A stretch of DNA of 64,000 nucleotides from Pandoraea capi (lineage in GTDB: Bacteria > Pseudomonadota > Gammaproteobacteria > Burkholderiales > Burkholderiaceae). The stretch's first letter is position 1; each line of letters begins with the position of its first letter. The stretch is taken from contig NZ_CABPRV010000002.1 in NCBI RefSeq assembly GCF_902459735.1, positions 248,001 through 312,000 on the forward strand. The letters are read 5' to 3'. Of this stretch, positions 1-64,000 are shown piece by piece. Position numbers and translations under genes: made by a program. The notes below the pieces were generated by a model that worked only from the letters and a program-made list of their open reading frames with translations, did not search any database and was not told the origin of the DNA.

Positions 1-1046
1 TAGGCGATGTCAGGATTGCCGCCGTGACCGGCGACGATGTCCTCGATGTCGTGCTCGCCACCGATGCGAAGTTCGAGGAGACGGGCGATAGCGTGGCGTT
101 GTATCGCGATCGCATCGTCTCGGCGAATGCCTATCTGGGCGCAAGCGCCATCGTCGATGCACTGGCCGCCGGCGCACAGATCGTCCTGACGGGCCGCGTG
201 GCCGATCCGTCTCTTTTCGCCGCCCCATTGATCCATGAGTTCGGCTGGCAAATGGACGACTGGAACACGCTCGGTCAGGCGACCGTCGTCGGTCACCTGC
301 TGGAGTGCGCGGGACAGGTCACTGGCGGCTACTTTGCCGATCCGGGCTACAAGGACGTGGCAGGCCTGGCCCGCCTCGGCTTTCCCATCGGCGAAGTCTC
401 GTCCGACGGCTCGGTGGTCATCACGAAAGTCCCGCAGGCCGGCGGACAGGTGACGGTGGCGACGTGCAAGGAACAGTTGCTGTACGAGATTCACGATCCG
501 CAGCGCTATTTCCAGCCGGACGTCGTTGCCGACTTCTCACACGTCAGTGTGAGCGAGGAAGCCCCCGATCGAGTCAAGGTCGGCGGTGGACGTGGCGCAC
601 CGAGAACGGACACGCTCAAGGTGTCGGTCGGATACGTCGACGGTTTCATCGGCGAGGGACAGATTTCGTACGGCGGCCCCGGTGCGGTGGCACGCGCCCG
701 ACTTGCCATCGACATCGTGCGTGAACGTCTGGCGTTGACCGGTGTGGCCACGCGTGAGCTGCGCTGCGATCTGATCGGCATGAACGCGCTGCACGGAGAG
801 ACGGCCGGCGCGCGCCATGCCGAGCCCTACGAGGTACGCGTGCGTGTCGCGGGACGAACCGCGTCGGCACAACAGGCGCAGCGTATCGGCAACGAAGTCG
901 AGACGTTGTACACCAACGGCCCTGCGGGCGGCGGTGGCGTGACCAGGTCGGTGCGCGAAGTGCTCGCCGTACAGTCGGTTCTGCTGGCCCGTGAACACGC
1001 CAATCCGATGTTCACTTTTGTGGAGACGCAAGATGAAGCTGCGTGA
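1..1046 (+). CDS. AtuA-family (DUF1446) acyclic terpene utilisation-type protein, 5' end outside window
   Basis: The reading frame is already open at base 3, so the gene starts upstream of the window; about 347 residues are visible before the stop at 1044-1046. The sequence has the glycine-rich stretches typical of DUF1446, such as GGGRGAPRTDTLKVSVGY and GEGQISYGGPG. AtuA is the founding member, found in clusters for citronellol/geraniol breakdown in Pseudomonas, but its reaction is not established and many homologues lie in other acyl-CoA pathways. The next gene, the small AtuA-like partner, starts inside the end of this one (14-base overlap), so the two are translated together; in other genomes they are often fused or adjacent. 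Function beyond family membership is inferred. Confidence 0.87.
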   Translation, partial: GDVRIAAVTGDDVLDVVLATDAKFEETGDSVALYRDRIVSANAYLGASAIVDALAAGAQIVLTGRVADPSLFAAPLIHEFGWQMDDWNTLGQATVVGHLLECAGQVTGGYFADPGYKDVAGLARLGFPIGEVSSDGSVVITKVPQAGGQVTVATCKEQLLYEIHDPQRYFQPDVVADFSHVSVSEEAPDRVKVGGGRGAPRTDTLKVSVGYVDGFIGEGQISYGGPGAVARARLAIDIVRERLALTGVATRELRCDLIGMNALHGETAGARHAEPYEVRVRVAGRTASAQQAQRIGNEVETLYTNGPAGGGGVTRSVREVLAVQSVLLAREHANPMFTFVETQDEAA

Positions 1047-1344
1047 ACTGGCGCATTCGCGCACCGGCGACAAGGGCAATACGCTCAATGTCTCGCTCAT
1101 CTGCTTCGACGCCCGGCATTACGCGCATTTGCGTGCCGAGGTGACGCCCGAGCGCGTCAAGGCGTTTCTGAGCGACGTCGTACGCGGCGATGTCGTGCGC
1201 TACGAACTGCCGAATCTGGCCGCGTTCAACTTCGTACTGGGCAACGCGCTGGGGGGCGGTGTGACACGCTCTCTCGCACTCGACGCCCACGGGAAATCGC
1301 TCAGTTCCGCCTTGATGGATCTCGAGATCGCGGCACCAGAGTGA
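1033..1344 (+). CDS. AtuA-like small partner protein (ferredoxin-fold domain)
   Basis: A 103-residue protein beginning MKLRELAHSRTGDKGN. The motif HSRTGDKGN near the N terminus is the hallmark of the AtuA-like domain that occurs at the C terminus of fused AtuA proteins or as a separate subunit. I chose the ATG at 1033 because GGAGA lies a few bases upstream and the family begins at this point; a longer reading from 991 would add 14 unrelated residues. It overlaps the end of the DUF1446 gene by 14 bases, pointing to coupled translation and a physical complex. The role is inferred from gene pairing: probably a subunit of an acyl-CoA or hydroxyacid catabolic enzyme. Confidence 0.85.
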   Translation: MKLRELAHSRTGDKGNTLNVSLICFDARHYAHLRAEVTPERVKAFLSDVVRGDVVRYELPNLAAFNFVLGNALGGGVTRSLALDAHGKSLSSALMDLEIAAPE

Positions 1345-1424
1345 TGGTAGACGGCAACCGTACGTACGGTCGCCATCCCCTTCGTTCCTGCTCAACCGCG
1401 AGCACCATCGGGACGTGGGTCTTC

Positions 1425-2939
1425 TTACAGGCGCTGGATCTGCACCGGCACGCCCGGCTTGCCGTCAACCTGCGGCGCCACGACCAGATAGCGACGTTTG
1501 TCGGTCGCGGTCTTCGCGTCTCCGACTGCCGGCGACACGACCTGACGGATGGCGCCGATGGAGTTCACGATGGCCGAACCTGCCGGGTTCGTCATGAACG
1601 ACGCCAGTGCCTGCAAGTTACCGCTGCCGTCCGGATTGTCCGAGAGCGCCAGCACGTAAGGCGACTTGGGCGTCAGGCCCGTAACGGACGCCTGCAACAC
1701 CTGCACGAGCCCCTGATCGAACAACGTCACGCTGGTCGGCGCAGCGCCCGCGCTGCCGCCAGCCGCTGTCAACGTCAGATGCGCGGCTTGTCCCGAGACA
1801 CCGAGCGGTTGCAGATTCTGAAGCCCGTCGCCCTCCGGCACGGCGTCAGGCACGTACGCAATGGCTTGCGGCGCCTGCCCGATGGGGATCGTCGCGACGA
1901 CACGCTGCGACGACGTGTCGATGGCGGCGAGCGCATCGGCGTTCTCGAGTCCGACGTAAACACGCGAGCCATCGGCGGACGGCCAGACGCCGTGCGGCAG
2001 ATTGCCCACGTCCACCGTGGCGATCTGCGAGAAATCGTCGGTGCGGAATACCTTCACCTGATTGAGGCCACCGACGCTCACGTAAGCCAGCGTGCCGGCG
2101 GACGTATGGGCGAAGTTCACATGGTTGGTGATCGGCCCGGTGTCGAGCGTCTTGATGAGTGCGAACGGCGGCCGTGCATCGAACACCTGCGTGCGACCCA
2201 CATCCTTGAGCGTGAACCATACTTGCTTGCCGTCAGGCGTGGCCGCGATGTTCGGGCAGAACGGGCTCTCCTGCCTGACCGTGCCCACGATGCGGTGATC
2301 CGCTACCGACACGACTTTCGTCTCCGGATTGAACGACGAGCAGATGTAACCGTACTTGCCGTCAGGCGAGAAAATCTGCATGCCCGGGCCGGCCGGCGTG
2401 ACGATGCGGGTCTTCTCCTCGAAGGTCTTGGCGTCGAGCACGGCGACATAGTTTTCTCCGCGAACGGTCACCCAGACTTCCTTGCCGTCGGGCGTGTAGA
2501 ACGCCTCGTGCGGCGAGCGGCCGACATAGGTCGTGTGCTTGACGGCATTGGTCTGCGTGTCGATGAAGGTGACGGAGTTCGAGCCGATGGACACGACCGC
2601 CAGCGTGCGGTGATCGGGCGAGAAGCCCATGCCGTGCACGAGCACCTGACCGCGATAGAGCGGGCTGAAGTTGCCCGGCGACGGATCGCCCAGACGAATC
2701 ACGCCCAGCAGCTTGTTGTCGACCGGATCGGTCACGGACACCGTGTTCGAGAATTGCTCGGCGGCGTACAGGCGGTCCTTGTGGCTGATGGGGATATCCG
2801 GAGCGGCAAGCGCGCCCGGGGCCTGACCGGCGTGCGCGGGCGCCGCCGCGAATGGGGTGACCAGCGCGATGACCGGGGTGGTCAATTGCACGGCCAGCAA
2901 CGTGGCGCGGGCCATGGCGGACAAGGGTTTGCGAATCAT
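1425..2939 (-). CDS. Periplasmic YncE/YVTN-type beta-propeller repeat protein
   Basis: A 504-residue protein with a clear signal peptide: basic start MIRKPL, a hydrophobic stretch and a cleavage site after APAHA at about residue 37. The mature part carries repeated propeller strands of the type FSPDHRTLAVV, YTPDGKEVWVTVRG and FSPDGKYGYI, roughly every 42 residues, as in YncE and YVTN beta-propeller proteins. I chose the ATG at 2939 because AGGAGA precedes it by about 6 bases; the longer open frame to 3032 adds a non-conserved tail. The last ~130 residues look like a separate domain. Such proteins bind ligands or partners in the periplasm; no enzyme activity can be read. Co-directional with the DUF305 gene 111 bases upstream, so the two may be co-transcribed. 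Confidence 0.82.
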   Translation of the reverse strand: MIRKPLSAMARATLLAVQLTTPVIALVTPFAAAPAHAGQAPGALAAPDIPISHKDRLYAAEQFSNTVSVTDPVDNKLLGVIRLGDPSPGNFSPLYRGQVLVHGMGFSPDHRTLAVVSIGSNSVTFIDTQTNAVKHTTYVGRSPHEAFYTPDGKEVWVTVRGENYVAVLDAKTFEEKTRIVTPAGPGMQIFSPDGKYGYICSSFNPETKVVSVADHRIVGTVRQESPFCPNIAATPDGKQVWFTLKDVGRTQVFDARPPFALIKTLDTGPITNHVNFAHTSAGTLAYVSVGGLNQVKVFRTDDFSQIATVDVGNLPHGVWPSADGSRVYVGLENADALAAIDTSSQRVVATIPIGQAPQAIAYVPDAVPEGDGLQNLQPLGVSGQAAHLTLTAAGGSAGAAPTSVTLFDQGLVQVLQASVTGLTPKSPYVLALSDNPDGSGNLQALASFMTNPAGSAIVNSIGAIRQVVSPAVGDAKTATDKRRYLVVAPQVDGKPGVPVQIQRL

Positions 2940-3050
2940 GGGGTCTCCTGAAGACGATTCACGTGGGAATGCGAAAGGTTGGGAAGACGCGGACGTGCGT
3001 CGTCCAATGCGTGAGTTATCCAATCTGGGCAAGGCGACGGATCGCGACGA

Positions 3051-3572
3051 TCATTCGCCGTGGTGGTGATGCATCGCAGACATCGCCCCGGCAGGCGGCG
3101 GTGTGTCCTGTGCCGACCCTTGCGCGGGCGGCACGGCGCCGGTCGGCGCAGGGGCCGAAGGCGGCAGCGGTTGCCCGAGCGCAATGCGCATGGCGATGAT
3201 TTCCTGTTGCTGTTCGACGATGATTTCCTGCGCAATCCGGCGCAGTTGTTCGTTCTTGCCGTAGCGCAGTTCGGCCTGCGCCATATCGATGGCGCCCTGA
3301 TGATGCGGAATCATCATCGCAACGAAGTCATGGTCGATGTCGCCGCCGGGTTTGACGGTCATGTCGCGCATCATGCGATCCATGGCGACGTCGTTTTCAT
3401 GAAGGAACGCGGCTTCGTCCGGCGATGGTTTTACCGTCGGTGCGGCATGCGCCTGCGGCGTTAGCGCCAACAAGACTGAGAACGCCAAAGACACGGACAC
3501 CGACGTCAATGTCAATCGATGACCCCAGGGGTGACGCAAGAATGTGTCGCGAAAACGTGAAACGGATAGCAT
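3051..3572 (-). CDS. DUF305 family secreted protein, His/Met-rich
   Basis: A 173-residue protein with an N-terminal hydrophobic export segment ending near the AHA sequence at residues 41-43, followed by a DUF305 (ferritin-like four-helix) domain. The signature MIPHHQGAIDMAQ is present, with the methionine- and histidine-rich MDRMMRDM upstream. The C-terminal tail is Pro/Ala-rich and ends in MHHHHGE, suggesting metal binding; some DUF305 proteins (for example cyanobacterial CopM) bind copper. I chose the ATG at 3572 because GAGAGGG lies upstream; a longer reading to 3629 adds residues unlike a signal peptide. Copper handling is inference only, as no copper pump or sensor gene is adjacent. Confidence 0.8.
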   Translation of the reverse strand: MLSVSRFRDTFLRHPWGHRLTLTSVSVSLAFSVLLALTPQAHAAPTVKPSPDEAAFLHENDVAMDRMMRDMTVKPGGDIDHDFVAMMIPHHQGAIDMAQAELRYGKNEQLRRIAQEIIVEQQQEIIAMRIALGQPLPPSAPAPTGAVPPAQGSAQDTPPPAGAMSAMHHHHGE

Positions 3573-3816
3573 GGCCGCCCTCTCGATATCTCCCGCACAT
3601 GCGGGGTGCAAAGGGGTATACACAGCCAAAGGGGGCTCTATTCCGTTTGCGCGGAAGTCTTCACGTCTTTCGGGAATATTTGATGAGGACGGGAATAAAC
3701 GGCGTCAGGAAGTGTGCGCACCGTCCGGGGTGCCGGGGATGCGCGTATTCCGTCACCCCCAGCACCGGAGGATCGCGCGCGCGATCTCCTTATCAGCAGA
3801 TCAGTCGGTCATCTGA

Positions 3817-4917
3817 TCAATACGTCGCGTCGAACGCCTTCTGCACCTTGTCCGATGCGCTGACGCCGTTGCCGATCAGCAGTTGCGTGAGCACCCGCGC
3901 TTTTTGCGGATTCAGATCGTAGGAAACGACAAACCCGGTCTTGTCGTCGGAGACCTCGACGTTGCGGTTGACGAAGCCGCTCCCCACCCGCGACGACCGC
4001 ACTACGACCACGCCCTGCTTCGCCGCCGCTTCCAACGCGTCGAGTGCGGCTTTCGAGGCGTTGCCGTCGCCGACGCCCGCCAGCACGATGCCCTTCGCCT
4101 TGTGTCGCACGGCGTCTTCGATCTGCGTGGCGTCCATGTCGGCGTGGGCATAGACGATATCGACGCGCGGCAGACCGCCGACCGGCACGGCCAGCGGGGC
4201 TTTACGCGACGCCGGAGCCGTGGCGAGATACCGGACCGAGGCGGGATCGACATAACCCAGCGGGCCGCTGTTGGGATTGCCGAAAGTCTGGACCGAGGTG
4301 GTGTTCATCTTCGTCACCCAGCGCGGGCCATGAATCGTGTCGTTCATGACGACGAGCACACCACGATTGCCGGACTGCGGGCTGGCCGCGACCTCAACGG
4401 CTTCATAAAGGTTGCCGGGGCCGTCGGCGCTGACCGCCGTGCTCGGACGCATCGAGCCGACGAGCACGACGGGTTGACGCGTGGCCAGCACGTTATCGAG
4501 GAAAAAAGCCGTCTCCTCCATCGTGTCGGTACCATGCGTGATCACGATGCCGTCAGCCTCATTGCGCTCGAATGCCTGTTTGATTCGGGCTGCCAACTGG
4601 TACCAGACCTTGCTGTTCATGTCCTGCGAGCCGATGTTCGAGATCTGCTCCGCCTTGATGCTCGCCAGCTTGTCCAGCCCGGGCACGCTGGCGGTCAGTT
4701 GCTCGCCGGTCACGCCGCCGGCGTTGTAGCCGATGGCCGAGCGTGCGTCGCCTGTGCTGGCGATGGTGCCGCCGGTGGCGAGGACGAGAATGCGGGGTTT
4801 GGGCGCGTTGGTATCGGCGGCCGTGGCCGTCAGGGTATAACCGCCGGCGCTCAGGGTGAGCGCGGCGAGTGCCATCGTATGCATCAGGACTGCCCGAGGG
4901 GTCTTCGACGTCGTCAT
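3817..4917 (-). CDS. ansB: Type II (periplasmic) L-asparaginase
   Basis: A 366-residue protein that hydrolyses L-asparagine to aspartate and ammonia. Residues 1-34 are a signal peptide ending ATAADT, so the enzyme acts in the periplasm. The first catalytic motif LATGGTIAST lies at about 46-55 (nucleophilic Thr51) and the second, HGTDTMEET, at 128-136 (Thr130/Asp131); both are intact. Start choice: ATG at 4917 with GGAGCG upstream; the longer frame to 5058 adds a basic segment that is not a signal peptide. Length fits type II asparaginases with their leader. The gene is monocistronic, convergent with nothing, and diverges from the small gene at 5129. Confidence 0.93.
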   Translation of the reverse strand: MTTSKTPRAVLMHTMALAALTLSAGGYTLTATAADTNAPKPRILVLATGGTIASTGDARSAIGYNAGGVTGEQLTASVPGLDKLASIKAEQISNIGSQDMNSKVWYQLAARIKQAFERNEADGIVITHGTDTMEETAFFLDNVLATRQPVVLVGSMRPSTAVSADGPGNLYEAVEVAASPQSGNRGVLVVMNDTIHGPRWVTKMNTTSVQTFGNPNSGPLGYVDPASVRYLATAPASRKAPLAVPVGGLPRVDIVYAHADMDATQIEDAVRHKAKGIVLAGVGDGNASKAALDALEAAAKQGVVVVRSSRVGSGFVNRNVEVSDDKTGFVVSYDLNPQKARVLTQLLIGNGVSASDKVQKAFDATY

Positions 4918-5128
4918 AGTTCGCTCCAATTTTGTAGTTTGTCGAACATCGCGCAGACGGCAAGCGCGATGCCCGACATATTGACGAATTTGGCGTCGGG
5001 AGGAAAGCGCCATGCGCCATGATTGATGACGGGCGCTGAGCGTGGCGTTTGAAGTCACCGTCCTTGCGCGGCGGTGCTATGCTGGAAGCGAGTTCGTTCG
5101 CATCACTTCACGTCTGATGGAGGGCATC

Positions 5129-5461
5129 ATGACGGAAACCGACGTGCTGGCCATTGAACAGCGGGCGACGGCGCTCATGCACGCACAGGTGCTGGGTATG
5201 CTGCTCGCTCACATCAACCATCTCGACGGCAGGCCCGACGCGGCCTTCGACCGGTTCCGGCAGGCGGCGATGGACGAAATTCGCCGCGCGCTGATCACGC
5301 GCTGCGGTTCGACGGCCCGGGAGCATGACGAGCTCGAATTGCTGTTCGCCGCGCTCTCCCGGGCCTCGGAAGACGTGTTCCGCGTCGCCGACCATCACAA
5401 CGCGAGATTCTTCCGTCAGTTGCGCGATCGCAAAGTCGCGGCGGAGCCGGCGCTGGACTGA
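5129..5461 (+). CDS. Hypothetical small helical protein
   Basis: A 110-residue, charged, probably all-helical protein that I do not recognise. Key visible features are a histidine-containing segment LLAHINHLDGRPDAAF near residues 21-36, a cysteine in RCGSTAREHDE, and an Arg/His-rich C terminus (ADHHNARFFRQLRDRK). There is no signal peptide or membrane segment. I chose ATG 5129 because GGAGGG lies 5 bases upstream; an in-frame ATG at 5117 lies within the ribosome-binding region and is less likely. It diverges from ansB (starts 212 bases apart) and is followed 112 bases later by a LysR gene on the same strand. No function is offered. Confidence 0.68.
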   Translation: MTETDVLAIEQRATALMHAQVLGMLLAHINHLDGRPDAAFDRFRQAAMDEIRRALITRCGSTAREHDELELLFAALSRASEDVFRVADHHNARFFRQLRDRKVAAEPALD

Positions 5462-5573
5462 CGGCGAGGCGATACACTATGCCTCGCCTGCGCCTCGGGC
5501 GAAACGTGTCCGCCATGGCGAACCGTTCCGCGACTTCCGGCGCCACAACCACCCGCAACGTCGCTCATTCAGG

Positions 5574-6476
5574 ATGAATCCGCATCGTATCGACTTCGCG
5601 TCGCTGTCCCTGTTCAGTCTGATCGCGCGCACCGGGAGCATCAGCAAAGGCGCCGCCCTGGCGCATCTCGCGGTCGGCGCCGCCAGCAAGCGGATGTCGG
5701 ATCTGGAGCTCGCTGTCGGCACGCCGTTGCTCGAACGGCATTCCCGAGGCGTCACGCTGACGGTGGCCGGTCAGGCGCTTTACCGCCACGCGCAGCGCAT
5801 TCTGACCGACGTCGACGTGCTCGCCGCCGAGATGTCGGATTTCACGGCAGGCATCGTCGGCGTCGTGCGTCTGTGGGCCAACACCTCGGCCGTGACACAG
5901 TTCCTGCCGCATCAGCTTGCCGCGTTCACCAAAGCCAATCCCGGCATCCGTATCGAACTCGAAGAGAAGAACAGCAACGAGATCGTACTGGCCGTACTCG
6001 ATGGCCGCGCCGACGTCGGTATCTTCGCCGACCGCACGCCCGCGCTGGGTTTGCAGTGTCTCGACTACTGCAAGGACCATCTGAGCCTCGTCGTGCCCGA
6101 GGGGCATCCGTTGGCCGGGCGGCGCAGCGTCCACCTCGCCGAAGTCCTGGACTACGACTTCGTCAGTCTTTCGGAAGGGACATCGCTGGCCGATCGGCTT
6201 CAGACGGAAACCGAGGCGCTCGGGCGCCGCCTGAAGCTCCGCATCCGCGTGCGCAGCTTCGACGCCATGTGCCAGATGGTGGCGGCAGACATGGGGATCG
6301 CTGTGCTGCCCTCCGACGCCGTACGTGCACTGGCGCGCTCGCTGAATCTGCGTCAGATCGCACTTGCCGACGACTGGGCGCAGCGTCGTTTGCTGATCGG
6401 CCTGCGTGACGTGAACGCCGTACCGCGGCACGTCCGCACGCTCATCGAGCACCTTCGCACGACGCAGGACGCCTGA
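5574..6476 (+). CDS. LysR-family transcriptional regulator
   Basis: A 300-residue regulator with the N-terminal winged helix-turn-helix (about residues 5-64; SISKGAALAHLAVGAASKRMSDLE is split across the recognition region) followed by the LysR effector-binding fold (about 90-295). It starts 3 bases after AGG at an ATG that gives the standard LysR length; upstream sequence in frame is not LysR-like. It lies directly upstream of, and on the same strand as, the MFS - CoA-transferase - lyase genes, with a perfect palindrome between it and the transporter. It most likely controls that unit in response to the pathway substrate; the inducer is unknown. Confidence 0.9.
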   Translation: MNPHRIDFASLSLFSLIARTGSISKGAALAHLAVGAASKRMSDLELAVGTPLLERHSRGVTLTVAGQALYRHAQRILTDVDVLAAEMSDFTAGIVGVVRLWANTSAVTQFLPHQLAAFTKANPGIRIELEEKNSNEIVLAVLDGRADVGIFADRTPALGLQCLDYCKDHLSLVVPEGHPLAGRRSVHLAEVLDYDFVSLSEGTSLADRLQTETEALGRRLKLRIRVRSFDAMCQMVAADMGIAVLPSDAVRALARSLNLRQIALADDWAQRRLLIGLRDVNAVPRHVRTLIEHLRTTQDA

Positions 6477-6512
6477 ACGGCGTCCGAACCACGCGCCCCT
6501 CCTTCGGCCGCT

Positions 6513-6533
6513 GCTTTCGCGATTCGCGAAAGC
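6513..6533. promoter_or_regulatory. Perfect 21-base palindrome, candidate LysR-type operator
   Basis: The arms GCTTTCGCGA (6513-6522) and TCGCGAAAGC (6524-6533) flank one central T. It contains a T-N11-A pattern (T6517 to A6529), the consensus shape of LysR-type binding boxes. It lies in the 208-base gap between the LysR gene and the MFS transporter, 152 bases upstream of the transporter start. No T-run follows, so a terminator is less likely, though a terminator for the LysR message cannot be excluded. Confidence 0.5.
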
Positions 6534-6684
6534 TCGGTTCTCGTCTTTGCGCTTCTGCGACCACCGGCCTGCAACCAGAATACCCGTATGCGTCACACAG
6601 AGCGCCGCTACAGCGATGCCGCACGGGTTTGCCGGCCATCGGGGCCGGGCCACCCGCTGCCATCCTCAATATCAGGAGACAGTC

Positions 6685-8007
6685 ATGGCTCATACCGAGT
6701 CGATCCCCGTTCCATCGTCACATCCGTCGGTCGACACCGAGATATCGCACATCGTGCGAAAGATCGCGTGGCGCATCATGCCACTGATCATGGTGTGCTA
6801 CCTGTTCGCCTTCTTCGACCGCATCAACATCAGTTTCGCGAAGTTCTCGCTACAGGCCAGTCTCGGCCTGAGCGACACGGCTTACGGCCTCGGCGCCGGG
6901 CTGTTCGTGGTCGGCTACGTGCTCTTCGAGGTGCCGAGCAACCTCATGCTCTACAAGGTCGGCGCCAGACGCTGGATCGCCCGCATCATGGTGTCGTGGG
7001 GGATTGCGACGGCGTTGATGGCGTGCGTGCAGACGGAATGGCAGTTCTATTTCCTGCGCTTTCTGATCGGTGCGATGGAAGCGGGTTTTGCCCCGGGGGT
7101 GCTGTATTACCTGACGCTCTGGTTCCCCGCCGCCTACCGCGGCCGCATGACGTCCCTGCTCTTTCTGGCGTCCGCGTTTGCCGGTCTGCTGGGCGCACCG
7201 GCCTCCGGGCTGGTGCTCTCGCATCTGGACGGCGTACTTGGAATGCCCGGCTGGCACTGGCTCTTCCTCGTGGGCGGCGTGCCGTGCGTGCTGCTGGGCT
7301 TCGTCGTCTTCAAGTCGCTCAGCGACCGGATCGAGGACGCCCGCTGGCTCAAACCCGAGGAGCGGACCGTTCTGCTGGCCAACATCACGCGCCAGAACCG
7401 CGATATCGGCGGGCACTCGTTGCTCGATGCCATCAAGACGCCCGGCTTTCTCATGCTCGGCCTGATCTATTTCCTGATTCAGGTCTGCTCGTACGGGCTC
7501 AACTTCTGGGCGCCGCACATCATTCGCGCCTCGGGCATCAGCAATGCCACGACCATCGGCTTTCTGACCGCCGTACCTTACTTGTGCGGCGCGATTGCCA
7601 TGGTCGTGGTCGGTCAGGTGTCGGACCGTTCCGGCGAGCGTCGCTGGTTCGTCGTCGGTCTCATGCTGCTAGCCTCGCTCGGCTTCTTCAGCGCCGGTAT
7701 TTTCGACAAGCAGACGCACATTCTCGTCGCGGCGCTGGCGCTGATCGGCGCGGGTGTCGTTGCGGCCATTCCGGCGTTCTGGGCGCTGCCGCCCAAGCTC
7801 GTGACAGGCGCGGGTGCCGCCGCCGGGATCGCGCTGATCAACACGCTCGGGCAACTGGGCGGCATCGTGAGCCCGGTCGCTGTCGGGTGGATCAAGGATA
7901 CGACCGGCAGCACGACCCCCGCGCTGTACCTGATCGGGTGCCTCGGGCTGATTTGCGCGGCGATTCTGAGTTTCGCGATGCCCGCAAAGCTCAAGGCGCG
8001 CGATTAG
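6685..8007 (+). CDS. MFS transporter, anion:cation symporter (ACS)-type
   Basis: A 440-residue protein with about 12 predicted membrane segments. The first helix contains YLFAFFDRINISFAKFSL (about residues 39-56), the DR-N-[IV] signature of the ACS family, which takes up organic anions such as tartrate, phthalate or hexuronates. The ATG at 6685 is preceded by AGGAGA 5 bases upstream; an in-frame upstream extension adds a hydrophilic tail that is not conserved. Downstream, the CoA-transferase and lyase genes are closely spaced on the same strand, so this transporter probably imports the carboxylic acid that they process. The substrate is not readable from sequence. Confidence 0.9.
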   Translation: MAHTESIPVPSSHPSVDTEISHIVRKIAWRIMPLIMVCYLFAFFDRINISFAKFSLQASLGLSDTAYGLGAGLFVVGYVLFEVPSNLMLYKVGARRWIARIMVSWGIATALMACVQTEWQFYFLRFLIGAMEAGFAPGVLYYLTLWFPAAYRGRMTSLLFLASAFAGLLGAPASGLVLSHLDGVLGMPGWHWLFLVGGVPCVLLGFVVFKSLSDRIEDARWLKPEERTVLLANITRQNRDIGGHSLLDAIKTPGFLMLGLIYFLIQVCSYGLNFWAPHIIRASGISNATTIGFLTAVPYLCGAIAMVVVGQVSDRSGERRWFVVGLMLLASLGFFSAGIFDKQTHILVAALALIGAGVVAAIPAFWALPPKLVTGAGAAAGIALINTLGQLGGIVSPVAVGWIKDTTGSTTPALYLIGCLGLICAAILSFAMPAKLKARD

Positions 8008-8089
8008 GCCGGCGGATTAGGTCGATCAGGCCGACCACATGCGGGGACGCCCCGCATGGATTTTCAAGAGATCAAGCAGGAACACAAGC

Positions 8090-9304
8090 ATGAACACCAA
8101 CGCAAAGGAAACGCCCGACATCGCGTTGCGCGGCATCCGCGTGATCGAAATGGGCCAGCTCATCGCCGGGCCGTTCGCGGGCAAGACCCTCGGTGAATTC
8201 GGGGCCGACGTCATCAAGATCGAGCCGCCGGGCGTGGGCGATCCGCTGCGTAACTGGCGCATGCTCAAGGACGGCACGTCCGTCTGGTGGCAGGTGCAGT
8301 CGCGCAACAAGCGTTCGGTCGCGCTCGATCTGCGCAGCCTCGAGGGGCAAGACATCGCACGTCAACTGATCGCGAGCGCCGACGTGCTGATCGAGAACTT
8401 TCGTCCCGGCACGCTGGAAAGCTGGGGCATGGGCTGGGACGTCCTGTCGGAACTCAACCCGGGGCTGGTGATGTTGCGCATCTCGGGCTATGGTCAGACG
8501 GGACCGTATCGCGATCTGCCGGGCTTCGGCGCGATCGGGGAAGCCATGGGCGGCCTGCGTCATCTGACGGGAGAACCGGGCCGCGTGCCGGTGCGCTGCG
8601 GCATCTCGATCGGCGACACGCTGGCAGCCCTGCACGGCACCATCGGCATTCTCACCGCGCTTTATCACCGCAAGGTGAATGGCGGCAAGGGACAGGTGAT
8701 CGACGTCGCCCTGAACGAGGCGGTATTGAACGTCATGGAGAGCCTGATCCCGGAATACAGCGCTTTCGGCGCCGTGCGAGAGGCTGCGGGCAGCGCCCTG
8801 CCGGGCATTTCCCCGTCCAACGCCTACCGATGCAGCGATGGCTACGTGCTGATCGCCGGCAACGGCGACAGTATTTTCAAGCGCCTCATGTCGGTCATCG
8901 GTCGCGACGATCTTGCGGCCGACCCGACGCTGGCCAACAACACCGGACGCACCGCACGCGTTCTCGAACTGGACGACGCCATCGGCGCGTGGACCGCGTC
9001 GAAATCGCTGACCGAGGTGCTGGCCCTGCTGGGCGATGCCCGCGTGCCCGCAGGCAAGGTCTATACGGTGAAGGACATTGTCGAGGACCCGCACTTCCGC
9101 GCCCGGGACATGATTCTTTCGCAAACCACGCGTGATGGCTACGAGGTCGAGGTGCCCGGCGTCGTGCCCAAGTTGATGGGGACACCGGGGACGGTGCGCA
9201 CCTCGGCGCCGCGTCTTGGCGAAGACACTGACGGCGTATTGCGGCAACTGGGCCTTTCGGCGCAGGACGTCCACGCCTTGCGCGACAAAGGAGTGATTGC
9301 ATGA
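8090..9304 (+). CDS. CaiB/BaiF-type family III CoA-transferase
   Basis: A 404-residue family III CoA-transferase, which moves CoA from a donor thioester to an organic acid. The N-terminal Rossmann part carries GQLIAGPFAGKTLGEFGADVIK-type sequence (about residues 22-43) with IEPPG, and IENFRPGTLE follows at 101-110. The catalytic aspartate is probably Asp176 in SIGDTLAALHG. The start ATG at 8090 has AGCAGGA upstream. The stop overlaps the start of the lyase gene by 4 bases (ATGA), so translation is coupled. With the downstream lyase it resembles pathways that activate a branched hydroxyacid (for example citramalate/itaconate or 3-hydroxy-3-methylglutarate) before cleavage; the actual acid is inference. 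Confidence 0.92.
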   Translation: MNTNAKETPDIALRGIRVIEMGQLIAGPFAGKTLGEFGADVIKIEPPGVGDPLRNWRMLKDGTSVWWQVQSRNKRSVALDLRSLEGQDIARQLIASADVLIENFRPGTLESWGMGWDVLSELNPGLVMLRISGYGQTGPYRDLPGFGAIGEAMGGLRHLTGEPGRVPVRCGISIGDTLAALHGTIGILTALYHRKVNGGKGQVIDVALNEAVLNVMESLIPEYSAFGAVREAAGSALPGISPSNAYRCSDGYVLIAGNGDSIFKRLMSVIGRDDLAADPTLANNTGRTARVLELDDAIGAWTASKSLTEVLALLGDARVPAGKVYTVKDIVEDPHFRARDMILSQTTRDGYEVEVPGVVPKLMGTPGTVRTSAPRLGEDTDGVLRQLGLSAQDVHALRDKGVIA

Positions 9305-10239
9305 CGAACGTATGGCATGGCGGCGGACGCCGCATCCGCATGAACGAAGTGGGAACGCGCGACGGCTTTCAGGCGGAGACGGTGTTCATCCCCACGCAAG
9401 AGAAGATCGCCATGGTGAATGCCTTGTCGCATTCCGGCGTCGCGAAGATCGAAGTGACCGCGTTCGTGTCGCCGAAGATGATCCCGTCGTTGCGCGACGC
9501 CGAGGCCGTGATGCAAGGCATCGAGCGCGTGCCGGGCATCGTCTACAGCGCGTTGGTGCCCAATCTGCGCGGGGCCGAGCGTGCCATCGCGTGCGGCGTC
9601 GACGAACTGAATCTGGTGATGTCCGCCAGCGAGAGTCACAACCGCGCCAATCTCCGTATGGGACGCGAGCAATCGTTCGATGCGCTTTGCGATGTGGCGA
9701 GCGCGGCGCGTCAGGCGGGGAAGTCGGTCAACGTGTCGCTTTCGTGCACCTTCGGCTGCCCCATCGAGGGCGATGTGCCGGCGCGTGAGGTATTCGATCT
9801 GTGCGAGCGTTTCGCTGCGCGAATGGGCGCGGATGGCATCACGCTTTGCGACACGACCGGCATGGCGTATCCGAGCCAGGTCGCGGCGCTGGTGCGTGGT
9901 TTCCGTGAGCGGTGGCCGGACATCGGCCTGACGCTGCACTTTCACAACACGCGAGGCATGGGGCTGGCGAACGTGCTGGCGGCCATCGACGCCGGTGCAG
10001 ACAACTTCGACGCGTCGCTGGGCGGCATCGGCGGCTGCCCTTATGCGCCCGGCGCGACCGGCAACGTCTGCACCGAGGAAGTCGTGCACGCGCTTGCGCT
10101 GATGGGCTACGACACGGGTGTCGATCTGGCCCGTCTGATCGATGCGTCGAATCGCTTGCCGGCATTGATCGGACACGATACGCCGAGCCAGATTGTGAAG
10201 GCGGGATGCCGGCTGGATCTTCATCCGTTGGCGGCGTAA
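9301..10239 (+). CDS. Hydroxymethylglutaryl-CoA lyase-type enzyme
   Basis: A 312-residue TIM-barrel lyase of the HMG-CoA lyase family. Seen: the N-terminal VGTRDGFQ (18-24; Arg20/Asp21 are catalytic and metal-binding in the family), metal-binding HFHNTRG (213-219) and the C-terminal catalytic-cysteine motif GGCPYAPGATGN (244-255, Cys246). The family signature is thus complete. HMG-CoA lyases cleave HMG-CoA to acetyl-CoA and acetoacetate; close relatives act on citramalyl-CoA or similar tertiary hydroxyacyl-CoAs. Translational coupling with the CoA-transferase suggests the two act in sequence on the same substrate. The gene ends 38 bases before the convergent end of the first candidate eCIS cargo gene. 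Confidence 0.9.
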   Translation: MTNVWHGGGRRIRMNEVGTRDGFQAETVFIPTQEKIAMVNALSHSGVAKIEVTAFVSPKMIPSLRDAEAVMQGIERVPGIVYSALVPNLRGAERAIACGVDELNLVMSASESHNRANLRMGREQSFDALCDVASAARQAGKSVNVSLSCTFGCPIEGDVPAREVFDLCERFAARMGADGITLCDTTGMAYPSQVAALVRGFRERWPDIGLTLHFHNTRGMGLANVLAAIDAGADNFDASLGGIGGCPYAPGATGNVCTEEVVHALALMGYDTGVDLARLIDASNRLPALIGHDTPSQIVKAGCRLDLHPLAA

Positions 10240-10277
10240 TTCTGGATGTGCTGCGGTGCTTCCAGGTAGTCGGGGGC

Positions 10278-12710
10278 TTACGCTCCGTTGAAGTACCGCA
10301 GCAGCGCCCAAAGCTGACGTCCCCAAGCGACGTCGACGCCGTCGAAGATATGCTCTTGCAGTTGTGCGTCGGGATGATCTCCCTGCGCCGGGACCCCGGC
10401 CTGTACGAACTGGGTGTTCAGGTCTGCGCTGATGACAGCAGCTTCCGCTGGCGCCAGCCCGTTTTGCGTCAGCCTGAGCAATGCCGCTGCACGGTGATCT
10501 CTGAATTGCAGGAACTCGTGACTGAACGTTCCCTGCCCTCTCGCCCACAGAATGCCCGGCCCGTAGTGCTGAACCATTTGCGGGACGGTCATTGTCGCGA
10601 GCGGCGGAGGGGCAATGACCGGTCTGGCACCTCCCCCGCCCGCGGGCTCACTGCGCGACGCGCTCACGGTCGCACGGGTCCCGCTTGTGCCCACAGCCCC
10701 GGTAACTGGTGTCGTCACGGACGACGTCGTCGGCGATGTCGTCGACGACTCTGTCGACGGCGCCCTGGGTCGCTGCACGCGGTTTCGGTCCATGTCGCGT
10801 GCGGCCTCCATGATCGGACGCAGGGGTTCGGATCTTCCTCGAAGCGCCTCGTTCACCGCACTCACCAAAGTGCCGGTTCGATGTTCCACCAGTACGCGAA
10901 GCTGACCTGATACGGTGTCGCGCAGCGGCGGTTGTAGCTTCTCCGCCACGGCCCGATAACCCCGATCGCCCGCCCCCTGAACGCTTGGAAACTGTCCATC
11001 GTTTCGAATTTGCTGGACGGCTTCGGCCAGCGGCGCATACGGATGGGCTTCGCTATCTCCCACCGTCACGCTACCCTCGGCCGACGCGCCAGGCGGCGCG
11101 CGCAACGTCGGGTCGGCGGCCAGAATCGATTCAATGGGCGATTTGACCGTAGAGCCGGCCCGATTGCGGCCGACGGTGGTGGCATCGAGCGGGCTGCCCG
11201 ACCCATTGGTGAGGGCCGCCAGTTGATCCAGTAACTGTTGTCGGTCGGTTGCCCCTCGCCCGTGGCGGAACAGTAGGTTCTGCTGATCGTGATTGAGGGT
11301 GCCGAACGCAGCGAGTTCGATGGAGATCGTCGCGTGCTGTGCCAAATTGGAAGTGGAGGAGATCGAGAAATTTCTCTGATCCGGTGCGCCTTCGGTCAAC
11401 TGCGCGGCATGCTCGCGCAGCAATGCGGTTGGACGCCACTGCCCCACCGCAACCGGCGAGGCTGCGGTGAGCATCGAGGTTGGAAAACGGCTGATGGCCC
11501 GACGAATCTGCGCGGACAGACTGGTGCTTAGCCAGGAGAACCGCAATGGCGGCGTGCGGAACTCGACCTGAGCCGTGCATCCCCCGGCGTCGGGCGTTCG
11601 AATATCGTCGAGAAGCACTTCGAGTATCACCGCCCTGCGCGGCTCACCGCCCCGGATTGCCGGTGGTACCGTGCCGACGAACTCTGCCAGTGTTCGATTG
11701 AGCACCTGCCCGAGCGTCGGTCTGGCCGATTCAGGGAAGTGGTACGTCCGTCCTAACTCGATTTCGAAACCGACACGCGTGAGCGATTCAGGGCGTATCT
11801 GGGTGCGCAAGTCGGGGCGGGCCCGTTCCGAGGCCGTAACGGCGGTGCTCCCGGCCGACAGGCGTTCGCCTTCGGATACCGGTTGTACGGCACTTGGCGG
11901 CTGCACGTCACGCGGTCGTTCGACGCGATCGTGGATATCTGATCCGGTGCCGCCCGTATCACTCTGCCCGCTCTGTCCGACATCCGGCACGGCGCCCTGT
12001 GACGTCTGCGGCGTCTGCGACGTCGATATCGGGCGATCGGCGTCACGAATCCCATCGCCGGGCAGTTCGGTTCTGGCTTCGGACCGCGATTCCAGTGTCG
12101 GCTCCGACGAAAGTGACGTGCCGACGCCAGGGGGCGGTTCGGTCCGCGAACCGGACGGCGCTTCAGATCGTGTCTCAGAACCGGCGGCGGAGCGCCCTTC
12201 GGACGATTCACCAGAGCGCGGACCGGAGCTCGAACCGGAATGCGCATCGGCCTCCGGCTCAAGCGTTGGCAATATGGCGTCCACGACAGCGCGCGCGTTG
12301 GCATACCGTCGTGAGGGGCCGTCTCGTAGCCATGCCCGAAAAGTGGCGACGATGCGCGCTGCACGCTGCGGACCGTACGCGCGTGCGATCGCCTCAACTT
12401 CGGCAATCATTGGCGTTCGCGCAGGCAGCGCCCGTGTGGAAGTCCCAATGAACACTACGCGCTGGACGACATCTCCGGCGTTGGAGGACGAAGGGGCCTG
12501 GGCCGTTGCGCGCTGCGCTGGCGATGTCACGACACGCTGGAGGCGTTGAAATTGCGTGGCCCGATCGCCGTTGTGTGCCAGATTCCGGAGTTGCGTATGC
12601 GACGCTGCGGCGGGCCGGTGGTCCTCAATGCGCGCCGGGGCGCGAGAAGGCACCGAAGACGTGCCCTGCCCCGCGCGCTGTGGTGTCTTTTTCGAAGCAT
12701 GATCGTGCAT
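10278..12710 (-). CDS. Candidate eCIS cargo protein with N-terminal QRVV-type tag and unassigned enzyme-like core
   Basis: An 810-residue protein I cannot assign to a named family. The N-terminal ~88 residues are basic and contain TQLRNLAHNGDRATQFQRLQ followed by VVQRVVF (81-87). This resembles the tail of short repeats plus a P/VQRV junction that I recall preceding the toxin part of many eCIS-associated proteins. Residues ~150-300 are a Ser/Glu/Pro-rich, probably disordered linker; ~305-620 form a compact domain with VGFEIELG (313-320) and VEFRTPPLRF (382-391), weakly recalling the ATP-grasp-like amidoligase/glutamine-synthetase superfamily; ~650-705 is a second low-complexity linker; ~706-810 is a small C-terminal domain. 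There is no signal peptide or membrane helix. It follows the eCIS_core gene by 150 bases on the same strand. Cargo status is inference from sequence style and neighbour. Confidence 0.72.
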   Translation of the reverse strand: MHDHASKKTPQRAGQGTSSVPSRAPARIEDHRPAAASHTQLRNLAHNGDRATQFQRLQRVVTSPAQRATAQAPSSSNAGDVVQRVVFIGTSTRALPARTPMIAEVEAIARAYGPQRAARIVATFRAWLRDGPSRRYANARAVVDAILPTLEPEADAHSGSSSGPRSGESSEGRSAAGSETRSEAPSGSRTEPPPGVGTSLSSEPTLESRSEARTELPGDGIRDADRPISTSQTPQTSQGAVPDVGQSGQSDTGGTGSDIHDRVERPRDVQPPSAVQPVSEGERLSAGSTAVTASERARPDLRTQIRPESLTRVGFEIELGRTYHFPESARPTLGQVLNRTLAEFVGTVPPAIRGGEPRRAVILEVLLDDIRTPDAGGCTAQVEFRTPPLRFSWLSTSLSAQIRRAISRFPTSMLTAASPVAVGQWRPTALLREHAAQLTEGAPDQRNFSISSTSNLAQHATISIELAAFGTLNHDQQNLLFRHGRGATDRQQLLDQLAALTNGSGSPLDATTVGRNRAGSTVKSPIESILAADPTLRAPPGASAEGSVTVGDSEAHPYAPLAEAVQQIRNDGQFPSVQGAGDRGYRAVAEKLQPPLRDTVSGQLRVLVEHRTGTLVSAVNEALRGRSEPLRPIMEAARDMDRNRVQRPRAPSTESSTTSPTTSSVTTPVTGAVGTSGTRATVSASRSEPAGGGGARPVIAPPPLATMTVPQMVQHYGPGILWARGQGTFSHEFLQFRDHRAAALLRLTQNGLAPAEAAVISADLNTQFVQAGVPAQGDHPDAQLQEHIFDGVDVAWGRQLWALLRYFNGA

Positions 12711-12860
12711 CGCGATTCACCTTGCCGTGACCCGTGCTGAAGCCGGGGTTGCCGGGGCTGTTAGTTGGCCTGACTGACGAATGTGGCGTAAATGCGTCTC
12801 AAGATGCGCGCCAAACGGGGCGTAACAGGGGTGGGGAGCGGTGGGGAGCGGTGCCAATGA

Positions 12861-14759
12861 CTAGTCTTTGTACTTGGCGATGAAAACGTCGAGCAGATGC
12901 TGCATTTTCACCCGCCATACGGCTTCACCCAGTTCCGGTGTCGATTTTTCTGACACCTCGGGCGAGTTCGCCGCGCCGCCTTCGATCTCTTTGAAATCAG
13001 CATCAGCACTTGCCGAACCAAGATCGAAAAGTGTCACGACCTCCACGCCATGTCTCAGTCGAGGCCCCGACACGCGGCTCGGCGCCAGTCCGTTATCGAT
13101 CGCCTGAATGTTCTTGTACTCCTCCAGCGACATCAGAATATTCTGCATCGTCTTGATGCCCGCGGTCGTGCGTTCCCGCGTCAGGATGTACGAGGGGTGA
13201 TCTTTGATTCCATGCCATTCGGTCACGATCCTGAGCCAGGCGAACCGACACGCCGTCAGGTAGTTTCTATCCAGTCCCGCTGCGACTTTGATTTTGAGTC
13301 CTCTGGCCAGCGCCACCGCGCTCTCCAGCGTCGGACTGAAGCTGGACTTGGCACTATCGATGTCGGATGACGGCACATCCAGGCCGGCTTTGATGTGACC
13401 GAACTCATGCATCACGATCTCGTTGATGTCGAGCGCAACATCCGACGCCTGGTGCTTTTCGGCCGCTGCGACCGGGATCCCGGCGGCGGTCAGAACGGCG
13501 TCATACAGCCGGTACGACGTGTTGGCGTCGTCCTCTGCGCACACGGAAAGAAATAACGTATCCGTCATCTGGCCGCCCCGTTCACTCAACATTTTCACGA
13601 GATATCCGTACAGATGACCGGCAATGACCTTCGCGTAAGTCAAGTTGGAAGCAAACCAGTCCGGCAGTGTTTTGGTATCCGAGATCATGATGGCCATCTG
13701 GATGGCCTCATAGTCCTTGACGTCTTCCGCCTCCGCAACCTGGAACGCCGGATCCGATGCCCCCTGGCTCAGTAAATGAATGATGGCAGCCTCGATCTCC
13801 GCCTGCTTCGATTTGGCGAGTACCACCGGTAAGACTTGCTGTCGATTGCCTTTGGGCGCGGCGGCTTTTGCCCAACGGGGGACCGTTGGCGCATGGCCCA
13901 AGTCCCCCTTGAGTTCGACCTCCCCAAACGCGCCCTCGTCGAGGGTGGCTTCATACTTCGTCGTGGCGCTCGCGTCGATCTTCTTATCGGCCTCATGCTG
14001 CATTTTGCCGATAACGCCGCCCTGTGCATCGATTCTTCCGTCCGTGAAGACAGCATCCCATACCGCGTTCCCGGCGCCGTTGAGTTGCGCTTCGTCGGCA
14101 TCGAAGCCACTCGTCTTGCCGTTGACCGACTTGAATCCCTTCGCCTGAAGCGTATCGCCAATGTTTGCGCTCGGTGTCGACGTGACGATCGGACTCCCCT
14201 CGTCGATCCGTTCGCCGCCCATCGCCGCCGCCCGTTCGCCCATCGCATCGGCCTCGGCCTCCAGTGCCGGATCGTCATTGATGGCAGCACCCGCATTCAT
14301 GCGGGCGGTCGGCTGCACCCGCCCCTGCCGCTGCTGCACCACATGCCACGCCTCATGCGCGAGATGCTGTTCCTGTCCGGGGCCGAGATGGATATCGTTG
14401 CCTTGCGCATACGCGTGCGCCTGCAATTGGGCTGGCTGCGGAGAGTTGTAATGCACTCGCACGTCGTCGAGCGAGTGGCCCGACAGCGTCTCGATGCCGG
14501 ACAGCAGGTTAGCGGGTAATCCGGATTGCGCCGTGTGGGAGGAAGACGTCCGATGCGCTGCCGCATCTGGCACGTCAGCGTGCGGAGCGGTATGGCGATC
14601 CGCCATTTTCTGAATCGCGAGATGGGTTGCAGCGACAGGACGATTGTCGACGAATGCGATCCCACGCCCTTTCGCTGCGTGCGCGGAAGTGGCACGCAGC
14701 GAAAGCGGTTCATTGGAGTCCGGCCTTACCCCGTGCGTCTGATATTTCAAGATCATCAC
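12861..14759 (-). CDS. eCIS_core (DUF4157) protein with a second HEFGH motif: candidate injected metalloprotease
   Basis: A 632-residue protein. Residues ~80-152 match the eCIS_core domain (DUF4157) very closely: LSGIETLSGHSLDDVRVHYN, then AQLQAHAYAQGNDIHLGPGQ, then HEAWHVVQQRQGRVQPT, with the HExxH-like HEAWH at 135-139. This domain marks proteins associated with extracellular contractile injection systems. A typical ALEAEADAMG segment follows (166-174). The C-terminal part (~210-632) is unassigned but has IVMHEFGHI (449-456), a canonical HExxH zinc site, so a second metallopeptidase-like catalytic centre is possible. No signal peptide is present, as expected for cytoplasmic loading. M1 (14759) and M2 (14756) are adjacent. 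It is probably co-transcribed with the 810-residue gene downstream. Confidence 0.88.
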   Translation of the reverse strand: MMILKYQTHGVRPDSNEPLSLRATSAHAAKGRGIAFVDNRPVAATHLAIQKMADRHTAPHADVPDAAAHRTSSSHTAQSGLPANLLSGIETLSGHSLDDVRVHYNSPQPAQLQAHAYAQGNDIHLGPGQEQHLAHEAWHVVQQRQGRVQPTARMNAGAAINDDPALEAEADAMGERAAAMGGERIDEGSPIVTSTPSANIGDTLQAKGFKSVNGKTSGFDADEAQLNGAGNAVWDAVFTDGRIDAQGGVIGKMQHEADKKIDASATTKYEATLDEGAFGEVELKGDLGHAPTVPRWAKAAAPKGNRQQVLPVVLAKSKQAEIEAAIIHLLSQGASDPAFQVAEAEDVKDYEAIQMAIMISDTKTLPDWFASNLTYAKVIAGHLYGYLVKMLSERGGQMTDTLFLSVCAEDDANTSYRLYDAVLTAAGIPVAAAEKHQASDVALDINEIVMHEFGHIKAGLDVPSSDIDSAKSSFSPTLESAVALARGLKIKVAAGLDRNYLTACRFAWLRIVTEWHGIKDHPSYILTRERTTAGIKTMQNILMSLEEYKNIQAIDNGLAPSRVSGPRLRHGVEVVTLFDLGSASADADFKEIEGGAANSPEVSEKSTPELGEAVWRVKMQHLLDVFIAKYKD

Positions 14760-14849
14760 CCGTGTCGGTCAGAGAGCGAAATGCTGCACTGCGGGAATGC
14801 ACTTGCGTTGTTATCGACGGGATTCTATCAGTCAAACCGGACCGCACTT

Positions 14850-15512
14850 TCAGGACTGTTCGTACTTCTCCACAAACGCTTCTGCGCTCAGTGCGCGAAA
14901 ATCGGTCAGCGCGGCATCCAGTTGCGCCGGATTCCAGTCCCACCACGCAATGGCCTGCATGCGCTCGGCAGTGCGCTCCCCCATGCGGAATCGCAGAACG
15001 CGGCCCGGCACACCGACCACGATCGCATAAGGCGGCACATCCTTCGTGACGACCGCACCTGAGCCAATGGCCGCGCCCGTGCCGATGTTCACACCCGGCA
15101 TGACGATCGCGTTGTGCCCGATCCATACATCGGGGCCTATGGTGATGGCATCCTGCGCGCGCCAGTCGAAAATCTCCGCATCGTCGTCGAGCGACATGCC
15201 GTAGGACCGGGAGCGATACGTGAAGTGATGCAACGTGGCGCGCCACATCGGGTGATTCGACGGGTTGATGCGAACCCCCGTCGCAATGTTGACGAACTTG
15301 CCGATCTGCGCGTGCGCAATCTGGTTCGTCCCCATCGCGTAACCATAGTCACCGATGGACGACGCCCGTACCGATGAATTCGGCCCCAGATACGTGAAGC
15401 GCCCGAAGTCGCTATCGCGTACGAGCGACGTCGGATCGATCTCGGGCGTCTCGCTCAGCACGCGAGCGCGCGTCCACGGATCGACCCCTTCCCCACAATT
15501 GATACGCTGCAT
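14850..15512 (-). CDS. Hexapeptide-repeat O/N-acyltransferase of phosphonate clusters
   Basis: A 220-residue left-handed beta-helix acyltransferase of the xenobiotic acetyltransferase type. Hexapeptide repeats are visible (for example [19 protein letters not shown] and [22 protein letters not shown]) with the probable catalytic histidine His87 in NPSNHPMWR. Members lying in phosphonate operons form the TIGR03308-type group of phosphonate-metabolism hexapeptide transferases. The start is 12 bases after the phnE stop, so it is the last gene of phnDCE. It may acylate an aminophosphonate or an uptake product, but no substrate has been read from sequence. The two candidate eCIS cargo genes follow 90 bases downstream on the same strand. 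Confidence 0.86.
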
Positions 15513-15524
15513 ACTGCCCTACCC

Positions 15525-16337
15525 TCAGTGCACCAGACTGCGCAGGTACGCCGAAGCGCGTTCCGCACAAGCCACCAGAACAAACGTGACGATCAGCAGG
15601 TACGACACCGTCTGATAATCGAAGAGATTCATGGCCGTGAGCAACTGGAAGCCGATGCCGCCAGCGCCGACGAACCCGAGCACCAGCGATGAACGCAGGT
15701 TCTCGTCGAAGCGAAACAGACCGATACCGAGCAGCGACGGCAGCACCCCCGGAATGACGGCGTGCGTGAGCACGGCCAGACGTCCCGCGCCGGTAAGCGT
15801 CAGCGCTTCGACCGGACCCATGTCCATGTCTTCGATCACTTCGGCGAACAGGCGTCCGAGCATCCCGATGGAGTGCACGGCCAGCGCCAGCGCGCCGGGA
15901 AACGGTCCCAGACCGACGGCGGTGACGAACAGCAGCGCCCACACGAGATCCGGCACGGCGCGCGTCACACCGATGACGGCACGGGCGCCGTAGTACAGCG
16001 GCAGTGCCGGCGTCACGTTCTTCGCCGCCAGAATCGCCAGCGGGAACGCCAGCACGATGCCGAAGATCGTGCCGAAAATCGCCAGATCGATGGTTTCGAG
16101 CACCGGACGCAGGTTCGGAATGAACTGCGCAAAGTCCGGCGGCATGGCGCGCGAGATGATATCGGCCATGCCGTGCGCGCCGGTAATCAGATCCTGCGGG
16201 CGGGCCTGCACCACGATCCAGGCCTGCACGAACACCGCCACGGCAATCAGCAAGCCGACGACGGTCAGCACCTGCCGCATTCCCGACGGCATATCCCCGG
16301 GGCCACGACCGCCCCGCATTTCAAGCACAGTGCTCAT
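15525..16337 (-). CDS. phnE: Phosphonate ABC transporter permease PhnE
   Basis: A 270-residue inner-membrane permease with about six hydrophobic segments. The conserved ABC coupling loop is EALTLTGAGRLAVLTHAVIP (about 175-194), and the C-terminal motif with RSSLVLGFVGAGGIGFQL is typical of PhnE. It forms the channel through which PhnD-delivered phosphonate passes, driven by PhnC. The ATG overlaps the phnC stop by 4 bases (ATGA), giving translational coupling. A single permease gene, as here, is usual where PhnE homodimerises. Confidence 0.93.
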   Translation of the reverse strand: MSTVLEMRGGRGPGDMPSGMRQVLTVVGLLIAVAVFVQAWIVVQARPQDLITGAHGMADIISRAMPPDFAQFIPNLRPVLETIDLAIFGTIFGIVLAFPLAILAAKNVTPALPLYYGARAVIGVTRAVPDLVWALLFVTAVGLGPFPGALALAVHSIGMLGRLFAEVIEDMDMGPVEALTLTGAGRLAVLTHAVIPGVLPSLLGIGLFRFDENLRSSLVLGFVGAGGIGFQLLTAMNLFDYQTVSYLLIVTFVLVACAERASAYLRSLVH

Positions 16338-17194
16338 GACGCCTCGGTGACATAAAGATTGGCGATCTGGCGCGCGGAGACTTCGCTCGCGGGCTGATCG
16401 AATTCCATCACGCCGCGACGCAGACCGACCATGCGATCGGCATAGCGCATGGCGAGATCCGGCTGATGCAGCACGACGATGACGGCCAGCCCGTCTTCGG
16501 TCGCCAGACGCCGCAGCAGGCGCATGACTTCGTCAGCGGCTTCCGGATCGAGACTTGCGACCGGTTCGTCGGCCAGCAGCACGTGCGGTTCCTGCGCAAG
16601 CGCGCGCGCCACGGCAACGCGTTGCGCCTGACCGCCCGAGAGCGTGCCTGCACGTTGGTGCTGAAGATGCAGCAGGCCCACTTCGTCGAGATAGGCACGT
16701 GCCGGTTCCACGGCTTCGCGCGGCACACGCCCGAAGGCCGTCGCCAGCGTGCGATGACGCCCGAGTGCGCCACAGCACACGTTGGCGATCACGCTGCGTC
16801 GTTTGACCAGATTGGCATTCTGCGAAATGAGGGCAAGCGGCAGACGGGCTTCGCGCAACGGCTCGCCCGAGAGCTTGACGAGATCGCGCCCGGCCAGATT
16901 GACGCTGCCGGTGGTCGGGCGATTGATGCCGACCACGCACTTCATGAAGGTCGACTTGCCGGAGCCGTTGCTGCCGAGCACCACGACCATCTCGCCGGCT
17001 TCGACCGACAGATTGAAATTGCGCAACGCGGTATGACCGTTCGCGTAGCACATCGTCAGATCCTGGACGGCGAGCTTCACGCCAGGGGCAAGCTTCGTAC
17101 GACGGAAGGCCCCTGCCGTGGTGGCCCCGGCGGCCGCGAATGCGTCAGCCGGGGTCAATGCCAAACCGTCCGTCACGTTGGACAAGGTGTTCAC
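16334..17194 (-). CDS. phnC: Phosphonate ABC transporter ATP-binding protein PhnC
   Basis: A 286-residue ABC ATPase energising phosphonate uptake. Walker A GSNGSGKST spans 74-82, the signature LSGGQ 185-189 and Walker B VLLADE 205-210. I chose the GTG at 17194: it overlaps the phnD stop as GTGA, matching the ATGA link to phnE, while the longer open frame to 17434 lies inside phnD and is not conserved. An N-terminal extension of ~40 residues before the ABC domain is longer than usual for PhnC. The low-phosphate control typical of phn genes is not visible as a clear Pho box. Confidence 0.92.
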   Translation of the reverse strand: MNTLSNVTDGLALTPADAFAAAGATTAGAFRRTKLAPGVKLAVQDLTMCYANGHTALRNFNLSVEAGEMVVVLGSNGSGKSTFMKCVVGINRPTTGSVNLAGRDLVKLSGEPLREARLPLALISQNANLVKRRSVIANVCCGALGRHRTLATAFGRVPREAVEPARAYLDEVGLLHLQHQRAGTLSGGQAQRVAVARALAQEPHVLLADEPVASLDPEAADEVMRLLRRLATEDGLAVIVVLHQPDLAMRYADRMVGLRRGVMEFDQPASEVSARQIANLYVTEAS

Positions 17195-18090
17195 AGTTTG
17201 GACAGATCGATATGAAGGGTGGAGACGAGGTCGCGAATCTGGTTGTAGGCAGCGTCGGTCTGCGGCACGGTCTTGAGTGCCGGCGTGGCGTTGGCGGCCA
17301 TGAACTTCTGATCGGCTTGCGGCAGTTCCTTCAGGTCGAGATTCGAGAGAATCTTCGCCAGACGCGTCTTGAATTCGGCCGGCAGATCGCCGCGCACCGC
17401 CATCGGGTCGACCGGAATCGGGTCCGACTTCCACAGCGTCACGTAAGCCTTGTCGTCATACTCGCCATGCAGACGCGCGCTCGAAATTTCTTCGCTGTTC
17501 AGCTCGCCGGCTTCCACCTTGTGGTTACGCAGCGCTTCAAAAGAGGCCGTGTGGCTGCCCGCGTAGATCGCCTTGACGCCCTTGTCCGGATCGATGCCGT
17601 TCTTGCGCAGGCCGTAGGCCGGGAACAGGTGGCCGGAGGTCGATGCCGGATCGGCGTACGCGAACGACTTGCCAGCGGTGTCGGCGAGCGTTTTGACGCT
17701 CGATCCCGGCCACGTCACGATCGACGCGTAGTAGTTCTGCGGCGAGCCGTTTTCGTTGGCGAACGTGGCAACGGCTTCGGCGTGGGCGACCTGATGGGCA
17801 AGCACGTAGCCGAGCGGGCCGAACTGCGCGAATTCGAGCTTGTTGTTGCGCATCGCTTCGATCTCGGCGTTGTAGCTCGTGGCGATGTACAGCTCGACCT
17901 TGCAGCCGAGCTTGTCGCCGATCAGCTTGGCGATATCCGTATAGACCGGCAGCATGCGCGCCGACGATTCGTACGGCTCGACGCCGAAGCGCACGACACC
18001 GTTGTTCGGGCACTCGCCTGCGGCGTGGGCTGCGCCGCTGGCGACGGCAGCGAAGAAGGCGACAGCGGCGAAGCGTTTGATGGCTTTCAT
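17191..18090 (-). CDS. phnD: Phosphonate ABC transporter substrate-binding protein PhnD
   Basis: A 299-residue periplasmic binding protein. Residues 1-23 are a signal peptide (MKAIKRFAAVAFFAA... AHA), and the mature protein begins near AGECPNNGVVRFGVEPYES, the usual start of PhnD-type domains. The start at 18090 has GAGGG upstream; a longer reading to 18129 adds 13 residues before a signal peptide and is rejected. PhnD captures 2-aminoethylphosphonate or related phosphonates and hands them to PhnE. It is the first gene of the phnDCE-acyltransferase operon and diverges from phnF across a 240-base control region. Confidence 0.93.
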   Translation of the reverse strand: MKAIKRFAAVAFFAAVASGAAHAAGECPNNGVVRFGVEPYESSARMLPVYTDIAKLIGDKLGCKVELYIATSYNAEIEAMRNNKLEFAQFGPLGYVLAHQVAHAEAVATFANENGSPQNYYASIVTWPGSSVKTLADTAGKSFAYADPASTSGHLFPAYGLRKNGIDPDKGVKAIYAGSHTASFEALRNHKVEAGELNSEEISSARLHGEYDDKAYVTLWKSDPIPVDPMAVRGDLPAEFKTRLAKILSNLDLKELPQADQKFMAANATPALKTVPQTDAAYNQIRDLVSTLHIDLSKL

Positions 18091-18182
18091 GAATTCCCTC
18101 TGGGTTGTACTACGGGCCTGCGAAAACATTGCTGCGGATTCTAGAAATCGGATATGACAGAACCGTGATGCATTTATCTGAA

Positions 18183-18192
18183 CGTCTAGACG
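18183..18192. promoter_or_regulatory. Candidate PhnF operator, CGTCTAGACG palindrome
   Basis: A perfect 10-base palindrome containing GTCTAGAC, which fits the GT-N-TA-N-AC consensus of HutC-subfamily GntR regulators, the group PhnF belongs to. It lies in the phnD/phnF divergent gap, 93 bases before phnD and 139 bases before phnF. A second palindrome, GTGTCGACAC (18237-18246), and a weaker TTCTAGAA (18139-18146) lie in the same gap. Binding is inferred from the consensus. Confidence 0.55.
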
Positions 18193-18330
18193 AATCGGTT
18201 ACGGAAAATTACACAGGGGAAACATGACAATTTTGTGTGTCGACACGGCAAAGTCACACATCCATCACGGCTTGCGCACTACAATGCGCCCGGAACAATG
18301 AACATTTGAAGTACGGGGGATGACGTCGCT

Positions 18331-19116
18331 ATGACAGCGAGCGGGAGCGCAGTGTCGATGAGTAATGCGGGCAACGGTGGCAGCCCGGAGCGCGTGGAGC
18401 GCGGTGCGGGTGTGGCCGTCTGGCGCCAGATCGAGCAGATTCTGGCCAAAGAAATTGCGGCGAACGGGTTCGGTGACGACGGCCGTCTGCCCAGCGAGGG
18501 CGAACTGGCCAAGCGTTTCGATGTAAACCGCCATACGGTGCGCCGCGCCGTGATGGGACTGGCCGCGAACGGGCTCGTGAGCATCGAACAAGGTCGAGGC
18601 ACCTTCGTGCAGCGCGGCGCGATCGATTACCTGATCGGGCGACGCACTCGCTTCACCGAAAACCTGCGCCAGCAGCATCATGCGGCCGAAGGGGAGATGC
18701 TATCGGCCGCGCGGCTTCAGGCCGATGCGACCGTCGCGAAAGAACTGGCGTTGCGCGCCCGCGCGCCGGTATGGCGGATCGAGTCGCTGCATGCCGCCGA
18801 TGGCATACCGCTCACTTACGCCTGCAACTGGTATCCGGCAGCCCGCTTCCCCGACCTGCCGAGCCTGCTCGAAGAGGACAGCAGCATCACGCATGCCCTT
18901 GCGTTGATGGGCGTGCCGGATTATTTGCGCAAGTGGAGTCGTATCGGCAGTGTGCTGCCCGATGCCGAGATCGCCTGGCGACTTGGCGTCAATCGTCAGC
19001 AGCCGGTGTTGTGGGTCGAGAACGTCGACGTCGACCTGGACGGCGTGCCGATCAAGTACGGCATTACGCATTTCGCTGCGGACCGCGTGCAGTTGATGGT
19101 CGATACGTCGACGTAA
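18331..19116 (+). CDS. phnF: GntR/HutC-family regulator of phosphonate genes, PhnF-like
   Basis: A 261-residue regulator. A winged-helix GntR domain lies at about 28-100, with GDDGRLPSEGELAKRFDVNR and TVRRAVMGLAANGLVSIEQG. A UTRA effector-binding domain follows (~110-255), ending with the usual KYGITHFAADRVQLMVD. The ATG at 18331 has GGGGGA about 11 bases upstream; an internal ATG at 18358 is possible. It diverges from phnDCE, so it probably represses that operon until a phosphonate or related ligand binds. It ends one base before the convergent stop of the E1 gene. Confidence 0.9.
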   Translation: MTASGSAVSMSNAGNGGSPERVERGAGVAVWRQIEQILAKEIAANGFGDDGRLPSEGELAKRFDVNRHTVRRAVMGLAANGLVSIEQGRGTFVQRGAIDYLIGRRTRFTENLRQQHHAAEGEMLSAARLQADATVAKELALRARAPVWRIESLHAADGIPLTYACNWYPAARFPDLPSLLEEDSSITHALALMGVPDYLRKWSRIGSVLPDAEIAWRLGVNRQQPVLWVENVDVDLDGVPIKYGITHFAADRVQLMVDTST

Positions 19117-21861
19117 TCAGCACTGCCAGGACGCCGCCCGGCGAATGCCCTGCTTCCCGTAGCGCTCGCGCGCCTGCGCAACGATATCGGCACCGATGGC
19201 ACCGTCATCCTCAAGTGCCTTGAGGGCGGCGAGCACGATGGAGACGCGGTCCACTTCGAAGAACGCCCGCAGCGCCTGGCGCGTGTCGCTGCGCCCGAAG
19301 CCGTCGGTGCCGAGGGTGACGTAGCGACGCGGCACGAACGCGCGAATCGACTCCGGCAGCGCGCGCACGTAATCGGTGGCCGCCACGACGGGGCCGTCGC
19401 TTTGTTCCAGCATGCGTTGCACGTAGGGCTTGCGTGTGGCATCGCCATGCCGTTCGAGCCGCTCGGCGGCAATGCCGTCACGATGCAACTCCGTGAAACT
19501 CGTCACGCTCCAGACCCCGGCCCGGATCGACCAGTCCTCCTGCAACATCTTTTGCGCTGCGATCACTTCGGGAAGAATGGCGCCTGAGCCGAGCAGTTGC
19601 ACCTGAGCGCGGTGTCCACCGCCCGCCTTTGAGGCCTCGTCTGCATCCATCCGATAGATGCCTTTGACGATGCCTTCCCGGATCCCCTCCAGATCGCCGC
19701 CGGGGATGCCGGGTTGTGTGTAGTTCTCGTTCATCGCGGTGATGTAATAGAAAACATCACGCTGCTGCTGCATCATCTCGCGCATGCCTTCGTCGACGAT
19801 GACGGCCATCTCGTGAGCGAACGCGGGGTCGTACGCACGGCAATTCGGAATGGTGGACGCGTTGAGATGGCTCGTGCCGTCCTGATGCTGAAGCCCTTCC
19901 CCGCCCAGCGTCGTCTTTCCTGACGTCGCACCGATCAGGAAGCCGCGTGCACGCTGATCGGCGGCAGCCCAGATCAGATCGCCGATGCGCTGGAAACCGA
20001 ACATCGAGTAATAGATGTAGAACGGCAGCATCGGAAGGTTGTGCACGCTGTACGAGGTGGCAGCGGCAATCCACGACGATACCGCGCCCGCCTCCGAGAT
20101 CCCCTCCTCCAGAATCTGTCCGTCGATGTCCTCGCGGTAGTACAGCATCGAGCCCATGTCTTCCGGCTCGTACAACTGGCCCGCCGGCGAGTAGATGCCG
20201 ACCTGACGGAACATGTTGGCCATGCCGAAGGTCCGGGCTTCGTCCGCGACGATGGGCACGACGCGCGGGCCGAAGGCGTTGTCCTTGAGCAGCGCCGTCA
20301 TCATCCGCACCAGCGCCATCGTCGTCGACATTTCTCGCCGGGTATCGTCGAGCGCGAAACCCGCCCACTTGCGGATGTCCGGCACTGGCAGCGAGGTGTC
20401 GGCCATTCGACGCCGACGTGGCAGGAATCCGCCCAACGCAGCGCGCTTCTCAAGCAGATATCGCATCTCGGGGCTATCGACAGCGGGTTTATAGAACCGC
20501 AGCGCTTCGACATCGTCATCCGACAGCGGCACGCGGAAGCGGTCGCGAAACGCCTTGAGATCGTCTGCGTCGAGCTTCTTCTGCTGGTGGGTCGTCATGC
20601 GTCCCTGCCCGGCAGTGCCCATACCGAAGCCCTTCATCGTCTTGGCGAGAATCACCGTCGGTTGCCCGCGATGCGCAGCGGCCTGTGCGTAGGCCGCGTA
20701 AAGCTTGCGAACGTCGTGTCCGCCTCGGCGCAGGCGGTCGATATCGGCGTCCGAGAGTTGCGCCGCGAGTGCGGCAAGCTCAGGATTCTGGCCGAAGAAT
20801 CGCTCGCGATTGTAGGCGCCGTCGTTCGCGGAGAACGTCTGGAACTGTCCGTCGACCGTGTTGGCGAAGGCGCGCAGCAAGGCGCCGTGCGTGTCGCGTG
20901 CAAACAGCGGATCCCAGTCGGACCCCCACACCACTTTGATGACGTTCCATCCTGCGCCGACGAAGTGCGCTTCGAGTTCGTCGATGATGCGACCGTTGCT
21001 TCGGACCGGACCGTCCAGCCGTTGCAGGTTGCAGTTGATGACGAACACCAGATTGTCGAGATGCTCCCGGGCGGCGAGCGAGAGCGCGCCCATCGATTCC
21101 GGCTCGTCCATCTCGCCATCACCGAAGAACCCCCAGACCTTGCGGCCCTCGGTGTTGGCGAGCTTGCGTGCCGCCAGATAGCGCATGAAGCGCGCCTGAT
21201 AGATGGCGTTGATCGGACCGATGCCCATCGAGCCCGTCGGGAATTGCCAGAATTCCGGCATCAGCCATGGGTGCGGATACGAGCACAGGCCCGGGCCATC
21301 GATTTCGCGACGGTAATGTTCGAGATGCGTCTCGCTCAGGAACCCTTCCAGATAGGCGCGCGCATAAACCCCCGGGGACGAGTGCGGCTGGAAATACACG
21401 AGGTCGCCTGACCCGGGTGCGCCGTCCGGCTGACTCGCCCGGAAAAAGTGATTGAAACCGACTTCGAACAGATCTGCGGCCGAGGCGTAGCTGGCGATGT
21501 GTCCGCCGAGTTCGCCGTACGCTCGGTTGGCGCGCACGACCATCGCCAGCGCATTCCAGCGCAAGGCACCGGCGAGTTTTTCTTCGAGTTCGAGATTGCC
21601 CGGATAGTGGGGCTCGTCGGCAGCGGGGATCGAGTTGCGGTAAGGCGTGATCTGCGGTCGGTTCGACGTCACGCCCATCGACAACGCGTGTTCCGACAAA
21701 CGGTCGAGCAGATACTGTGCGCGCGGCTTGCCGAGGTGACGCACGACGCCGTCGAGCGCGTCCAGCCACTCCATGGTTTCCTGCGCATCGGTGTCGTTCG
21801 GATCGACCCGCTGCCATCCGACAAGACCCGAAATTCGGCTTTCGCCCGACATGTCCGTCAT
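19117..21861 (-). CDS. Homodimeric 2-oxoacid dehydrogenase E1 (AceE/MdeB type)
   Basis: A 914-residue thiamine-diphosphate enzyme of the AceE type, which decarboxylates a 2-oxoacid and passes the acyl group to a lipoyl E2. The cofactor motif GDGEMDEPES (247-256) with NCN (276-278) is intact, as are PHSSPGVYARAYLEGFL (159-175) and the central and transketolase-like parts. The ATG at 21861 has AGGAGA with 7-base spacing. E2 and E3 genes are not adjacent, unlike the housekeeping aceEF. It diverges from an Lrp-family gene; MdeB of Pseudomonas, an AceE-like E1 linked to methionine-derived 2-oxobutyrate, has the same pairing with MdeR. Substrate (2-oxobutyrate rather than pyruvate) is therefore inference. 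Confidence 0.9.
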   Translation of the reverse strand: MTDMSGESRISGLVGWQRVDPNDTDAQETMEWLDALDGVVRHLGKPRAQYLLDRLSEHALSMGVTSNRPQITPYRNSIPAADEPHYPGNLELEEKLAGALRWNALAMVVRANRAYGELGGHIASYASAADLFEVGFNHFFRASQPDGAPGSGDLVYFQPHSSPGVYARAYLEGFLSETHLEHYRREIDGPGLCSYPHPWLMPEFWQFPTGSMGIGPINAIYQARFMRYLAARKLANTEGRKVWGFFGDGEMDEPESMGALSLAAREHLDNLVFVINCNLQRLDGPVRSNGRIIDELEAHFVGAGWNVIKVVWGSDWDPLFARDTHGALLRAFANTVDGQFQTFSANDGAYNRERFFGQNPELAALAAQLSDADIDRLRRGGHDVRKLYAAYAQAAAHRGQPTVILAKTMKGFGMGTAGQGRMTTHQQKKLDADDLKAFRDRFRVPLSDDDVEALRFYKPAVDSPEMRYLLEKRAALGGFLPRRRRMADTSLPVPDIRKWAGFALDDTRREMSTTMALVRMMTALLKDNAFGPRVVPIVADEARTFGMANMFRQVGIYSPAGQLYEPEDMGSMLYYREDIDGQILEEGISEAGAVSSWIAAATSYSVHNLPMLPFYIYYSMFGFQRIGDLIWAAADQRARGFLIGATSGKTTLGGEGLQHQDGTSHLNASTIPNCRAYDPAFAHEMAVIVDEGMREMMQQQRDVFYYITAMNENYTQPGIPGGDLEGIREGIVKGIYRMDADEASKAGGGHRAQVQLLGSGAILPEVIAAQKMLQEDWSIRAGVWSVTSFTELHRDGIAAERLERHGDATRKPYVQRMLEQSDGPVVAATDYVRALPESIRAFVPRRYVTLGTDGFGRSDTRQALRAFFEVDRVSIVLAALKALEDDGAIGADIVAQARERYGKQGIRRAASWQC

Positions 21862-22016
21862 GGCATTTCTCCTCGATCTACAGCATTTATCGGTATCGCT
21901 GACTGAAGATCATGGTACGCGGGCGGACGAAGAATAGGCCTCTGAATTGCGGCGATTCGCGCGCTGATATAGGCTAGTTATTCCGATTTCTCGCCAATTT
22001 CAGGAATATTTCTACT

Positions 22017-22544
22017 GTGACGACTTTGCCCAAGCATCTGGACCGGACTGACATCGCGATCCTCGCCGAATTGCAGAAGGATTCGAGGATCACCAACGCG
22101 GAATTGGCCCGCGCGGTGCATCTGTCCCCAACGCCTTGTTTCAACCGCGTACGTGCGCTGGAGAAACTGGGGCTGTTCAAGGAGCGCGTCACGTTGCTCA
22201 ACCCCGAGCCGCTGGGGTTGCATATCAACGTATTCATTCAGGTCCGGCTGGAAAAACAGGGCGAAGAAGCGTTGATGAACTTCGAGCACGCGATCGCCGA
22301 GCGTCCGGAGGTGATGGAGTGCTATCTGATGACGGGCGACGCCGATTACCTGCTGCGCGTGGTCATGCCCGACATGAAGACGCTGGAGCGCTTCATCGTC
22401 GAGCATCTCACCAAGATTCCGGGCATCTCCAACATTCGTTCGAGCTTTGCGCTCAAGCAGGTGCGCTACAAGACGGCCCTGCCGTTACCGACGGCCGGCC
22501 TGACGTTGGCCGAGCCCGATAACGACACCCAGGAGTGGGCGTAG
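22017..22544 (+). CDS. Lrp/AsnC-family transcriptional regulator
   Basis: A 175-residue regulator starting at GTG 22017, with AGGAA about 11 bases upstream. The N-terminal helix-turn-helix (about 8-60) includes [19 protein letters not shown] and the recognition helix around [17 protein letters not shown]. The AsnC effector domain follows (70-150), with [18 protein letters not shown]. The C-terminal ~20 residues are extra. It diverges from the E1 gene (155-base gap), so it probably senses an amino acid or 2-oxoacid and activates that gene, as MdeR does for mdeB. Confidence 0.9.
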
Positions 22545-22546
22545 TC

Positions 22547-22906
22547 TCACAACAGCTTCGGCACCGACGAGGCGAGCAACGCGATGCCCGACGCCGTGAG
22601 CAGGGACAGGACGATCTGACGGAAGCGCGCTTCGCTCAGGCCGATATAGAGCTTGGCCCCGAGGAACGTCGGGATCAGCATCGCGGGCGCGACGATGGCG
22701 AACAACGGGATCGCGGCCCGGGTGACGACGCCCGTCGCGAGATAGGCCCCCATCGTCACGACCAGCATCGCGAGATTGAAATTCTGGATGACGGCGCGTT
22801 GAGTGTCCTTCTCGAAGCCCCTGAGCGTGCACCACAGCGTTGGCAGTATGCCGGCAAATCCGGCGACGACAGCCCCGACGGCCGTCAACAAATAGATCTC
22901 GAACAT
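22547..22906 (-). CDS. Half-size TauE/SafE-like membrane protein (possible fragment)
   Basis: A 119-residue hydrophobic protein with about four membrane segments. It resembles one half of TauE/SafE exporters: a glycine-rich first helix (GAVVAGFAGILPTLWCTLRG), a middle NFNLAMLV segment, and the typical end GLSEARFRQIVLSLLTASGIALL. Full TauE/SafE proteins are about 250 residues with two such halves; the other half is absent, because only ~150 bases separate this start from the aldehyde dehydrogenase terminator. It starts at ATG 22906, with GGGAAGA upstream, so it may still be translated as a homodimerising half or be a decayed remnant. Its stop is 2 bases from the convergent lrp-like stop. Confidence 0.6.
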   Translation of the reverse strand: MFEIYLLTAVGAVVAGFAGILPTLWCTLRGFEKDTQRAVIQNFNLAMLVVTMGAYLATGVVTRAAIPLFAIVAPAMLIPTFLGAKLYIGLSEARFRQIVLSLLTASGIALLASSVPKLL

Positions 22907-23050
22907 CGTGTCTTCCCGAGTCAGCCAACACGGATACGTCGCCAGGAGATTTCGGCATCCTGACACTCAGGAAGATTGTGGTGAGTTTCACTGGCAGGAC
23001 AATCCGATCTGCGGATGTCTGCATACGCATTTGCTTATGCGGTGGCGCAG

Positions 23051-23090
23051 CAAAATAAAAAACGCGGCGTCCGATGTGCGGACGCCGCGT
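23051..23090 (-). terminator. Intrinsic terminator of the aldehyde dehydrogenase unit
   Basis: A 12-base-pair GC-rich stem, ACGCGGCGTCCG (23062-23073) and CGGACGCCGCGT (23079-23090), with a 5-base loop, followed on the minus strand by a T-rich run (bases 23061 down to 23051). It lies 29 bases past the aldehyde dehydrogenase stop. Confidence 0.92.
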
Positions 23091-23118
23091 CGTCAAGCCA
23101 TGCCAGAAAAGTGAGACG

Positions 23119-24564
23119 TTAGTTCGCCATGACCGAAACAGCCTTCGTCACCAGGTAGGCTTCCATGGCTTCCGGTCCACCTTCCGAACCGTAGCCCGAA
23201 TCCTTCACGCCGCCGAACGGCATTTCGGGCGACGGGGCCGCCGGTTGGTTGATCCACAACATGCCGACTTCCATCTGCTGCGAGAGCAGATGCACGTTGC
23301 GGAACGACTGCGTGAAGGCATAGCCGGCCAGCCCGTACGGCAGACGGTTGGCTTCGGCAATCGCGTCTTCCAGCTTGTCGAAGCCGCGAATCGCAGCGAC
23401 CGGGCCGAACGGCTCGTTGTTGAACACGTCCGCGTCGAGCGACACGTCGGTCAGCACCGTCGGCGCGAAGAAGTTGCCGGAGGAGCCGACACGCTCGCCA
23501 CCTGTCGCGACCGTCGCGCCGGTCTTGCGGGCGTTCTCGATCACGTGGCTCATGGCCGTCAGGCGACGTGCGTTGGCGAGCGGGCCGAGCGTGGTGCCTT
23601 CGGCCAAACCGTCGCCCAGCTTCAGGCTTTCGGCGTGTTTGACGAGCGCCTTCGCGAATTCGTCCTTCACGCTGTTGTGCACCAGAAAACGCGTCGGCGA
23701 GATGCAGACCTGACCGGCGTTGCGGAACTTGGCGCCACCGGCAGCCTTGACGGCCAGCGCGAGGTCGGCGTCTTCGGCGACGATCACCGGTGCGTGGCCG
23801 CCCAGTTCCATCGTGGCGCGCTTCATGTGCAGGCCGGCCAACGAGGCCAGCTGCTTGCCGACCGGCGTCGAGCCGGTGAAGGTGACCTTGCGAATGATCG
23901 GATGCGGAATCAGGTAGCTGGAGATTTCCGCCGGATCGCCGAAGACAAGGCCGACCACACCGGCCGGCACGCCCGCGTCGACGAACGCTTGCAGCAGCGC
24001 CGCCGGCGATGCCGGGGTTTCTTCCGGCGCCTTGACCAGGAACGAACAGCCGCAGGCCAGCGCGGCACTCAGCTTGCGCACGACCTGATTGACCGGGAAG
24101 TTCCACGGCGTGAACGCGGCGACCGGGCCGATCGGTTCCTTGAGCACGGTCTGCTGGGCGCTCAGATTACGCGACGGCACGACGCGGCCGTACACACGCA
24201 TCCCTTCGTCGGCAAACCATTCGATGATGCCGGCGCCGGAGAGCACTTCGATGCGTGCTTCGGCGAACGGCTTGCCTTGTTCCTGCGTCATCAGACGGGC
24301 AATCGAATCGGCACGCTCGCGCACCAGTGCGGCAGCCTTGCGCATCGTGACGGCACGCTCGGCGGCCGGCACCTTGCGCCAGACGGCGAATCCGCGTTGT
24401 GCGGCATCGAGGGCACGATCCAGATCGGCGATGCCCGCATGCGCGACTTTACCGATGACATTGCCCGTTGCCGGGTTGACGACGTCGAGCGTCTTGCCGC
24501 TGGCGGCATCGCACCACTCGCCGTTAATCAGAAGCCGGGTGTCTGCATATCCTGACGTAACCAT
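23119..24564 (-). CDS. NAD(P)-dependent aldehyde dehydrogenase, succinate-semialdehyde type
   Basis: A 481-residue aldehyde dehydrogenase. Seen: PWNFP (153-157), nucleotide-binding FTGSTPVG (229-236), general base Glu253 in ELGG and catalytic Cys287 in GQVCISPTR. The KAPEETP motif (178-184) in place of KPSEETP is a variant common in the GabD-like group. The start ATG at 24564 has AGGAAA 6 bases upstream; the open frame runs much further upstream into the alcohol dehydrogenase gene but is not conserved there. It follows an iron alcohol dehydrogenase by 68 bases, so the pair probably oxidises a hydroxyacid or diol to an acid via an aldehyde, for example 4-hydroxybutyrate to succinate; this pairing is inference. 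Confidence 0.92.
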
Positions 24565-24632
24565 ATGAATTTCCTGAGAACAATTGGGCAATGGGGTGAG
24601 GCGCACCGGACATCCGCGCGCCTCGCCGCGTT

Positions 24633-25781
24633 TTACATCGACGCTTCCAGCATCTCGCGGTAATCCTCGGGGGAGGCCTCTCGCGGGTTGGTCTTGTGGC
24701 TGTGATCTTTCAGCGCACCCTCGATGATGCGCGGGAATAGCTCGCGAGTCACCCCCAGTTCCGCAAGCCCCGAGGGAAGACCGAGCTTCGCCGTCATGTC
24801 GGCAACCGCCGGACCGACGTCGTCGCCCGATGTTAGGCCCATTGCCTGCGCCAGACGGTTGAGTTTCGCGTCTTGCTGCATTGACGGCGCTGCATGGTTG
24901 AACGCGATCACGGCAGGCAACAGGATAGCGTTGAGCGTGCCGTGATGCAGACGAGGATTGATGCCCCCCAGCGAATGGCTCAGGCTGTGCACGCATCCCA
25001 GCCCTTTCTGGAATGCCAGCGCCCCTTGCATCGACGCACTCATCATGTTCAGGCGCGCCTCGCGATCGGACGGCTCGCGCGTCGCCCGCTCGATGTGACG
25101 CCACGCGCGCCACAGGCCGTCGAGCGCAATACCGTCGGCGGGCGGATTGAACGCGGGGGCCATGAACGTCTCCATGCAGTGTGCGATGGCGTCCATGCCG
25201 GTGGCGGCGGTCAGCCCGGCGGGCAAGCCCAGCGTCAACGCCGGATCGCAGATCGCCACGCGCGGCACGACGTACGGGGAGATCACGCCGACTTTGCGAC
25301 CGTCGTCGAGGATCAGGATGGCGCCACGGCCGACTTCACTGCCGGTGCCCGCAGTCGTCGGAATGGCAATGACGGGTGCGGTTGCCGAGGTAATACGCGC
25401 GACGCCGCCCTCGATGACCGCGAATTTCTGAAGCGGCCCCTCATGCGTGGCGCACACCGCCACCCCCTTGGCCAGATCGATCGACGAGCCGCCGCCAAGG
25501 GCAATGACGCCGTCGCACGTGTTGGCGTGGTACATGGCGACGGCCTCGCGTACGACCGATTCGTTCGGGTTCGGCGGCGTCTGGTCGAAGACGGGTATCG
25601 GCTGATCCGCGCCCAATGTGCCCAATGCGTCCAGAACGGTATCGAGCAGCCCGGCCGCGCGAATACCGGCGTCCGTCACGATCAGCGGGCGGCGCATGCC
25701 GATGCGCTCGCACTCGCTGCCGAGCAGACGAATCGTGTCGTAGCCGAACTGGATCTGGGTGATGTAGTTGATGAGGGACAT
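24633..25781 (-). CDS. Iron-containing (type III) alcohol dehydrogenase
   Basis: A 382-residue group III metal-dependent alcohol dehydrogenase. The NAD-binding GGGSSID lies at 96-102 and [10 protein letters not shown] at 141-150. Probable metal ligands by comparison with FucO are Asp197, His201, His265 and His280 ([30 protein letters not shown]). All are intact. It is the first gene of a two-gene unit with the aldehyde dehydrogenase, and diverges from a LysR gene with shared motif sites between them. Family members include 4-hydroxybutyrate and lactaldehyde dehydrogenases; the substrate here is unproven. The ribosome-binding site is weak. Confidence 0.9.
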
Positions 25782-25793
25782 AGTGGATGACGA

Positions 25794-25812
25794 AAAGTTA
25801 TAGGAGCGCTAT
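25794..25812 (+). promoter_or_regulatory. Regulatory motif copy 1, AAAGTTATA...CGCTAT
   Basis: AAAGTTATAGG followed by AGCGCTAT, 13 bases upstream of the alcohol dehydrogenase start on the other strand. It shares AAAGTTATA plus CGCTA with two other sites near the same LysR gene. The first ten bases, AAAAGTTATA (25793-25802), are exactly inverted at 25881-25890. Confidence 0.5.
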
Positions 25813-25873
25813 GCTCACGCAGCGATATCGCAGTGTATGGCCCATCACGTCGCGGCGATATTGACAGCATTTG

Positions 25874-25889
25874 ATAGCGATATAACTTT
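25874..25889 (-). promoter_or_regulatory. Regulatory motif copy 2, inverted, next to the LysR start
   Basis: On the minus strand this reads AAAGTTATATCGCTAT. It ends 12 bases before the LysR ATG and forms an inverted pair with copy 1, as expected for a divergent LysR-controlled promoter. An additional palindrome, GCGATATCGC (25822-25831), lies between the two. Confidence 0.5.
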
Positions 25890-25900
25890 TCATCAAGACA

Positions 25901-26851
25901 ATGACGCCCCCTTCCCTTAACTCGATCATCTCCCGGCTGCACGTCAAGCAGCTTCGTCTGCTTATCGCCATCGAGGAGCACGGGTCGTTGCTGGGGGCGG
26001 CGAAGCAACTTGCCATGACGCAGCCGGGGGCCAGCAAGGCGCTGCATGAGATCGAGACGACGTTCGGCACGGCGTTGTTCGAGCGCTCGAACCGCGGGCT
26101 CGAGCCCAATGCCGTCGGGCATTGCGTGATTCGCTATGCGCGTCTGATCCAGTCAGATCTCGCGCATCTGCGTGAAGAGATGGTCGGCATCATGCGCGGC
26201 CACGGTGGACGCGTTTCGGTCGGCGTCATCATGGGGGCCGTGCCGTTGCTGACCGATGCCATTACGTCCGTGAGCGAGGTGCAGCCGGAAATGTCCATCG
26301 AAATCGTGGAGGACACGAGCGCCACGTTGCTCAGCCAGATCGACGCCGGCCGGCTCGACCTCGCCGTGTGCCGTACGAGCGTCAGTCAGACGCCGTACCT
26401 CTACGACAGCGTGTTCGTGCAGGACGAAACGCTGGCGGTGATCGCCAGTTCGGCCCACCCGCTGGCCAATGCGGCGAGCGTCTCCCTGGAGACACTTGCC
26501 GACTACCGCTGGGTGGTCTACCGGGCGAACATGCCGATGCGTCGACTGCTGGAGCGGGAATTCCACGACGCCGGCTTGCGATTCCCGGCACATTTACTGG
26601 AAACGACATCGGCCTTCGCCACCGTTTCGCTGTTGCAGAAGAACCCTGCGTTGGTCGCACTGGTATCGATCGACGTGGCCCGTTTCTATACCGAGCACGG
26701 CGTGGCCTGTACGCTCCCGCTGCAACTCTCATCGCTCAGCGAGCCGTACGAACTGGTGACGCGCCGTGGCGCCCCCACATCCCATGGCGCCCGTATGCTG
26801 ATGGACGCCATCGTCGCCAACGGCGCCACCCGGTATGCGTCTCTCACATGA
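25901..26851 (+). CDS. LysR-family transcriptional regulator
   Basis: A 316-residue LysR regulator. The helix-turn-helix (about 14-73) contains IAIEEHGSLLGAAKQLAMTQ and PGASKALHEIE; the effector domain (~98-305) follows. The C terminus fits GbpR/CbnR-like regulators of small acids. ATG 25901 gives the standard length, although no strong ribosome-binding site is visible. It diverges from the alcohol/aldehyde dehydrogenase genes and is followed on the same strand by an MHS transporter. Shared motif sites at 25794, 25874 and 26886 suggest that it controls both units. Confidence 0.9.
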   Translation: MTPPSLNSIISRLHVKQLRLLIAIEEHGSLLGAAKQLAMTQPGASKALHEIETTFGTALFERSNRGLEPNAVGHCVIRYARLIQSDLAHLREEMVGIMRGHGGRVSVGVIMGAVPLLTDAITSVSEVQPEMSIEIVEDTSATLLSQIDAGRLDLAVCRTSVSQTPYLYDSVFVQDETLAVIASSAHPLANAASVSLETLADYRWVVYRANMPMRRLLEREFHDAGLRFPAHLLETTSAFATVSLLQKNPALVALVSIDVARFYTEHGVACTLPLQLSSLSEPYELVTRRGAPTSHGARMLMDAIVANGATRYASLT

Positions 26852-26885
26852 TGCTGGAACGTGCAGGCATCGCCAGCCTTGAGAG

Positions 26886-26900
26886 AAAGTTATAGCGCTA
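26886..26900 (+). promoter_or_regulatory. Regulatory motif copy 3, before the MHS transporter
   Basis: AAAGTTATAGCGCTA, 75 bases upstream of the transporter start. It matches the two copies around the divergent dehydrogenase/LysR promoter, linking the transporter to the same regulator. Confidence 0.5.
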
Positions 26901-26975
26901 ACGCCAACCTTCAGTGTACTGACGCGCCCCGCCTTTGTAGACTTCGTCCGGTCATTAAAAAACAAGGTGGAGACA

Positions 26976-28319
26976 ATGAGCGGAATCGCGCCCAACAGCG
27001 CAGGCACCCCCAGCCTGACGTCTGCGATGAAAGAAACGATGGTGCCCGACGCCGAGCGCCGTCGTGCGCTGCTCGGCAGTGCCGTCGGCAGCACGATCGA
27101 GTGGTACGACTACTTCCTCTACGGAACGATGGCGTCCATCATCTTCGCAAAGCAGTTCTTCCCCAGCACGGACCCATTGGTCAGCAATCTGCTGGCGCTC
27201 GCGACGTTCGCGCTGGCTTTCGTCATTCGTCCGCTCGGCGGCGTGATCTTTGCGCACATCGGGGATCGCGTCGGCCGCAAGAAGACGCTGGCCATCACGT
27301 TGACGATGATGGGGATGTCGACGGTGCTCATGGGACTGCTGCCCAATTACGACCAGATTGGCGTCTGGGCGCCGATCCTGCTCTCGCTGCTGCGGCTGAT
27401 GCAGGGACTCGCGCTCGGCGGCGAATGGGGTGGCGGCGTATTGCTGGCGGTGGAGTATTCGCCGCGTCATCGTCGCGGCTTCTATGGCGCGGTGCCGCAG
27501 ACGGGCGCAGTGCTCGGTCTGGCGTTGGGCAACATCATCACATCGCTGCTGAGCAACTCGATCAGCGACGCCGATTTTCAGAGCTGGGGCTGGCGCATTC
27601 CGTTCGTTGGCTCGATCGTGCTGGTGCTGATCGGCATGTGGATTCGTAACGCCGTGGGCGAGACACCGTCGTTCAAGCGGATTCTGGCCACGCGCACCGA
27701 GACGCGGATTCCGCTGAAGGAAACGTTGCAGGACCACTGGCGGGCAGTGCTGATCGCGATCGGCGCGAAGGTGGTGGAAACGTCGACGTTCTTCCTTTAC
27801 GCGACGTTCACGATTTCGTACATGATCGGCCACGGCTTCCAGCGGTCGGACATTCTGAACATCGTGCTGGTCTGCGCGCTGATTGCGTTCCCGTTCATGC
27901 TCTACTTCGGCCATCTGTCGGACAGGATTGGCCGCAAGAAGGTGTTTCTCTGGGGGACGGTGGCGTTCATCGTGTGGATCGGGCCGTACTTCTGGCTGCT
28001 CAATCAGAAGTCGATTCTGTTGGCGTCAGTGGCTGTGGGCGTAGGGTTGAGCGTGATCTGGACGACATACGGTTCGATGATCGGCACGCTGCTCGCCGAG
28101 GCGTTCCCGCCGTCGATTCGTTACACGGGCATGTCGCTGGGTTATCAGATCGGCGCGGCGCTCGTGGGCGGCCCGATGCCGCTGATCGCGACGGCGCTTG
28201 TGGCCTACTTCGGTGGCAGCTACGTGCCGGTGGTGTTCTTCATGATCGCCTGCGCCCTCGTCTCCCTCGTGGCGGTCGCGCGGGTCAAGGATCGCAGCGG
28301 TTTGCCGCTGGACGACTGA
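26976..28319 (+). CDS. MHS-family (metabolite:H+ symporter) MFS transporter
   Basis: A 447-residue transporter with about 12 membrane segments. EWYDYFLYG (42-50) and GDRVGRKK (96-103) are the hallmark motifs of the MHS group (KgtP, ShiA, ProP), followed by LGGEWGGG. These proteins take up carboxylates or osmolytes with protons. The ATG at 26976 has AAGGTGGAGA upstream, which decides against a GTG 9 bases earlier. Its position after the LysR gene, and the shared motif, suggest it imports the substrate of the alcohol/aldehyde dehydrogenase pair. A terminator follows. Confidence 0.92.
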   Translation: MSGIAPNSAGTPSLTSAMKETMVPDAERRRALLGSAVGSTIEWYDYFLYGTMASIIFAKQFFPSTDPLVSNLLALATFALAFVIRPLGGVIFAHIGDRVGRKKTLAITLTMMGMSTVLMGLLPNYDQIGVWAPILLSLLRLMQGLALGGEWGGGVLLAVEYSPRHRRGFYGAVPQTGAVLGLALGNIITSLLSNSISDADFQSWGWRIPFVGSIVLVLIGMWIRNAVGETPSFKRILATRTETRIPLKETLQDHWRAVLIAIGAKVVETSTFFLYATFTISYMIGHGFQRSDILNIVLVCALIAFPFMLYFGHLSDRIGRKKVFLWGTVAFIVWIGPYFWLLNQKSILLASVAVGVGLSVIWTTYGSMIGTLLAEAFPPSIRYTGMSLGYQIGAALVGGPMPLIATALVAYFGGSYVPVVFFMIACALVSLVAVARVKDRSGLPLDD

Positions 28320-28347
28320 TCCCGTCGTCAACGTTGTCATGCAAAAG

Positions 28348-28379
28348 AGCCGCCGGCACGATGTCCGGCGGCTTTTTTG
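28348..28379 (+). terminator. Intrinsic terminator after the MHS transporter
   Basis: Stem GCCGCCGG (28349-28356) and CCGGCGGC (28365-28372), extended by an A-T pair, with an 8-base loop, then six T from 28373. It sits 29 bases after the transporter stop and, with AAAA on the other side, may also act for the convergent hipA-like gene. Confidence 0.9.
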
Positions 28380-28394
28380 TTTGGTTTGTCGGAG

Positions 28395-29408
28395 TCAAGC
28401 AGGGCGGCCGATGCGTCTTCGACGCCCTGTCAACATTGCAGGGTCGATCGTCATTGTGCCTGACACGATCCCCTCGGCGAGCTGGAACGCCGACCGTTGT
28501 CGCTCAAGATCTTCTTCACCGAGACCACACTCCTCGGCGTACAGTTCACGCCACGATGCGTTGACAGTTGCTGCCATGCTGCGCAGTGTCTCCCATGCTT
28601 CGGCGTGGTCGTACGCAAAGCGTGGCGCATCGAGAATCAGGTTGTCCGGTGATGCAACCCGTGTGTTCCGATTCACGGCCATGGCCTGCACGAGACGCGT
28701 CTGCGGCATGGCGACGATGTCATAGGCGGGCGACAGCGCCCACGATCCTTGCCTGTTGAGCAGCCCGTGGTTGCGTGGATGATCGTCGTAGTTGCCGACC
28801 AGAGCGTTGTACGCCATCCGGCGCCATAGCTCGCGTTGCTGGTCGGCCGCGCCTTGATGCCGATCCCCGCACCATCGACTCAATTCGTGAGCGAGTTTGG
28901 GATAGGAGCGATCCTGGTCTCCCGTCGCCGCGTCACTTCCCAGCCGGAGCACTGTTGCAGCACTGGCAAACAGGAAACGCTCGACACCGGTTTCAACGAC
29001 GTTACGGTCAAATCGCTTCACCAGTACAACCTCGTGTGCACCGATCCGCGCAAAGCTCACGTCGGCGACATCGATATCGCATCGTTTCGCCAGCTTCATG
29101 GCGACATACTCACGCGCGGGTAAAAGGCGAGCGCCATTACGTGGCTGCAACTTTGCGATCCACCATTCGGTGCTTCCATCGATGGTTCGGGTGATCGTCA
29201 GCTTCGGCTTTTCCCCACCGAGACTGGTACCGTCTTCATCGCCCGTCAGTTGACGAACCAGCCCGGTGATGGATTCGCCGACGTCTGTGTTTTCCAATCG
29301 TTGGAGAAGCTCGTCCTCGCTCGGCGGCTCAAAATCGACCTTTCGTTCGATTTGCTCGGGCAGACAGACTTCGATGGCCCCGACACCGTCGCCAACGGCA
29401 AGGTCCAT
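28395..29408 (-). CDS. hipA: HipA-like serine/threonine kinase toxin lacking the N-terminal domain
   Basis: From ATG 29408 (GAGCGG 3 bases upstream) the protein has 337 residues. The kinase core is complete: ATP-loop SLGGEKPK (62-69), the conserved lysine in WIAKL (Lys86), VKRFDR (130-135), catalytic NYDDHPRNH (206-214) and LSPAYD (225-230). E. coli HipA is 440 residues; here the first ~100 residues, the subdomain that contacts HipB, are missing. The frame opens further upstream but the extra sequence inside hipB is not HipA-like. ATGGCTGAAGTA at 29457, overlapping the hipB stop, looks like a typical HipA start but is out of frame. So a deletion or frameshift at the 5' end is likely; the kinase could still be active. 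Confidence 0.78.
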   Translation of the reverse strand: MDLAVGDGVGAIEVCLPEQIERKVDFEPPSEDELLQRLENTDVGESITGLVRQLTGDEDGTSLGGEKPKLTITRTIDGSTEWWIAKLQPRNGARLLPAREYVAMKLAKRCDIDVADVSFARIGAHEVVLVKRFDRNVVETGVERFLFASAATVLRLGSDAATGDQDRSYPKLAHELSRWCGDRHQGAADQQRELWRRMAYNALVGNYDDHPRNHGLLNRQGSWALSPAYDIVAMPQTRLVQAMAVNRNTRVASPDNLILDAPRFAYDHAEAWETLRSMAATVNASWRELYAEECGLGEEDLERQRSAFQLAEGIVSGTMTIDPAMLTGRRRRIGRPA

Positions 29409-29449
29409 CCGCTCGATTTCATCGAGTGTTCTGTTGCCATGGACGTACT

Positions 29450-29773
29450 TCAGCCATGTGGCACTCTCCTGCCACGCTTCAGGCGCGTCATGGCGGCTTG
29501 CTGGATGACGGGATCGTCTTCCGGGCGAATAGCGTCGCGCAGGGGCCCCAATAGGTCCAGCACCCATAAGGCGTTCAGCACCTGACCGAAGCTGACCGAA
29601 GGCCGTCCCTTCTCGATGTTGACCACGGTGTTCACGCTGGTCCCCATCTTGGCGGCGAGATCGGCTTGCGTCCATTCACGTGCACGTCGCGCGAGGGCCA
29701 CCGTCTCGCCCAGCGCTGTGACGACCTCCTCCGCCTCAAAAGGCAGCAAGTCGGCACGCAGAGATTTTTTCAC
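29450..29773 (-). CDS. hipB: HipB-like XRE-family antitoxin/repressor
   Basis: From GTG 29773 this is a 107-residue protein with an XRE helix-turn-helix: REWTQADLAAKMGTSVNTVV and NIEKGRPSVSFGQVLNALWVL (about 31-70). The frame is open to 29890, but a near-perfect inverted repeat that looks like its own operator lies at 29775-29811, which argues that translation starts after it. Its stop lies 42 bases before the usable hipA start. It should repress its own promoter and neutralise the kinase; because the kinase lacks the domain that meets HipB, neutralisation may be altered. Confidence 0.82.
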   Translation of the reverse strand: MKKSLRADLLPFEAEEVVTALGETVALARRAREWTQADLAAKMGTSVNTVVNIEKGRPSVSFGQVLNALWVLDLLGPLRDAIRPEDDPVIQQAAMTRLKRGRRVPHG

Positions 29774-29774
29774 A

Positions 29775-29811
29775 ATAAACTCAAATAAATGGCGATTTAT
29801 TTTGAGTTTAT
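29775..29811. promoter_or_regulatory. hipB operator: long AT-rich inverted repeat
   Basis: The arms ATAAACTCAAATAAAT (29775-29790) and ATTTATTTTGAGTTTAT (29795-29811) are inverted copies, apart from one extra base, around GGCG. On the minus strand, a possible -10 TATAAA (29812-29807) overlaps the repeat and TTGAAA (29832-29827) could be a short-spaced -35. The position, immediately before the GTG of hipB, fits autorepression. Confidence 0.75.
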
Positions 29812-29893
29812 ACAAATTTTTGCCGATTTCAAGGCGATTCGATCGTCCCCCTCCTACGCCGATGTTGAGACTGAACGAGGCACTGGCCACCCG

Positions 29894-30334
29894 CTAAACC
29901 GGACGATCTCGCCTCTTGCGCAGATCCAGCCAGGCGACGAGAAGGAAGCCGCCGACCAGGCCGAGGTGTTCGAAGAAGCCGTTTGCCATCATGAAACGAG
30001 CGTCGGGCGGCGCGTGCCAGAACGCGTTAGCCAGGAATGAGGCCATCAGCGTGAAGACCGCCAGCGCGATCGCGCCCAGCCAGCGCCCTCGTCCCGTCAG
30101 AATCATGAGCGACGCCACCAATTCGAGCGCAATCGTCGCCGCTGCCAATGGTGCAGCGGGCGCCAGACCGAAGTGCCGCATTTCGGCCACCGCGCCGGGA
30201 AAATCGAAGAGTTTGACCAGTCCGCCCTGAAGGTACGCTGCGCATAGCAAGAGCATGGCGAGCCGCGCGATCCAGCCCGCCAGCCGGTAATCGTTGCCTT
30301 CAGTGGACGGTAATGACGGATTCGGGAGCCGCAT
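29894..30334 (-). CDS. DoxX-family membrane protein
   Basis: A 146-residue protein with four hydrophobic segments and the DoxX-type start LLCAAYLQGGLVKLFDFPGAVAEM, then LELVASLMILTGR and NGFFEHLGLVGGFLLVAW. DoxX proteins sit in the inner membrane; the founding member is part of a thiosulfate:quinone oxidoreductase, but most have no defined activity. ATG 30334 has GGGATGA upstream. It is on the same strand as the hydrolase gene 107 bases upstream; members often accompany isochorismatase-like or pirin genes. Confidence 0.86.
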   Translation of the reverse strand: MRLPNPSLPSTEGNDYRLAGWIARLAMLLLCAAYLQGGLVKLFDFPGAVAEMRHFGLAPAAPLAAATIALELVASLMILTGRGRWLGAIALAVFTLMASFLANAFWHAPPDARFMMANGFFEHLGLVGGFLLVAWLDLRKRRDRPV

Positions 30335-30441
30335 GATTCATCCCGGTTGGAGAAGAAACAACGTTGCAAGAACGTGGCTCGCCCCGCCGTCAGCAGGATC
30401 GCCGAAGACAGGGGCAAACCGCGTGATCAGGCAACGACCGA

Positions 30442-31128
30442 TCAGCGCGCCGGAACCGGGGCGATCGATTCGTGGGCGGTTGCCGTGCGTTGCGTTGCCT
30501 TGTGCACCATCGTGTAGGCATAGTCGACGCCCATGCCGTAAGCGCCCGAATGCTCCTTCACGAGCTTCATCACGGCATCGTAGGTGTCGCGATGCGCCCA
30601 GTCACGTTGCCATTCGAGCAGCACCTGTTGCCACGTCACCGGCACGGCGCCGGCCTGTACCATGCGCTGCATGGCGTAATCGTGCGCTTCCTTGCTGGTG
30701 CCGCCCGAGGCGTCGGCCACCATATAGATCTCGTAGCCGCCTTCGAGCATGGCGCACAGGGCGAAGGTCGTGTTGCACACTTCCGTCCAGAGACCTGCGA
30801 CGATCACTTTGTTACGACCATTGGCCTTCAGGGCGTCGCGCACCTTCTGGTCGTCCCACGAGTTCATCGACGTGCGTTCGAGCGTCTTTGCGTTGGGGAA
30901 CACGTCGAGCACTTCGGGATACGTGTACCCCGAGAACGATTCGCTCTCGACCGTGGTGATCGTCGTCGGGATATTGAAAATCTTCGCGGCCTTGGCCAGA
31001 CCCACCACATTGTTCTTCAGCGCCTGCCGGTCCATCGATTGCACGCCAAATGCCATTTGCGGCTGATGGTCGATGATGATGAGCTGGCTGTTCTGAGGGG
31101 TCAAAACTTCGAGTTTGGCATTAGACAT
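30442..31128 (-). CDS. Isochorismatase-like cysteine hydrolase (YcaC-like)
   Basis: A 228-residue hydrolase of the isochorismatase superfamily, closest in style to E. coli YcaC. The nucleophile is probably Cys118 in WTEVCN, with Asp20 in LIIIDHQPQMAF, and the conserved SMNSWDD (88-94) matches YcaC-type INAWDN. It has about 20 residues more at the C terminus than YcaC. Real isochorismatase activity is not implied; the family hydrolyses amides such as nicotinamide, or unknown substrates. It is cytoplasmic, with no signal peptide. Confidence 0.88.
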   Translation of the reverse strand: MSNAKLEVLTPQNSQLIIIDHQPQMAFGVQSMDRQALKNNVVGLAKAAKIFNIPTTITTVESESFSGYTYPEVLDVFPNAKTLERTSMNSWDDQKVRDALKANGRNKVIVAGLWTEVCNTTFALCAMLEGGYEIYMVADASGGTSKEAHDYAMQRMVQAGAVPVTWQQVLLEWQRDWAHRDTYDAVMKLVKEHSGAYGMGVDYAYTMVHKATQRTATAHESIAPVPAR

Positions 31129-31250
31129 GGTCGGAGTCCTTTAACTGAGGTGCACTGTGCAACCCCACGAAAGACTAGTCGAGCGCCCCTTGCCGGAACA
31201 TCAGATGATGGTATTAGTCGTCGAAACGGTTGCTGCCATGCGGATGACAC

Positions 31251-32450
31251 TCACCCGGCGGCTTGCCCACCGACCACCTGCGGATATCGATCGTCCTCCG
31301 GGATCGTCCCGCCATCGGTCGCGACAACCACGCAGTTCCTGCCACGTGCCTTGGCGGCATAGAGTGCCGCGTCCGCTCTTGCCATGACGCTCGCCAGGGT
31401 GTCGTTCTCGCCGAACGCGTCCACACCGGCGCTCAACGTGGGCGTGACGTCGCGGCCGGAAACGCAGGAGCCGGAGCTGGCAACGACGAGACGCAATCGG
31501 TCAACGAGTCGGCCAGCTTCCTCGCGGGTCGCCGCCGGCAGCAGCACGGCAAACTCTTCGCCCCCGATACGCCCGACGACATCGTTAGCCCGTACGGACT
31601 GCGAGATCAGCGACGCCACGTGCGCCAACGCAAAATCGCCGGACGCGTGACCGTACCGGTCGTTGACGCTCTTGAAATTGTCGATATCCAGAATCGCGAT
31701 GGACAGCGGCGAACGTGCCGCCGTGCGAGCGACGACCGCCTCCGCACGCGCGATGAACGCCCGCCGCGCGAGCACCCCCGTCAGATCGTCGAACGTTGCC
31801 AGACGCTCCATCCGGTCGGCGAGCCGGTCATGCGCGAGCAGGACCATGCCGACGGACAGACAGGGCAGCGTGAGCGTCGCCATGCCGAGGAACAGGACAT
31901 TCAGCGGTGTTGGCTGAAGAAACACGGTCTCATGCGCCAGCCCCACGGCATAAGCGAAGGAGCGCACGGCATGCACCACCGCCCCCAGCGTTGCCGCCAC
32001 CGAAACGAAGTAATAAGCGTACTTGGGACGGCCCGGCGGCCGATACTTCAATACCATCCAGCCGATGTTGAACCGTACGTACGCGATGACGCCGGAAATC
32101 ATCGCGCTGCGTGCATCGACATGGGGCGATACGAACGTCCAGTGGATCAGCAGTGCGAGGATCACGGCGAGTGCGACGTATTCCCATGCGTAGCTCGCTC
32201 GCGTGCTCAAAAACTGGCGAAATCCCTGCACGCCGAGCAGCGACGCGATCATCAGCAGGCTGCTCGATGTCGCGACGATGACGTCGGAGGTTCCTATCAA
32301 CAGCAATGCGGACGTCAGCGCCAGCAGGCCGCTCGCCACGCTCCACAGCCGTACGCCCGGGACATGCGCCTGAAACAGTGAGCCGAGCACGGCAACGCTC
32401 ATCACACACGAGAGAATGGCAATGCTGATGAAAACCGCCGGGATAGACAT
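31251..32450 (-). CDS. Membrane-bound diguanylate cyclase (GGDEF)
   Basis: A 399-residue protein: about seven hydrophobic segments (residues ~5-205) and a C-terminal GGDEF domain (~215-380). The active site is GGEEF (296-300), metal-binding DIDNFK (255-260) is intact, and the inhibitory I-site RAND (287-290) sits five residues before the active site. It should make cyclic-di-GMP and be product-inhibited. There is no EAL domain. The sensor ligand is unknown. It is the last gene before the contractile-injection operon, whose last gene ends 73 bases upstream; read-through into it is possible but unproven. Confidence 0.92.
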   Translation of the reverse strand: MSIPAVFISIAILSCVMSVAVLGSLFQAHVPGVRLWSVASGLLALTSALLLIGTSDVIVATSSSLLMIASLLGVQGFRQFLSTRASYAWEYVALAVILALLIHWTFVSPHVDARSAMISGVIAYVRFNIGWMVLKYRPPGRPKYAYYFVSVAATLGAVVHAVRSFAYAVGLAHETVFLQPTPLNVLFLGMATLTLPCLSVGMVLLAHDRLADRMERLATFDDLTGVLARRAFIARAEAVVARTAARSPLSIAILDIDNFKSVNDRYGHASGDFALAHVASLISQSVRANDVVGRIGGEEFAVLLPAATREEAGRLVDRLRLVVASSGSCVSGRDVTPTLSAGVDAFGENDTLASVMARADAALYAAKARGRNCVVVATDGGTIPEDDRYPQVVGGQAAG

Positions 32451-32522
32451 GTACGCGCCGCGAGATTTTTGTTTTAGCCGCCAGCATAGCCGAATTCCGT
32501 GACGCGGCGATCGTCTCCGTAC

Positions 32523-35500
32523 TCAAGGCTGATCATCGCGCGCCTTGAGCTGGTACTGGTACCACGCGATCAACGCCACGATGAACAGCAGGAGGAATAT
32601 CGGGATCATGTAGCCGCGCGCCAGCCATCGCAAGAACGGGTCGCAGAACAGCAGCGCCAGGCTGAGCAGGATCCAGATCCCCGCAATGGCAAGCGAAGGC
32701 GCGTGATAGTAACGCGTCATCCACTCGCGCCAGCGGCACGACACGTAATACGCCACGCCACACCCGATCAGCAACAGCAAGGCGATCTTCGTTGCCAGCC
32801 GGAACGCGAACAGGTTCTCGCACACCGTCTTGCAAACGGCCGAGGACTGCGCGCCTGCGGGAATCTGGTAGTGATCCGCCAGACATTCGCTAATGCTGCG
32901 CGTCATCGTGCAGGCCTGCACCCCTTCCGTCGGTTTGGGGATTAGCGACGCTGCTGACGGCACGGCGGGATCGGTTTTCGACGCCTCCACCGCCGCGGAG
33001 CGAAGTGGCATCGGCCAGAAACCGATACCGCCAAAGTTGTCCTGCGCGTAGACGATATCGTCCTGAAGCTGCTGCCAGTTGTCGTTATCGAACGTGATGA
33101 CGGGAATGATCTGGCGCAGCACCGTGCGACGATCCTCGCCATGCAGTCCGGCTTCGACCGACTCGCGCAGCGCCTTCTTCGAGTCGGTCGTCGGTTCATC
33201 GAGCAGCACGAGGAAATTCGGACGCCGGTTCCGGTCCCGGTCGACACGCGCCAGCAGGTCGGTCGAAACGTTCTTGTCGGTGTCCGTCACGAGTTGCAGC
33301 AGGTTCGAGTAAGTGTAGATGCCATGCCCCACGCGATCGTGGCGCACGAGAATGTCGATGCGATCCCCTGCCCTCGCCCGACGCAACTGCGTGCGAAGCT
33401 GGTCAACGAACTGGTTGAACACCACGACCGACACGGGATCTTCCGGGTAGCCGTCGAAAAACAGCACGACCCCGCTGCCGTTGGTCGGCGCAAAGCGCGC
33501 GCCGAAGGGCAGATGGTTCGACACCGACGCGGTCCAGTTACGCAAGCCGGTCGAGAGCAGCTTCACGATGTCCGCGCCGAGCCGGTTCAGCACGGCCACC
33601 TTGCGATCCTTGTCCAGACGCGTCCAGGTCCGCCAGTCGTTGCGCTGGATCACCCATTGCACGTCGCTCTGATGTCGTTGCGCTACCGAGACGAAGTCAC
33701 CGGGCAACGAGGCGGACGTCTGCGACAACTCCACGAAATTGCTGCCGTAATTGGCTTGCACCAGCGCGCCGGTATCGTCGAACGTTGCACCGTAGTAGCC
33801 GATACGCGTGAGCGTGCTGAAGTCGACGTTCTGCTTCGGTCCGGCCATCCAGAACGGGAAGAAACCATAGACGGTGCCTTGCAGATGGTCTAACAGACAC
33901 CCGCAACCGTCACCGCTCCAGCTCACCTGCCGGGTCGGGTCGAACACCGGCCGCTTGCGGGCGGTCGCGACCAGCGACGGCCGGAAGCGGTCATACAGCG
34001 CCTGCATCAGTTGCGGCAGCGACAAGGTCTCGACGTTGCTGCACGTGCCTTTACGCCAGAGCGCTTCGAGCTGCGCAAACAGCGCCGGGTCGCGCAGCAC
34101 CGCTGACAACTGCTGCATCTGATCGGACGAAATCTTGCGCGCATCGGCCACGCTCCCCGGTATGCCCGTGGGGCAAGCGCCCACGCCTTCGCGCAAGCGC
34201 GCCATCACGGCCCGGTCGAACAGCCACAACTGTGGATACTGCAACCCCTGCAATCCCCCCAGCATGTCGAGCACGACCGGCGGCACCGACTCGTTGCGGC
34301 GGCTCGACGCCAGCTCCGCGAGCGCCTGCGCCGTCAGCACGTAGGTGGTCTGCGACTGCGCGGCGCGCACGATGTCCGGCACGTACGGATCGACCGGCGT
34401 CTTGATCTCCGAGGTGGCGTCGAGAATCGCTTCGTTGAAATCGGCCTGACTGGCGTACTCCTCGGTAAGCCCCGAGACGGCGTCGACGATTTCCGTCGGC
34501 ACACGGTTGTCGTTGCGGAGTTGCTGGAGCGAGGCGTCCGTGAGCTGGTACGTCGTGGTGACGGCCACGGCACGGGCTTCCGGCAGATAGGCTTCGGCAC
34601 GTTTGCCGAGGTCCTTGAGGGCGTCGAGCACGGCGGCATCGAACAGCGGCTGATTCAGATAGACCTTGTCCTGCAAGGCAGAAAGATGGTCGATGACCTT
34701 GGATTTCGACGCCAGCAGGCTGAAGTCGGCGGCGTCGAGCGTGTAGTTGTAGATCGTCAGCAGGGCGCGGTCCGGATCAGGGCCCGCGTTGCGATTCCCG
34801 TCGGTATCCAGGTGATAGAGCCAGAGCATGGCGGCGATCTCGTCGTCCGTGCCCGCAAGGCGAATCTGGTAGTAGCGCGCCTGCTCCTTTGGCTCGAACC
34901 CGTCGATCCAGCGACCGAGGTCTGCGCCGACCAGATCGGCCTTCCATTGCGGATGCGCCCGCACGATCGACGCGAACTTCAGCAACGCCTGCACCGACGC
35001 ACTGGTCAGGTTGCCGACCGGCTGCATCTTGAAGTCGAGCCAGAAGCGATTGAGCCACGACAAGGTGATCGGCCCGACGAGATTGTCCGACAGCGGCCGC
35101 GTGCTTTCACGATAAGCCTGAAGGTAGGCCGGGTCTTCCGAATAGATGACGAGGAGCGCCTGCTGAATGGCGCGTCGCGTGGCCGGCGCCAGATGACGCA
35201 CCACATCGGCGGAAATCAGGACGGTGGACGGGCCGGAGGTCGGCTCCGGCGTGACCTGAACGGTATTGACAATGCGCCACGCCTGCTCGGGCGTCATCGG
35301 CTTGCCGTCGCTGCCAATGGGCGGCGCCATACGCGACACCTTGACCGACGGCGTGTCTGCGGGCGCGGCGACGGCTTGTGTGGGCGCGCCTTTGACGGTT
35401 GACGGCTGCGAGACGGTCGAGGGCTGCGAAGCGGACGTCGCGGGACTCGCTGCCGACGCCGTGGCAGATGCAGGAGGTGCAGCAGGTGTGGCAGAGGGTT

Positions 35501-35810
35501 GTGGCGCAGCCGCAGGCGTTGATGCGGCAGCGGCCGGTGGCGACACAGCGGAAGCGCCCCCGACGGCAGACGCCGGGGCGAGCGCGACCGGCGCAGACAC
35601 AGCCATTGGCGCAGCGGCAGGCCCCGATGCCGGGTGTCCGGCAGGCGACGACGTCGCGGCACTCGCCGCCGACGGCACCGCTGCCACAGCGGGCAGCGAT
35701 ATGAGCGATGCCAGCGCCCCCAGCGACAGGGTCAGCCCCGCCATTCCGGTGGCCAGCAACGAGATTCGTCTGCGCCGGGCGCTGCGTCCCATGAAGTCGA
35801 CGTGGCTCAT
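32523..35810 (-). CDS. eCIS-linked membrane protein with a GH18-like domain
   Basis: A 1095-residue protein, last gene of the contractile operon and one base after the ATPase stop. Residues 1-45 hold an export or anchor segment; ~45-160 is an Ala/Pro/Ser linker; ~160-640 is a helical region I cannot assign; ~645-935 resembles a glycoside hydrolase 18 barrel, starting GTVYGFFPFWMAGPKQNVDF and ending GGIGFWPMPL. The GH18 catalytic DxDxE is not preserved: the corresponding strand reads GVVLFFDGYPED, so it may bind rather than cut glycan. The final ~110 residues have three membrane helices. I infer a surface or periplasmic role in assembly, anchoring or release of the particle. Afp and PVC clusters have no such gene to my knowledge. 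Confidence 0.75.
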   Translation of the reverse strand: MSHVDFMGRSARRRRISLLATGMAGLTLSLGALASLISLPAVAAVPSAASAATSSPAGHPASGPAAAPMAVSAPVALAPASAVGGASAVSPPAAAASTPAAAPQPSATPAAPPASATASAASPATSASQPSTVSQPSTVKGAPTQAVAAPADTPSVKVSRMAPPIGSDGKPMTPEQAWRIVNTVQVTPEPTSGPSTVLISADVVRHLAPATRRAIQQALLVIYSEDPAYLQAYRESTRPLSDNLVGPITLSWLNRFWLDFKMQPVGNLTSASVQALLKFASIVRAHPQWKADLVGADLGRWIDGFEPKEQARYYQIRLAGTDDEIAAMLWLYHLDTDGNRNAGPDPDRALLTIYNYTLDAADFSLLASKSKVIDHLSALQDKVYLNQPLFDAAVLDALKDLGKRAEAYLPEARAVAVTTTYQLTDASLQQLRNDNRVPTEIVDAVSGLTEEYASQADFNEAILDATSEIKTPVDPYVPDIVRAAQSQTTYVLTAQALAELASSRRNESVPPVVLDMLGGLQGLQYPQLWLFDRAVMARLREGVGACPTGIPGSVADARKISSDQMQQLSAVLRDPALFAQLEALWRKGTCSNVETLSLPQLMQALYDRFRPSLVATARKRPVFDPTRQVSWSGDGCGCLLDHLQGTVYGFFPFWMAGPKQNVDFSTLTRIGYYGATFDDTGALVQANYGSNFVELSQTSASLPGDFVSVAQRHQSDVQWVIQRNDWRTWTRLDKDRKVAVLNRLGADIVKLLSTGLRNWTASVSNHLPFGARFAPTNGSGVVLFFDGYPEDPVSVVVFNQFVDQLRTQLRRARAGDRIDILVRHDRVGHGIYTYSNLLQLVTDTDKNVSTDLLARVDRDRNRRPNFLVLLDEPTTDSKKALRESVEAGLHGEDRRTVLRQIIPVITFDNDNWQQLQDDIVYAQDNFGGIGFWPMPLRSAAVEASKTDPAVPSAASLIPKPTEGVQACTMTRSISECLADHYQIPAGAQSSAVCKTVCENLFAFRLATKIALLLLIGCGVAYYVSCRWREWMTRYYHAPSLAIAGIWILLSLALLFCDPFLRWLARGYMIPIFLLLFIVALIAWYQYQLKARDDQP

Positions 35811-35811
35811 A

Positions 35812-37200
35812 TCAGATCGTGCGTCCTTCTTTGAGGTGTTCGCGACGGATGGCGCGCTGCAAATCGGCCTGCGTGACGGTATCGCGCCCGTCGCGATCGG
35901 CCCACATCACGGCATGTCGCGCCACGTTGAGCAGTGCGCCGCCAGAGAGCACATGGGCGCTCGCCAGCCCGGGGAGGTCCACGTCCGCCGCCAGCCCCCG
36001 ACGCTCGGGGAAGAGATTGCGCCAGAGCTGAAGCCGCTGGGCGTCGTCGGGCATGGGAAAGTGAATGGCGCTCTGGAAGCGTCGTGCAAACGCTTCGTCG
36101 ATATTGCCTTTCAGGTTGCTGGCGAGCAGCACCACGCCCGGATAGTCTTCGATGCGTTGAAGCAAATACGCGACCTCCTGATTCGCGTGGCGGTCGTTGG
36201 CGCTACTCCCTTCGGTGCGTTTGCCGAAGAGCGCGTCCGCCTCATCGAAAAAGAGGATCCAGCGCTTGTTCTGCGCCTGATCGAACACGTTGGCCATGTT
36301 CTTCTCGGTCTCACCGATGTACTTCGAGACGATTTTCGACAGGTCGATCCGGTAGACGTCGACGCCTGCCGCCTTGCCGAGCAGCGTGGCCGTGAGCGTC
36401 TTGCCCGTACCCGGCGGCCCGTAGAACAGCGCACGAAAACCAGGCTTCATCATCCGGTCGAGCTGCCAGCGGCGCATGACCGCCTCCCCGCCATCCAGCC
36501 ACTGGCGAATCTGATCGATTTCGTCGATGACGTCCGGCGTCAGCACGAGATCGTGCCAATCGTGCTGCGTGGTGATGCGTTTGGCGGGAAAGCCCGCGCT
36601 GTAATCCGGCTTGTGCTCGCGCCCGGACGTGCTGCGCTCCAGAAAGTCTCGCTCGACGTGCAACGCTGCGGCCAGCGCGGGCTCGCCGTCTGCCCGGCGC
36701 TCCAGCCGGAGGATGCCCGCCCGTGCAAACACGTGATCCGTGTCGAACAGGTCGAGCACCTCGAAGCGGCGCGACAAGTCGTCGCCAGCGAGCACGAACG
36801 CCGCCGTCTCACCGGTCGGCAGCAACCCGCTGTGATGCTGCGCACGCCATCCGCCGAACTCCGTGAACTGGCGCTCGGTGTTCTTGTTCTGCGTGAACAG
36901 CAGATCCAGCGCTTGCGGCCTTACATGCGGCAGCATGGCCAGCATGAGCACGACACGCGCGTCGAAATCGTCCGCGAGACCGTACTCGACCAGCGCCTGG
37001 GCAAACGGCGAGGGATCGTCGGTTAGCGTCGGCGGCGCATGCCCGTGGATATCGTGTGGCACGCCTTCGTGCATGAAATAGGCGTGCAACCGGGTTTCGA
37101 GCACGGCGCCGAACCACGCGATTTCTCGCGACAGGCTCTCGGCGTTGGCAGCCAGCGCGTTGGCGGCGGTCGGTGCAGACGTCATGTCCAGTTCACCCAT
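35812..37200 (-). CDS. AAA+ ATPase of contractile injection systems (Afp15/Pvc15-like)
   Basis: A 462-residue ATPase. Walker A GPPGTGKT spans 261-268, Walker B ILFFDEAD 315-322, and the second region of homology SNLKGNIDEAFARRF 361-375. The N-terminal ~250 residues are the CIS-type winged domain. I chose ATG 37200, with GGAG 8 bases upstream; an ATG at 37185 would overlap the tape-measure stop as ATGA and is also possible. In Afp/PVC this ATPase is essential for proper assembly or effector loading, although the exact step is debated. It is always next to the tape measure, as here. Confidence 0.93.
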   Translation of the reverse strand: MGELDMTSAPTAANALAANAESLSREIAWFGAVLETRLHAYFMHEGVPHDIHGHAPPTLTDDPSPFAQALVEYGLADDFDARVVLMLAMLPHVRPQALDLLFTQNKNTERQFTEFGGWRAQHHSGLLPTGETAAFVLAGDDLSRRFEVLDLFDTDHVFARAGILRLERRADGEPALAAALHVERDFLERSTSGREHKPDYSAGFPAKRITTQHDWHDLVLTPDVIDEIDQIRQWLDGGEAVMRRWQLDRMMKPGFRALFYGPPGTGKTLTATLLGKAAGVDVYRIDLSKIVSKYIGETEKNMANVFDQAQNKRWILFFDEADALFGKRTEGSSANDRHANQEVAYLLQRIEDYPGVVLLASNLKGNIDEAFARRFQSAIHFPMPDDAQRLQLWRNLFPERRGLAADVDLPGLASAHVLSGGALLNVARHAVMWADRDGRDTVTQADLQRAIRREHLKEGRTI

Positions 37201-40200
37201 AGCGGTTGCTCCATCCACGACAGTTGAATCGTGGAGATACCCCACGGCATCTGGCGCATCAGCACATCGATAGTGAGGCGGCGCACGTCCAGATGCCAGC
37301 CGTCTTCGGCCAGCGACAACCGACCGTCACGTTGCAGGAACGCTTCGCGCAGCCCGGCGCGTGAGGTATTGCCAAGCGCAGTCCAGTGGTGGAGCATGGC
37401 GTCGATCATCCGATTGCAAGTCTCGGCTTCCTTCTCCGTGATATCCAGGTGACGCGCCACCGGCGTGGCGAACGGCACACCGCACAGCAGCTTGTGCATC
37501 GTCAACTCATGTTCCGGCGCTTCGGTCTGCCCCGTACCGGCGTAATACAGCAAGAGCACCGCACGCTCGGCAGCGGCTTCGCTGACAAAGCGTCCGTCGT
37601 GAGTGAGTTCGACGAATTCCCACAGCACGGGCATGAACGCACACATCAGGACAATCCCGGCGTGGGGCACATCGAAAGGCGTTTGGGCGGCCGCCTCGTT
37701 CGTGTTCGAAGGGGATGAACGCATGTCGATTCCTGTTTGCTGTTGGACTTGAGCGATCAGCGCGGGCGGCGCCTCGACACCGGCATGACGCGCCAGTCGC
37801 GTCACCACCGATCCGGCGAACACCGCCGAATCGAACGGACGCTGCGGGGCGAATAACCAAGGGAACAGGCTTAGCCAGCGCACACGAGGTAAATCCGACG
37901 CCGCAATGGTCTGCATGGACGTCGCGCACATCTCGGCGATATCCGTCGCGAGACGCAGCATCGTTGCGACCTGCGGCGTGTCACGAGACGACAGCCGGGC
38001 GAGGCCGGGCCACAACGGCTGCGGGATGATATCCAGCCACCGTCCGGCAAGCCCCTCATCGTTTGCGGCCAGCGCAATCACCGGACGCAACACGTGCGCA
38101 CCGGAATAGACGGACTGCCGTATCCAGATATCGAATCCGGACGGCGGCAGTTGTGCGGAACGAAATGCCGAGGAAGTCAGGTAGTCGATGAAGTCGTCTG
38201 GCATGGCGGTGCGACGGGTTTGGGTTTCGGATGGCGCGGCGGCAGATGCCAAATGCGCCGATGCCGGAGGCCCATCTCGTTCTGCGTTTTTTGGGGATGT
38301 GGGGAAAGCACCCGGCAACTGAGGTGTCGTCGCCGCGTCGTGCGCCCGGATTTGCGACTCAGTGTCAGTCGCATCGTCGGGCAATGCTTGCGCATCGTCG
38401 GACGCGGCTTCGCTTAACGCTTCCAGTTCCAGCACGCTATCGCTGGCGAGCGCGGCCGCGACCCTGGCGAAGTACCGGGCGACCGCACTCGGCGGCGTTG
38501 TGGCATCGTCTGGCGCATGCGCGGCAATCGAATGGTAGAGGACGTCACGATGCTCGACGGGAATCACGTCGCTCGTCGCGATCATCGTGTCGATGATGGC
38601 TTGCCAGTCGGTGGCGGTGAGGTCTCCCGCACCGGCGGTCAGCGCAGGATGGGCGGTCGCAAGCTCACGTTGCAGCGTTGCTCGCTGTGCGTCTGTCAGT
38701 CGCGCCGTCTCACCCGTCAGATCGCCGCCTTGCGGCAGCACGTCGCGTCGGAGACCCAGCAGGCGTCGCAGCGCCTCGGTGGACGATGCGATTGGCGCAT
38801 CGCTGCGATCAGCGATGGATGACGCTCCGTCCCGGCTCACCCCCTGTGTCCCGATGACGACTGGCATCTGACTGCCGTTCGGAGAGGCGTCCGCTCGTTC
38901 GTCGTCATGTCCGGAGATGGCAACATCCCTTGTCGGCGAGTTCGTGGACGGTACTGCCGAACTTGCGCTTTCCGTCGCGCGATTCGTCTGGCGTTCGAGT
39001 CGCAGCGAAGGCGTTGCCGTGACCGGCATCGAAAGCCACTGATCGATCAATCGATGCTGCCACGGCGCTGCGGCCGCGCGATGGACGAGCGCGCTCAGTT
39101 GGGTGATGGAAGCGTTAGCACCCCCGCCTCGCAGATGCGTAAATACAGCGTGCCAGACGATTCGCTTCCACGCCTCGAAACTCCATGACGACGGGAGTAT
39201 GGGTAGGGACGTCGATGAGGACCGATCGCTCGCCCGTGCGCCGCTCACGTCAGGCGCACTGACCGCCGTCCCCATCGGCACGCTCTCGGCATCGTCACTC
39301 CCGGTGGTCAGGCGCGGGATGTCACTGTCGATCAGGCGCTCTGGCGAGACGTTGCCGGGCAGCGGATTGGACGGATCGCCCTCATTGAACACGTCCCACG
39401 ACAACGCCGAGAGTGAACGCCAGAGCGACAAGGCCGCGGGGTCAAGAAGCGTCGCGAGATCGGCCAGCATGTCTTCCGGGAAACCGTGCACGACGCGGAT
39501 CAACACGGTGTCGTACCCCGCGTAATGGCGCCAGACGCCGGACAGCGCATCACTTTCGTTGGTCAGCCATCGTTGCCAATCCTCGAACAGCGCCTCCGGG
39601 GAGCCACTCAGCAGCGCGCGGATGAAGCGCTCATGCGCCGGTAGCGCCTCCGGGATCGACGCGGCTTCGGCGTTATCGACGGCAAGCGGCAATGCGTCCG
39701 TCGTGTCGTTCGAACTCGACCGATTGGCCCCTTCGGAATCGCCCGCAGCGACTAGCACCGGACTTGGCGCCGTCGTTCGCTGAACGCCGGGCAAACGCTC
39801 CGGTTCAGGGGGGGACTGAGGATGATCCATGGCGGGTGAACGCCGCGCCTCACCGGTCGCCGTATCCGGCGAGGGCGCGCAGGCGGCGGCTTCAAATGCG
39901 ATCTTCGGCGTGCCTGACGCCTCAAGTCCGTCACCCGACGAGCGTTGCGTCTGCACCGTCCTGTCGTGGGAAACATGCGCAGCGAATGCCGCCCCATGCA
40001 CCAAGGACGCTACGTCGCCGGACCATACACGGCGCCATCCCGATGCGGTGGTCAGCGTCTCGCTCGTGATTGACTCAGAAATGGCCGTGATCCCGACATC
40101 ACTCATATCGGTCTCTGCGAGCGCAACTTCGCCGGAATCCGCCGCAGCATCCGGGTCCGTTGCGTCTTCTGAATGCATGCTCGTGGCCGCATAACCGGTG

Positions 40201-42311
40201 AGGTGTTCCTCGTCTGCCTTGCTGTTGTGGATAGCTACGCTTGAATCCGCCTCCGTTCCCGTCCTGACATCAACATGCGCACGCGCCGTCAGATTTACGC
40301 TCGCGTTTTCCTCGTCTGCCTTGCTGTTGTGGCCAACTATGCTGGTATCCGCTTCCGTGTCCGCCATGACTCCGACATGCGCACTCGCCATCGGATTTGT
40401 GGTCATGTTTTCCCGGTATGCGCCGCCTTTGTCGCTGTCCGCACCACGCCCGCCAATCATCTCCGTTTCGATGCGTGTCTCGGGCCTGCGCGCATCTGCG
40501 CCGGCAAATCCGCCCCCGGTCGTCGACAGATGCGCGGCCGCTTGCAGGGCCACCGTCGCCTCGCGCCCCGCCACGTCCTCAGTACCCGATCGCGTCGGAA
40601 TGCGTGACGTCAATGTACCCGGCGGCGTCGTGAGGTCGTCAGTCGTCATCGTCAGCAAACGAGACAGGAGCAGTCCAAGCATGTCCTCCAGCATCGACAA
40701 CGGGAATGTCGAGGCGACGCGCTCACGCAAGTCCGGGACCGTTAGGTAGTGATGCAGCGCCTCGCTTAGCAGGACGGGATGGTTTTCCATCAGTTGCGGC
40801 CAGACGCTATAGAGCGGTTCGGCTTGCCCGCGCGTAAAGGCGGCTGCCAATAACGCTTTCCATCGGGCGACCCGTGCGCCGCTTGAAGGACTATGCGTCG
40901 TCGCCCTCGCCTCGAGCGTCGACGCGTCGGATGGAGGTGTCCACGGGTCTCCCGCCACGTGTCGGGTGCCGCGGTCAGAAGGGTGAAGCGTCGCTTCTGG
41001 CACCATGCTGACGGGCGTGCCGAGCGTCTGACTCACCCGGTGCAACGCGTCGATCATTGGCGACGGCAGTGCCCCCGTTCGCCCCAAGGTCGCGGCACGC
41101 AACACCGCCCGAATGCTCGCCGTTGCTTCCTCGTTCGTGCCTGGCCAGACACTGAGGCGAGCGCGGGAAAGCACGGCCTGCCAAACGTCATGCCAGGGCA
41201 TCGATTGCGCGCCGGTCCCCGACAGACGCAGGCCTGCCACCATCAATCTCGCTCTCGCGACCCGTTGTGCGTCTGCGCGCAACGTTGGACGCCAACCGGC
41301 AGTGACCAACAGCAACTCAAGCGCATCAAGTTCGCGCAGCCATTCGGGCGCGGCATTTGGGTACAGCGCCCCGATCATTGCCGCGACGTTGCTCGCCGAA
41401 AACTGCTTCGTCAGGCGTTCGATCAAGACTTCCGGCGAGGCGCTTGCCTGAATTTGCCGACGAACGCTCTCGACGCCGCCTGCAAGCACCCGAGCGAGCA
41501 GACGGTCTAGTGGATCGTCCGATACCTCCGATACCGTCGATGCCACGGATGCCGCCGATTCCGTGGAGCGAGCCGAACTAACGCCCGAGGTCGCAGAGGT
41601 CGATTCACTGGATTCAGCCGAGGCGACCGCGCCAACAGGCGTGACCGAGGCGACCGAACGCCCGGTCATCGTCGAAGCCCCCGACGCCACAACATCGGAA
41701 GCACCGGAAGCCGCGACATCGGACACGCGAGCAGGCCGCTCAGTGTCCGCGTGCCTGCCGGGATAGCCATCACGCGAGTTGCCCGCTACGTCGCCCACTG
41801 CCAGACCGTGCGTCAGGAATGCCATGAGATCCGCGACGTCGGCGTCCGCCTGCGTCGCGAATCGGCGGGCCTTCGGTACGCGGGTCTTATCCGTCGGATC
41901 ATCCGCCCCGTGGTTGGCGTTCAACGGCACCGGCGCGATCGAAACGTCTTCATGTTCCTCATGTCGCTCGGAGCCCTCGATGCTCCCCGCGCGCCCATCA
42001 TCCCCTTCGCCCCCTTCGCCCCCTTCCTCCCGCCCACGCCCATCACCCAGCACCTCAGCCAGCACCAACGCTAACTGCTCCGCCAACACGTCGGGCAACG
42101 CTTCGGCCTCGACTTCGCCGAGATCGATGTCGAGCCGGTCGATACGATGGATCCCGAGGTCGCGGGCCGCATCGTCGAGCACCGACGCCATCACCGGCAG
42201 CAAACGCTCGACGACCAGCGCACGAAGCGGTTCACCCTGCGACATGCCCATCTCCCCAGACGCGAACGTCAGGTCGAAGTCGAGCTTGCGGATCCGATGA
42301 CGGGCCTGCAC
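37182..42311 (-). CDS. Contractile injection system tape measure protein (CIS_TMP)
   Basis: A 1709-residue protein. The N terminus (HRIRKLDFDLTFAS, then LGIHRIDRLDIDLGEV) and the C terminus (GLREAFLQRDGRL, then PWGISTIQLSWMEQPLWV) match the CIS tape-measure family, whose two ends are conserved while the middle varies. The middle is Ser/Thr/Ala-rich with a 34-residue tandem repeat (40206-40409) and, near the start, a Gly/Glu stretch from 9-base units (42006-42023). I chose GTG 42311, just after the Afp12-like stop; no strong ribosome-binding site is seen, so reinitiation is likely. The protein sets tube length during assembly and must be expelled or retained in the finished particle. Confidence 0.88.
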   Translation of the reverse strand: MQARHRIRKLDFDLTFASGEMGMSQGEPLRALVVERLLPVMASVLDDAARDLGIHRIDRLDIDLGEVEAEALPDVLAEQLALVLAEVLGDGRGREEGGEGGEGDDGRAGSIEGSERHEEHEDVSIAPVPLNANHGADDPTDKTRVPKARRFATQADADVADLMAFLTHGLAVGDVAGNSRDGYPGRHADTERPARVSDVAASGASDVVASGASTMTGRSVASVTPVGAVASAESSESTSATSGVSSARSTESAASVASTVSEVSDDPLDRLLARVLAGGVESVRRQIQASASPEVLIERLTKQFSASNVAAMIGALYPNAAPEWLRELDALELLLVTAGWRPTLRADAQRVARARLMVAGLRLSGTGAQSMPWHDVWQAVLSRARLSVWPGTNEEATASIRAVLRAATLGRTGALPSPMIDALHRVSQTLGTPVSMVPEATLHPSDRGTRHVAGDPWTPPSDASTLEARATTHSPSSGARVARWKALLAAAFTRGQAEPLYSVWPQLMENHPVLLSEALHHYLTVPDLRERVASTFPLSMLEDMLGLLLSRLLTMTTDDLTTPPGTLTSRIPTRSGTEDVAGREATVALQAAAHLSTTGGGFAGADARRPETRIETEMIGGRGADSDKGGAYRENMTTNPMASAHVGVMADTEADTSIVGHNSKADEENASVNLTARAHVDVRTGTEADSSVAIHNSKADEEHLTGYAATSMHSEDATDPDAAADSGEVALAETDMSDVGITAISESITSETLTTASGWRRVWSGDVASLVHGAAFAAHVSHDRTVQTQRSSGDGLEASGTPKIAFEAAACAPSPDTATGEARRSPAMDHPQSPPEPERLPGVQRTTAPSPVLVAAGDSEGANRSSSNDTTDALPLAVDNAEAASIPEALPAHERFIRALLSGSPEALFEDWQRWLTNESDALSGVWRHYAGYDTVLIRVVHGFPEDMLADLATLLDPAALSLWRSLSALSWDVFNEGDPSNPLPGNVSPERLIDSDIPRLTTGSDDAESVPMGTAVSAPDVSGARASDRSSSTSLPILPSSWSFEAWKRIVWHAVFTHLRGGGANASITQLSALVHRAAAAPWQHRLIDQWLSMPVTATPSLRLERQTNRATESASSAVPSTNSPTRDVAISGHDDERADASPNGSQMPVVIGTQGVSRDGASSIADRSDAPIASSTEALRRLLGLRRDVLPQGGDLTGETARLTDAQRATLQRELATAHPALTAGAGDLTATDWQAIIDTMIATSDVIPVEHRDVLYHSIAAHAPDDATTPPSAVARYFARVAAALASDSVLELEALSEAASDDAQALPDDATDTESQIRAHDAATTPQLPGAFPTSPKNAERDGPPASAHLASAAAPSETQTRRTAMPDDFIDYLTSSAFRSAQLPPSGFDIWIRQSVYSGAHVLRPVIALAANDEGLAGRWLDIIPQPLWPGLARLSSRDTPQVATMLRLATDIAEMCATSMQTIAASDLPRVRWLSLFPWLFAPQRPFDSAVFAGSVVTRLARHAGVEAPPALIAQVQQQTGIDMRSSPSNTNEAAAQTPFDVPHAGIVLMCAFMPVLWEFVELTHDGRFVSEAAAERAVLLLYYAGTGQTEAPEHELTMHKLLCGVPFATPVARHLDITEKEAETCNRMIDAMLHHWTALGNTSRAGLREAFLQRDGRLSLAEDGWHLDVRRLTIDVLMRQMPWGISTIQLSWMEQPLWVNWT
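40206..40409. repeat. 102-base tandem repeat inside the tape-measure gene
   Basis: The 25 bases at 40206-40230 recur exactly at 40308-40332, a 102-base (34-codon) period. The encoded units share THSKAD-type and TEADxS sequences: DTEADTSIVGHNSKADEE and GTEADSSVAIHNSKADEE. The frame is kept, so copy number could change protein length without breaking it. Confidence 0.8.
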
Positions 42312-42313
42312 CG

Positions 42314-44932
42314 CTACACCCAAAGCGTGAGGTGATGCGCCCGACGGCGGCGCATCAGCAACGCGCGCAGGCTGGCGCTCGCAGCGTCGAGCCGGTCCGG
42401 CGACGACGACGTCTCCCGCTCCCGAAGTCGCGCACGCCACAGCCCGTAGCGGTGCTCGAAGTCGCGCATGGCGACGTAGTCCAGCCAATGGAATTCCGGC
42501 AGCAGGTGCGCGGGCAGATTGCGGCAGACGGTCTCCTGCGCGAGCAGCCGGAAATCGGGATCGCTGAATCGCGCCGTCCATGCCGGGAAGACGACACTCA
42601 CGCGCGCGTTGAAGAACGACGCGGCTTCGTGCGCCTGCGCTTCCGTCTCCCCTTCGGTTTGCGTGGACAGCCGATGCGGACGCAGCAACACGTGCTCCAC
42701 CAGATAGAAACCCTCCGACGCCTGATTCAGCTCACACAGGAATTCGCGCAATATCGCGACGTACCGGTCGGCGTAGGCCACCGCCTCATCCCCATGAAAC
42801 CGCGCCAGTTGCACCTCGTCGGCCGCTTTCCCGTTCGTGGCGTCGCCAAGGCGGGGATCGTGCGTGCGGAAATGAACGTGCAATGCGTCGCCATGCTGCC
42901 TGAGCACATAGTTCTCCAGACGCACGCCATGCACGAGCAGGCCGCCGGGCAAGGTGTCTCCCGATGCGGTATGCGCTTCGCTCCGGTGCGCCGCCGCCGC
43001 CGACGGCGGCTCGCCCTGCGACTTGAGCACGATGAGACGTGCCGCCGCATGCTCGTAGCTCGTCTTCGTCGCCGTAGCGTCGGACTGCAACCGCAGGTGC
43101 CAGCGCAGCAACGCGTCGCTCAGCGGCGCACGCGGCGGTTCGGCCGGCAAGCCCAGCAGGATCGAAATCTTCGCGTGGACCCCGGCCACGTTGGGCCGAC
43201 CGTCGGCACGCACATCCATCGCAGTGATATCGAATGCCGACGCCCGGTCCCGCGACAGCGTCGCGATGTGACGAAGGAAATCGAGTTTGTTGTCGATCAG
43301 CCAACGCGCACCGTGCGCGTCCTGATAGTCGTCGAAGCGTCGCAGCGACTTTTGCGAATACGTCTCGCCATACATGGCGAGCAACACGTCGAGCAACCGG
43401 CTGCGGCGGTCCTCGGCCCGGTCTTTTCTCGACACGATCCGCTCAAGGCGGCTGCGCACGGCTGCCGGGGCGTCGGTATAGAACGCCTCGATATCAGGCA
43501 ATGCGTCGTTGTCGATGGTTTGCGAGAAATAGGTTTCGTACAACGTGTCGACGGAGAACATCCGGCCGACCGATTGCAGGTTTTCCAGATAGTTGGCCAT
43601 CAACTGCTCGGCCAGATAGAGATAGGCCTTCAGTTGATGCGCACTGACCCGATTCGCAAGCGGCGCCGTGGGCGGCACGCCGAATCGGTTGATGCCGTAG
43701 ATCGCCGGAAACTGGTGCTGAATCGAGTAGTAATCACGCAGCGCGCGCGGCTCACCCTGCGGTGCCGGCACGATGCCCGCCACCGACTGCTTCGTGTTAC
43801 GCAGCGTATCGAATTCGAAGCGCGCCTTGGCCAGCGCTACGCGAGCGTCGTCGAGCACTACCCGCGACTTTTCCTCCCGGCGGTGCTCGTTGCCGCCATT
43901 CGACGCCTGCGCCCTCGTGCCGCCACCGACCGCACCGCTCGCAAAGTGCAGCCGCAGGAAGCTGCCCTGCGCATCGCTCGGAAACCGCAACCGCAACACC
44001 CCGCCCGATGTGCCGTTCATGCTGTCGCCGTTCACTGGTTTGCCGTCGGCATCGCACAACGCAAGACGCTGCACGTGGGCCACGCCATCGACCGCCTGCA
44101 CCAGCCCGACGAGGCGCGCCAGCGCGATCGGCGCGCCCTGCGCCTGCGCGCCGGTGCTCGCCACGTAGCCATGCTCCGTACGCGGCCCGGCAAACAGGGT
44201 CTCGAGCGGAATGCCGGCATCGAATGCCTTCACGTATCGCTCGATCCGGAAGCCCGAGTGCACCGCGCGCGCGCACTGAAAGAAGATGTCGGCAAAGATC
44301 GACGCCGGATCCCGTTCGCTGTGAATCTGGATCTCGCCGCACAGATACACGGGTTGCACCGGCACGACGACGACATCGGACAGGTCTTCGCCCAGATTCC
44401 GATGCGCATGGAACACTTCCCTGACGCGCAGACATACGGCGGCTTCATGCTTCGCGCGGGTGACGTCGTCCGCGTTGTCCTGAAGGGCGTCGTTGAGCTT
44501 GATGGCGACACGGCACAGACCGTGCGCGGCATGGACGTTGTCGAGCGGGCGTTCGTCTCGCGTGAGCCAGACGTCTTCAAGCTCGGGAATCGTGTCGTAG
44601 AAGCGCTTGCGATAGTCCTCGAACGTGAGCACCTCGCTTGGCAGGATGTCGTCTGCCGGATGCAGTGCGTGACGCTGGTAGTCGATCCGTCCGTCGTCGC
44701 CGACCAGATAGTCTTCCGGCGGGAAGTCCGAGCGGTACCCCAACTCCGTGATGGCGTAACACAACTGCTCAAGAATCGTGACGCCCGGATCGTGCAGGTT
44801 GTAATCGGTCCAGCGCTCGCCGCACAACGCCTGCAACGTCGCAATGCCCGCGCGACGCAATGCATCGAAATCGAGCCCATGAGGATCGGACCCGGCGCCG
44901 TCGTGACGGGCGATGGACTCGGGGGCGTTCAT
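42314..44932 (-). CDS. Baseplate wedge-type protein (Afp12/Pvc12-like)
   Basis: An 872-residue baseplate protein. The N terminus LQALCGERWTDYNLHDPGVTILEQLCYAITELGYRSDF (split here as two joined motifs, residues ~30-67) is the characteristic baseplate-wedge sequence shared by Afp11/Afp12-type proteins. ATG 44932 overlaps the preceding stop by 4 bases (ATGA), which decides the start against a longer basic tail. In known particles two such proteins form the wedge that triggers sheath contraction. The tape-measure start lies 3 bases after its stop. Confidence 0.88.
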   Translation of the reverse strand: MNAPESIARHDGAGSDPHGLDFDALRRAGIATLQALCGERWTDYNLHDPGVTILEQLCYAITELGYRSDFPPEDYLVGDDGRIDYQRHALHPADDILPSEVLTFEDYRKRFYDTIPELEDVWLTRDERPLDNVHAAHGLCRVAIKLNDALQDNADDVTRAKHEAAVCLRVREVFHAHRNLGEDLSDVVVVPVQPVYLCGEIQIHSERDPASIFADIFFQCARAVHSGFRIERYVKAFDAGIPLETLFAGPRTEHGYVASTGAQAQGAPIALARLVGLVQAVDGVAHVQRLALCDADGKPVNGDSMNGTSGGVLRLRFPSDAQGSFLRLHFASGAVGGGTRAQASNGGNEHRREEKSRVVLDDARVALAKARFEFDTLRNTKQSVAGIVPAPQGEPRALRDYYSIQHQFPAIYGINRFGVPPTAPLANRVSAHQLKAYLYLAEQLMANYLENLQSVGRMFSVDTLYETYFSQTIDNDALPDIEAFYTDAPAAVRSRLERIVSRKDRAEDRRSRLLDVLLAMYGETYSQKSLRRFDDYQDAHGARWLIDNKLDFLRHIATLSRDRASAFDITAMDVRADGRPNVAGVHAKISILLGLPAEPPRAPLSDALLRWHLRLQSDATATKTSYEHAAARLIVLKSQGEPPSAAAAHRSEAHTASGDTLPGGLLVHGVRLENYVLRQHGDALHVHFRTHDPRLGDATNGKAADEVQLARFHGDEAVAYADRYVAILREFLCELNQASEGFYLVEHVLLRPHRLSTQTEGETEAQAHEAASFFNARVSVVFPAWTARFSDPDFRLLAQETVCRNLPAHLLPEFHWLDYVAMRDFEHRYGLWRARLRERETSSSPDRLDAASASLRALLMRRRRAHHLTLWV

Positions 44933-45315
44933 GGCATCCTCACGCCGGGCACCCGCCCGGAATGACGTGCGGCGCGCACGGGGCTGCCCGATGTGCGTTC
45001 GCCAGCAGCACGGGCGGCGTGCAGTTGTGCCTTCAGGTCGTCGATCAACACGTGTACTCGCTGATACGGCAGTTGCCCGAGGGCCTCCACGATCAGCGCG
45101 AATGCGCCCGGATCGAGCGAACACACCAGCGGCGCGCCCGGGGTGACGGCATTGGCCTGCCGGTTCAGCATACCGATCAGCTCGAAGACCCGCTTGAACG
45201 GAAGCTCGCTCAGCGCGCTCATGAGCAACTGCGCGTCGTCCGCGGTGAGGACGATGTCTACGGTAGCGGGCGCCGCGCTGCTGCCCGTTGTACCCGACGT
45301 GGCGGTCATGGTCAT
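44929..45315 (-). CDS. Small duplicated eCIS-operon protein, function unknown
   Basis: A 128-residue protein of unknown function. It contains two related halves: SALSELPFKRVFELIGMLNR (about 33-52) and EALGQLPYQRVHVLIDDLKA (about 74-93), suggesting an internal duplication of a helical hairpin. There is no signal or membrane segment. It is coupled on both sides by ATGA overlaps (45312-45315 and 44929-44932), so it is made together with the fibre-like and Afp12-like proteins; a baseplate accessory or chaperone role is inference. M3 (45309) is an alternative start. Confidence 0.75.
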   Translation of the reverse strand: MTMTATSGTTGSSAAPATVDIVLTADDAQLLMSALSELPFKRVFELIGMLNRQANAVTPGAPLVCSLDPGAFALIVEALGQLPYQRVHVLIDDLKAQLHAARAAGERTSGSPVRAARHSGRVPGVRMP

Positions 45316-46145
45316 TGCGCCCCCTTGGGTTCGGGGTCCGTCGCGCTACCGGTCATCTCCGGATCGAACCAGAGCGTGGTCAGGTAGTACGTCACCCAGG
45401 TCTTGGGCGCACCGGCAGCGTCGCGCGCCGAGTCGTACGGACACCCCACGCGCATTTGCAGCACGTAGCTATGCTTGGCGCCATCCGGCGCGTCTGCCCA
45501 CTGGAGCTGGAGACGGTTGCACTTGCTGCCGAAATGGGACTGACGATAGTCGATGTCCCCCTTGCCGTTGTAGGCCATGACGGCGTAGGCGTGCATCACC
45601 GCGAATTTCCCGCTGCCCCGCTTGCCCACGCCAGCCGTGATCTCGAAGGCCTGACAGCCGGTGAGCGGGTCCGTAATGTCGTGCCATTTCCCGTCCGCCT
45701 GCACCGCGCGTGCACCGGGACGTCCACGTCGCCCGTCGGCAACGACACGGCCGGCCACGTCGAGTTCGAATCCGACGGCTGGCGCGGCCTTGTCTGCGGC
45801 TGCCGTGGCCGTGACGTCGGCTTTACCTAGCTGACGCAGTGTCAGCGCCGTGGGGTTGTCGCCGTTACCGAACGCCAGCCCCCCGGCTTCGCCGTCGAGC
45901 TGAATCGTCCAGATGGGGCTTTTCAGATCGATGTTCTGGTAGAAGCTCAGCAGCTTGCCCTGATTGAGCTGCGACACCTTAAGGCCGTCGACAGGTGTCT
46001 TGTCGAAGCCTTCGTCCACGATGTTCAGCATGGAGTCGATCAGCTCGGAGAACGCCGTCGCCGACGGCATTTCGCCATTACCGAACTTGCGTCGCAGGGT
46101 GTCCCGGTTACGCCGGGCGATCGGTTTTCCATTCATGGTCGTCAT
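45312..46145 (-). CDS. eCIS fibre-like/receptor-contact protein
   Basis: A 277-residue protein placed where Afp13, the tail fibre, lies in other systems. The N terminus RNRDTLRRKFGNGEMPS and ELIDSMLNIVDEGFDKTPVDGLKVSQL resembles an eCIS-linked family seen in Bacteroidetes loci, as I recall it. The next part (LWTIQLD-like PIWTIQLDGEAGGLAFGNGD) is beta-rich, and the C-terminal ~130 residues form an unrelated beta domain that could bind a receptor. It overlaps the upstream baseplate gene by 38 bases. Whether it is a fibre, a decoration or an adaptor is not settled by sequence. Confidence 0.72.
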   Translation of the reverse strand: MTTMNGKPIARRNRDTLRRKFGNGEMPSATAFSELIDSMLNIVDEGFDKTPVDGLKVSQLNQGKLLSFYQNIDLKSPIWTIQLDGEAGGLAFGNGDNPTALTLRQLGKADVTATAAADKAAPAVGFELDVAGRVVADGRRGRPGARAVQADGKWHDITDPLTGCQAFEITAGVGKRGSGKFAVMHAYAVMAYNGKGDIDYRQSHFGSKCNRLQLQWADAPDGAKHSYVLQMRVGCPYDSARDAAGAPKTWVTYYLTTLWFDPEMTGSATDPEPKGAQ

Positions 46146-49100
46146 CCGAAATGATGAAGGTGGTGCCGATTTCGAGTTGGCTCAGCGTGGTCGGCACGCC
46201 CTCGTAATCCTTGTCGTCGTCCACCGCGTCGATGGCGTGATGGGCCACGGGAATCGCGATGCTCCACGGGTATAGCGGGACGATGTCGGTCTGCGGCCCC
46301 GTTGCGTCTCCGGTCCGGCGTGCGGTGTCGGACAGCGTGAACGTCTGCATGTCGGTCGCGGCCAGCTCGGCAGCCTCGGCGCCGCTCGCCACCGTCGCGA
46401 TCCGAAGCATCGAGAATCCGGAGACGTACTGCACATACGGCAGCGACCCGATGTAGGCCTCGATGTCGTGCTGGCGAATACACCATCCGAAATGCGTGCG
46501 ATAACCCACGTCGTCCTGCCACGGCGTGAGGTAGCGTGAAATCGCGGCATTGAGCTGTGCCAGATAAAAGCCGTTACCCGCCCGGTCGGTGAAGCGCACC
46601 TTGCATCGCACCTGAATACGCTCATAGACGGGGTTCTCGACCGAGACGTCCGCCCACGGCGACGACAAGGCGTTGGCGAACTCGGCGATCTGCCGGATCA
46701 AGTTGCCGTCGAGCATCGGCATCTGCTCGGCGTCCTTCACGGCGGGCCAGTACGGCAAGGGCACGATGAGCGCCTGACCGGGGCGGACGCAATCATGCGG
46801 CCCGTGCTTCGTAGACAGATTGGCGAAGCACTTCACTTTGTAGACTTCGGGGAAGGCTTCCAGAATCAGCGACTCGAAATCTGCCGGTGTCACGGCCCGT
46901 TGCTTGTGACGAAGACGCTCGCTCACGCGCGTACGCATCTGCTCGCGGGTCTCTTGCGGACGCCCGCCGCAGGACGGCAGCGGCTGGACGAGCGAGACGA
47001 TCCCGGGCAGCGGCCGCCGGCTGCGCGTAATCGTCCCGGCGGGCAGCACCATCGGCGCTTCCTGCGGCACGTCCGGCCCCCGCCTTACCTGTACGGCCTG
47101 CGCATGCACGGCGTACAGGCTGCAATACTTCTCCATGTCGCGATCGGCGCTCACGCGCAGCCAGTAAAGCCCGTCCGGCATGACCGTGTTGCGCTTGCCG
47201 ATGTCGGCAGGCACCCGCAGGGTGACGATGCCGGACGTCATCAACTGATGTGTGCCGTCGGTCAGAATGTCCCGCCGTGACAACGGCTTCCACACATTGC
47301 CCGAGAGATAGCTCCAGTGCAGACCGGCCGGACGCCCTGGGTCAGCGGCATCCGTGACGTCAGCATCGTGCACGACCGGTGCAGCGACGGGCCGGGAGTC
47401 TGCGCGCAACTGGAACAGCAGCGTTAGCGTCTCACCGGGTTCGCCCAGTGCGCTGGCGTCGATACCGACATAGAGATTCCCGGCGTCCTCGAAGCGCGGC
47501 AGCAACTCCGGCGCGGGGTAACTCGTCATGTCAAGCGATTCCCAGCCCGCCGGGAACAGATGGAGGAAACGCCCGTCTTCATCGCGATTGGCGATGCGGT
47601 CCACGCTGATGGCGCCCGTCGCGGCGTAATCGAACGAAATCGTGTTGACGATCGGGGTGTACGGCGCACGTGGCATCGGACGCGCCCTGCGCCACATGCG
47701 CTTGCGTGAATTCGCGAGCATGGTCGTGGACAACGTCTGCGGATACGCTTCGTGACCGAAGGCAAACGCCGGTGCCGCAAAGGTGAACTTGAAGAAACCG
47801 TTCTTCGCGCCCGGCCCCCAGGTCAGCGGGTGCGCGGGGCTCACCCCGGCATCGGGTTCGAACAGCGACGCCAGGTGCCCGGCGTCCCAGACGATGGTGT
47901 TGTCGATCCGCTCCCCCTTGCCGGGTGTCACACGCGTGTGAAAGAGCGGCACCACTGGGCGTGGGGCCTCGCCCGCCGGCAGCCACCCGCCTTTCGCGAG
48001 CACTTCCACAGACGCCAGATAGTCTTCGTTAGCCAGCCGTACGTCATAACCGTCGTACCACGTACCGAACCCGCCCGTCACGCGCGGCAAGTCCGCCCAC
48101 TCGATGCGCAGACGAAAGCGTGTAATGCGCTTGACGGCCATCTCCGTACTCCCAGCCACCAGATAGCTGCCAAGACGCGGCAGCGGTCCGAACGGGGCGA
48201 ACGGCGTCGCGGCACTCAATTGGCCGATGTTGTTGTACAGGACCAGATCGCGGCAGCCTCGGGCCTCGACGTCGATCCGCGCCCCCGTCACGGGCAGATT
48301 GCGCAAAAGGCCGTATGGAAACAGATACGCGCCGGGGTTGATGAGGCATCTGAGGAGCGGCGTTTCGACGTCGAACTGCTCGCCGTGCAACGTGGGCGAG
48401 TAACGCACGACCGATGGCGATTGCGGAGGAAGCACGAAGCTCAATCGCAATTCGCGGTCTTCGAGTCCCGGCACGTAGCCTGCGATGTCGATCCAGCCCG
48501 TCTCCCCCGTGAGCGCGACGGAGAACAGACTGCGAAGGATCTTGAGATAGAGGTCCTGGCGTCGCAGATGCATCGCTTCGGATGCCTCGTCCGACCTTTC
48601 CCTGGTCTCATCAACCTCATCGCTCTTGCCGAACACCGCATCGGCCACCTGTCCGAGTTGCGTGACAAGTTTATCGTCGGCGAACGTGATCGTCAGCGTC
48701 ACGATCCGCTCGCCCTCCTTGAGCAACAGGACCTTGCTGGCCAGTGCGAATCCGATGCGCGCCTGTCCGTAGGGACGAATACCGGCACCGGGCTTGGGCG
48801 CACCGAGAATCGGCCACGCCTGTGAGTGTTCGGTACCGGGCGGCGCGCAGGGCACTTCGTCGAACCACGCGGCCGTCGGCCATTTCCGTCCATTGGCACC
48901 CGCACCGGGATCTTCCGGCAGCAGGTTCTCCGGCATGCTGTAGCCGTTGTGATCGAGGAAGAGCGTTTGAACCCGGCTCACGCGCGCGCCACTCACGCGC
49001 AGCGCGTCTTCGGACAGATAGAGGATGTCGCGACCGTGGGCATCGATCCCGGCCGGAAATGCCGTGCCGGCGGGCACCAGCACGTCACGCGCGTCCGGGT

Positions 49101-50010
49101 TGCGGCGCAGCACCAGCCACGTGTGATCGGGCACGACACCGCGCGGCGTGCTGCCGAGCATGCGCTCGTAATAGAAGTCGATGAACTTCTGGGTGTAGCC
49201 GTTGAGCTTGCTCTGAAGCTTCTCGAACTGCCTCACGAAAGCGATCAGCATACCCACGGCCGGGTCGTGATTGCCGCTATGCAACGACGCGGGCAATCGC
49301 GACAACGCCTCCTTGCGGACCATTTCAATGGCCTTCATGTAGGCGTGGAAATCGGCGCGCACGTCCGCCTTCGTCAATGTCGATGCAGCCGGCGTTGCCA
49401 TCGATTCGGCCGATGACGTCGGCGCGTGTGCGTCACCCTCGGCGGCATACGCGACGACCGATGTCTGCGCTTCCGTCCATACCGGATCGAGCGGCGTTTG
49501 CAGGTGCGCCGAGCTCAGCGCGCCGAGCACGCCCGACTGACGTCGGCTCAGTTGCATGATGACTGCGCGCAGCACCGTGCGCAGCCCGAGGCCGTTATCG
49601 CTTTGCGCCTGCGAAAGCGCTTCGAACCAGTCATTGAGCGTGACGATCAGTTCGGGAACGGGAGACGCCCGCAACATCGACCGCAAGCCGGTCCCCTCGC
49701 CGCTCGCGCCACCCACGCCGTCGTACTCCGGCGTATCGCGCCACCATTGGGCGAAGCGCTCCGTCTCGCGCGTGAGGTCGAAGGCGAGGATGCGGCTCAT
49801 GACCACCGTTTCGTCCGCCCGGAAGAACGGCGACCAATCCCCTTGCGGCTCGTCGTTGCCGTTATGGAAACGCACCAGCGATGCGAATTCGACGACGATG
49901 TCGAGCAGTTCGTGAAACGTCATCTCGTCGAGACGGAAATACCCGTCCTGCAATGGAGGCAGCGCCCGCATCGCCTGACTGGTTCCGTCCCGAATGATGA
50001 GGTTGTGCAT
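46108..50010 (-). CDS. Large baseplate protein (Afp11/Pvc11, gpJ-like)
   Basis: A 1300-residue protein of the Afp11 type. The C-terminal third (about 1050-1250) carries the baseplate-J-type segment: SERLRHKQRAVTPADFESL, then LILEAFPEVYKVKCFANLS, then ISRYLTPWQDDVGYRTHFG. The middle is a long, beta-rich region that binds neighbouring baseplate subunits. The N terminus is helical. It forms, with the Afp12-like protein, the wedge around the spike. It ends inside the next gene (38-base overlap). The length is at the upper end for this family. Confidence 0.9.
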   Translation of the reverse strand: MHNLIIRDGTSQAMRALPPLQDGYFRLDEMTFHELLDIVVEFASLVRFHNGNDEPQGDWSPFFRADETVVMSRILAFDLTRETERFAQWWRDTPEYDGVGGASGEGTGLRSMLRASPVPELIVTLNDWFEALSQAQSDNGLGLRTVLRAVIMQLSRRQSGVLGALSSAHLQTPLDPVWTEAQTSVVAYAAEGDAHAPTSSAESMATPAASTLTKADVRADFHAYMKAIEMVRKEALSRLPASLHSGNHDPAVGMLIAFVRQFEKLQSKLNGYTQKFIDFYYERMLGSTPRGVVPDHTWLVLRRNPDARDVLVPAGTAFPAGIDAHGRDILYLSEDALRVSGARVSRVQTLFLDHNGYSMPENLLPEDPGAGANGRKWPTAAWFDEVPCAPPGTEHSQAWPILGAPKPGAGIRPYGQARIGFALASKVLLLKEGERIVTLTITFADDKLVTQLGQVADAVFGKSDEVDETRERSDEASEAMHLRRQDLYLKILRSLFSVALTGETGWIDIAGYVPGLEDRELRLSFVLPPQSPSVVRYSPTLHGEQFDVETPLLRCLINPGAYLFPYGLLRNLPVTGARIDVEARGCRDLVLYNNIGQLSAATPFAPFGPLPRLGSYLVAGSTEMAVKRITRFRLRIEWADLPRVTGGFGTWYDGYDVRLANEDYLASVEVLAKGGWLPAGEAPRPVVPLFHTRVTPGKGERIDNTIVWDAGHLASLFEPDAGVSPAHPLTWGPGAKNGFFKFTFAAPAFAFGHEAYPQTLSTTMLANSRKRMWRRARPMPRAPYTPIVNTISFDYAATGAISVDRIANRDEDGRFLHLFPAGWESLDMTSYPAPELLPRFEDAGNLYVGIDASALGEPGETLTLLFQLRADSRPVAAPVVHDADVTDAADPGRPAGLHWSYLSGNVWKPLSRRDILTDGTHQLMTSGIVTLRVPADIGKRNTVMPDGLYWLRVSADRDMEKYCSLYAVHAQAVQVRRGPDVPQEAPMVLPAGTITRSRRPLPGIVSLVQPLPSCGGRPQETREQMRTRVSERLRHKQRAVTPADFESLILEAFPEVYKVKCFANLSTKHGPHDCVRPGQALIVPLPYWPAVKDAEQMPMLDGNLIRQIAEFANALSSPWADVSVENPVYERIQVRCKVRFTDRAGNGFYLAQLNAAISRYLTPWQDDVGYRTHFGWCIRQHDIEAYIGSLPYVQYVSGFSMLRIATVASGAEAAELAATDMQTFTLSDTARRTGDATGPQTDIVPLYPWSIAIPVAHHAIDAVDDDKDYEGVPTTLSQLEIGTTFIISDDDHEWKTDRPA

Positions 50011-50019
50011 CGGCTGGCG

Positions 50020-50469
50020 CTATCCCTGAGTCGGCGACTCGATCTGCGCCGCCGGCACGTTCGTGCCTTCGAGGAAGTAGAACGGATAGACCATGTTGGT
50101 GCGAGTGTTCGTACCGCGCACGGTGTAGTCGATCAGCACGTCCACACGCCCGTCGATTGCACTCGACGCATCGATCTCGATACGCTCGACCGTCACGCGC
50201 GGCTCGAAGAACAGGATCGCCCGGTCGATGGCGTCGCGCATCTCGGTCATCACGCTTTCGCTGATTTCCTCAAAGACATAGGCCTTGATGCCGCAGCCGA
50301 ACGTCGGCTGCATGATCCGCTCGCCGGGCACGGTCGACAGAATGATGCCGAGGCTTTCCCGAATATCGGTCTCGGCTTCGACCATCTGCGTGCGGCCGTT
50401 CGCGGCGCTGTCGCCGAAGCGCGGCGGAAACGCCCAGCCGGTGCCGAGAAACGATTTGTCTGCGCTCAT
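50020..50469 (-). CDS. gp25-like baseplate protein (Afp9)
   Basis: A 149-residue gp25/lysozyme-like baseplate protein. The conserved core is STVPGERIMQPTFGCGIKAYVFEEISE (residues ~45-70, here split mentally at GERIMQP and FGCGIK), followed by a helix and a beta strand with RVTVERIEID. In T4 and Afp the protein caps the sheath-baseplate junction and starts sheath assembly. It is 27 bases downstream of the PAAR gene on the message. Confidence 0.92.
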   Translation of the reverse strand: MSADKSFLGTGWAFPPRFGDSAANGRTQMVEAETDIRESLGIILSTVPGERIMQPTFGCGIKAYVFEEISESVMTEMRDAIDRAILFFEPRVTVERIEIDASSAIDGRVDVLIDYTVRGTNTRTNMVYPFYFLEGTNVPAAQIESPTQG

Positions 50470-50496
50470 GTGCGCTCCCCCGATTCAGTCACCGAC

Positions 50497-50799
50497 TCAC
50501 CCACCGATCATTACCGTCGGGCAACCCATGACGATGGCGCCGCCGTGCGCGCACGTATCGCCGACGCGGGCGGCCGGTTTGCCGCCGATCATCACGGTCG
50601 TCGAGCCCATGACGATGCTGTCCGGCGGGCCGACGCAAATGCAGTTGTCCGTCACCACGGCCGCAGGCAGCTTGCCCACGAGTACGGTCGGCACGCACGG
50701 GCCGATGATCGGGCCGCCAACGTGTGGAATCGGGGCCGGCACGGCGGGCGTCTGCATCGGACAGGTGTGCATGTCGGTGAGTCGGGCGGCCATCGGCAT
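50497..50799 (-). CDS. PAAR-repeat spike tip protein (Afp10)
   Basis: A 100-residue PAAR protein, which sharpens the VgrG spike. The motifs GKPAARVGDTCAHGGAIVMG and VMIGG-type turns occur, with cysteines and histidines (TCAHGG; HTCPM) that could hold a metal ion at the tip. ATG 50799 has AGGAGA 9 bases upstream. It has no extra effector domain. The order VgrG-PAAR-gp25 differs from Afp, where gp25 lies between. Confidence 0.92.
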   Translation of the reverse strand: MPMAARLTDMHTCPMQTPAVPAPIPHVGGPIIGPCVPTVLVGKLPAAVVTDNCICVGPPDSIVMGSTTVMIGGKPAARVGDTCAHGGAIVMGCPTVMIGG

Positions 50800-50855
50800 C
50801 TCGTGGTCTCCTGGGGCTGAATCGTCTTACTTACGTGTCTGACGCGCCTGCTTCG

Positions 50856-52646
50856 TCAGTTGATCATCACCAGCGCGCCCTTGACGGTCGTCTGTCCGCT
50901 GGCCGAGAGTTCGGCCGTGGCCGAGCCCTTGGCAGTGAAGCCGACCTTCGCGGTGCTACTGATGTTGAGTGCTTCGCTGGTGATGTCGGCCTGCGCTGAA
51001 TGCTCGATATTCGCCACGGCGCTGATGCTCACCTTCCCCTGGGCGTTGATGACGATGTCCTTCGGGCTGTCGAGCGTGATACCGCTGGGTGTCATCTGGA
51101 TCTTGTTGTCGTTCTGATCCGTCAGACAGATCGACTTGGCGTCGTCGCTCATCTGGATGGTGTTGTTCTGCGGCGTGATGAGCGTGATCACCTTCTTGTC
51201 GTCGTCGAAGATGACCTTGAGCAGCCCTTTCGTCCACAACGCCTTCGTATAGTTTTCGGCCGTCAGCTCATACGGCATCTTGCGCTGGCTGCTGTAGACA
51301 CTGCCGAGAACCACCGGGTACGACGGATCGCCGTTGAGATAGCCGAGGATCACTTCGTCGCCGATCTCCGGAATGAAAAACGCCCCGACGCCCGACGATC
51401 CGTAAAAGCTGGCCAGCCGAGCCCAGACACCGACGGTCTCCGCCTGAAGCACCTGCACGGCCACCTGAATCCGGTATTGACTCTCGGGGTCGGCGTCGAG
51501 CTTCATGACCTTCCCGATCTGCAAGCCGCCAACGCCCGGCAGCAAGCCCGACGCCATCACGTCGCCCGAGCCTCGACGTTCGGCGAACGGTTCCGGCGAC
51601 ATGCCGAAATCCACTTCGGTGATCCAGTTGCCGTCGGCAATGCGATGCTGCACGGCGCTGACAAACACGCTGCCGCTGAAGCGCTTTCCTACACCCACGA
51701 GTTCGATCATGGTGCCGGGTTTGGCCGCCGCGCTGCCCTGAAACGACATGCGTCCGCGAATTCGCGCAAGGGCGGCGCGCATTTGCGTGGCATCGCTCCA
51801 TGACTTGAGGTCGTCCGAAGGCACGGGGACCGTCGATTGCAGGCGAAAGGTCGACGGGCTTGCCACGGCGGCCAGCGTCGATGCGCTCAGATTGCCCTGC
51901 GCATACAGCGAGGTCGACGGCGACGTCTGCTGCACCATCGCCTGGGTGCTCGGATCCCAGGCGGCCGCCACCACGCTCTGCAACTGGGTACGCGCATCGA
52001 TATCCGCGGAAAACGACATCAGATCGATGCCGTAAGTCACTTTGAGCACGGCGGCGGCAGATGTCTGCGGCGCTTTGACGGTCACCTTGCCGTTGTCGTC
52101 TGCAATCACCAATGCCCCATTGGCTTCGGCGCGCAGCAGCACGAAGTCCCAATCGGTGCTGTAGAACTGCACGATCTCCTTGTGCTGGGTGGTCGTTGCG
52201 GTCACCTCTGCGTCAGCGCCGACCTTCTCGATCAACTGACTGATGATGTCGCTGTCCTTGCTGTCGATGTAGTTGGCGTTGTTGCAGCCAATCGTCATCT
52301 TCACCGCCTTGTGACGGCACTCGATCACCAGACGCGCCTCGTTGTTTCCCGTGATGCGGATGCTGTGACGGATCACCACACCGTCGAAGATCTGCGTGGC
52401 GTTCGCGCCGTATCCCGCACTGATGACAATGGCCGTGCCCGGTGCGAACGTCTCCAGATCGCTCACCGGGAAGTCGTTATCGGGCATGTCGCCGTCGAGG
52501 ATTTCGATGCGCGCCTGACAAATGCGGCCGACCGCGCGCTCGATGTCGACCGAGATCACGCGAATCGTGTCGGCAATGGCGCTACCCCCGCTCGTGATCG
52601 TGAGCTTCAGGACAGCGCTGGTATTCAGAGCGGGAGAATCGGCCAT
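50856..52646 (-). CDS. VgrG-like spike protein (Afp8)
   Basis: A 596-residue VgrG-family spike. An N-terminal gp27-like hub (about 1-360, including IECRHKAVKMTIGCNN and FYSTDWDFVLLRAEANG) is followed by the gp5-type OB fold (about 370-460: GVGAFFIPEIGDEVILGYLNGDP, with GSVYSS) and a C-terminal beta-helical needle (~470-596). There is no toxin extension. It forms the trimeric spike at the particle tip, under the PAAR cone. ATG 52646 follows the LysM gene by 28 bases. Confidence 0.93.
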   Translation of the reverse strand: MADSPALNTSAVLKLTITSGGSAIADTIRVISVDIERAVGRICQARIEILDGDMPDNDFPVSDLETFAPGTAIVISAGYGANATQIFDGVVIRHSIRITGNNEARLVIECRHKAVKMTIGCNNANYIDSKDSDIISQLIEKVGADAEVTATTTQHKEIVQFYSTDWDFVLLRAEANGALVIADDNGKVTVKAPQTSAAAVLKVTYGIDLMSFSADIDARTQLQSVVAAAWDPSTQAMVQQTSPSTSLYAQGNLSASTLAAVASPSTFRLQSTVPVPSDDLKSWSDATQMRAALARIRGRMSFQGSAAAKPGTMIELVGVGKRFSGSVFVSAVQHRIADGNWITEVDFGMSPEPFAERRGSGDVMASGLLPGVGGLQIGKVMKLDADPESQYRIQVAVQVLQAETVGVWARLASFYGSSGVGAFFIPEIGDEVILGYLNGDPSYPVVLGSVYSSQRKMPYELTAENYTKALWTKGLLKVIFDDDKKVITLITPQNNTIQMSDDAKSICLTDQNDNKIQMTPSGITLDSPKDIVINAQGKVSISAVANIEHSAQADITSEALNISSTAKVGFTAKGSATAELSASGQTTVKGALVMIN

Positions 52647-52674
52647 AGGGACAGACAGGTCATCGGGAAAATAA

Positions 52675-53358
52675 TCAGACGAGCGGCGGGAAGCGCAGCA
52701 TCATGCCCGGCTCCAGCTTGCGAAAGCCGGTCAGGTTGTTGATACGCGCGACCTCGCGGTAATACGACGGATCGTTGTAGATGCGATTGCACAGCAGCGG
52801 CAGCGTGTCGCCGGCCGTCACCTCCACGAGATGGCTCAGATCCGGCGAACTGAGATTCGCCCGCAGCGAGCTTTCCGTCGCACTGACCCAACCGACGATG
52901 CCCAGCGTGACCCGCGCGCGCAGAGGCTCGCCGGTCGGTTTGAACATCGTGTAATCGAGTCCGATCGACTCGACCCGACCGAAGAAGATGAACGTTCCCC
53001 ACAACAAGCGCACATAGTTGGGTTCGTGCTTCTTGCCGTCGTACTTGTAGATCACCGCCAGCATGGCGTCGATCATGTCTTTCACGCTGCGTGAGCCGGT
53101 ACCGTCGACGACACCGGTGCCGTCGAGCACCAGGTTGTCGATGGTGATGGTCTCGGGCCGCACCGCGCTGAAACGCGGTATCGCGCTGGGCTGCCCCAGC
53201 GTCTGCTTCTTGTTGTATTCGATGCTCAGCTTGCGCTTGTAACCGATCGGATTGATCAGCGCTTCGAACGGCGTGCGGCTGCCGTCCACAGAGATCTGCC
53301 CGCTGGAAACGGTGCACGGGGCGATACTGAACTTGCGCCGCGTGAGACTGGTCGCCAT
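52675..53358 (-). CDS. LysM-type baseplate/tube-initiation protein (Afp7)
   Basis: A 227-residue protein. The C-terminal LysM (about 180-226) reads HLVEVTAGDTLPLLCNRIYND, then INNL and LEPGMMLRFPP. The N-terminal two-thirds are a phage gpX/gp53-like fold with FEALINPIGYKRKLSIEYN. In Afp/PVC this protein sits between the spike hub and the first tube ring. It starts 3 bases after the DUF5908 stop, so the two are probably coupled. Confidence 0.9.
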   Translation of the reverse strand: MATSLTRRKFSIAPCTVSSGQISVDGSRTPFEALINPIGYKRKLSIEYNKKQTLGQPSAIPRFSAVRPETITIDNLVLDGTGVVDGTGSRSVKDMIDAMLAVIYKYDGKKHEPNYVRLLWGTFIFFGRVESIGLDYTMFKPTGEPLRARVTLGIVGWVSATESSLRANLSSPDLSHLVEVTAGDTLPLLCNRIYNDPSYYREVARINNLTGFRKLEPGMMLRFPPLV

Positions 53359-53361
53359 GAC

Positions 53362-53556
53362 TTAACGCTCCCGGGCGCGTTCGAGCATCTCGCGCACCAG
53401 CGCCCGGCATTCCGCCAGCAGTTCCGCACGCGCCTGATCGTCAAACGCGCTCGCGGCGACAGGCAGATCCTCGACCAGTGCCGGCTGTCCGGCGCTCTGT
53501 GCCGCGCGCTGCACCACCGTCGATTTGATGCTCAGATGACCGATTTCGATAGGCAC
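53362..53556 (-). CDS. DUF5908 small baseplate protein (Afp6-like)
   Basis: A 64-residue protein with the DUF5908 start MPIEIGHLSIKSTV, which is near-diagnostic for eCIS loci (typical form MPIEIRELVIKATV). It starts at GTG 53556 with GGGGGA upstream. The C-terminal half is helical and charged (RALVREMLERARER). Its exact position in the particle is not known to me. Confidence 0.85.
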   Translation of the reverse strand: MPIEIGHLSIKSTVVQRAAQSAGQPALVEDLPVAASAFDDQARAELLAECRALVREMLERARER

Positions 53557-53610
53557 CGGTGAATCCCCCGATTCTTCGTATGTCTCGTAACGTCTCGTGC
53601 TGGCGGCGCG

Positions 53611-54075
53611 CTACATCATGCGCGACGAAAACGTGTAGCTCAGCACGATCTTCTCGATGGCGACTTCGTTTTTCGTCGAACCGAAGCTCTCGATTTCCCA
53701 CTTCACCGGATAAGCGTTCGCGAAGGTCCAGATCCGGATCGGCAGGTGCAGTTCGTCGAGCAACTGCACCATCAGCGTTTGCGGCCGGATCGGCACGATG
53801 AACTCGCCTTCGAACACGGAACGGCACCACATCACTAACGGCGACGTCATGCCCGCAATCCCGCGCTTTAGCTCCAGATGCGGATGCTTTACGCCCTTGG
53901 GGAGCGTGTGGACGAAGCGGTTCTCGCCGCCCTCGGGCACCGACTCGGTATCGATCTCCGTCGTGATGCCGGAGACCTCCTGAAACGAGGCGTCGACAGC
54001 GCCCGCCGTGGACGAAAACATCACGCGGAAATGGAAAGCCGACGGCGGATAGGGATCGAAAGGCGATGACGGCAT
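53611..54075 (-). CDS. Second tube/inner-tube initiator protein (Afp5-like)
   Basis: A 154-residue T4 gp19-type tube protein. SFQEVSGITTEIDTESV-like sequence (about 30-46), PHLELKRGI and WTFANAYPVKWEIESF are typical. It differs clearly from the other tube protein, matching the two-tube arrangement (bulk tube plus baseplate-proximal ring) of Afp. ATG 54075 is chosen; a TTG at 54084 would add three residues. No strong ribosome-binding site is visible. Confidence 0.9.
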   Translation of the reverse strand: MPSSPFDPYPPSAFHFRVMFSSTAGAVDASFQEVSGITTEIDTESVPEGGENRFVHTLPKGVKHPHLELKRGIAGMTSPLVMWCRSVFEGEFIVPIRPQTLMVQLLDELHLPIRIWTFANAYPVKWEIESFGSTKNEVAIEKIVLSYTFSSRMM

Positions 54076-54199
54076 GTCGGGCAAACGGGAAACGCTTGGG
54101 AAACTCGGAAAGCTCGATAAGCAGAAGCCGCCAGCAGGGCGAACCGCAAGCCGGCGCTGGCGGCCCGCGCAGCGGGCGCACCAGTGCGGCGAACGGGAC

Positions 54200-54658
54200 T
54201 CAGCTGTTGGCGATCGTCAGACCTTCGTGCACGATCTCGATGGTCTCGATGGCGACTTCGTTGCCTTCGGACTTCAGGTCGGTACCGGTGATCTTCGTCG
54301 GCCAGGCGTTGGCGAGCGTCCAGACCATCGTCGGCTTGCCGGCCTCGTCGAGCAGGCTGATCGTGACCGGCACCCGCTTGATCGTGTTCATCTTGATCTG
54401 GTTGAACCAGTCCCAGAACTTGTTATCCGACTTGAACACGCCCTTCTTCATGGTGACGTTGCCGTACTTCTTCATGCCCGGCATCTTGATGACGGAGAAC
54501 TCCGGGCTGTCGCCATGCCGGTACTTGATTTCCTCGGACTGGACATCCAGCCCGCTCACTTCCTGAAACGACATGACCTGCGAGTCCCACTTCACCTGAA
54601 AGTAGAACTTGGGAAGGGGCCAAACCGTGGTGGATTGTTTCGAACCATCGTCTGCCAT
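54200..54658 (-). CDS. Main tube protein (Afp1-like, T4 gp19 family)
   Basis: A 152-residue tube protein. The core is FQVKWDSQVMSFQEVSGLDV, with YRHGDSPEF and the paired NVTMKKGVF and WTLANAWPTKITGTDL strands. ATG 54658 has GAGG 6 bases upstream; a GTG one codon earlier is possible. It forms the hexameric rings through which cargo passes. It lies 124 bases after the sheath stop, the usual sheath-then-tube order. Confidence 0.92.
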   Translation of the reverse strand: MADDGSKQSTTVWPLPKFYFQVKWDSQVMSFQEVSGLDVQSEEIKYRHGDSPEFSVIKMPGMKKYGNVTMKKGVFKSDNKFWDWFNQIKMNTIKRVPVTISLLDEAGKPTMVWTLANAWPTKITGTDLKSEGNEVAIETIEIVHEGLTIANS

Positions 54659-54782
54659 CACACACCTCGTCTATGGATTGCATGCGGAAAATGCCGGTCG
54701 GTACTGGCGCCACTTGCGCTATTCGCAATTGACGTCGCGCACGCTCGACTCGACCGGTCAAACGGATCGTGACCTAGCGGTC

Positions 54783-56507
54783 TCAGGATTTCTGCATCTG
54801 TTGCTGGAACGTGAGTTCGATGAACTCGGCCGGACGGCTCACCGCCACCAGCACCGTCACCTTGAGCATGCCTTCGAGAATGTCGTCGCCGGTCATCGTC
54901 TCACCGAGCCCGACGAAAACCTGGAAGGCATCGTCCGGGCTCGCGCCGGCCAGTCCGCCGCGCTTCCACACGCTGGTGAGGAAGTTGCGCACCATGCTCT
55001 TGATCGTCACCCACGTATTGGCGGTGTTCGGCTCGAACACATAGGCCTTACACGCCAGACGCAGCGATTCCTCGATCATGATCATCGTGCGGCGTACGCT
55101 CAGGTAGCGCCAGTCGAGGCTGTTGCCGTCGAGCGTGCGCGCGCCCCACACCATCACGCCTTCGCCGATGAAACTGCGAATCGCATTGACGGACTTGCCC
55201 GTGGTCGGCACGTTCAGGTCTTCCTGATCCGCGTTGGAGATGTTCACGCTCGGCGAGACCACACCGTTCAGGCTGATGTTCGCCGGGGCCTTCCACACGC
55301 CCCGCGTGTTGTCGACCAGCGTGTAGAGCCCTGCCATACCGGCGGCGGGCGGCATCAGGTTGACCTTCTTCTGGAGCGCCTGAAGCACTTGCACGTAGAC
55401 GTTGCTGATGACGCTCAACGTCTTGTGCAGCGTGGCAATGTCGTCTTTCGACATCGGTGCGGCGGGCGCGGCACCAGCGTCGGCGGCTTTCGCGGCATCC
55501 GCGTCGCCGTCGGCCGCCGGAGCGGCAGGCGCTGCGGCAGCGCCGTCAGCCGTCGCGGCAGGTGCGCCGCCCGTCAGCTTGGCGATCACATCCTTGACCT
55601 GTTTCGCCTTCGCCTTGTCGGCGGGCGACGCGCTGTCAGGCGGATTGATCACGGCGCCGAGTTCCGTGGTGATCAGCGTCTGGAGTTGCGCGGGGTTGGA
55701 AATCTTCGTGAAGTCGAGGTCCTTGTCCGTCACGATCGACGTGTTGACCCACGGGTAATACGCCGCGCCGAAGTCGAGGAACGACGACCCCACGTCGTCG
55801 CGGAAATTCGTGATGCAATCGCCGCCGGGCGCTTGACGGTCCCACATGCCGTCGAACAGGTCGAGAATCGCGAAGCGGTTGCGCATCGTATAGCCGCAGT
55901 GCTGAAGCGCGTGCGTCTGTACCTTTGCGCAATCCTGCCGGGCGAGCCGTACCGCGTCGGGCACGAGCACCATCGTCGGCTCCTGCTCCTTGACAAGGCT
56001 ATCGATGCCGTCGATCAGCTTGCCCGAATCGATGTCGCCGTCCGCATAGGTGCCGACCGACACGATGTAGCACGGCCCGCCGCCATTCTGGAAGAAGAAC
56101 AGCATGCTGTAGTACAGCAGGTATTCCTTCGTCTGCGGGGTGAACTTGAACGGCTTGCGCGCGCCCACGGCCCCGATGAAGAGATCGGTGACGACAGGAC
56201 GCTTGGGCGGATCGCCCGCGCCGTCGGCCGGAGCATCGGCGGCGGGCTTGTCAGCCGCTTTGTCGGCCGATTTATCGGTCGTGATGGCGTCGAGGGAATA
56301 CGTCGTCGGCGGCGGCCCGCCGAAGTACATGACGAACTCGGCCATCGAACTGATGCGCCAGGGTGTGCCGCCCAGCGGCGTACCCTTGTTATCGGCGAAC
56401 TGCGTGTAGCCGATGAACGCTGGCACTGCTGTGGCGACTTCGACCACGGAATTGGGAAACGCGTTTTGTTCGACTACGTATACACCTGGTGTTTTGTATT
56501 GCGCCAT
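54783..56507 (-). CDS. Contractile tail sheath protein (Afp2-4-like)
   Basis: A 574-residue sheath protein. The N terminus MAQYKTPGVYVVEQNAFPNS and the C-terminal FVGLGETMTGDDILEGMLKVTVLVAVSRPAEFIELTFQQQM (in parts) are typical of sheath subunits. The start has GAGGTGA 5 bases upstream. Only one sheath gene is present, whereas Afp and PVC have three. A middle segment (DNA 55450-55575) is an Ala/Asp-rich low-complexity insertion not expected to fold, probably surface exposed. Confidence 0.93.
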   Translation of the reverse strand: MAQYKTPGVYVVEQNAFPNSVVEVATAVPAFIGYTQFADNKGTPLGGTPWRISSMAEFVMYFGGPPPTTYSLDAITTDKSADKAADKPAADAPADGAGDPPKRPVVTDLFIGAVGARKPFKFTPQTKEYLLYYSMLFFFQNGGGPCYIVSVGTYADGDIDSGKLIDGIDSLVKEQEPTMVLVPDAVRLARQDCAKVQTHALQHCGYTMRNRFAILDLFDGMWDRQAPGGDCITNFRDDVGSSFLDFGAAYYPWVNTSIVTDKDLDFTKISNPAQLQTLITTELGAVINPPDSASPADKAKAKQVKDVIAKLTGGAPAATADGAAAAPAAPAADGDADAAKAADAGAAPAAPMSKDDIATLHKTLSVISNVYVQVLQALQKKVNLMPPAAGMAGLYTLVDNTRGVWKAPANISLNGVVSPSVNISNADQEDLNVPTTGKSVNAIRSFIGEGVMVWGARTLDGNSLDWRYLSVRRTMIMIEESLRLACKAYVFEPNTANTWVTIKSMVRNFLTSVWKRGGLAGASPDDAFQVFVGLGETMTGDDILEGMLKVTVLVAVSRPAEFIELTFQQQMQKS

Positions 56508-56529
56508 GAGTTCACCTCGGTCATCGATG

Positions 56530-57453
56530 TCAATTGATGTAGATCTCGGATACCAGTACTGCCCGGCTTTGCGCCGATTGTTCAGCTTCCTGCGGTTTCT
56601 GCACCTTCGGCGTCTTCTGCGTCAGGCTGCCGATGTCGGCATTGGGCAGTCTCCGGATCAACACGCGTTCACCCGACCGGCCCCGTTCCCGCAACTGAAA
56701 GCGCTGCGGGTATTGCTGCTGCATTGCAATCTCTTGCTCACTCTCGAAGATCACCGCACGGCGCCCGCCCGAGCGGTCTTCGCTGCCGGTGGTGACGAAA
56801 CTCACCGTCTCGTCGAGATCGACGACGCTTAGCGCACCGCTGTCCTGCGGGCACACGTAGTAGTAGCGCCAGCAACTCGTGCGCGCGGCGAAATTGACGA
56901 CGTAATCGATGCCGCGCTGCCCGTCGCTGTCGTCGAGGGCGACGTGATCCGACAGATCGATCTGCGCGACGAGCAAGGGCGGATTCACGCGATCGGCGCG
57001 TTCGAGATGCGCAGCGAGCGCCGGCGTGTCCACGGCAACGGCATCGGTCGCTTCGATGCACGCCTCGGCATGCAGGCGACGCGACGACGTCTGCCCGTCC
57101 ACCGGAACGCTGGACCGACTCTGCACGACATAGACCGACGACCTGCCGGGCATGGTCGGCAGCGTGTAGAGGGAGAAATCGGTGTCTTGCGCGTACCACT
57201 TGAAGGTGGCGACGGCGTCGCCTGCGCGAAGCCTGTCGAGCAGCACCGCACGACGATCCGACGCGCAGAACACGGCCACGCCCTGCCGGTGCGGGCGCAC
57301 CAGCAAATCACGCCGCCGCACCCAGTCGGCGGTCGCGGGCGTGGCCACGTGACGAAGCCACTGACCCGGCGAAGGCCAGTACGCGTGAGTGACGTCGACA
57401 GTGAATAGCCGCGTGTAGCCCGGCACTCCTGGCGCGCAAGCAGACGTAATCAT
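56530..57453 (-). CDS. eCIS-operon protein of unknown function between cap and sheath
   Basis: A 307-residue protein I do not recognise. It is beta-rich for the first ~240 residues (YTRLFTVDVTHAYWPSPGQW; CASDRRAVLLDRL; YYYVCPQDSGALSVVDL) and ends in a helix plus basic Gln/Lys-rich tail with a final IYIN. Its start is 15 bases after the cap-protein stop and its end is 22 bases before the sheath start, so it is clearly part of the structural operon. A sheath-associated or terminator accessory role is possible; no motif defines it. Confidence 0.72.
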   Translation of the reverse strand: MITSACAPGVPGYTRLFTVDVTHAYWPSPGQWLRHVATPATADWVRRRDLLVRPHRQGVAVFCASDRRAVLLDRLRAGDAVATFKWYAQDTDFSLYTLPTMPGRSSVYVVQSRSSVPVDGQTSSRRLHAEACIEATDAVAVDTPALAAHLERADRVNPPLLVAQIDLSDHVALDDSDGQRGIDYVVNFAARTSCWRYYYVCPQDSGALSVVDLDETVSFVTTGSEDRSGGRRAVIFESEQEIAMQQQYPQRFQLRERGRSGERVLIRRLPNADIGSLTQKTPKVQKPQEAEQSAQSRAVLVSEIYIN

Positions 57454-57468
57454 GCCCCGTAGTTCCGC

Positions 57469-58044
57469 TCAGTGGTTAAGTACAGGCACCGGCGCGCGCA
57501 CGGTCGGTACAGTACCGGTGATGTCGTCGGTGTCGGGCGCCATCAGCCGCACCTTGTACAACACGGACGGCAGGTATTTACCGCCGAGCATCGTCCAGAG
57601 GTTGCTGAGCTCCCGGATATTGAGGTTCTCGATTTCCAGCACGAGCCGGTCGATGCGCGGATCGAGCGACGGCGACGAGCGACGATCGAACACTGGATTG
57701 CGCTGGAAGAAGGCGATGGCGCCGGAGATGAGCTTCAGGGCGTCTTCGTAATTGCCGCCGGTGAAATTCGCGGCGACCATCACGTAGAGATTCAGATAGA
57801 GCGGCGCCACGCCGACCGACAGATGCGAAGCGCCCGCGTCGCCGGGAATGCCCTTGCGCACCGGCCCGGTATCGCGCTCGATGTGTGTGAGGATGACAAC
57901 CAGACGGTTGTTCGTATTCGCGACAGCCTGCCCGTTGAGGTCCACCAGACCGGACATCGTCACGATGTCGTCGGTCAGTGTGTAGGCTTGCTTAAGATGT
58001 TCGTTGAGCCGCCCCGCAAGGTGGCCCACAGCAGCGTTAATCAT
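57469..58044 (-). CDS. Tube terminator cap protein (DUF4255, Afp16-like)
   Basis: A 191-residue DUF4255 protein. The start is MINAAVGHLAGRLNEHLK, with VDLNGQ and NRLVVILTHIERD typical of the family, and the segment LSVGVAPLYLNLYVMVAANF, then FQRNPVF. Afp16 caps the tube and fixes particle length together with the tape measure. ATG 58044 has GGGGAA 5 bases upstream. It is the first gene of the structural operon, and the promoter must lie in the 244-base gap 58045-58288. Confidence 0.92.
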   Translation of the reverse strand: MINAAVGHLAGRLNEHLKQAYTLTDDIVTMSGLVDLNGQAVANTNNRLVVILTHIERDTGPVRKGIPGDAGASHLSVGVAPLYLNLYVMVAANFTGGNYEDALKLISGAIAFFQRNPVFDRRSSPSLDPRIDRLVLEIENLNIRELSNLWTMLGGKYLPSVLYKVRLMAPDTDDITGTVPTVRAPVPVLNH

Positions 58045-58231
58045 GGTTCCCCGATACCCTTTCGCAATGCGGTTGCAAAATCTGATTCGGTACGACACTT
58101 TCGACTACTGGAACTGGCTTGTCGCAAATTTTCCTACACCGTCTCGCATGACGAAACGCGACGATCTGGATTCCTGAGCGTTATGCTTCCGCCCGGTCAA
58201 TCTGCTTTTGATTTTTTGCTGCGGAACTGTA

Positions 58232-58263
58232 GCACAAGCGCGTTGTGAATAGCGCGCTTGTGC
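58232..58263. repeat. Perfect inverted repeat upstream of the eCIS operon
   Basis: The arms GCACAAGCGCG (58232-58242) and CGCGCTTGTGC (58253-58263) flank a 10-base loop. It lies 26 bases past the phosphodiesterase stop and 188 bases before the first eCIS gene. No T-run follows in either direction, so it is not a standard terminator; it may be a protein binding site or a weak stop that separates the two units. Confidence 0.6.
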
Positions 58264-58288
58264 AAAAACGTGAAAGACTTTTGGAAAT

Positions 58289-59575
58289 CTACTGAAATTT
58301 CAGGACGGACTGCCCTTGCATGTCCGGCGCAGGCACGCCGAGGAAGTCCAGCACCGTAGGTGCGATGTCGATGAGGCTCGTCGGACGCGTGACGAGCGCA
58401 GCATCACCGCCGCACTCGACGATCAGGAACGGGCGAGTCTCGTCCGGCCCCCAGCCGCCAGGCTCGCCGAAACCGGGTGTCTTGACCTTGCCGGGCTCCG
58501 CCGCCGCCCAACGTTTGCCTCGGACGCCGAAATCGTTTCCGCCCGGCAGATATCCCATGTCGATGGCCGCGACAACGCCCTCCTGCGTCGATACGCCTCG
58601 GCGTATCAACCGTTCACCAGTCTCGACCGTCCCCACCCATGGCTGTTCGCGCAACCGGTCGAGTATCCCCAGAAACGCCGGACGCCCCGTCTCTGTCGCA
58701 TAGATCAGGGCTGAGGTGCCCTGTGCCGCGACCGCGATATCGCCACGTTCGACGAACGCCGCCAGCCCTTGCGCCCCCAGCCACGCTTCGATATCGACGC
58801 TGTCGCCGATCGTCTCCTGCCCGTGATCCGAGCGGACGATCAGCAGCACGTCATCGCCCGCGTCCCGAAGCGCATCGACCGTCGTGACGACCTCGCTCAC
58901 GCAGGCGTCCGCATGACGCAACGACGCGAGGTGCGCGGGCGAGCCCAGGGGGGCGCCGTGCAGCGTTGCGTCGGGATGCGCAAGCCACAGTACCGCGACC
59001 GAGGGTTTGCGCGCGCGCAGGACTTCCTCGCAGAAGCGCGCCGTCATCTGCCGGTCACCGTCGAAATCCTGCCCGATGCTCAGCGCGTCGGCCTCCGGCA
59101 CCGGATCACCGCCGGGCAGAAACGATCCCGCGCGGTGATATACCGTGCCGAAGTGATCCGGATCGAGAAAGTACGCGGCGCCGGGCGAAACATTCGACAT
59201 GGCGACGAAGCCACGCATGCCGGCCACGCGTTCGGCGAGCGTCGGCACCTTGAGCGTGCGGCCGGTGGCCCGGCGCATGTGGTGTCGGAAGTCGGGATGC
59301 CCTACGTCGTACACCCGCACCTTGCCGTGCTCGAACAGTCCCATGCGGTTGCCGTGCAAACCATGTCGAGACGGCACACATCCCGTGGCAATCGACGCCG
59401 CCGAGACCCGCGTCACCGACGGGAACACCGCCTCATGCTGCGCGAACCACCGGCCCCGCGCCGCAAGGCGGCTCAGGACCGGGGTGCGCACCGGGTCGAT
59501 CCAGTCCCGATTCAGCGCGTCGCAACAGACCAGCACGACCATCGGGTTTTGCTTCTGCGAGGACATCACACTCAT
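58289..59575 (-). CDS. Alkaline phosphatase-superfamily phosphodiesterase
   Basis: A 428-residue enzyme of the nucleotide pyrophosphatase/phosphodiesterase type. Asp19 (VLVCCDALN) is a probable metal ligand, the nucleophile region is FPSVTRVSAASIATG (probable Thr55), followed by PSRHGLHGNRMG, and the second metal site is RSDHGQETIGD. No signal peptide is visible, so the enzyme is cytoplasmic. Its ATG overlaps the binding-protein stop by 4 bases (ATGA). Such enzymes accompany UgpABCE-like transporters and probably hydrolyse imported phosphodiesters or phosphonate monoesters. Confidence 0.9.
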   Translation of the reverse strand: MSVMSSQKQNPMVVLVCCDALNRDWIDPVRTPVLSRLAARGRWFAQHEAVFPSVTRVSAASIATGCVPSRHGLHGNRMGLFEHGKVRVYDVGHPDFRHHMRRATGRTLKVPTLAERVAGMRGFVAMSNVSPGAAYFLDPDHFGTVYHRAGSFLPGGDPVPEADALSIGQDFDGDRQMTARFCEEVLRARKPSVAVLWLAHPDATLHGAPLGSPAHLASLRHADACVSEVVTTVDALRDAGDDVLLIVRSDHGQETIGDSVDIEAWLGAQGLAAFVERGDIAVAAQGTSALIYATETGRPAFLGILDRLREQPWVGTVETGERLIRRGVSTQEGVVAAIDMGYLPGGNDFGVRGKRWAAAEPGKVKTPGFGEPGGWGPDETRPFLIVECGGDAALVTRPTSLIDIAPTVLDFLGVPAPDMQGQSVLKFQ

Positions 59576-60867
59576 TGCGGCAACAACGCCCCCACGTCAG
59601 CCGCCATTTCGGACAGCACCTTCTCCGGCTCGCCTGCACGCTTGCCGCTCGCGACCGATTCGAGTTTGTCCTTGATGATGTCGATGGTCTTCAAGCCGTT
59701 CTTGCCCGGGAACGCATACCAGCCAGACGCATACGGTTGCTCGCTCACGGCGACCGCATAGTTCGGGTTTGCCTTGTAGAAGTCGGTCAGCAAGTCGCCC
59801 GCTTTCCGGTTCGGCGGAAAGTAGCCCGTGCGACGCGCCACATCGGCAGCTTGCTCCGGCTGCGCGGCAAAGCGAATGAAGCGCCATGCGGCCTGTTGTT
59901 TGGCCGGATCGCGTGTCGTGATGAGGAGACCGTTACCGCCGGACGGCAGCTTCGACACGCCGGGCTTCAGGTCGGGATACGTGCCGACCACGACCGGGAA
60001 GCGACCGGCCGCCAGCTTCTGAATCGCATTCAACTGCGACGACGATGTGGCGAAAATCCCGAGTGCACCCACCGCGAATTGCTGACGCGCACTGATGTGA
60101 TTCAGATAGGGCATCCCGCCCTCCTTGACGAAGCGGGCCAGCTGGTTGATCGCCCACTTGCCTTCGGGGCCGCCGAAGGCGACGCGACGCTCAGCCGCGT
60201 CGAGCATCGTGCCGCCCCGACTGAAGACCAGCGCCTGCCACATCCAGTTGCCCGTCTCGTCCCACGCGTAGAACAGGCCGCTATTGCCTGAACCCAGCGC
60301 ATTGATCTTGCGCGACAATGCAATCACTTCATCCCAGGTCTTCGGCAGATTGTCCGGATCACCGCCCGCCCGTTTGACGAGCTCGCCGTTGTAATACAGC
60401 ACCGGCAGCGAGATCGCGAACGGCATGGCGTAGCTGTGCCCCTTGATTTTGCCGGCGTCCAGCATCGATGACGTGATGCCCTGCGCGTCGAGTGACTTGT
60501 CAGCGGCGATCATCGCGTCGAGTTCCACGGCGACGCCGGCGTCGGCCGTCGCCCGGATACTGCTCAGGCCCTGCATGGTGACATCGGGCTGGGTGCCGGC
60601 GACGGACTCGCGCAATACCGTCTGGATGGCCTGCTCGTATTCGGCAGCAGGCGCACGGTAGACGATCTTGATGTCTGGGTTTGCCGCCATGAAGCGTTTG
60701 GCCAGTTCCTCCATCGCCGGGCGGAACAGGTCCGGGAAGGCGTAAAGGACGGTCAATTCGTTGTGTGCCGCGAAAGCCGGTGTGGCGACACCGAAGCCGC
60801 CGGCCATCACGGTGGCCATGGCGGCCAGTCCGGAGAGTTGTTTGATCCAGGTTCTGCGTGCGTTCAC
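59572..60867 (-). CDS. UgpB-like ABC substrate-binding protein
   Basis: A 431-residue periplasmic binding protein of the extracellular family 1 type. The leader (residues 1-33, ending PAFA) has ARRTWIK, similar to a twin-arginine motif. The mature part contains LTVLYAFPDLFRPAMEELAKRF and YAMPFAISLPVLYYN, typical of glycerol-3-phosphate binding UgpB relatives. It is coupled to the phosphodiesterase gene. With one permease only nearby, its transporter seems incomplete here. Confidence 0.88.
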   Translation of the reverse strand: MNARRTWIKQLSGLAAMATVMAGGFGVATPAFAAHNELTVLYAFPDLFRPAMEELAKRFMAANPDIKIVYRAPAAEYEQAIQTVLRESVAGTQPDVTMQGLSSIRATADAGVAVELDAMIAADKSLDAQGITSSMLDAGKIKGHSYAMPFAISLPVLYYNGELVKRAGGDPDNLPKTWDEVIALSRKINALGSGNSGLFYAWDETGNWMWQALVFSRGGTMLDAAERRVAFGGPEGKWAINQLARFVKEGGMPYLNHISARQQFAVGALGIFATSSSQLNAIQKLAAGRFPVVVGTYPDLKPGVSKLPSGGNGLLITTRDPAKQQAAWRFIRFAAQPEQAADVARRTGYFPPNRKAGDLLTDFYKANPNYAVAVSEQPYASGWYAFPGKNGLKTIDIIKDKLESVASGKRAGEPEKVLSEMAADVGALLPQ

Positions 60868-60966
60868 GTCGATACTCCAATCGTAAAGAGGACGAGTCGT
60901 GGGATCGTCCCGTGGGTCAGCGGTTGTGGGAGTGGTTGTGGGGTTGCAACTGTCGTAATGCTGCCG

Positions 60967-61818
60967 TCAGCCTTTCAGTCCGGAGAGCGCAATGCCTTCG
61001 ATGAAACGGCGCTGGGCCAGCAGGAACGCAATCACCAGAGGCGCGATGACGATGGACGCCGCTGCCATCAGCGCGCCGTAATCGGTGCCCGCCTCTTCGT
61101 TGCGGAAGAACGCGATACCCAGCGGCGGGAGCAATTTCTCCGGCGAAGACAACACGATCTGCGGCCAGAAGAACTCGTTCCAGTGCGCCGTCACCGAGAA
61201 GATGCCGAAGGCGATCACGGCGGGCAGCGCCACCGGCAGCATGAGCCGGAACACGATGGCGAACTCGCTGAAGCCATCGAGACGTGCGGCGTCGAGCAAC
61301 TCGTCAGGAATCGTCTGGAAGTACTGTCGAAGCAGATAGATGCCAAAGGCGGAGAATGCATGAGGCAGCGCCACCGCCCAGATGCTGTCGACGAGTCCGA
61401 GCTGTTGCGCCAGCAGGAACTGCGGGATCGCCACGACCTGCGTCGGCAGCATCAGACAAAACACCACGGCACCGAACAGCACGCCGCGCCCGCGATGCGA
61501 GATCTTGGCCAGTACATAGGCGCACGGCAACGCCAGCAGCAGTTGCAGCGCGAGAATCACCACGACCACGAACGCGCCATTCGCCAGATAACGCAGCATC
61601 GGCATCATCGAGAAGACCGTGGCGAAGTTCTCGGCGCAGGCGTAATGCGCCGGCAGGATGTGCAGCTCGCGACCGAACACCTCGTTCGCCGGCTTGCATG
61701 CCGTCAGGAGCATCCAGACGAACGGTGCGAGCGAGATCAGCCCCGTCACCCAGAGCACCGCGTGACGCACGACCCGCATCGCGCGGCCTTGCCGATTCAT
61801 GGGCGCGATGCGGCTCAT
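60967..61818 (-). CDS. UgpE-like ABC sugar/glycerophosphate permease
   Basis: A 283-residue permease with six hydrophobic segments. The coupling loop DELLDAARLDGFSEFAIVFRLMLP is the EAA motif typical of the UgpE/MalG side. ATG 61818 is chosen; ATG 61800 is possible, and neither has a clear ribosome-binding site. UgpE normally works with UgpA and the ATPase UgpC; neither gene is present. The region just upstream is instead a broken cupin gene on the other strand, suggesting that a deletion joined the two. Confidence 0.88.
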   Translation of the reverse strand: MSRIAPMNRQGRAMRVVRHAVLWVTGLISLAPFVWMLLTACKPANEVFGRELHILPAHYACAENFATVFSMMPMLRYLANGAFVVVVILALQLLLALPCAYVLAKISHRGRGVLFGAVVFCLMLPTQVVAIPQFLLAQQLGLVDSIWAVALPHAFSAFGIYLLRQYFQTIPDELLDAARLDGFSEFAIVFRLMLPVALPAVIAFGIFSVTAHWNEFFWPQIVLSSPEKLLPPLGIAFFRNEEAGTDYGALMAAASIVIAPLVIAFLLAQRRFIEGIALSGLKG

Positions 61819-62276
61819 GCCGGTACGTTCTCTGCCGACGCACAGGATTACCCGCCAGGCGGGTATCTGCGCAATCCGCCTGGCTCGTCGCATCGACCGT
61901 CCAGTCGTGATGGGGCGACGATCTTCGTCAAACTGCGGCAGATGTCCGCGACGCAAGACCAGCAGGTCACAGCCTGGATACCCGCGAGGCTTCGCACTGG
62001 AAACCTGCGGCAGGTGGCGAAGTCTGCGTGCTGTTCGTCGACGCGCAGGAGCACGTCGAGCTACGGCGCCTTCATGCGAACGAGACGATCCGGTGCGGCG
62101 ATACATCGCACATCGTCGAGGTACTGGTCACCGAGGGAACCCTCCTGCTCGAAGGCGCGACGCTTCCCGCAGGAAGCTGGATTCGGCTACCCGCAGGTGA
62201 TGCCATCACGCTGACAGCGGGATCAGACGGCGTCTGCGTCTACCGCAAAGTCTATATGCCGCCTGTGCAGGCCTGA
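61819..62276 (+). pseudogene. ChrR-type cupin gene, 5'-truncated and frameshifted
   Basis: Two parts of a ChrR-like bicupin are read in different frames. The first (about 61820-61975) reads GTFSADAQDYPPGGYLRNPP, then GSSHRP and IFVKLRQM, the typical end of a first cupin domain. About 61965-61980 the frame shifts by one base, and from there SLDTREASHWKPAAGGEVCV leads to the second domain with LLLEGATLPAGSWIRLPAGDA and a final CVYRKV. The N-terminal cupin half is absent, cut where the minus-strand permease begins. A GTG at 62028 could give an 82-residue remnant. Likely once a cytoplasmic or anti-sigma-like ChrR cupin. Confidence 0.72.
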
Positions 62277-62282
62277 CAACGT

Positions 62283-64000
62283 TCAGGTCCGTCTGGCCAG
62301 CACTTCGTCTCTCGGCCCGGCATCCACGACACGCCCGCCCTCCATCACGACAATGGTGTCGAAACGTTCGAGCAGACTCGGACGGTGAACCGACGCCACG
62401 ATGCAAGCCGTCGGAAAGGCCGCGTACATGCGATCGAAAACGCGGCCTTCCGCGAGCGGATCGAGGGCGCTCGTCGGTTCATCAAGCAGCAGCAACGAAC
62501 TGCCCTGCGCAGCCAGTGCGCCGCGCGACAACGCCAACCGTTGACGCTGTCCGCCAGAGAGATTGCTGCCGCGTTCGTTCAGGGTGCTGGACAAGCCATC
62601 CGGGAGGTGTTGCAGAACGTCGTCGAAAACCCCGGCGTGAACGGCCGCCGTCAACGCTTGCGCATCGGCCGGCTCGCCGAACGTCAGGTTCTCTTCCACA
62701 CTTGCCTCGAATACCTCGGCTTCCTGCGGAATCAGCGTGGCGAGCGTTCGTAATGCCGGCCAGTCCGTTGCCTTGCCGTCGCAAAGCAGTTCGCCGCTTT
62801 GCGGAAGATAGAGACCTGCGAGCGTTCTCAGCAACGTGCTCTTGCCACCACCGCTCGGGCCGATCAGCGCCACGCGCGAGCCGCGCCGCAGCACGAGATC
62901 CACACCGCGCAGGCCACCGCGCGCGTCGTCCGCGTACTGCCATGACACGTTACGCAAAGTCAGCGTATCCCAGGGAGTGTCGGCGATGACGCCGGGCACG
63001 GCGTCGGGGTCCCCAGGAGCTTCCCAGATCGGCTCGGCGCTGCCGTAGTCGGTATGCATGCGGGCGAAACTCTGGAAGTTGGACGCCATCGCGCCCACGA
63101 CCGTCGCCGCCTGCTGCGCGTACTGGTAAATCATGAACACGGTGCCCAGCATCACCGCCTGTCCCGGCTCACGCGACTGCAACACGTAGACCACCACGAG
63201 GATCCAGGTCAGCCCCATGCCGAGAATGTCGACGGCAAACCATTTGCCTTCGTTGACCGTCACCGTGCGGCGCAGCGGCACCATCACCGCCTCCATCCGG
63301 TGCCCCAGCAATTTGCGCGAGGCGGCCTGCAATCGCAGACCGATGACCGTTCCGGCGTTACCGACGAAATCGAGCAACGCGGCTGCATAACGTCGCTCGG
63401 CGTCGTTTTCGGCGCGGGCGAGTTGCATCAGTAAGCGATCGAAACGCAGGATGATGACGGCGATGACGACGTAGCCGGTCACGGCAATCACACCGCTCGT
63501 GCGCGAGAGCAAGGCAAGCGCCACGATCGGACCGACGAAATTGAACGCGCTTTGCAGATAGCCGAACTGGTTCTGCGCGAAATCGGAAAGCGCACGGCTC
63601 GACTGGACCACACGATGTTGCAGCTCGCCGGAGTGCCGACCGTCGCGCCATGCGAGCGGTGCGGCAGCAATGCGCGCATAAAGCTGATCCGCCAGACGGA
63701 CACGCACGCGCACACCGACGTTGCGCTCGAGAATGCGTCCCGGGCCATGCAGGAGCCAGGACAGTAGATAAATGCCCACGAGACAGACGATCCAACGCCC
63801 CGCCGCCGTCATGTCGCCCTGCTGAAGTGCGTTGATGGCCTGCGCCGCGAGCCACGGCATGGTCAGGCGCAGCAATTGTGCCGCCGACAGCAACCCGGCC
63901 GCTCCCAGCAGATGCGCACGAACGCCTTGCGCGTGGCGCCAAAGCGCCCGGTAAAGATCGCGAGCGGCGCTGCCGAGGCCGATGGCGGGTTTGCGCTGGG
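62283..64000 (-). CDS. ABC exporter with fused membrane and ATPase domains, 5' end outside window
   Basis: The frame is open to the window edge, so the start lies beyond base 64000; at least 571 residues are visible. The membrane part (first ~300 residues) has about six helices, and the ATPase part has Walker A GPSGGGKST, signature LSGGQRQR and Walker B LLLLDEPTSALDP, all intact. It ends with the usual D-loop and H-loop region (SVHRPSLLERFDT). It is an exporter half-transporter of the MsbA/lipid or peptide type; the substrate is unknown. It lies 6 bases from the convergent end of the cupin remnant. Confidence 0.9.
   Translation of the reverse strand, partial: QRKPAIGLGSAARDLYRALWRHAQGVRAHLLGAAGLLSAAQLLRLTMPWLAAQAINALQQGDMTAAGRWIVCLVGIYLLSWLLHGPGRILERNVGVRVRVRLADQLYARIAAAPLAWRDGRHSGELQHRVVQSSRALSDFAQNQFGYLQSAFNFVGPIVALALLSRTSGVIAVTGYVVIAVIILRFDRLLMQLARAENDAERRYAAALLDFVGNAGTVIGLRLQAASRKLLGHRMEAVMVPLRRTVTVNEGKWFAVDILGMGLTWILVVVYVLQSREPGQAVMLGTVFMIYQYAQQAATVVGAMASNFQSFARMHTDYGSAEPIWEAPGDPDAVPGVIADTPWDTLTLRNVSWQYADDARGGLRGVDLVLRRGSRVALIGPSGGGKSTLLRTLAGLYLPQSGELLCDGKATDWPALRTLATLIPQEAEVFEASVEENLTFGEPADAQALTAAVHAGVFDDVLQHLPDGLSSTLNERGSNLSGGQRQRLALSRGALAAQGSSLLLLDEPTSALDPLAEGRVFDRMYAAFPTACIVASVHRPSLLERFDTIVVMEGGRVVDAGPRDEVLARRT

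Follow-up and report, generated by a model that had tools for sequence, protein, structure and literature searches.

CIS Related to the Pandoraea Cluster

Clade Ib of the contractile injection systems (CIS), as set out in the accessible text of PMC8894135, includes AlgoCIS and the MACs, which are free, and also the membrane-anchored T6SS subtype iv (T6SSiv). AlgoCIS, from Algoriphagus machipongonensis, is described as having a cap adaptor (PMC8894135) and a 1443-residue tail fiber, Alg19, and as being free in the cytoplasm (PMC8894135, PMC13314943). In T6SSiv, from Candidatus Amoebophilus asiaticus, the CIS is fixed to the inner membrane of the cell that makes it (PMC8894135, PMC11566945). In the thylakoid CIS of Anabaena (tCIS), a helix of Cis13 and an extended Cis12 provide the anchor (PMC8894136). 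Streptomyces CisA and haloarchaeal Hbor_38620 are conserved membrane proteins of CIS clusters and are the proposed membrane link (PMC12237407, PMC11566945). These statements, and those cited below, follow excerpts of the sources.

The Afp/PVC systems form clade Ia. They have three sheath genes, and their gp25 gene comes before the PAAR gene. SalCIS is represented by PDB entries 9R9H/I/N and 9RCE; a literature search on SalCIS and its PDB codes returned no paper naming it, and a search on CIS in Pandoraea returned no paper. From the genes of a CIS cluster, it is hard to tell a free particle from a cell-bound weapon.

The Pandoraea capi Cluster

The window is a stretch of 64,000 nucleotides of Pandoraea capi DNA. 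Its segment 32523–58044 holds a complete CIS of 17 closely spaced genes, all on the minus strand and transcribed from 58044 to 32523; coordinates, strand and spacing are as the first-pass annotation gave them. The parts follow in transcription order, with one gene from elsewhere in the window listed last.

57469..58044, minus: cap protein (Pvc16_N/DUF4255; Cis16a), operon start; PF14065 9.4e-32; PDB 9r9n_B 2e-32, Algo cap 3e-10
56530..57453, minus: cap adaptor (Cis16b; position as Alg16B), 307 aa; wide family profile vs PDB 9r9n_C, 'SalCis16b - cap', 2.3e-19
54783..56507, minus: single sheath (Cis2), 574 aa, with Ala/Pro-rich inserts; PF17482, PF04984; PDB 9r9h_T 9e-186, Algo 3e-106, Pvc3 6e-52
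54200..54661, minus: inner tube 1; PF06841 1.8e-50; 99-100% identical in 12 congeners
53611..54084, minus: inner tube 2 / tube adaptor; PF06841 5.5e-36; CIS5_fam below cut-off
53362..53556, minus: small DUF5908 protein, 64 aa; PF19265 9.7e-11
52675..53358, minus: CIS_tube / LysM-like hub protein, 227 aa; PF19266 5.5e-38
50856..52646, minus: VgrG-like spike, 596 aa; PF04717 3.5e-22; PF05954 below cut-off
50497..50799, minus: PAAR spike tip, 100 aa, without extension; PF05488 2.1e-21
50020..50469, minus: gp25-like baseplate wedge (Cis9); PF04965 3.6e-24
46108..50010, minus: Baseplate J / cage protein (Cis11), 1300 aa; PF04865 2.4e-4, just under cut-off; PDB 9rce_A 8e-101, Algo 5e-88
45312..46145, minus: short Cis13-type fiber, 277 aa; family profile vs 7b5h_AE, All3316/Cis13, 4.9e-5 over the first 46 positions
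44929..45315, minus: 128-aa gene, no assigned role; in 12/12 congeners at 59-73% identity; no Pfam match
42314..44934, minus: baseplate wedge Cis12, likely start 44934, open frame to 45124; PDB Alg12 7.5e-67, SalCis12 7.6e-58
37182..42290, minus: tape measure, ~1700 aa, start uncertain, open frame to 42581; PF19268 CIS_TMP 1.3e-81
35812..37245, minus: AAA ATPase (Cis15), 477 aa; PF00004 4.2e-29
32523..35810, minus: probable envelope protein, 1095 aa, last operon gene; PDB 9r9a_B 1e-34 by profile, 2e-9 by single sequence; hydropathy
12861..14759, minus: eCIS_core protein, 632 aa, candidate cargo, 17.8 kb past the operon end; PF13699 5.4e-12

The first-pass annotation had not remarked on the probable membrane protein with its GH18-like domain, on the cap adaptor or the eCIS_core protein, or on what kind of fiber the short one is.

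Among the 16 genes first listed, intergenic gaps run from -64 to 121 bp with a single exception of 377 bp, and this gap contains the 128-aa gene. No gene of the operon is interrupted. Where the tape measure and the Cis12 wedge start is uncertain, as their open frames extend into neighboring genes. Pfam profiles name Pvc16_N, the sheath, two gp19-like tubes, DUF5908, CIS_tube, the spike, PAAR, gp25, Baseplate_J (slightly below cut-off), CIS_TMP and the AAA protein. Other profile and PDB comparisons name the Alg12/SalCis12-like wedge, the cap adaptor and the Cis13-like fiber. The cap adaptor has no significant Pfam match, and a profile built from congeners alone gave no useful match; the wider profile succeeded. 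Likewise, a single-sequence PDB search with the fiber gave no useful match, and its family profile did.

One cluster holds a sheath, tube, spike/PAAR, gp25, J protein, wedge, CIS-type tape measure, AAA ATPase and Pvc16 cap, the set by which the eCIS super-group is recognized. Judged by these genes, the cluster is a complete non-phage CIS of that super-group. The operon is not a chance assembly, since the order of 16 of its genes is preserved across 12 congeners and dN/dS against four congeners is 0–0.45.

Pfam searches of the operon and 17 other window proteins matched no head, terminase, portal or integrase family, and among the operon proteins there was no match to TssJLM, the TssBC sheath or ClpV. 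A prophage or R-type tailocin was rejected on the lack of head-gene matches and because no phage record spans 80% of the sheath; the 20 records listed cover 32–37%. A classical T6SS (subtypes i–iii) was rejected on the second set of families. The parts list of a complete CIS, and the absence of capsid, terminase, portal and integrase genes, had been read from the letters alone and hold under profile searches, the check that had been proposed, which placed the operon with neither prophages nor T6SSs.

Pfam also bears out the claim of one sheath gene in the operon, and on this ground an Afp/PVC type was rejected. A genome-wide Pfam search found one further sheath (G000:C5), sited among prophage-like reading frames, a setting judged from the frames rather than from profiles. 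The PAAR gene precedes gp25 in transcription, as had been noted. The first-pass annotation set the single sheath against the three of Afp/PVC and called the gene order altered; neither is an oddity. Outside the genus, 32 genomes (18 + 14) have a CIS tape measure, of which 27 were read at one locus each, leaving out G170, G257, G360, G381 and G428. Among the 12 CIS of the same type read in Burkholderiales, 11 have a single sheath (the upstream half was not found in G015), and in 10 the PAAR gene lies between those for the spike and gp25 (the G281 set has no PAAR call at that place). PAAR also precedes gp25 in the Aureibacter, Persicobacter and Azospirillum clusters. By these gene maps, a single sheath with PAAR before gp25 is the normal arrangement of a lineage near AlgoCIS/T6SSiv.

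Relation to Described Systems

Among solved structures, those of SalCIS come nearest in sheath, cap, cap adaptor and J protein, though clearly diverged in sequence; the SalCIS wedge scores just behind that of AlgoCIS. Since these relatives have been solved, part of our findings is probably already known to their depositors. AlgoCIS shares the cap, the Alg11-/Alg12-type baseplate and the sheath. The sheath and baseplate are nearer to AlgoCIS than to Afp/PVC, with SalCis nearer for most parts, and the placement in clade Ib follows this PDB ranking rather than a phylogeny with named clade references. tCIS resembles the Pandoraea CIS in its sheath (9e-97), J protein, wedge and the N-terminal end of the Cis13-type fiber. 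Afp/PVC systems have the same general part list but weaker sequence similarity. The likeness to T6SSiv lies in the proposed mode of operation, attachment to the inner membrane.

Unlike AlgoCIS, the Pandoraea operon has no gene for a long Alg19-like fiber among its 17 genes, all accounted for, and has only the 277-aa Cis13-like fiber. The latter is strongly conserved (dN/dS 0.03–0.12) and lacks a membrane helix (peak hydropathy 0.77). Whereas tCIS is anchored through Cis13 and Cis12, the candidate anchor in Pandoraea is a separate large protein, the product of the last operon gene.

The 1095-Residue Protein

This gene probably encodes a membrane protein. Simple hydropathy finds a signal-peptide-like N-terminal end and three C-terminal hydrophobic helices. 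A PG_binding_1-like stretch is seen by eye at about residues 236–262, and residues 644–841 form a degenerate GH18-like domain by distant homology, for which hhalign against two Bacteroidota GH18 proteins gave 97.3%. The window's own protein has no significant Pfam family. Its PDB homologue, 9r9a_B, of 864 aa, is titled 'Uncharacterized protein'. The code 9r9a adjoins those of the closest sheath and cap structures, and by this proximity the entry probably belongs to SalCIS.

From 112 relatives of the protein, 80 were taken, giving 79 loci spanning Beta- and Gammaproteobacteria and Nitrospirota. In 74 of the 79 loci, the CIS ATPase lies immediately 5′ of the homologue on the same strand, with a spacing of ≤9 bp. 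L157 and L158, loci without a CIS, are clear exceptions; the remaining three loci without the ATPase (L160, L176 and L179) are at contig edges. A rapidly built tree of 100 ATPases, 96 of them different, needs a single change for the 87 whose CIS has a 1095-aa homologue, with support of 81. Conversely, 5 of the 27 CIS read have a long tape measure without the homologue, one of the five at a contig edge; in G220, the ATPase is at the contig end, and therefore the following gene cannot be judged. In the Afp/PVC-type sets G310, G338 and G390 (at least three sheath frames each) and G371 (two), the tape measures are 463–676 aa long and no 1095-aa homologue was found.

By hydropathy, with some members cut by contig ends, 65 of the 79 members scored have the three C-terminal helices and 14 show no such set, L148 being left out of this count because its landmark motif is missing. 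A hydrophobic N-terminal end is found in 55/79 and a mid-protein hydrophobic stretch in 10/79. The PG_binding_1-like stretch occurs in 7/51 members and is below the Pfam cut-off in the four shown. The catalytic motif of GH18 is DxxDxDxE. In this family the Glu is retained in 7/77 members and the third Asp in 5/77, so that the family lacks the motif as a rule; its relation to the GH18 fold comes from hhalign only. Because these positions are degenerate, binding is likelier than cutting.

Both Persicobacteraceae CIS read include a GH18 protein of the same layout (PF00704), and the Persicobacter relative retains a DGLNIDFE stretch. Those of the Persicobacteraceae GH18 proteins that sit on plasmids are related to the 1095-aa protein by profile comparison only. 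A plasmid- or virus-borne origin of the latter was rejected, as no BLAST-level homologue was found in plasmids (1e-5) or viral contigs. Among the literature matches listed, none describes a GH18 or other glycosyl hydrolase as a CIS component. Going by their published descriptions, CisA and Hbor_38620 are unlike the 1095-aa protein in size, domains and topology.

To summarize, the locus has a membrane protein, so judged by hydropathy, tied to its CIS cluster, as in membrane-anchored CIS. Its sequence marks are those of a protein of the inner membrane that lies mostly in the periplasm, and it is coupled to this type of CIS. Such a membrane protein, which accompanies one type of CIS in Beta- and Gammaproteobacteria and Nitrospirota and has distant relatives in Bacteroidota, offers a testable marker of the mode of action.

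Docked Syringe or Free Particle

The first-pass annotation held that such sets build free particles. This is not established for the present lineage, as clade Ib includes the membrane-anchored T6SSiv (PMC8894135). We lean, with modest confidence, towards a functional toxin-delivering CIS of the AlgoCIS/T6SSiv lineage that would dock to the producer's own envelope and may fire there, instead of acting as a free particle. The baseplate, with Cis11, Cis12 and the short Cis13 fiber, would dock onto the 1095-aa protein, whose peptidoglycan-binding-like and GH18-like parts would grip the cell wall. A trigger would then contract the sheath, which would push the tube, the spike and PAAR out across the envelope. 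The load would be dispersed eCIS_core proteins, with loading aided by the AAA ATPase. Counted for docking are the strict linkage to the ATPase, the C-terminal helices of most family members, the PG_binding_1-like stretch, the degenerate catalytic positions, the likeness to the Persicobacteraceae GH18 proteins, the lack of an Alg19-like fiber among the 17 genes, the conservation of the short fiber and the PDB homologue with its adjoining code; the eCIS_core proteins count for the cargo. Precedents for a membrane-linked CIS are the haloarchaeal CIS (PMC11566945), CisA (PMC12237407) and T6SSiv (PMC8894135). Counted against it are the free AlgoCIS of the same clade, the homologues without a CIS in L157 and L158, and the five CIS with a long tape measure but no such protein, as well as helices and a signal peptide called by simple hydropathy and not seen in every member, PG_binding_1 hits below cut-off and the lack of a significant Pfam family in the window's own protein.

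The strongest rival, which we consider unlikely though well short of negligible, is a classical free eCIS, assembled in the cytoplasm and released as a few cells lyse, with the short fiber binding targets and the 1095-aa protein serving as a lysis or release factor that combines a GH18-like wall enzyme with holin-like helices. AlgoCIS, a free eCIS with a similar sheath, belongs to this clade too (PMC8894135), the cell wall is a possible substrate of a GH18 fold, the Persicobacter relative retains its DGLNIDFE stretch, and the N-terminal end of the fiber weakly resembles Afp/PVC-type fibers (E 0.11 and 0.71). However, the catalytic positions are degenerate in nearly all family members, for a lysis gene so strict a tie to the CIS ATPase would be unnecessary, and a receptor binder would be expected to vary more than this fiber does.

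A cytoplasmic, self-acting CIS of the Streptomyces/tCIS kind seems improbable. It would fire under stress at the producer's own membrane for programmed death, with the membrane protein as a CisA-like trigger; CisA is a CIS-linked membrane protein required for firing (PMC12237407), and the fiber resembles Cis13, by which tCIS is anchored in thylakoids (PMC8894136). Yet the dispersed and diverse eCIS_core proteins of every carrier point to attack on others, and the fiber, unlike Cis13 of tCIS, lacks a membrane helix. A relic or prophage remnant without function is scarcely credible and was rejected on purifying selection: the CIS is patchy, with 13 carriers among 32 Pandoraea genomes and other genes occupying its interval in two non-carriers, but the best tblastn piece covers 85–100% of every gene in 12 congeners, the divergent tape measure excepted, the dN of tube 1 is 0 against each of four congeners, and no phage head family was matched by the operon or other window proteins searched with Pfam.

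Extending the docked reading, we put forward, as a tentative proposal to which we give slightly less than even credence, that Proteobacterial CIS of the present type, which are filed as eCIS, form a widespread envelope-anchored, contact-firing class, T6SSiv-like and arisen apart from the classical T6SS. One protein would serve as its trans-envelope anchor, by way of three membrane helices and a GH18-like domain that grips the wall but is catalytically dead, and the eCIS_core toxins that it delivers would be encoded away from the operon.

Candidate Cargo

The window's eCIS_core protein (12861–14759) scores 46.1 bits against PF13699, where the cut-off is 22, and is a candidate cargo by this domain. 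Across the 32 Pandoraea genomes, eCIS_core proteins are found in 13/13 CIS carriers and 0/19 non-carriers. This exact match suggests that presence–absence patterns can reveal cargo even if it is encoded off the operon. From 19 eCIS_core matches, 10 proteins (one, L229, from the window's own genome) were scanned with Pfam along with the window's own, the second match in G416 being excluded; 3 of the 10 show weak toxin-domain matches.

The CIS Operon and Its Lineage

The operon lies in a 5.85 Mb genome, on contig C2 (248001–312000 for the window), and its genes are read in one direction, as follows.

58044 to 32523, minus strand: CIS operon of 17 genes
Genes 1–6, minus strand: cap, cap adaptor, sheath, tube 1, tube 2, DUF5908
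Genes 7–10, minus strand: CIS_tube/LysM-like hub, VgrG-like spike, PAAR, gp25
Genes 11–14, minus strand: J (Cis11), Cis13-like fibre of 277 aa (45312–46145), a 128-aa protein with no assignment, wedge (Cis12)
Genes 15–17, minus strand: tape measure, AAA ATPase (Cis15), probable envelope protein of 1095 aa (32523–35810)

Profile and PDB matches to the parts bear out the first-pass annotation of a minus-strand set of 17 CIS genes. The 16 genes first listed are spaced by −64 to 121 bp, with one exception of 377 bp; this gap contains the 128-aa gene. The region was also said to have no capsid or integrase, and indeed Pfam matched no integrase or head family among the operon proteins and 17 other proteins of the window. 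A second sheath gene of the genome, at G000:C5:354168-354659 (loci L080 and L081), is surrounded by prophage-like frames.

By sequence, the nearest solved proteins are those of PDB entries 9R9H/I/N and 9RCE, two chains of which are named SalCis12 and SalCis16b. Next in the ranking are AlgoCIS and the Anabaena tCIS, with Afp and PVC more distant; the wedge is an exception, AlgoCIS scoring slightly above SalCis12. PMC8894135 places AlgoCIS, MACs and the membrane-anchored T6SSiv together in clade Ib. We take the Pandoraea CIS to be of the clade Ib lineage, an assignment made from the PDB ranking rather than from a tree of named references.

The gene order had been described as altered. PAAR does precede gp25, but the arrangement is no oddity: PAAR is flanked by spike and gp25 in 10 of 12 Burkholderiales clusters of the same type from outside the genus, the other two being G015, where the upstream half was not found, and G281, where no PAAR was called there. 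The same order is seen in the Aureibacter, Persicobacter and Azospirillum clusters, and 11 of the 12 Burkholderiales clusters have a single sheath. The Pandoraea order is ordinary for its lineage; the system adds a new member to a lineage already known. No paper treating Pandoraea together with CIS was found in the literature searched.

Conservation in Pandoraea

Of 32 Pandoraea genomes, 13 have a close ATPase (at least 82% identity), the window's own genome among them. The 12 other carriers have all of the 16 genes first listed, in unchanged order, and all 12 have the 128-aa gene. When compared with four of these congeners, tube 1 has a dN/dS of 0, and most structural genes, together with the 1095-aa gene, fall between 0 and 0.22. 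The cap adaptor and DUF5908 have values of 0.25–0.37, the tape measure 0.35–0.45. The operon is intact and kept.

In the non-carriers G392 and G424, the two flanking genes are about 13–14 kb apart, with other genes between them. In five carriers (G448, G449, G451, G453 and G454), the stretch read on either side of the operon contains neither flanking gene, G448, G449 and G454 having only weak matches of 31–32% to the flanking ABC-transporter gene. It follows that the position of the operon is not fixed. Beside the operon, at 28395–29890 of the window, are a HipA-like toxin gene and an HTH gene; among the regions of the 12 congeners, they are present only in G400.

The 1095-aa Protein Is Linked to the CIS ATPase

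Across 84,980 scanned species genomes, 112 relatives of the 1095-aa protein turned up, of which 79 loci were kept. In 74 of these, the CIS ATPase gene is directly upstream on the same strand, always at a spacing of 9 bp or less. The five exceptions are three contig edges and two homologues with no CIS nearby, in a Nitrosomonas MAG (L157:9986-11761) and a Sideroxydans MAG (L158:9524-11086); the latter two are orphan copies or parts of scattered clusters. At the BLAST level, no relatives were found in plasmids or viral contigs. In a quick tree built from 100 ATPases, 96 of them different, a single change accounts for the 87 that belong to CIS with a 1095-aa-type protein (support 81), long branches making the deep joins unsure.

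Outside the genus, 27 of the 32 CIS found were read in order, one locus per genome. The 12 with a 1095-aa-type protein all have a tape measure of at least 1175 aa. Among the 15 without one, 10, including multi-sheath sets, have a tape measure of at most 804 aa; the other five have long tape measures, one of them at a contig edge. Three of these five (G307, G369 and G205) encode, beyond the cap gene, a 285-aa protein with hydrophobic segments, perhaps another anchor. These three (L084, L086 and L098) represent a related CIS type, in which the cap gene follows the ATPase and the 285-aa protein is conserved.

Other layouts were met. G115 and G218 (L191–L194) have a CIS with a 503–507-aa tape measure, a 910–942-aa gene after the wedge and, after the ATPase, a 1058–1119-aa protein with hydrophobic segments. 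The otherwise similar CIS of G220 (L207, L208) has three extra reading frames between tape measure and ATPase. In Herbaspirillum rhizosphaerae (L107), the 1095-aa homologue has downstream of it a further set of AAA, sheath, tube and hub genes, as if another CIS or tail locus lay there.

Probable Envelope Protein or Possible Release Factor

The 1095-aa protein has no significant match in Pfam or NCBIfam. Its family profile matches PDB chain 9r9a_B at 1e-34 (2e-9 for the single protein); over a different stretch, the profile also matches a Cas7-11 entry (9e-7). Since a homologue is in the PDB, the depositors of 9r9a probably know more about proteins of this type. By hydropathy, the protein starts with a signal-peptide-like stretch, continues as a long soluble part and ends in three hydrophobic helices. 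Scored in the same way, 65 of the 79 homologues have the three C-terminal helices, 55 a hydrophobic N-end and 10 a hydrophobic mid-protein stretch, several members being cut by contig ends.

The CIS clusters of Aureibacter and Persicobacter hold GH18-annotated proteins (PF00704, 1e-18 and 8e-40) that, judged by eye, begin with a signal-like stretch and carry hydrophobic segments at the C-end. Aligned to the Pandoraea family with hhalign, they match over 161 columns (97.3%, E 1.8e-11). PG_binding_1 is touched by 7 of 51 homologues (best 1e-4; under the Pfam cut-off in at least four), and 7 of 51 have a match to the Ig-like He_PIG. As the GH18-like and PG_binding_1-like matches sit in relatives, any such domain is assigned to the Pandoraea protein by homology only. 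The literature searched gave no account of a CIS component that is a GH18-membrane protein.

The main rival reading is a free eCIS for which the 1095-aa protein serves as a lysis or release factor. The GH18 motif is DxxDxDxE. In the aligned columns of the 1095-aa family, 7 of 77 members have the Glu and 5 the third Asp, so most members should be catalytically inactive. These degenerate positions speak, though not conclusively, against this rival reading.

A Proposed Mode of Action

On sequence evidence, the CIS is linked to a probable envelope protein. From its parts, a contractile sheath-tube is predicted, with a long tape measure. Taking 0.15 nm of tube per tape-measure residue as a rule of thumb, one would expect a tape measure of about 1700 aa to yield a tube of roughly 250 nm. 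We suggest that the baseplate docks onto the 1095-aa envelope protein, that firing would proceed through the producer's own envelope, and that eCIS_core proteins may be delivered. Published parallels are Streptomyces CisA (PMC12237407), a CIS-linked membrane protein, and the membrane-anchored T6SSiv (PMC8894135). A third is a haloarchaeal CIS (PMC11566945), which is membrane-bound and associated with a conserved protein of the membrane.

The 277-aa fibre bears on docking. A fibre that chooses a target would be expected to vary, whereas no such variation would be expected in one that attaches to a docking protein of its own cell. Identity in the congeners is 81–96%, with a dN/dS of 0.03–0.12. 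The first 46 positions of the family profile match tCIS Cis13 (4.9e-5); the profile also matches a protein named bd2133 (2e-4), and has non-significant matches to AfpX13 and another tail fibre. Hydropathy gives no membrane helix.

Candidate Cargo

The effector-type domain eCIS_core (PF13699), which we take to be the former DUF4157, occurs in 13 of the 32 Pandoraea genomes, exactly the 13 CIS carriers. The chance that two sets of 13 coincide is 1 in 347,373,600 for independent genomes, which these are not. DUF4157 is linked to CIS toxins in PMC8213781. The copy in the window is as follows.

12861–14759: eCIS_core gene, 17.8 kb from the operon

Among 19 matches, this copy is the nearest to its own operon, the remainder lying either on a different contig or at a distance of at least tens of kilobases. 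The genome of the window has three matches, one of which (L230) spans only part of the domain. Pfam gives weak toxin-domain matches in 3 of 10 fetched eCIS_core proteins: Ntox15 (25 residues only) and an ADP-ribosyltransferase just above the cut-off, and a nuclease below it. After the eCIS_core gene in the window, on the same strand, is an 810-aa open frame (10278–12710) with no Pfam match; if a gene, it could encode a partner or a second cargo.
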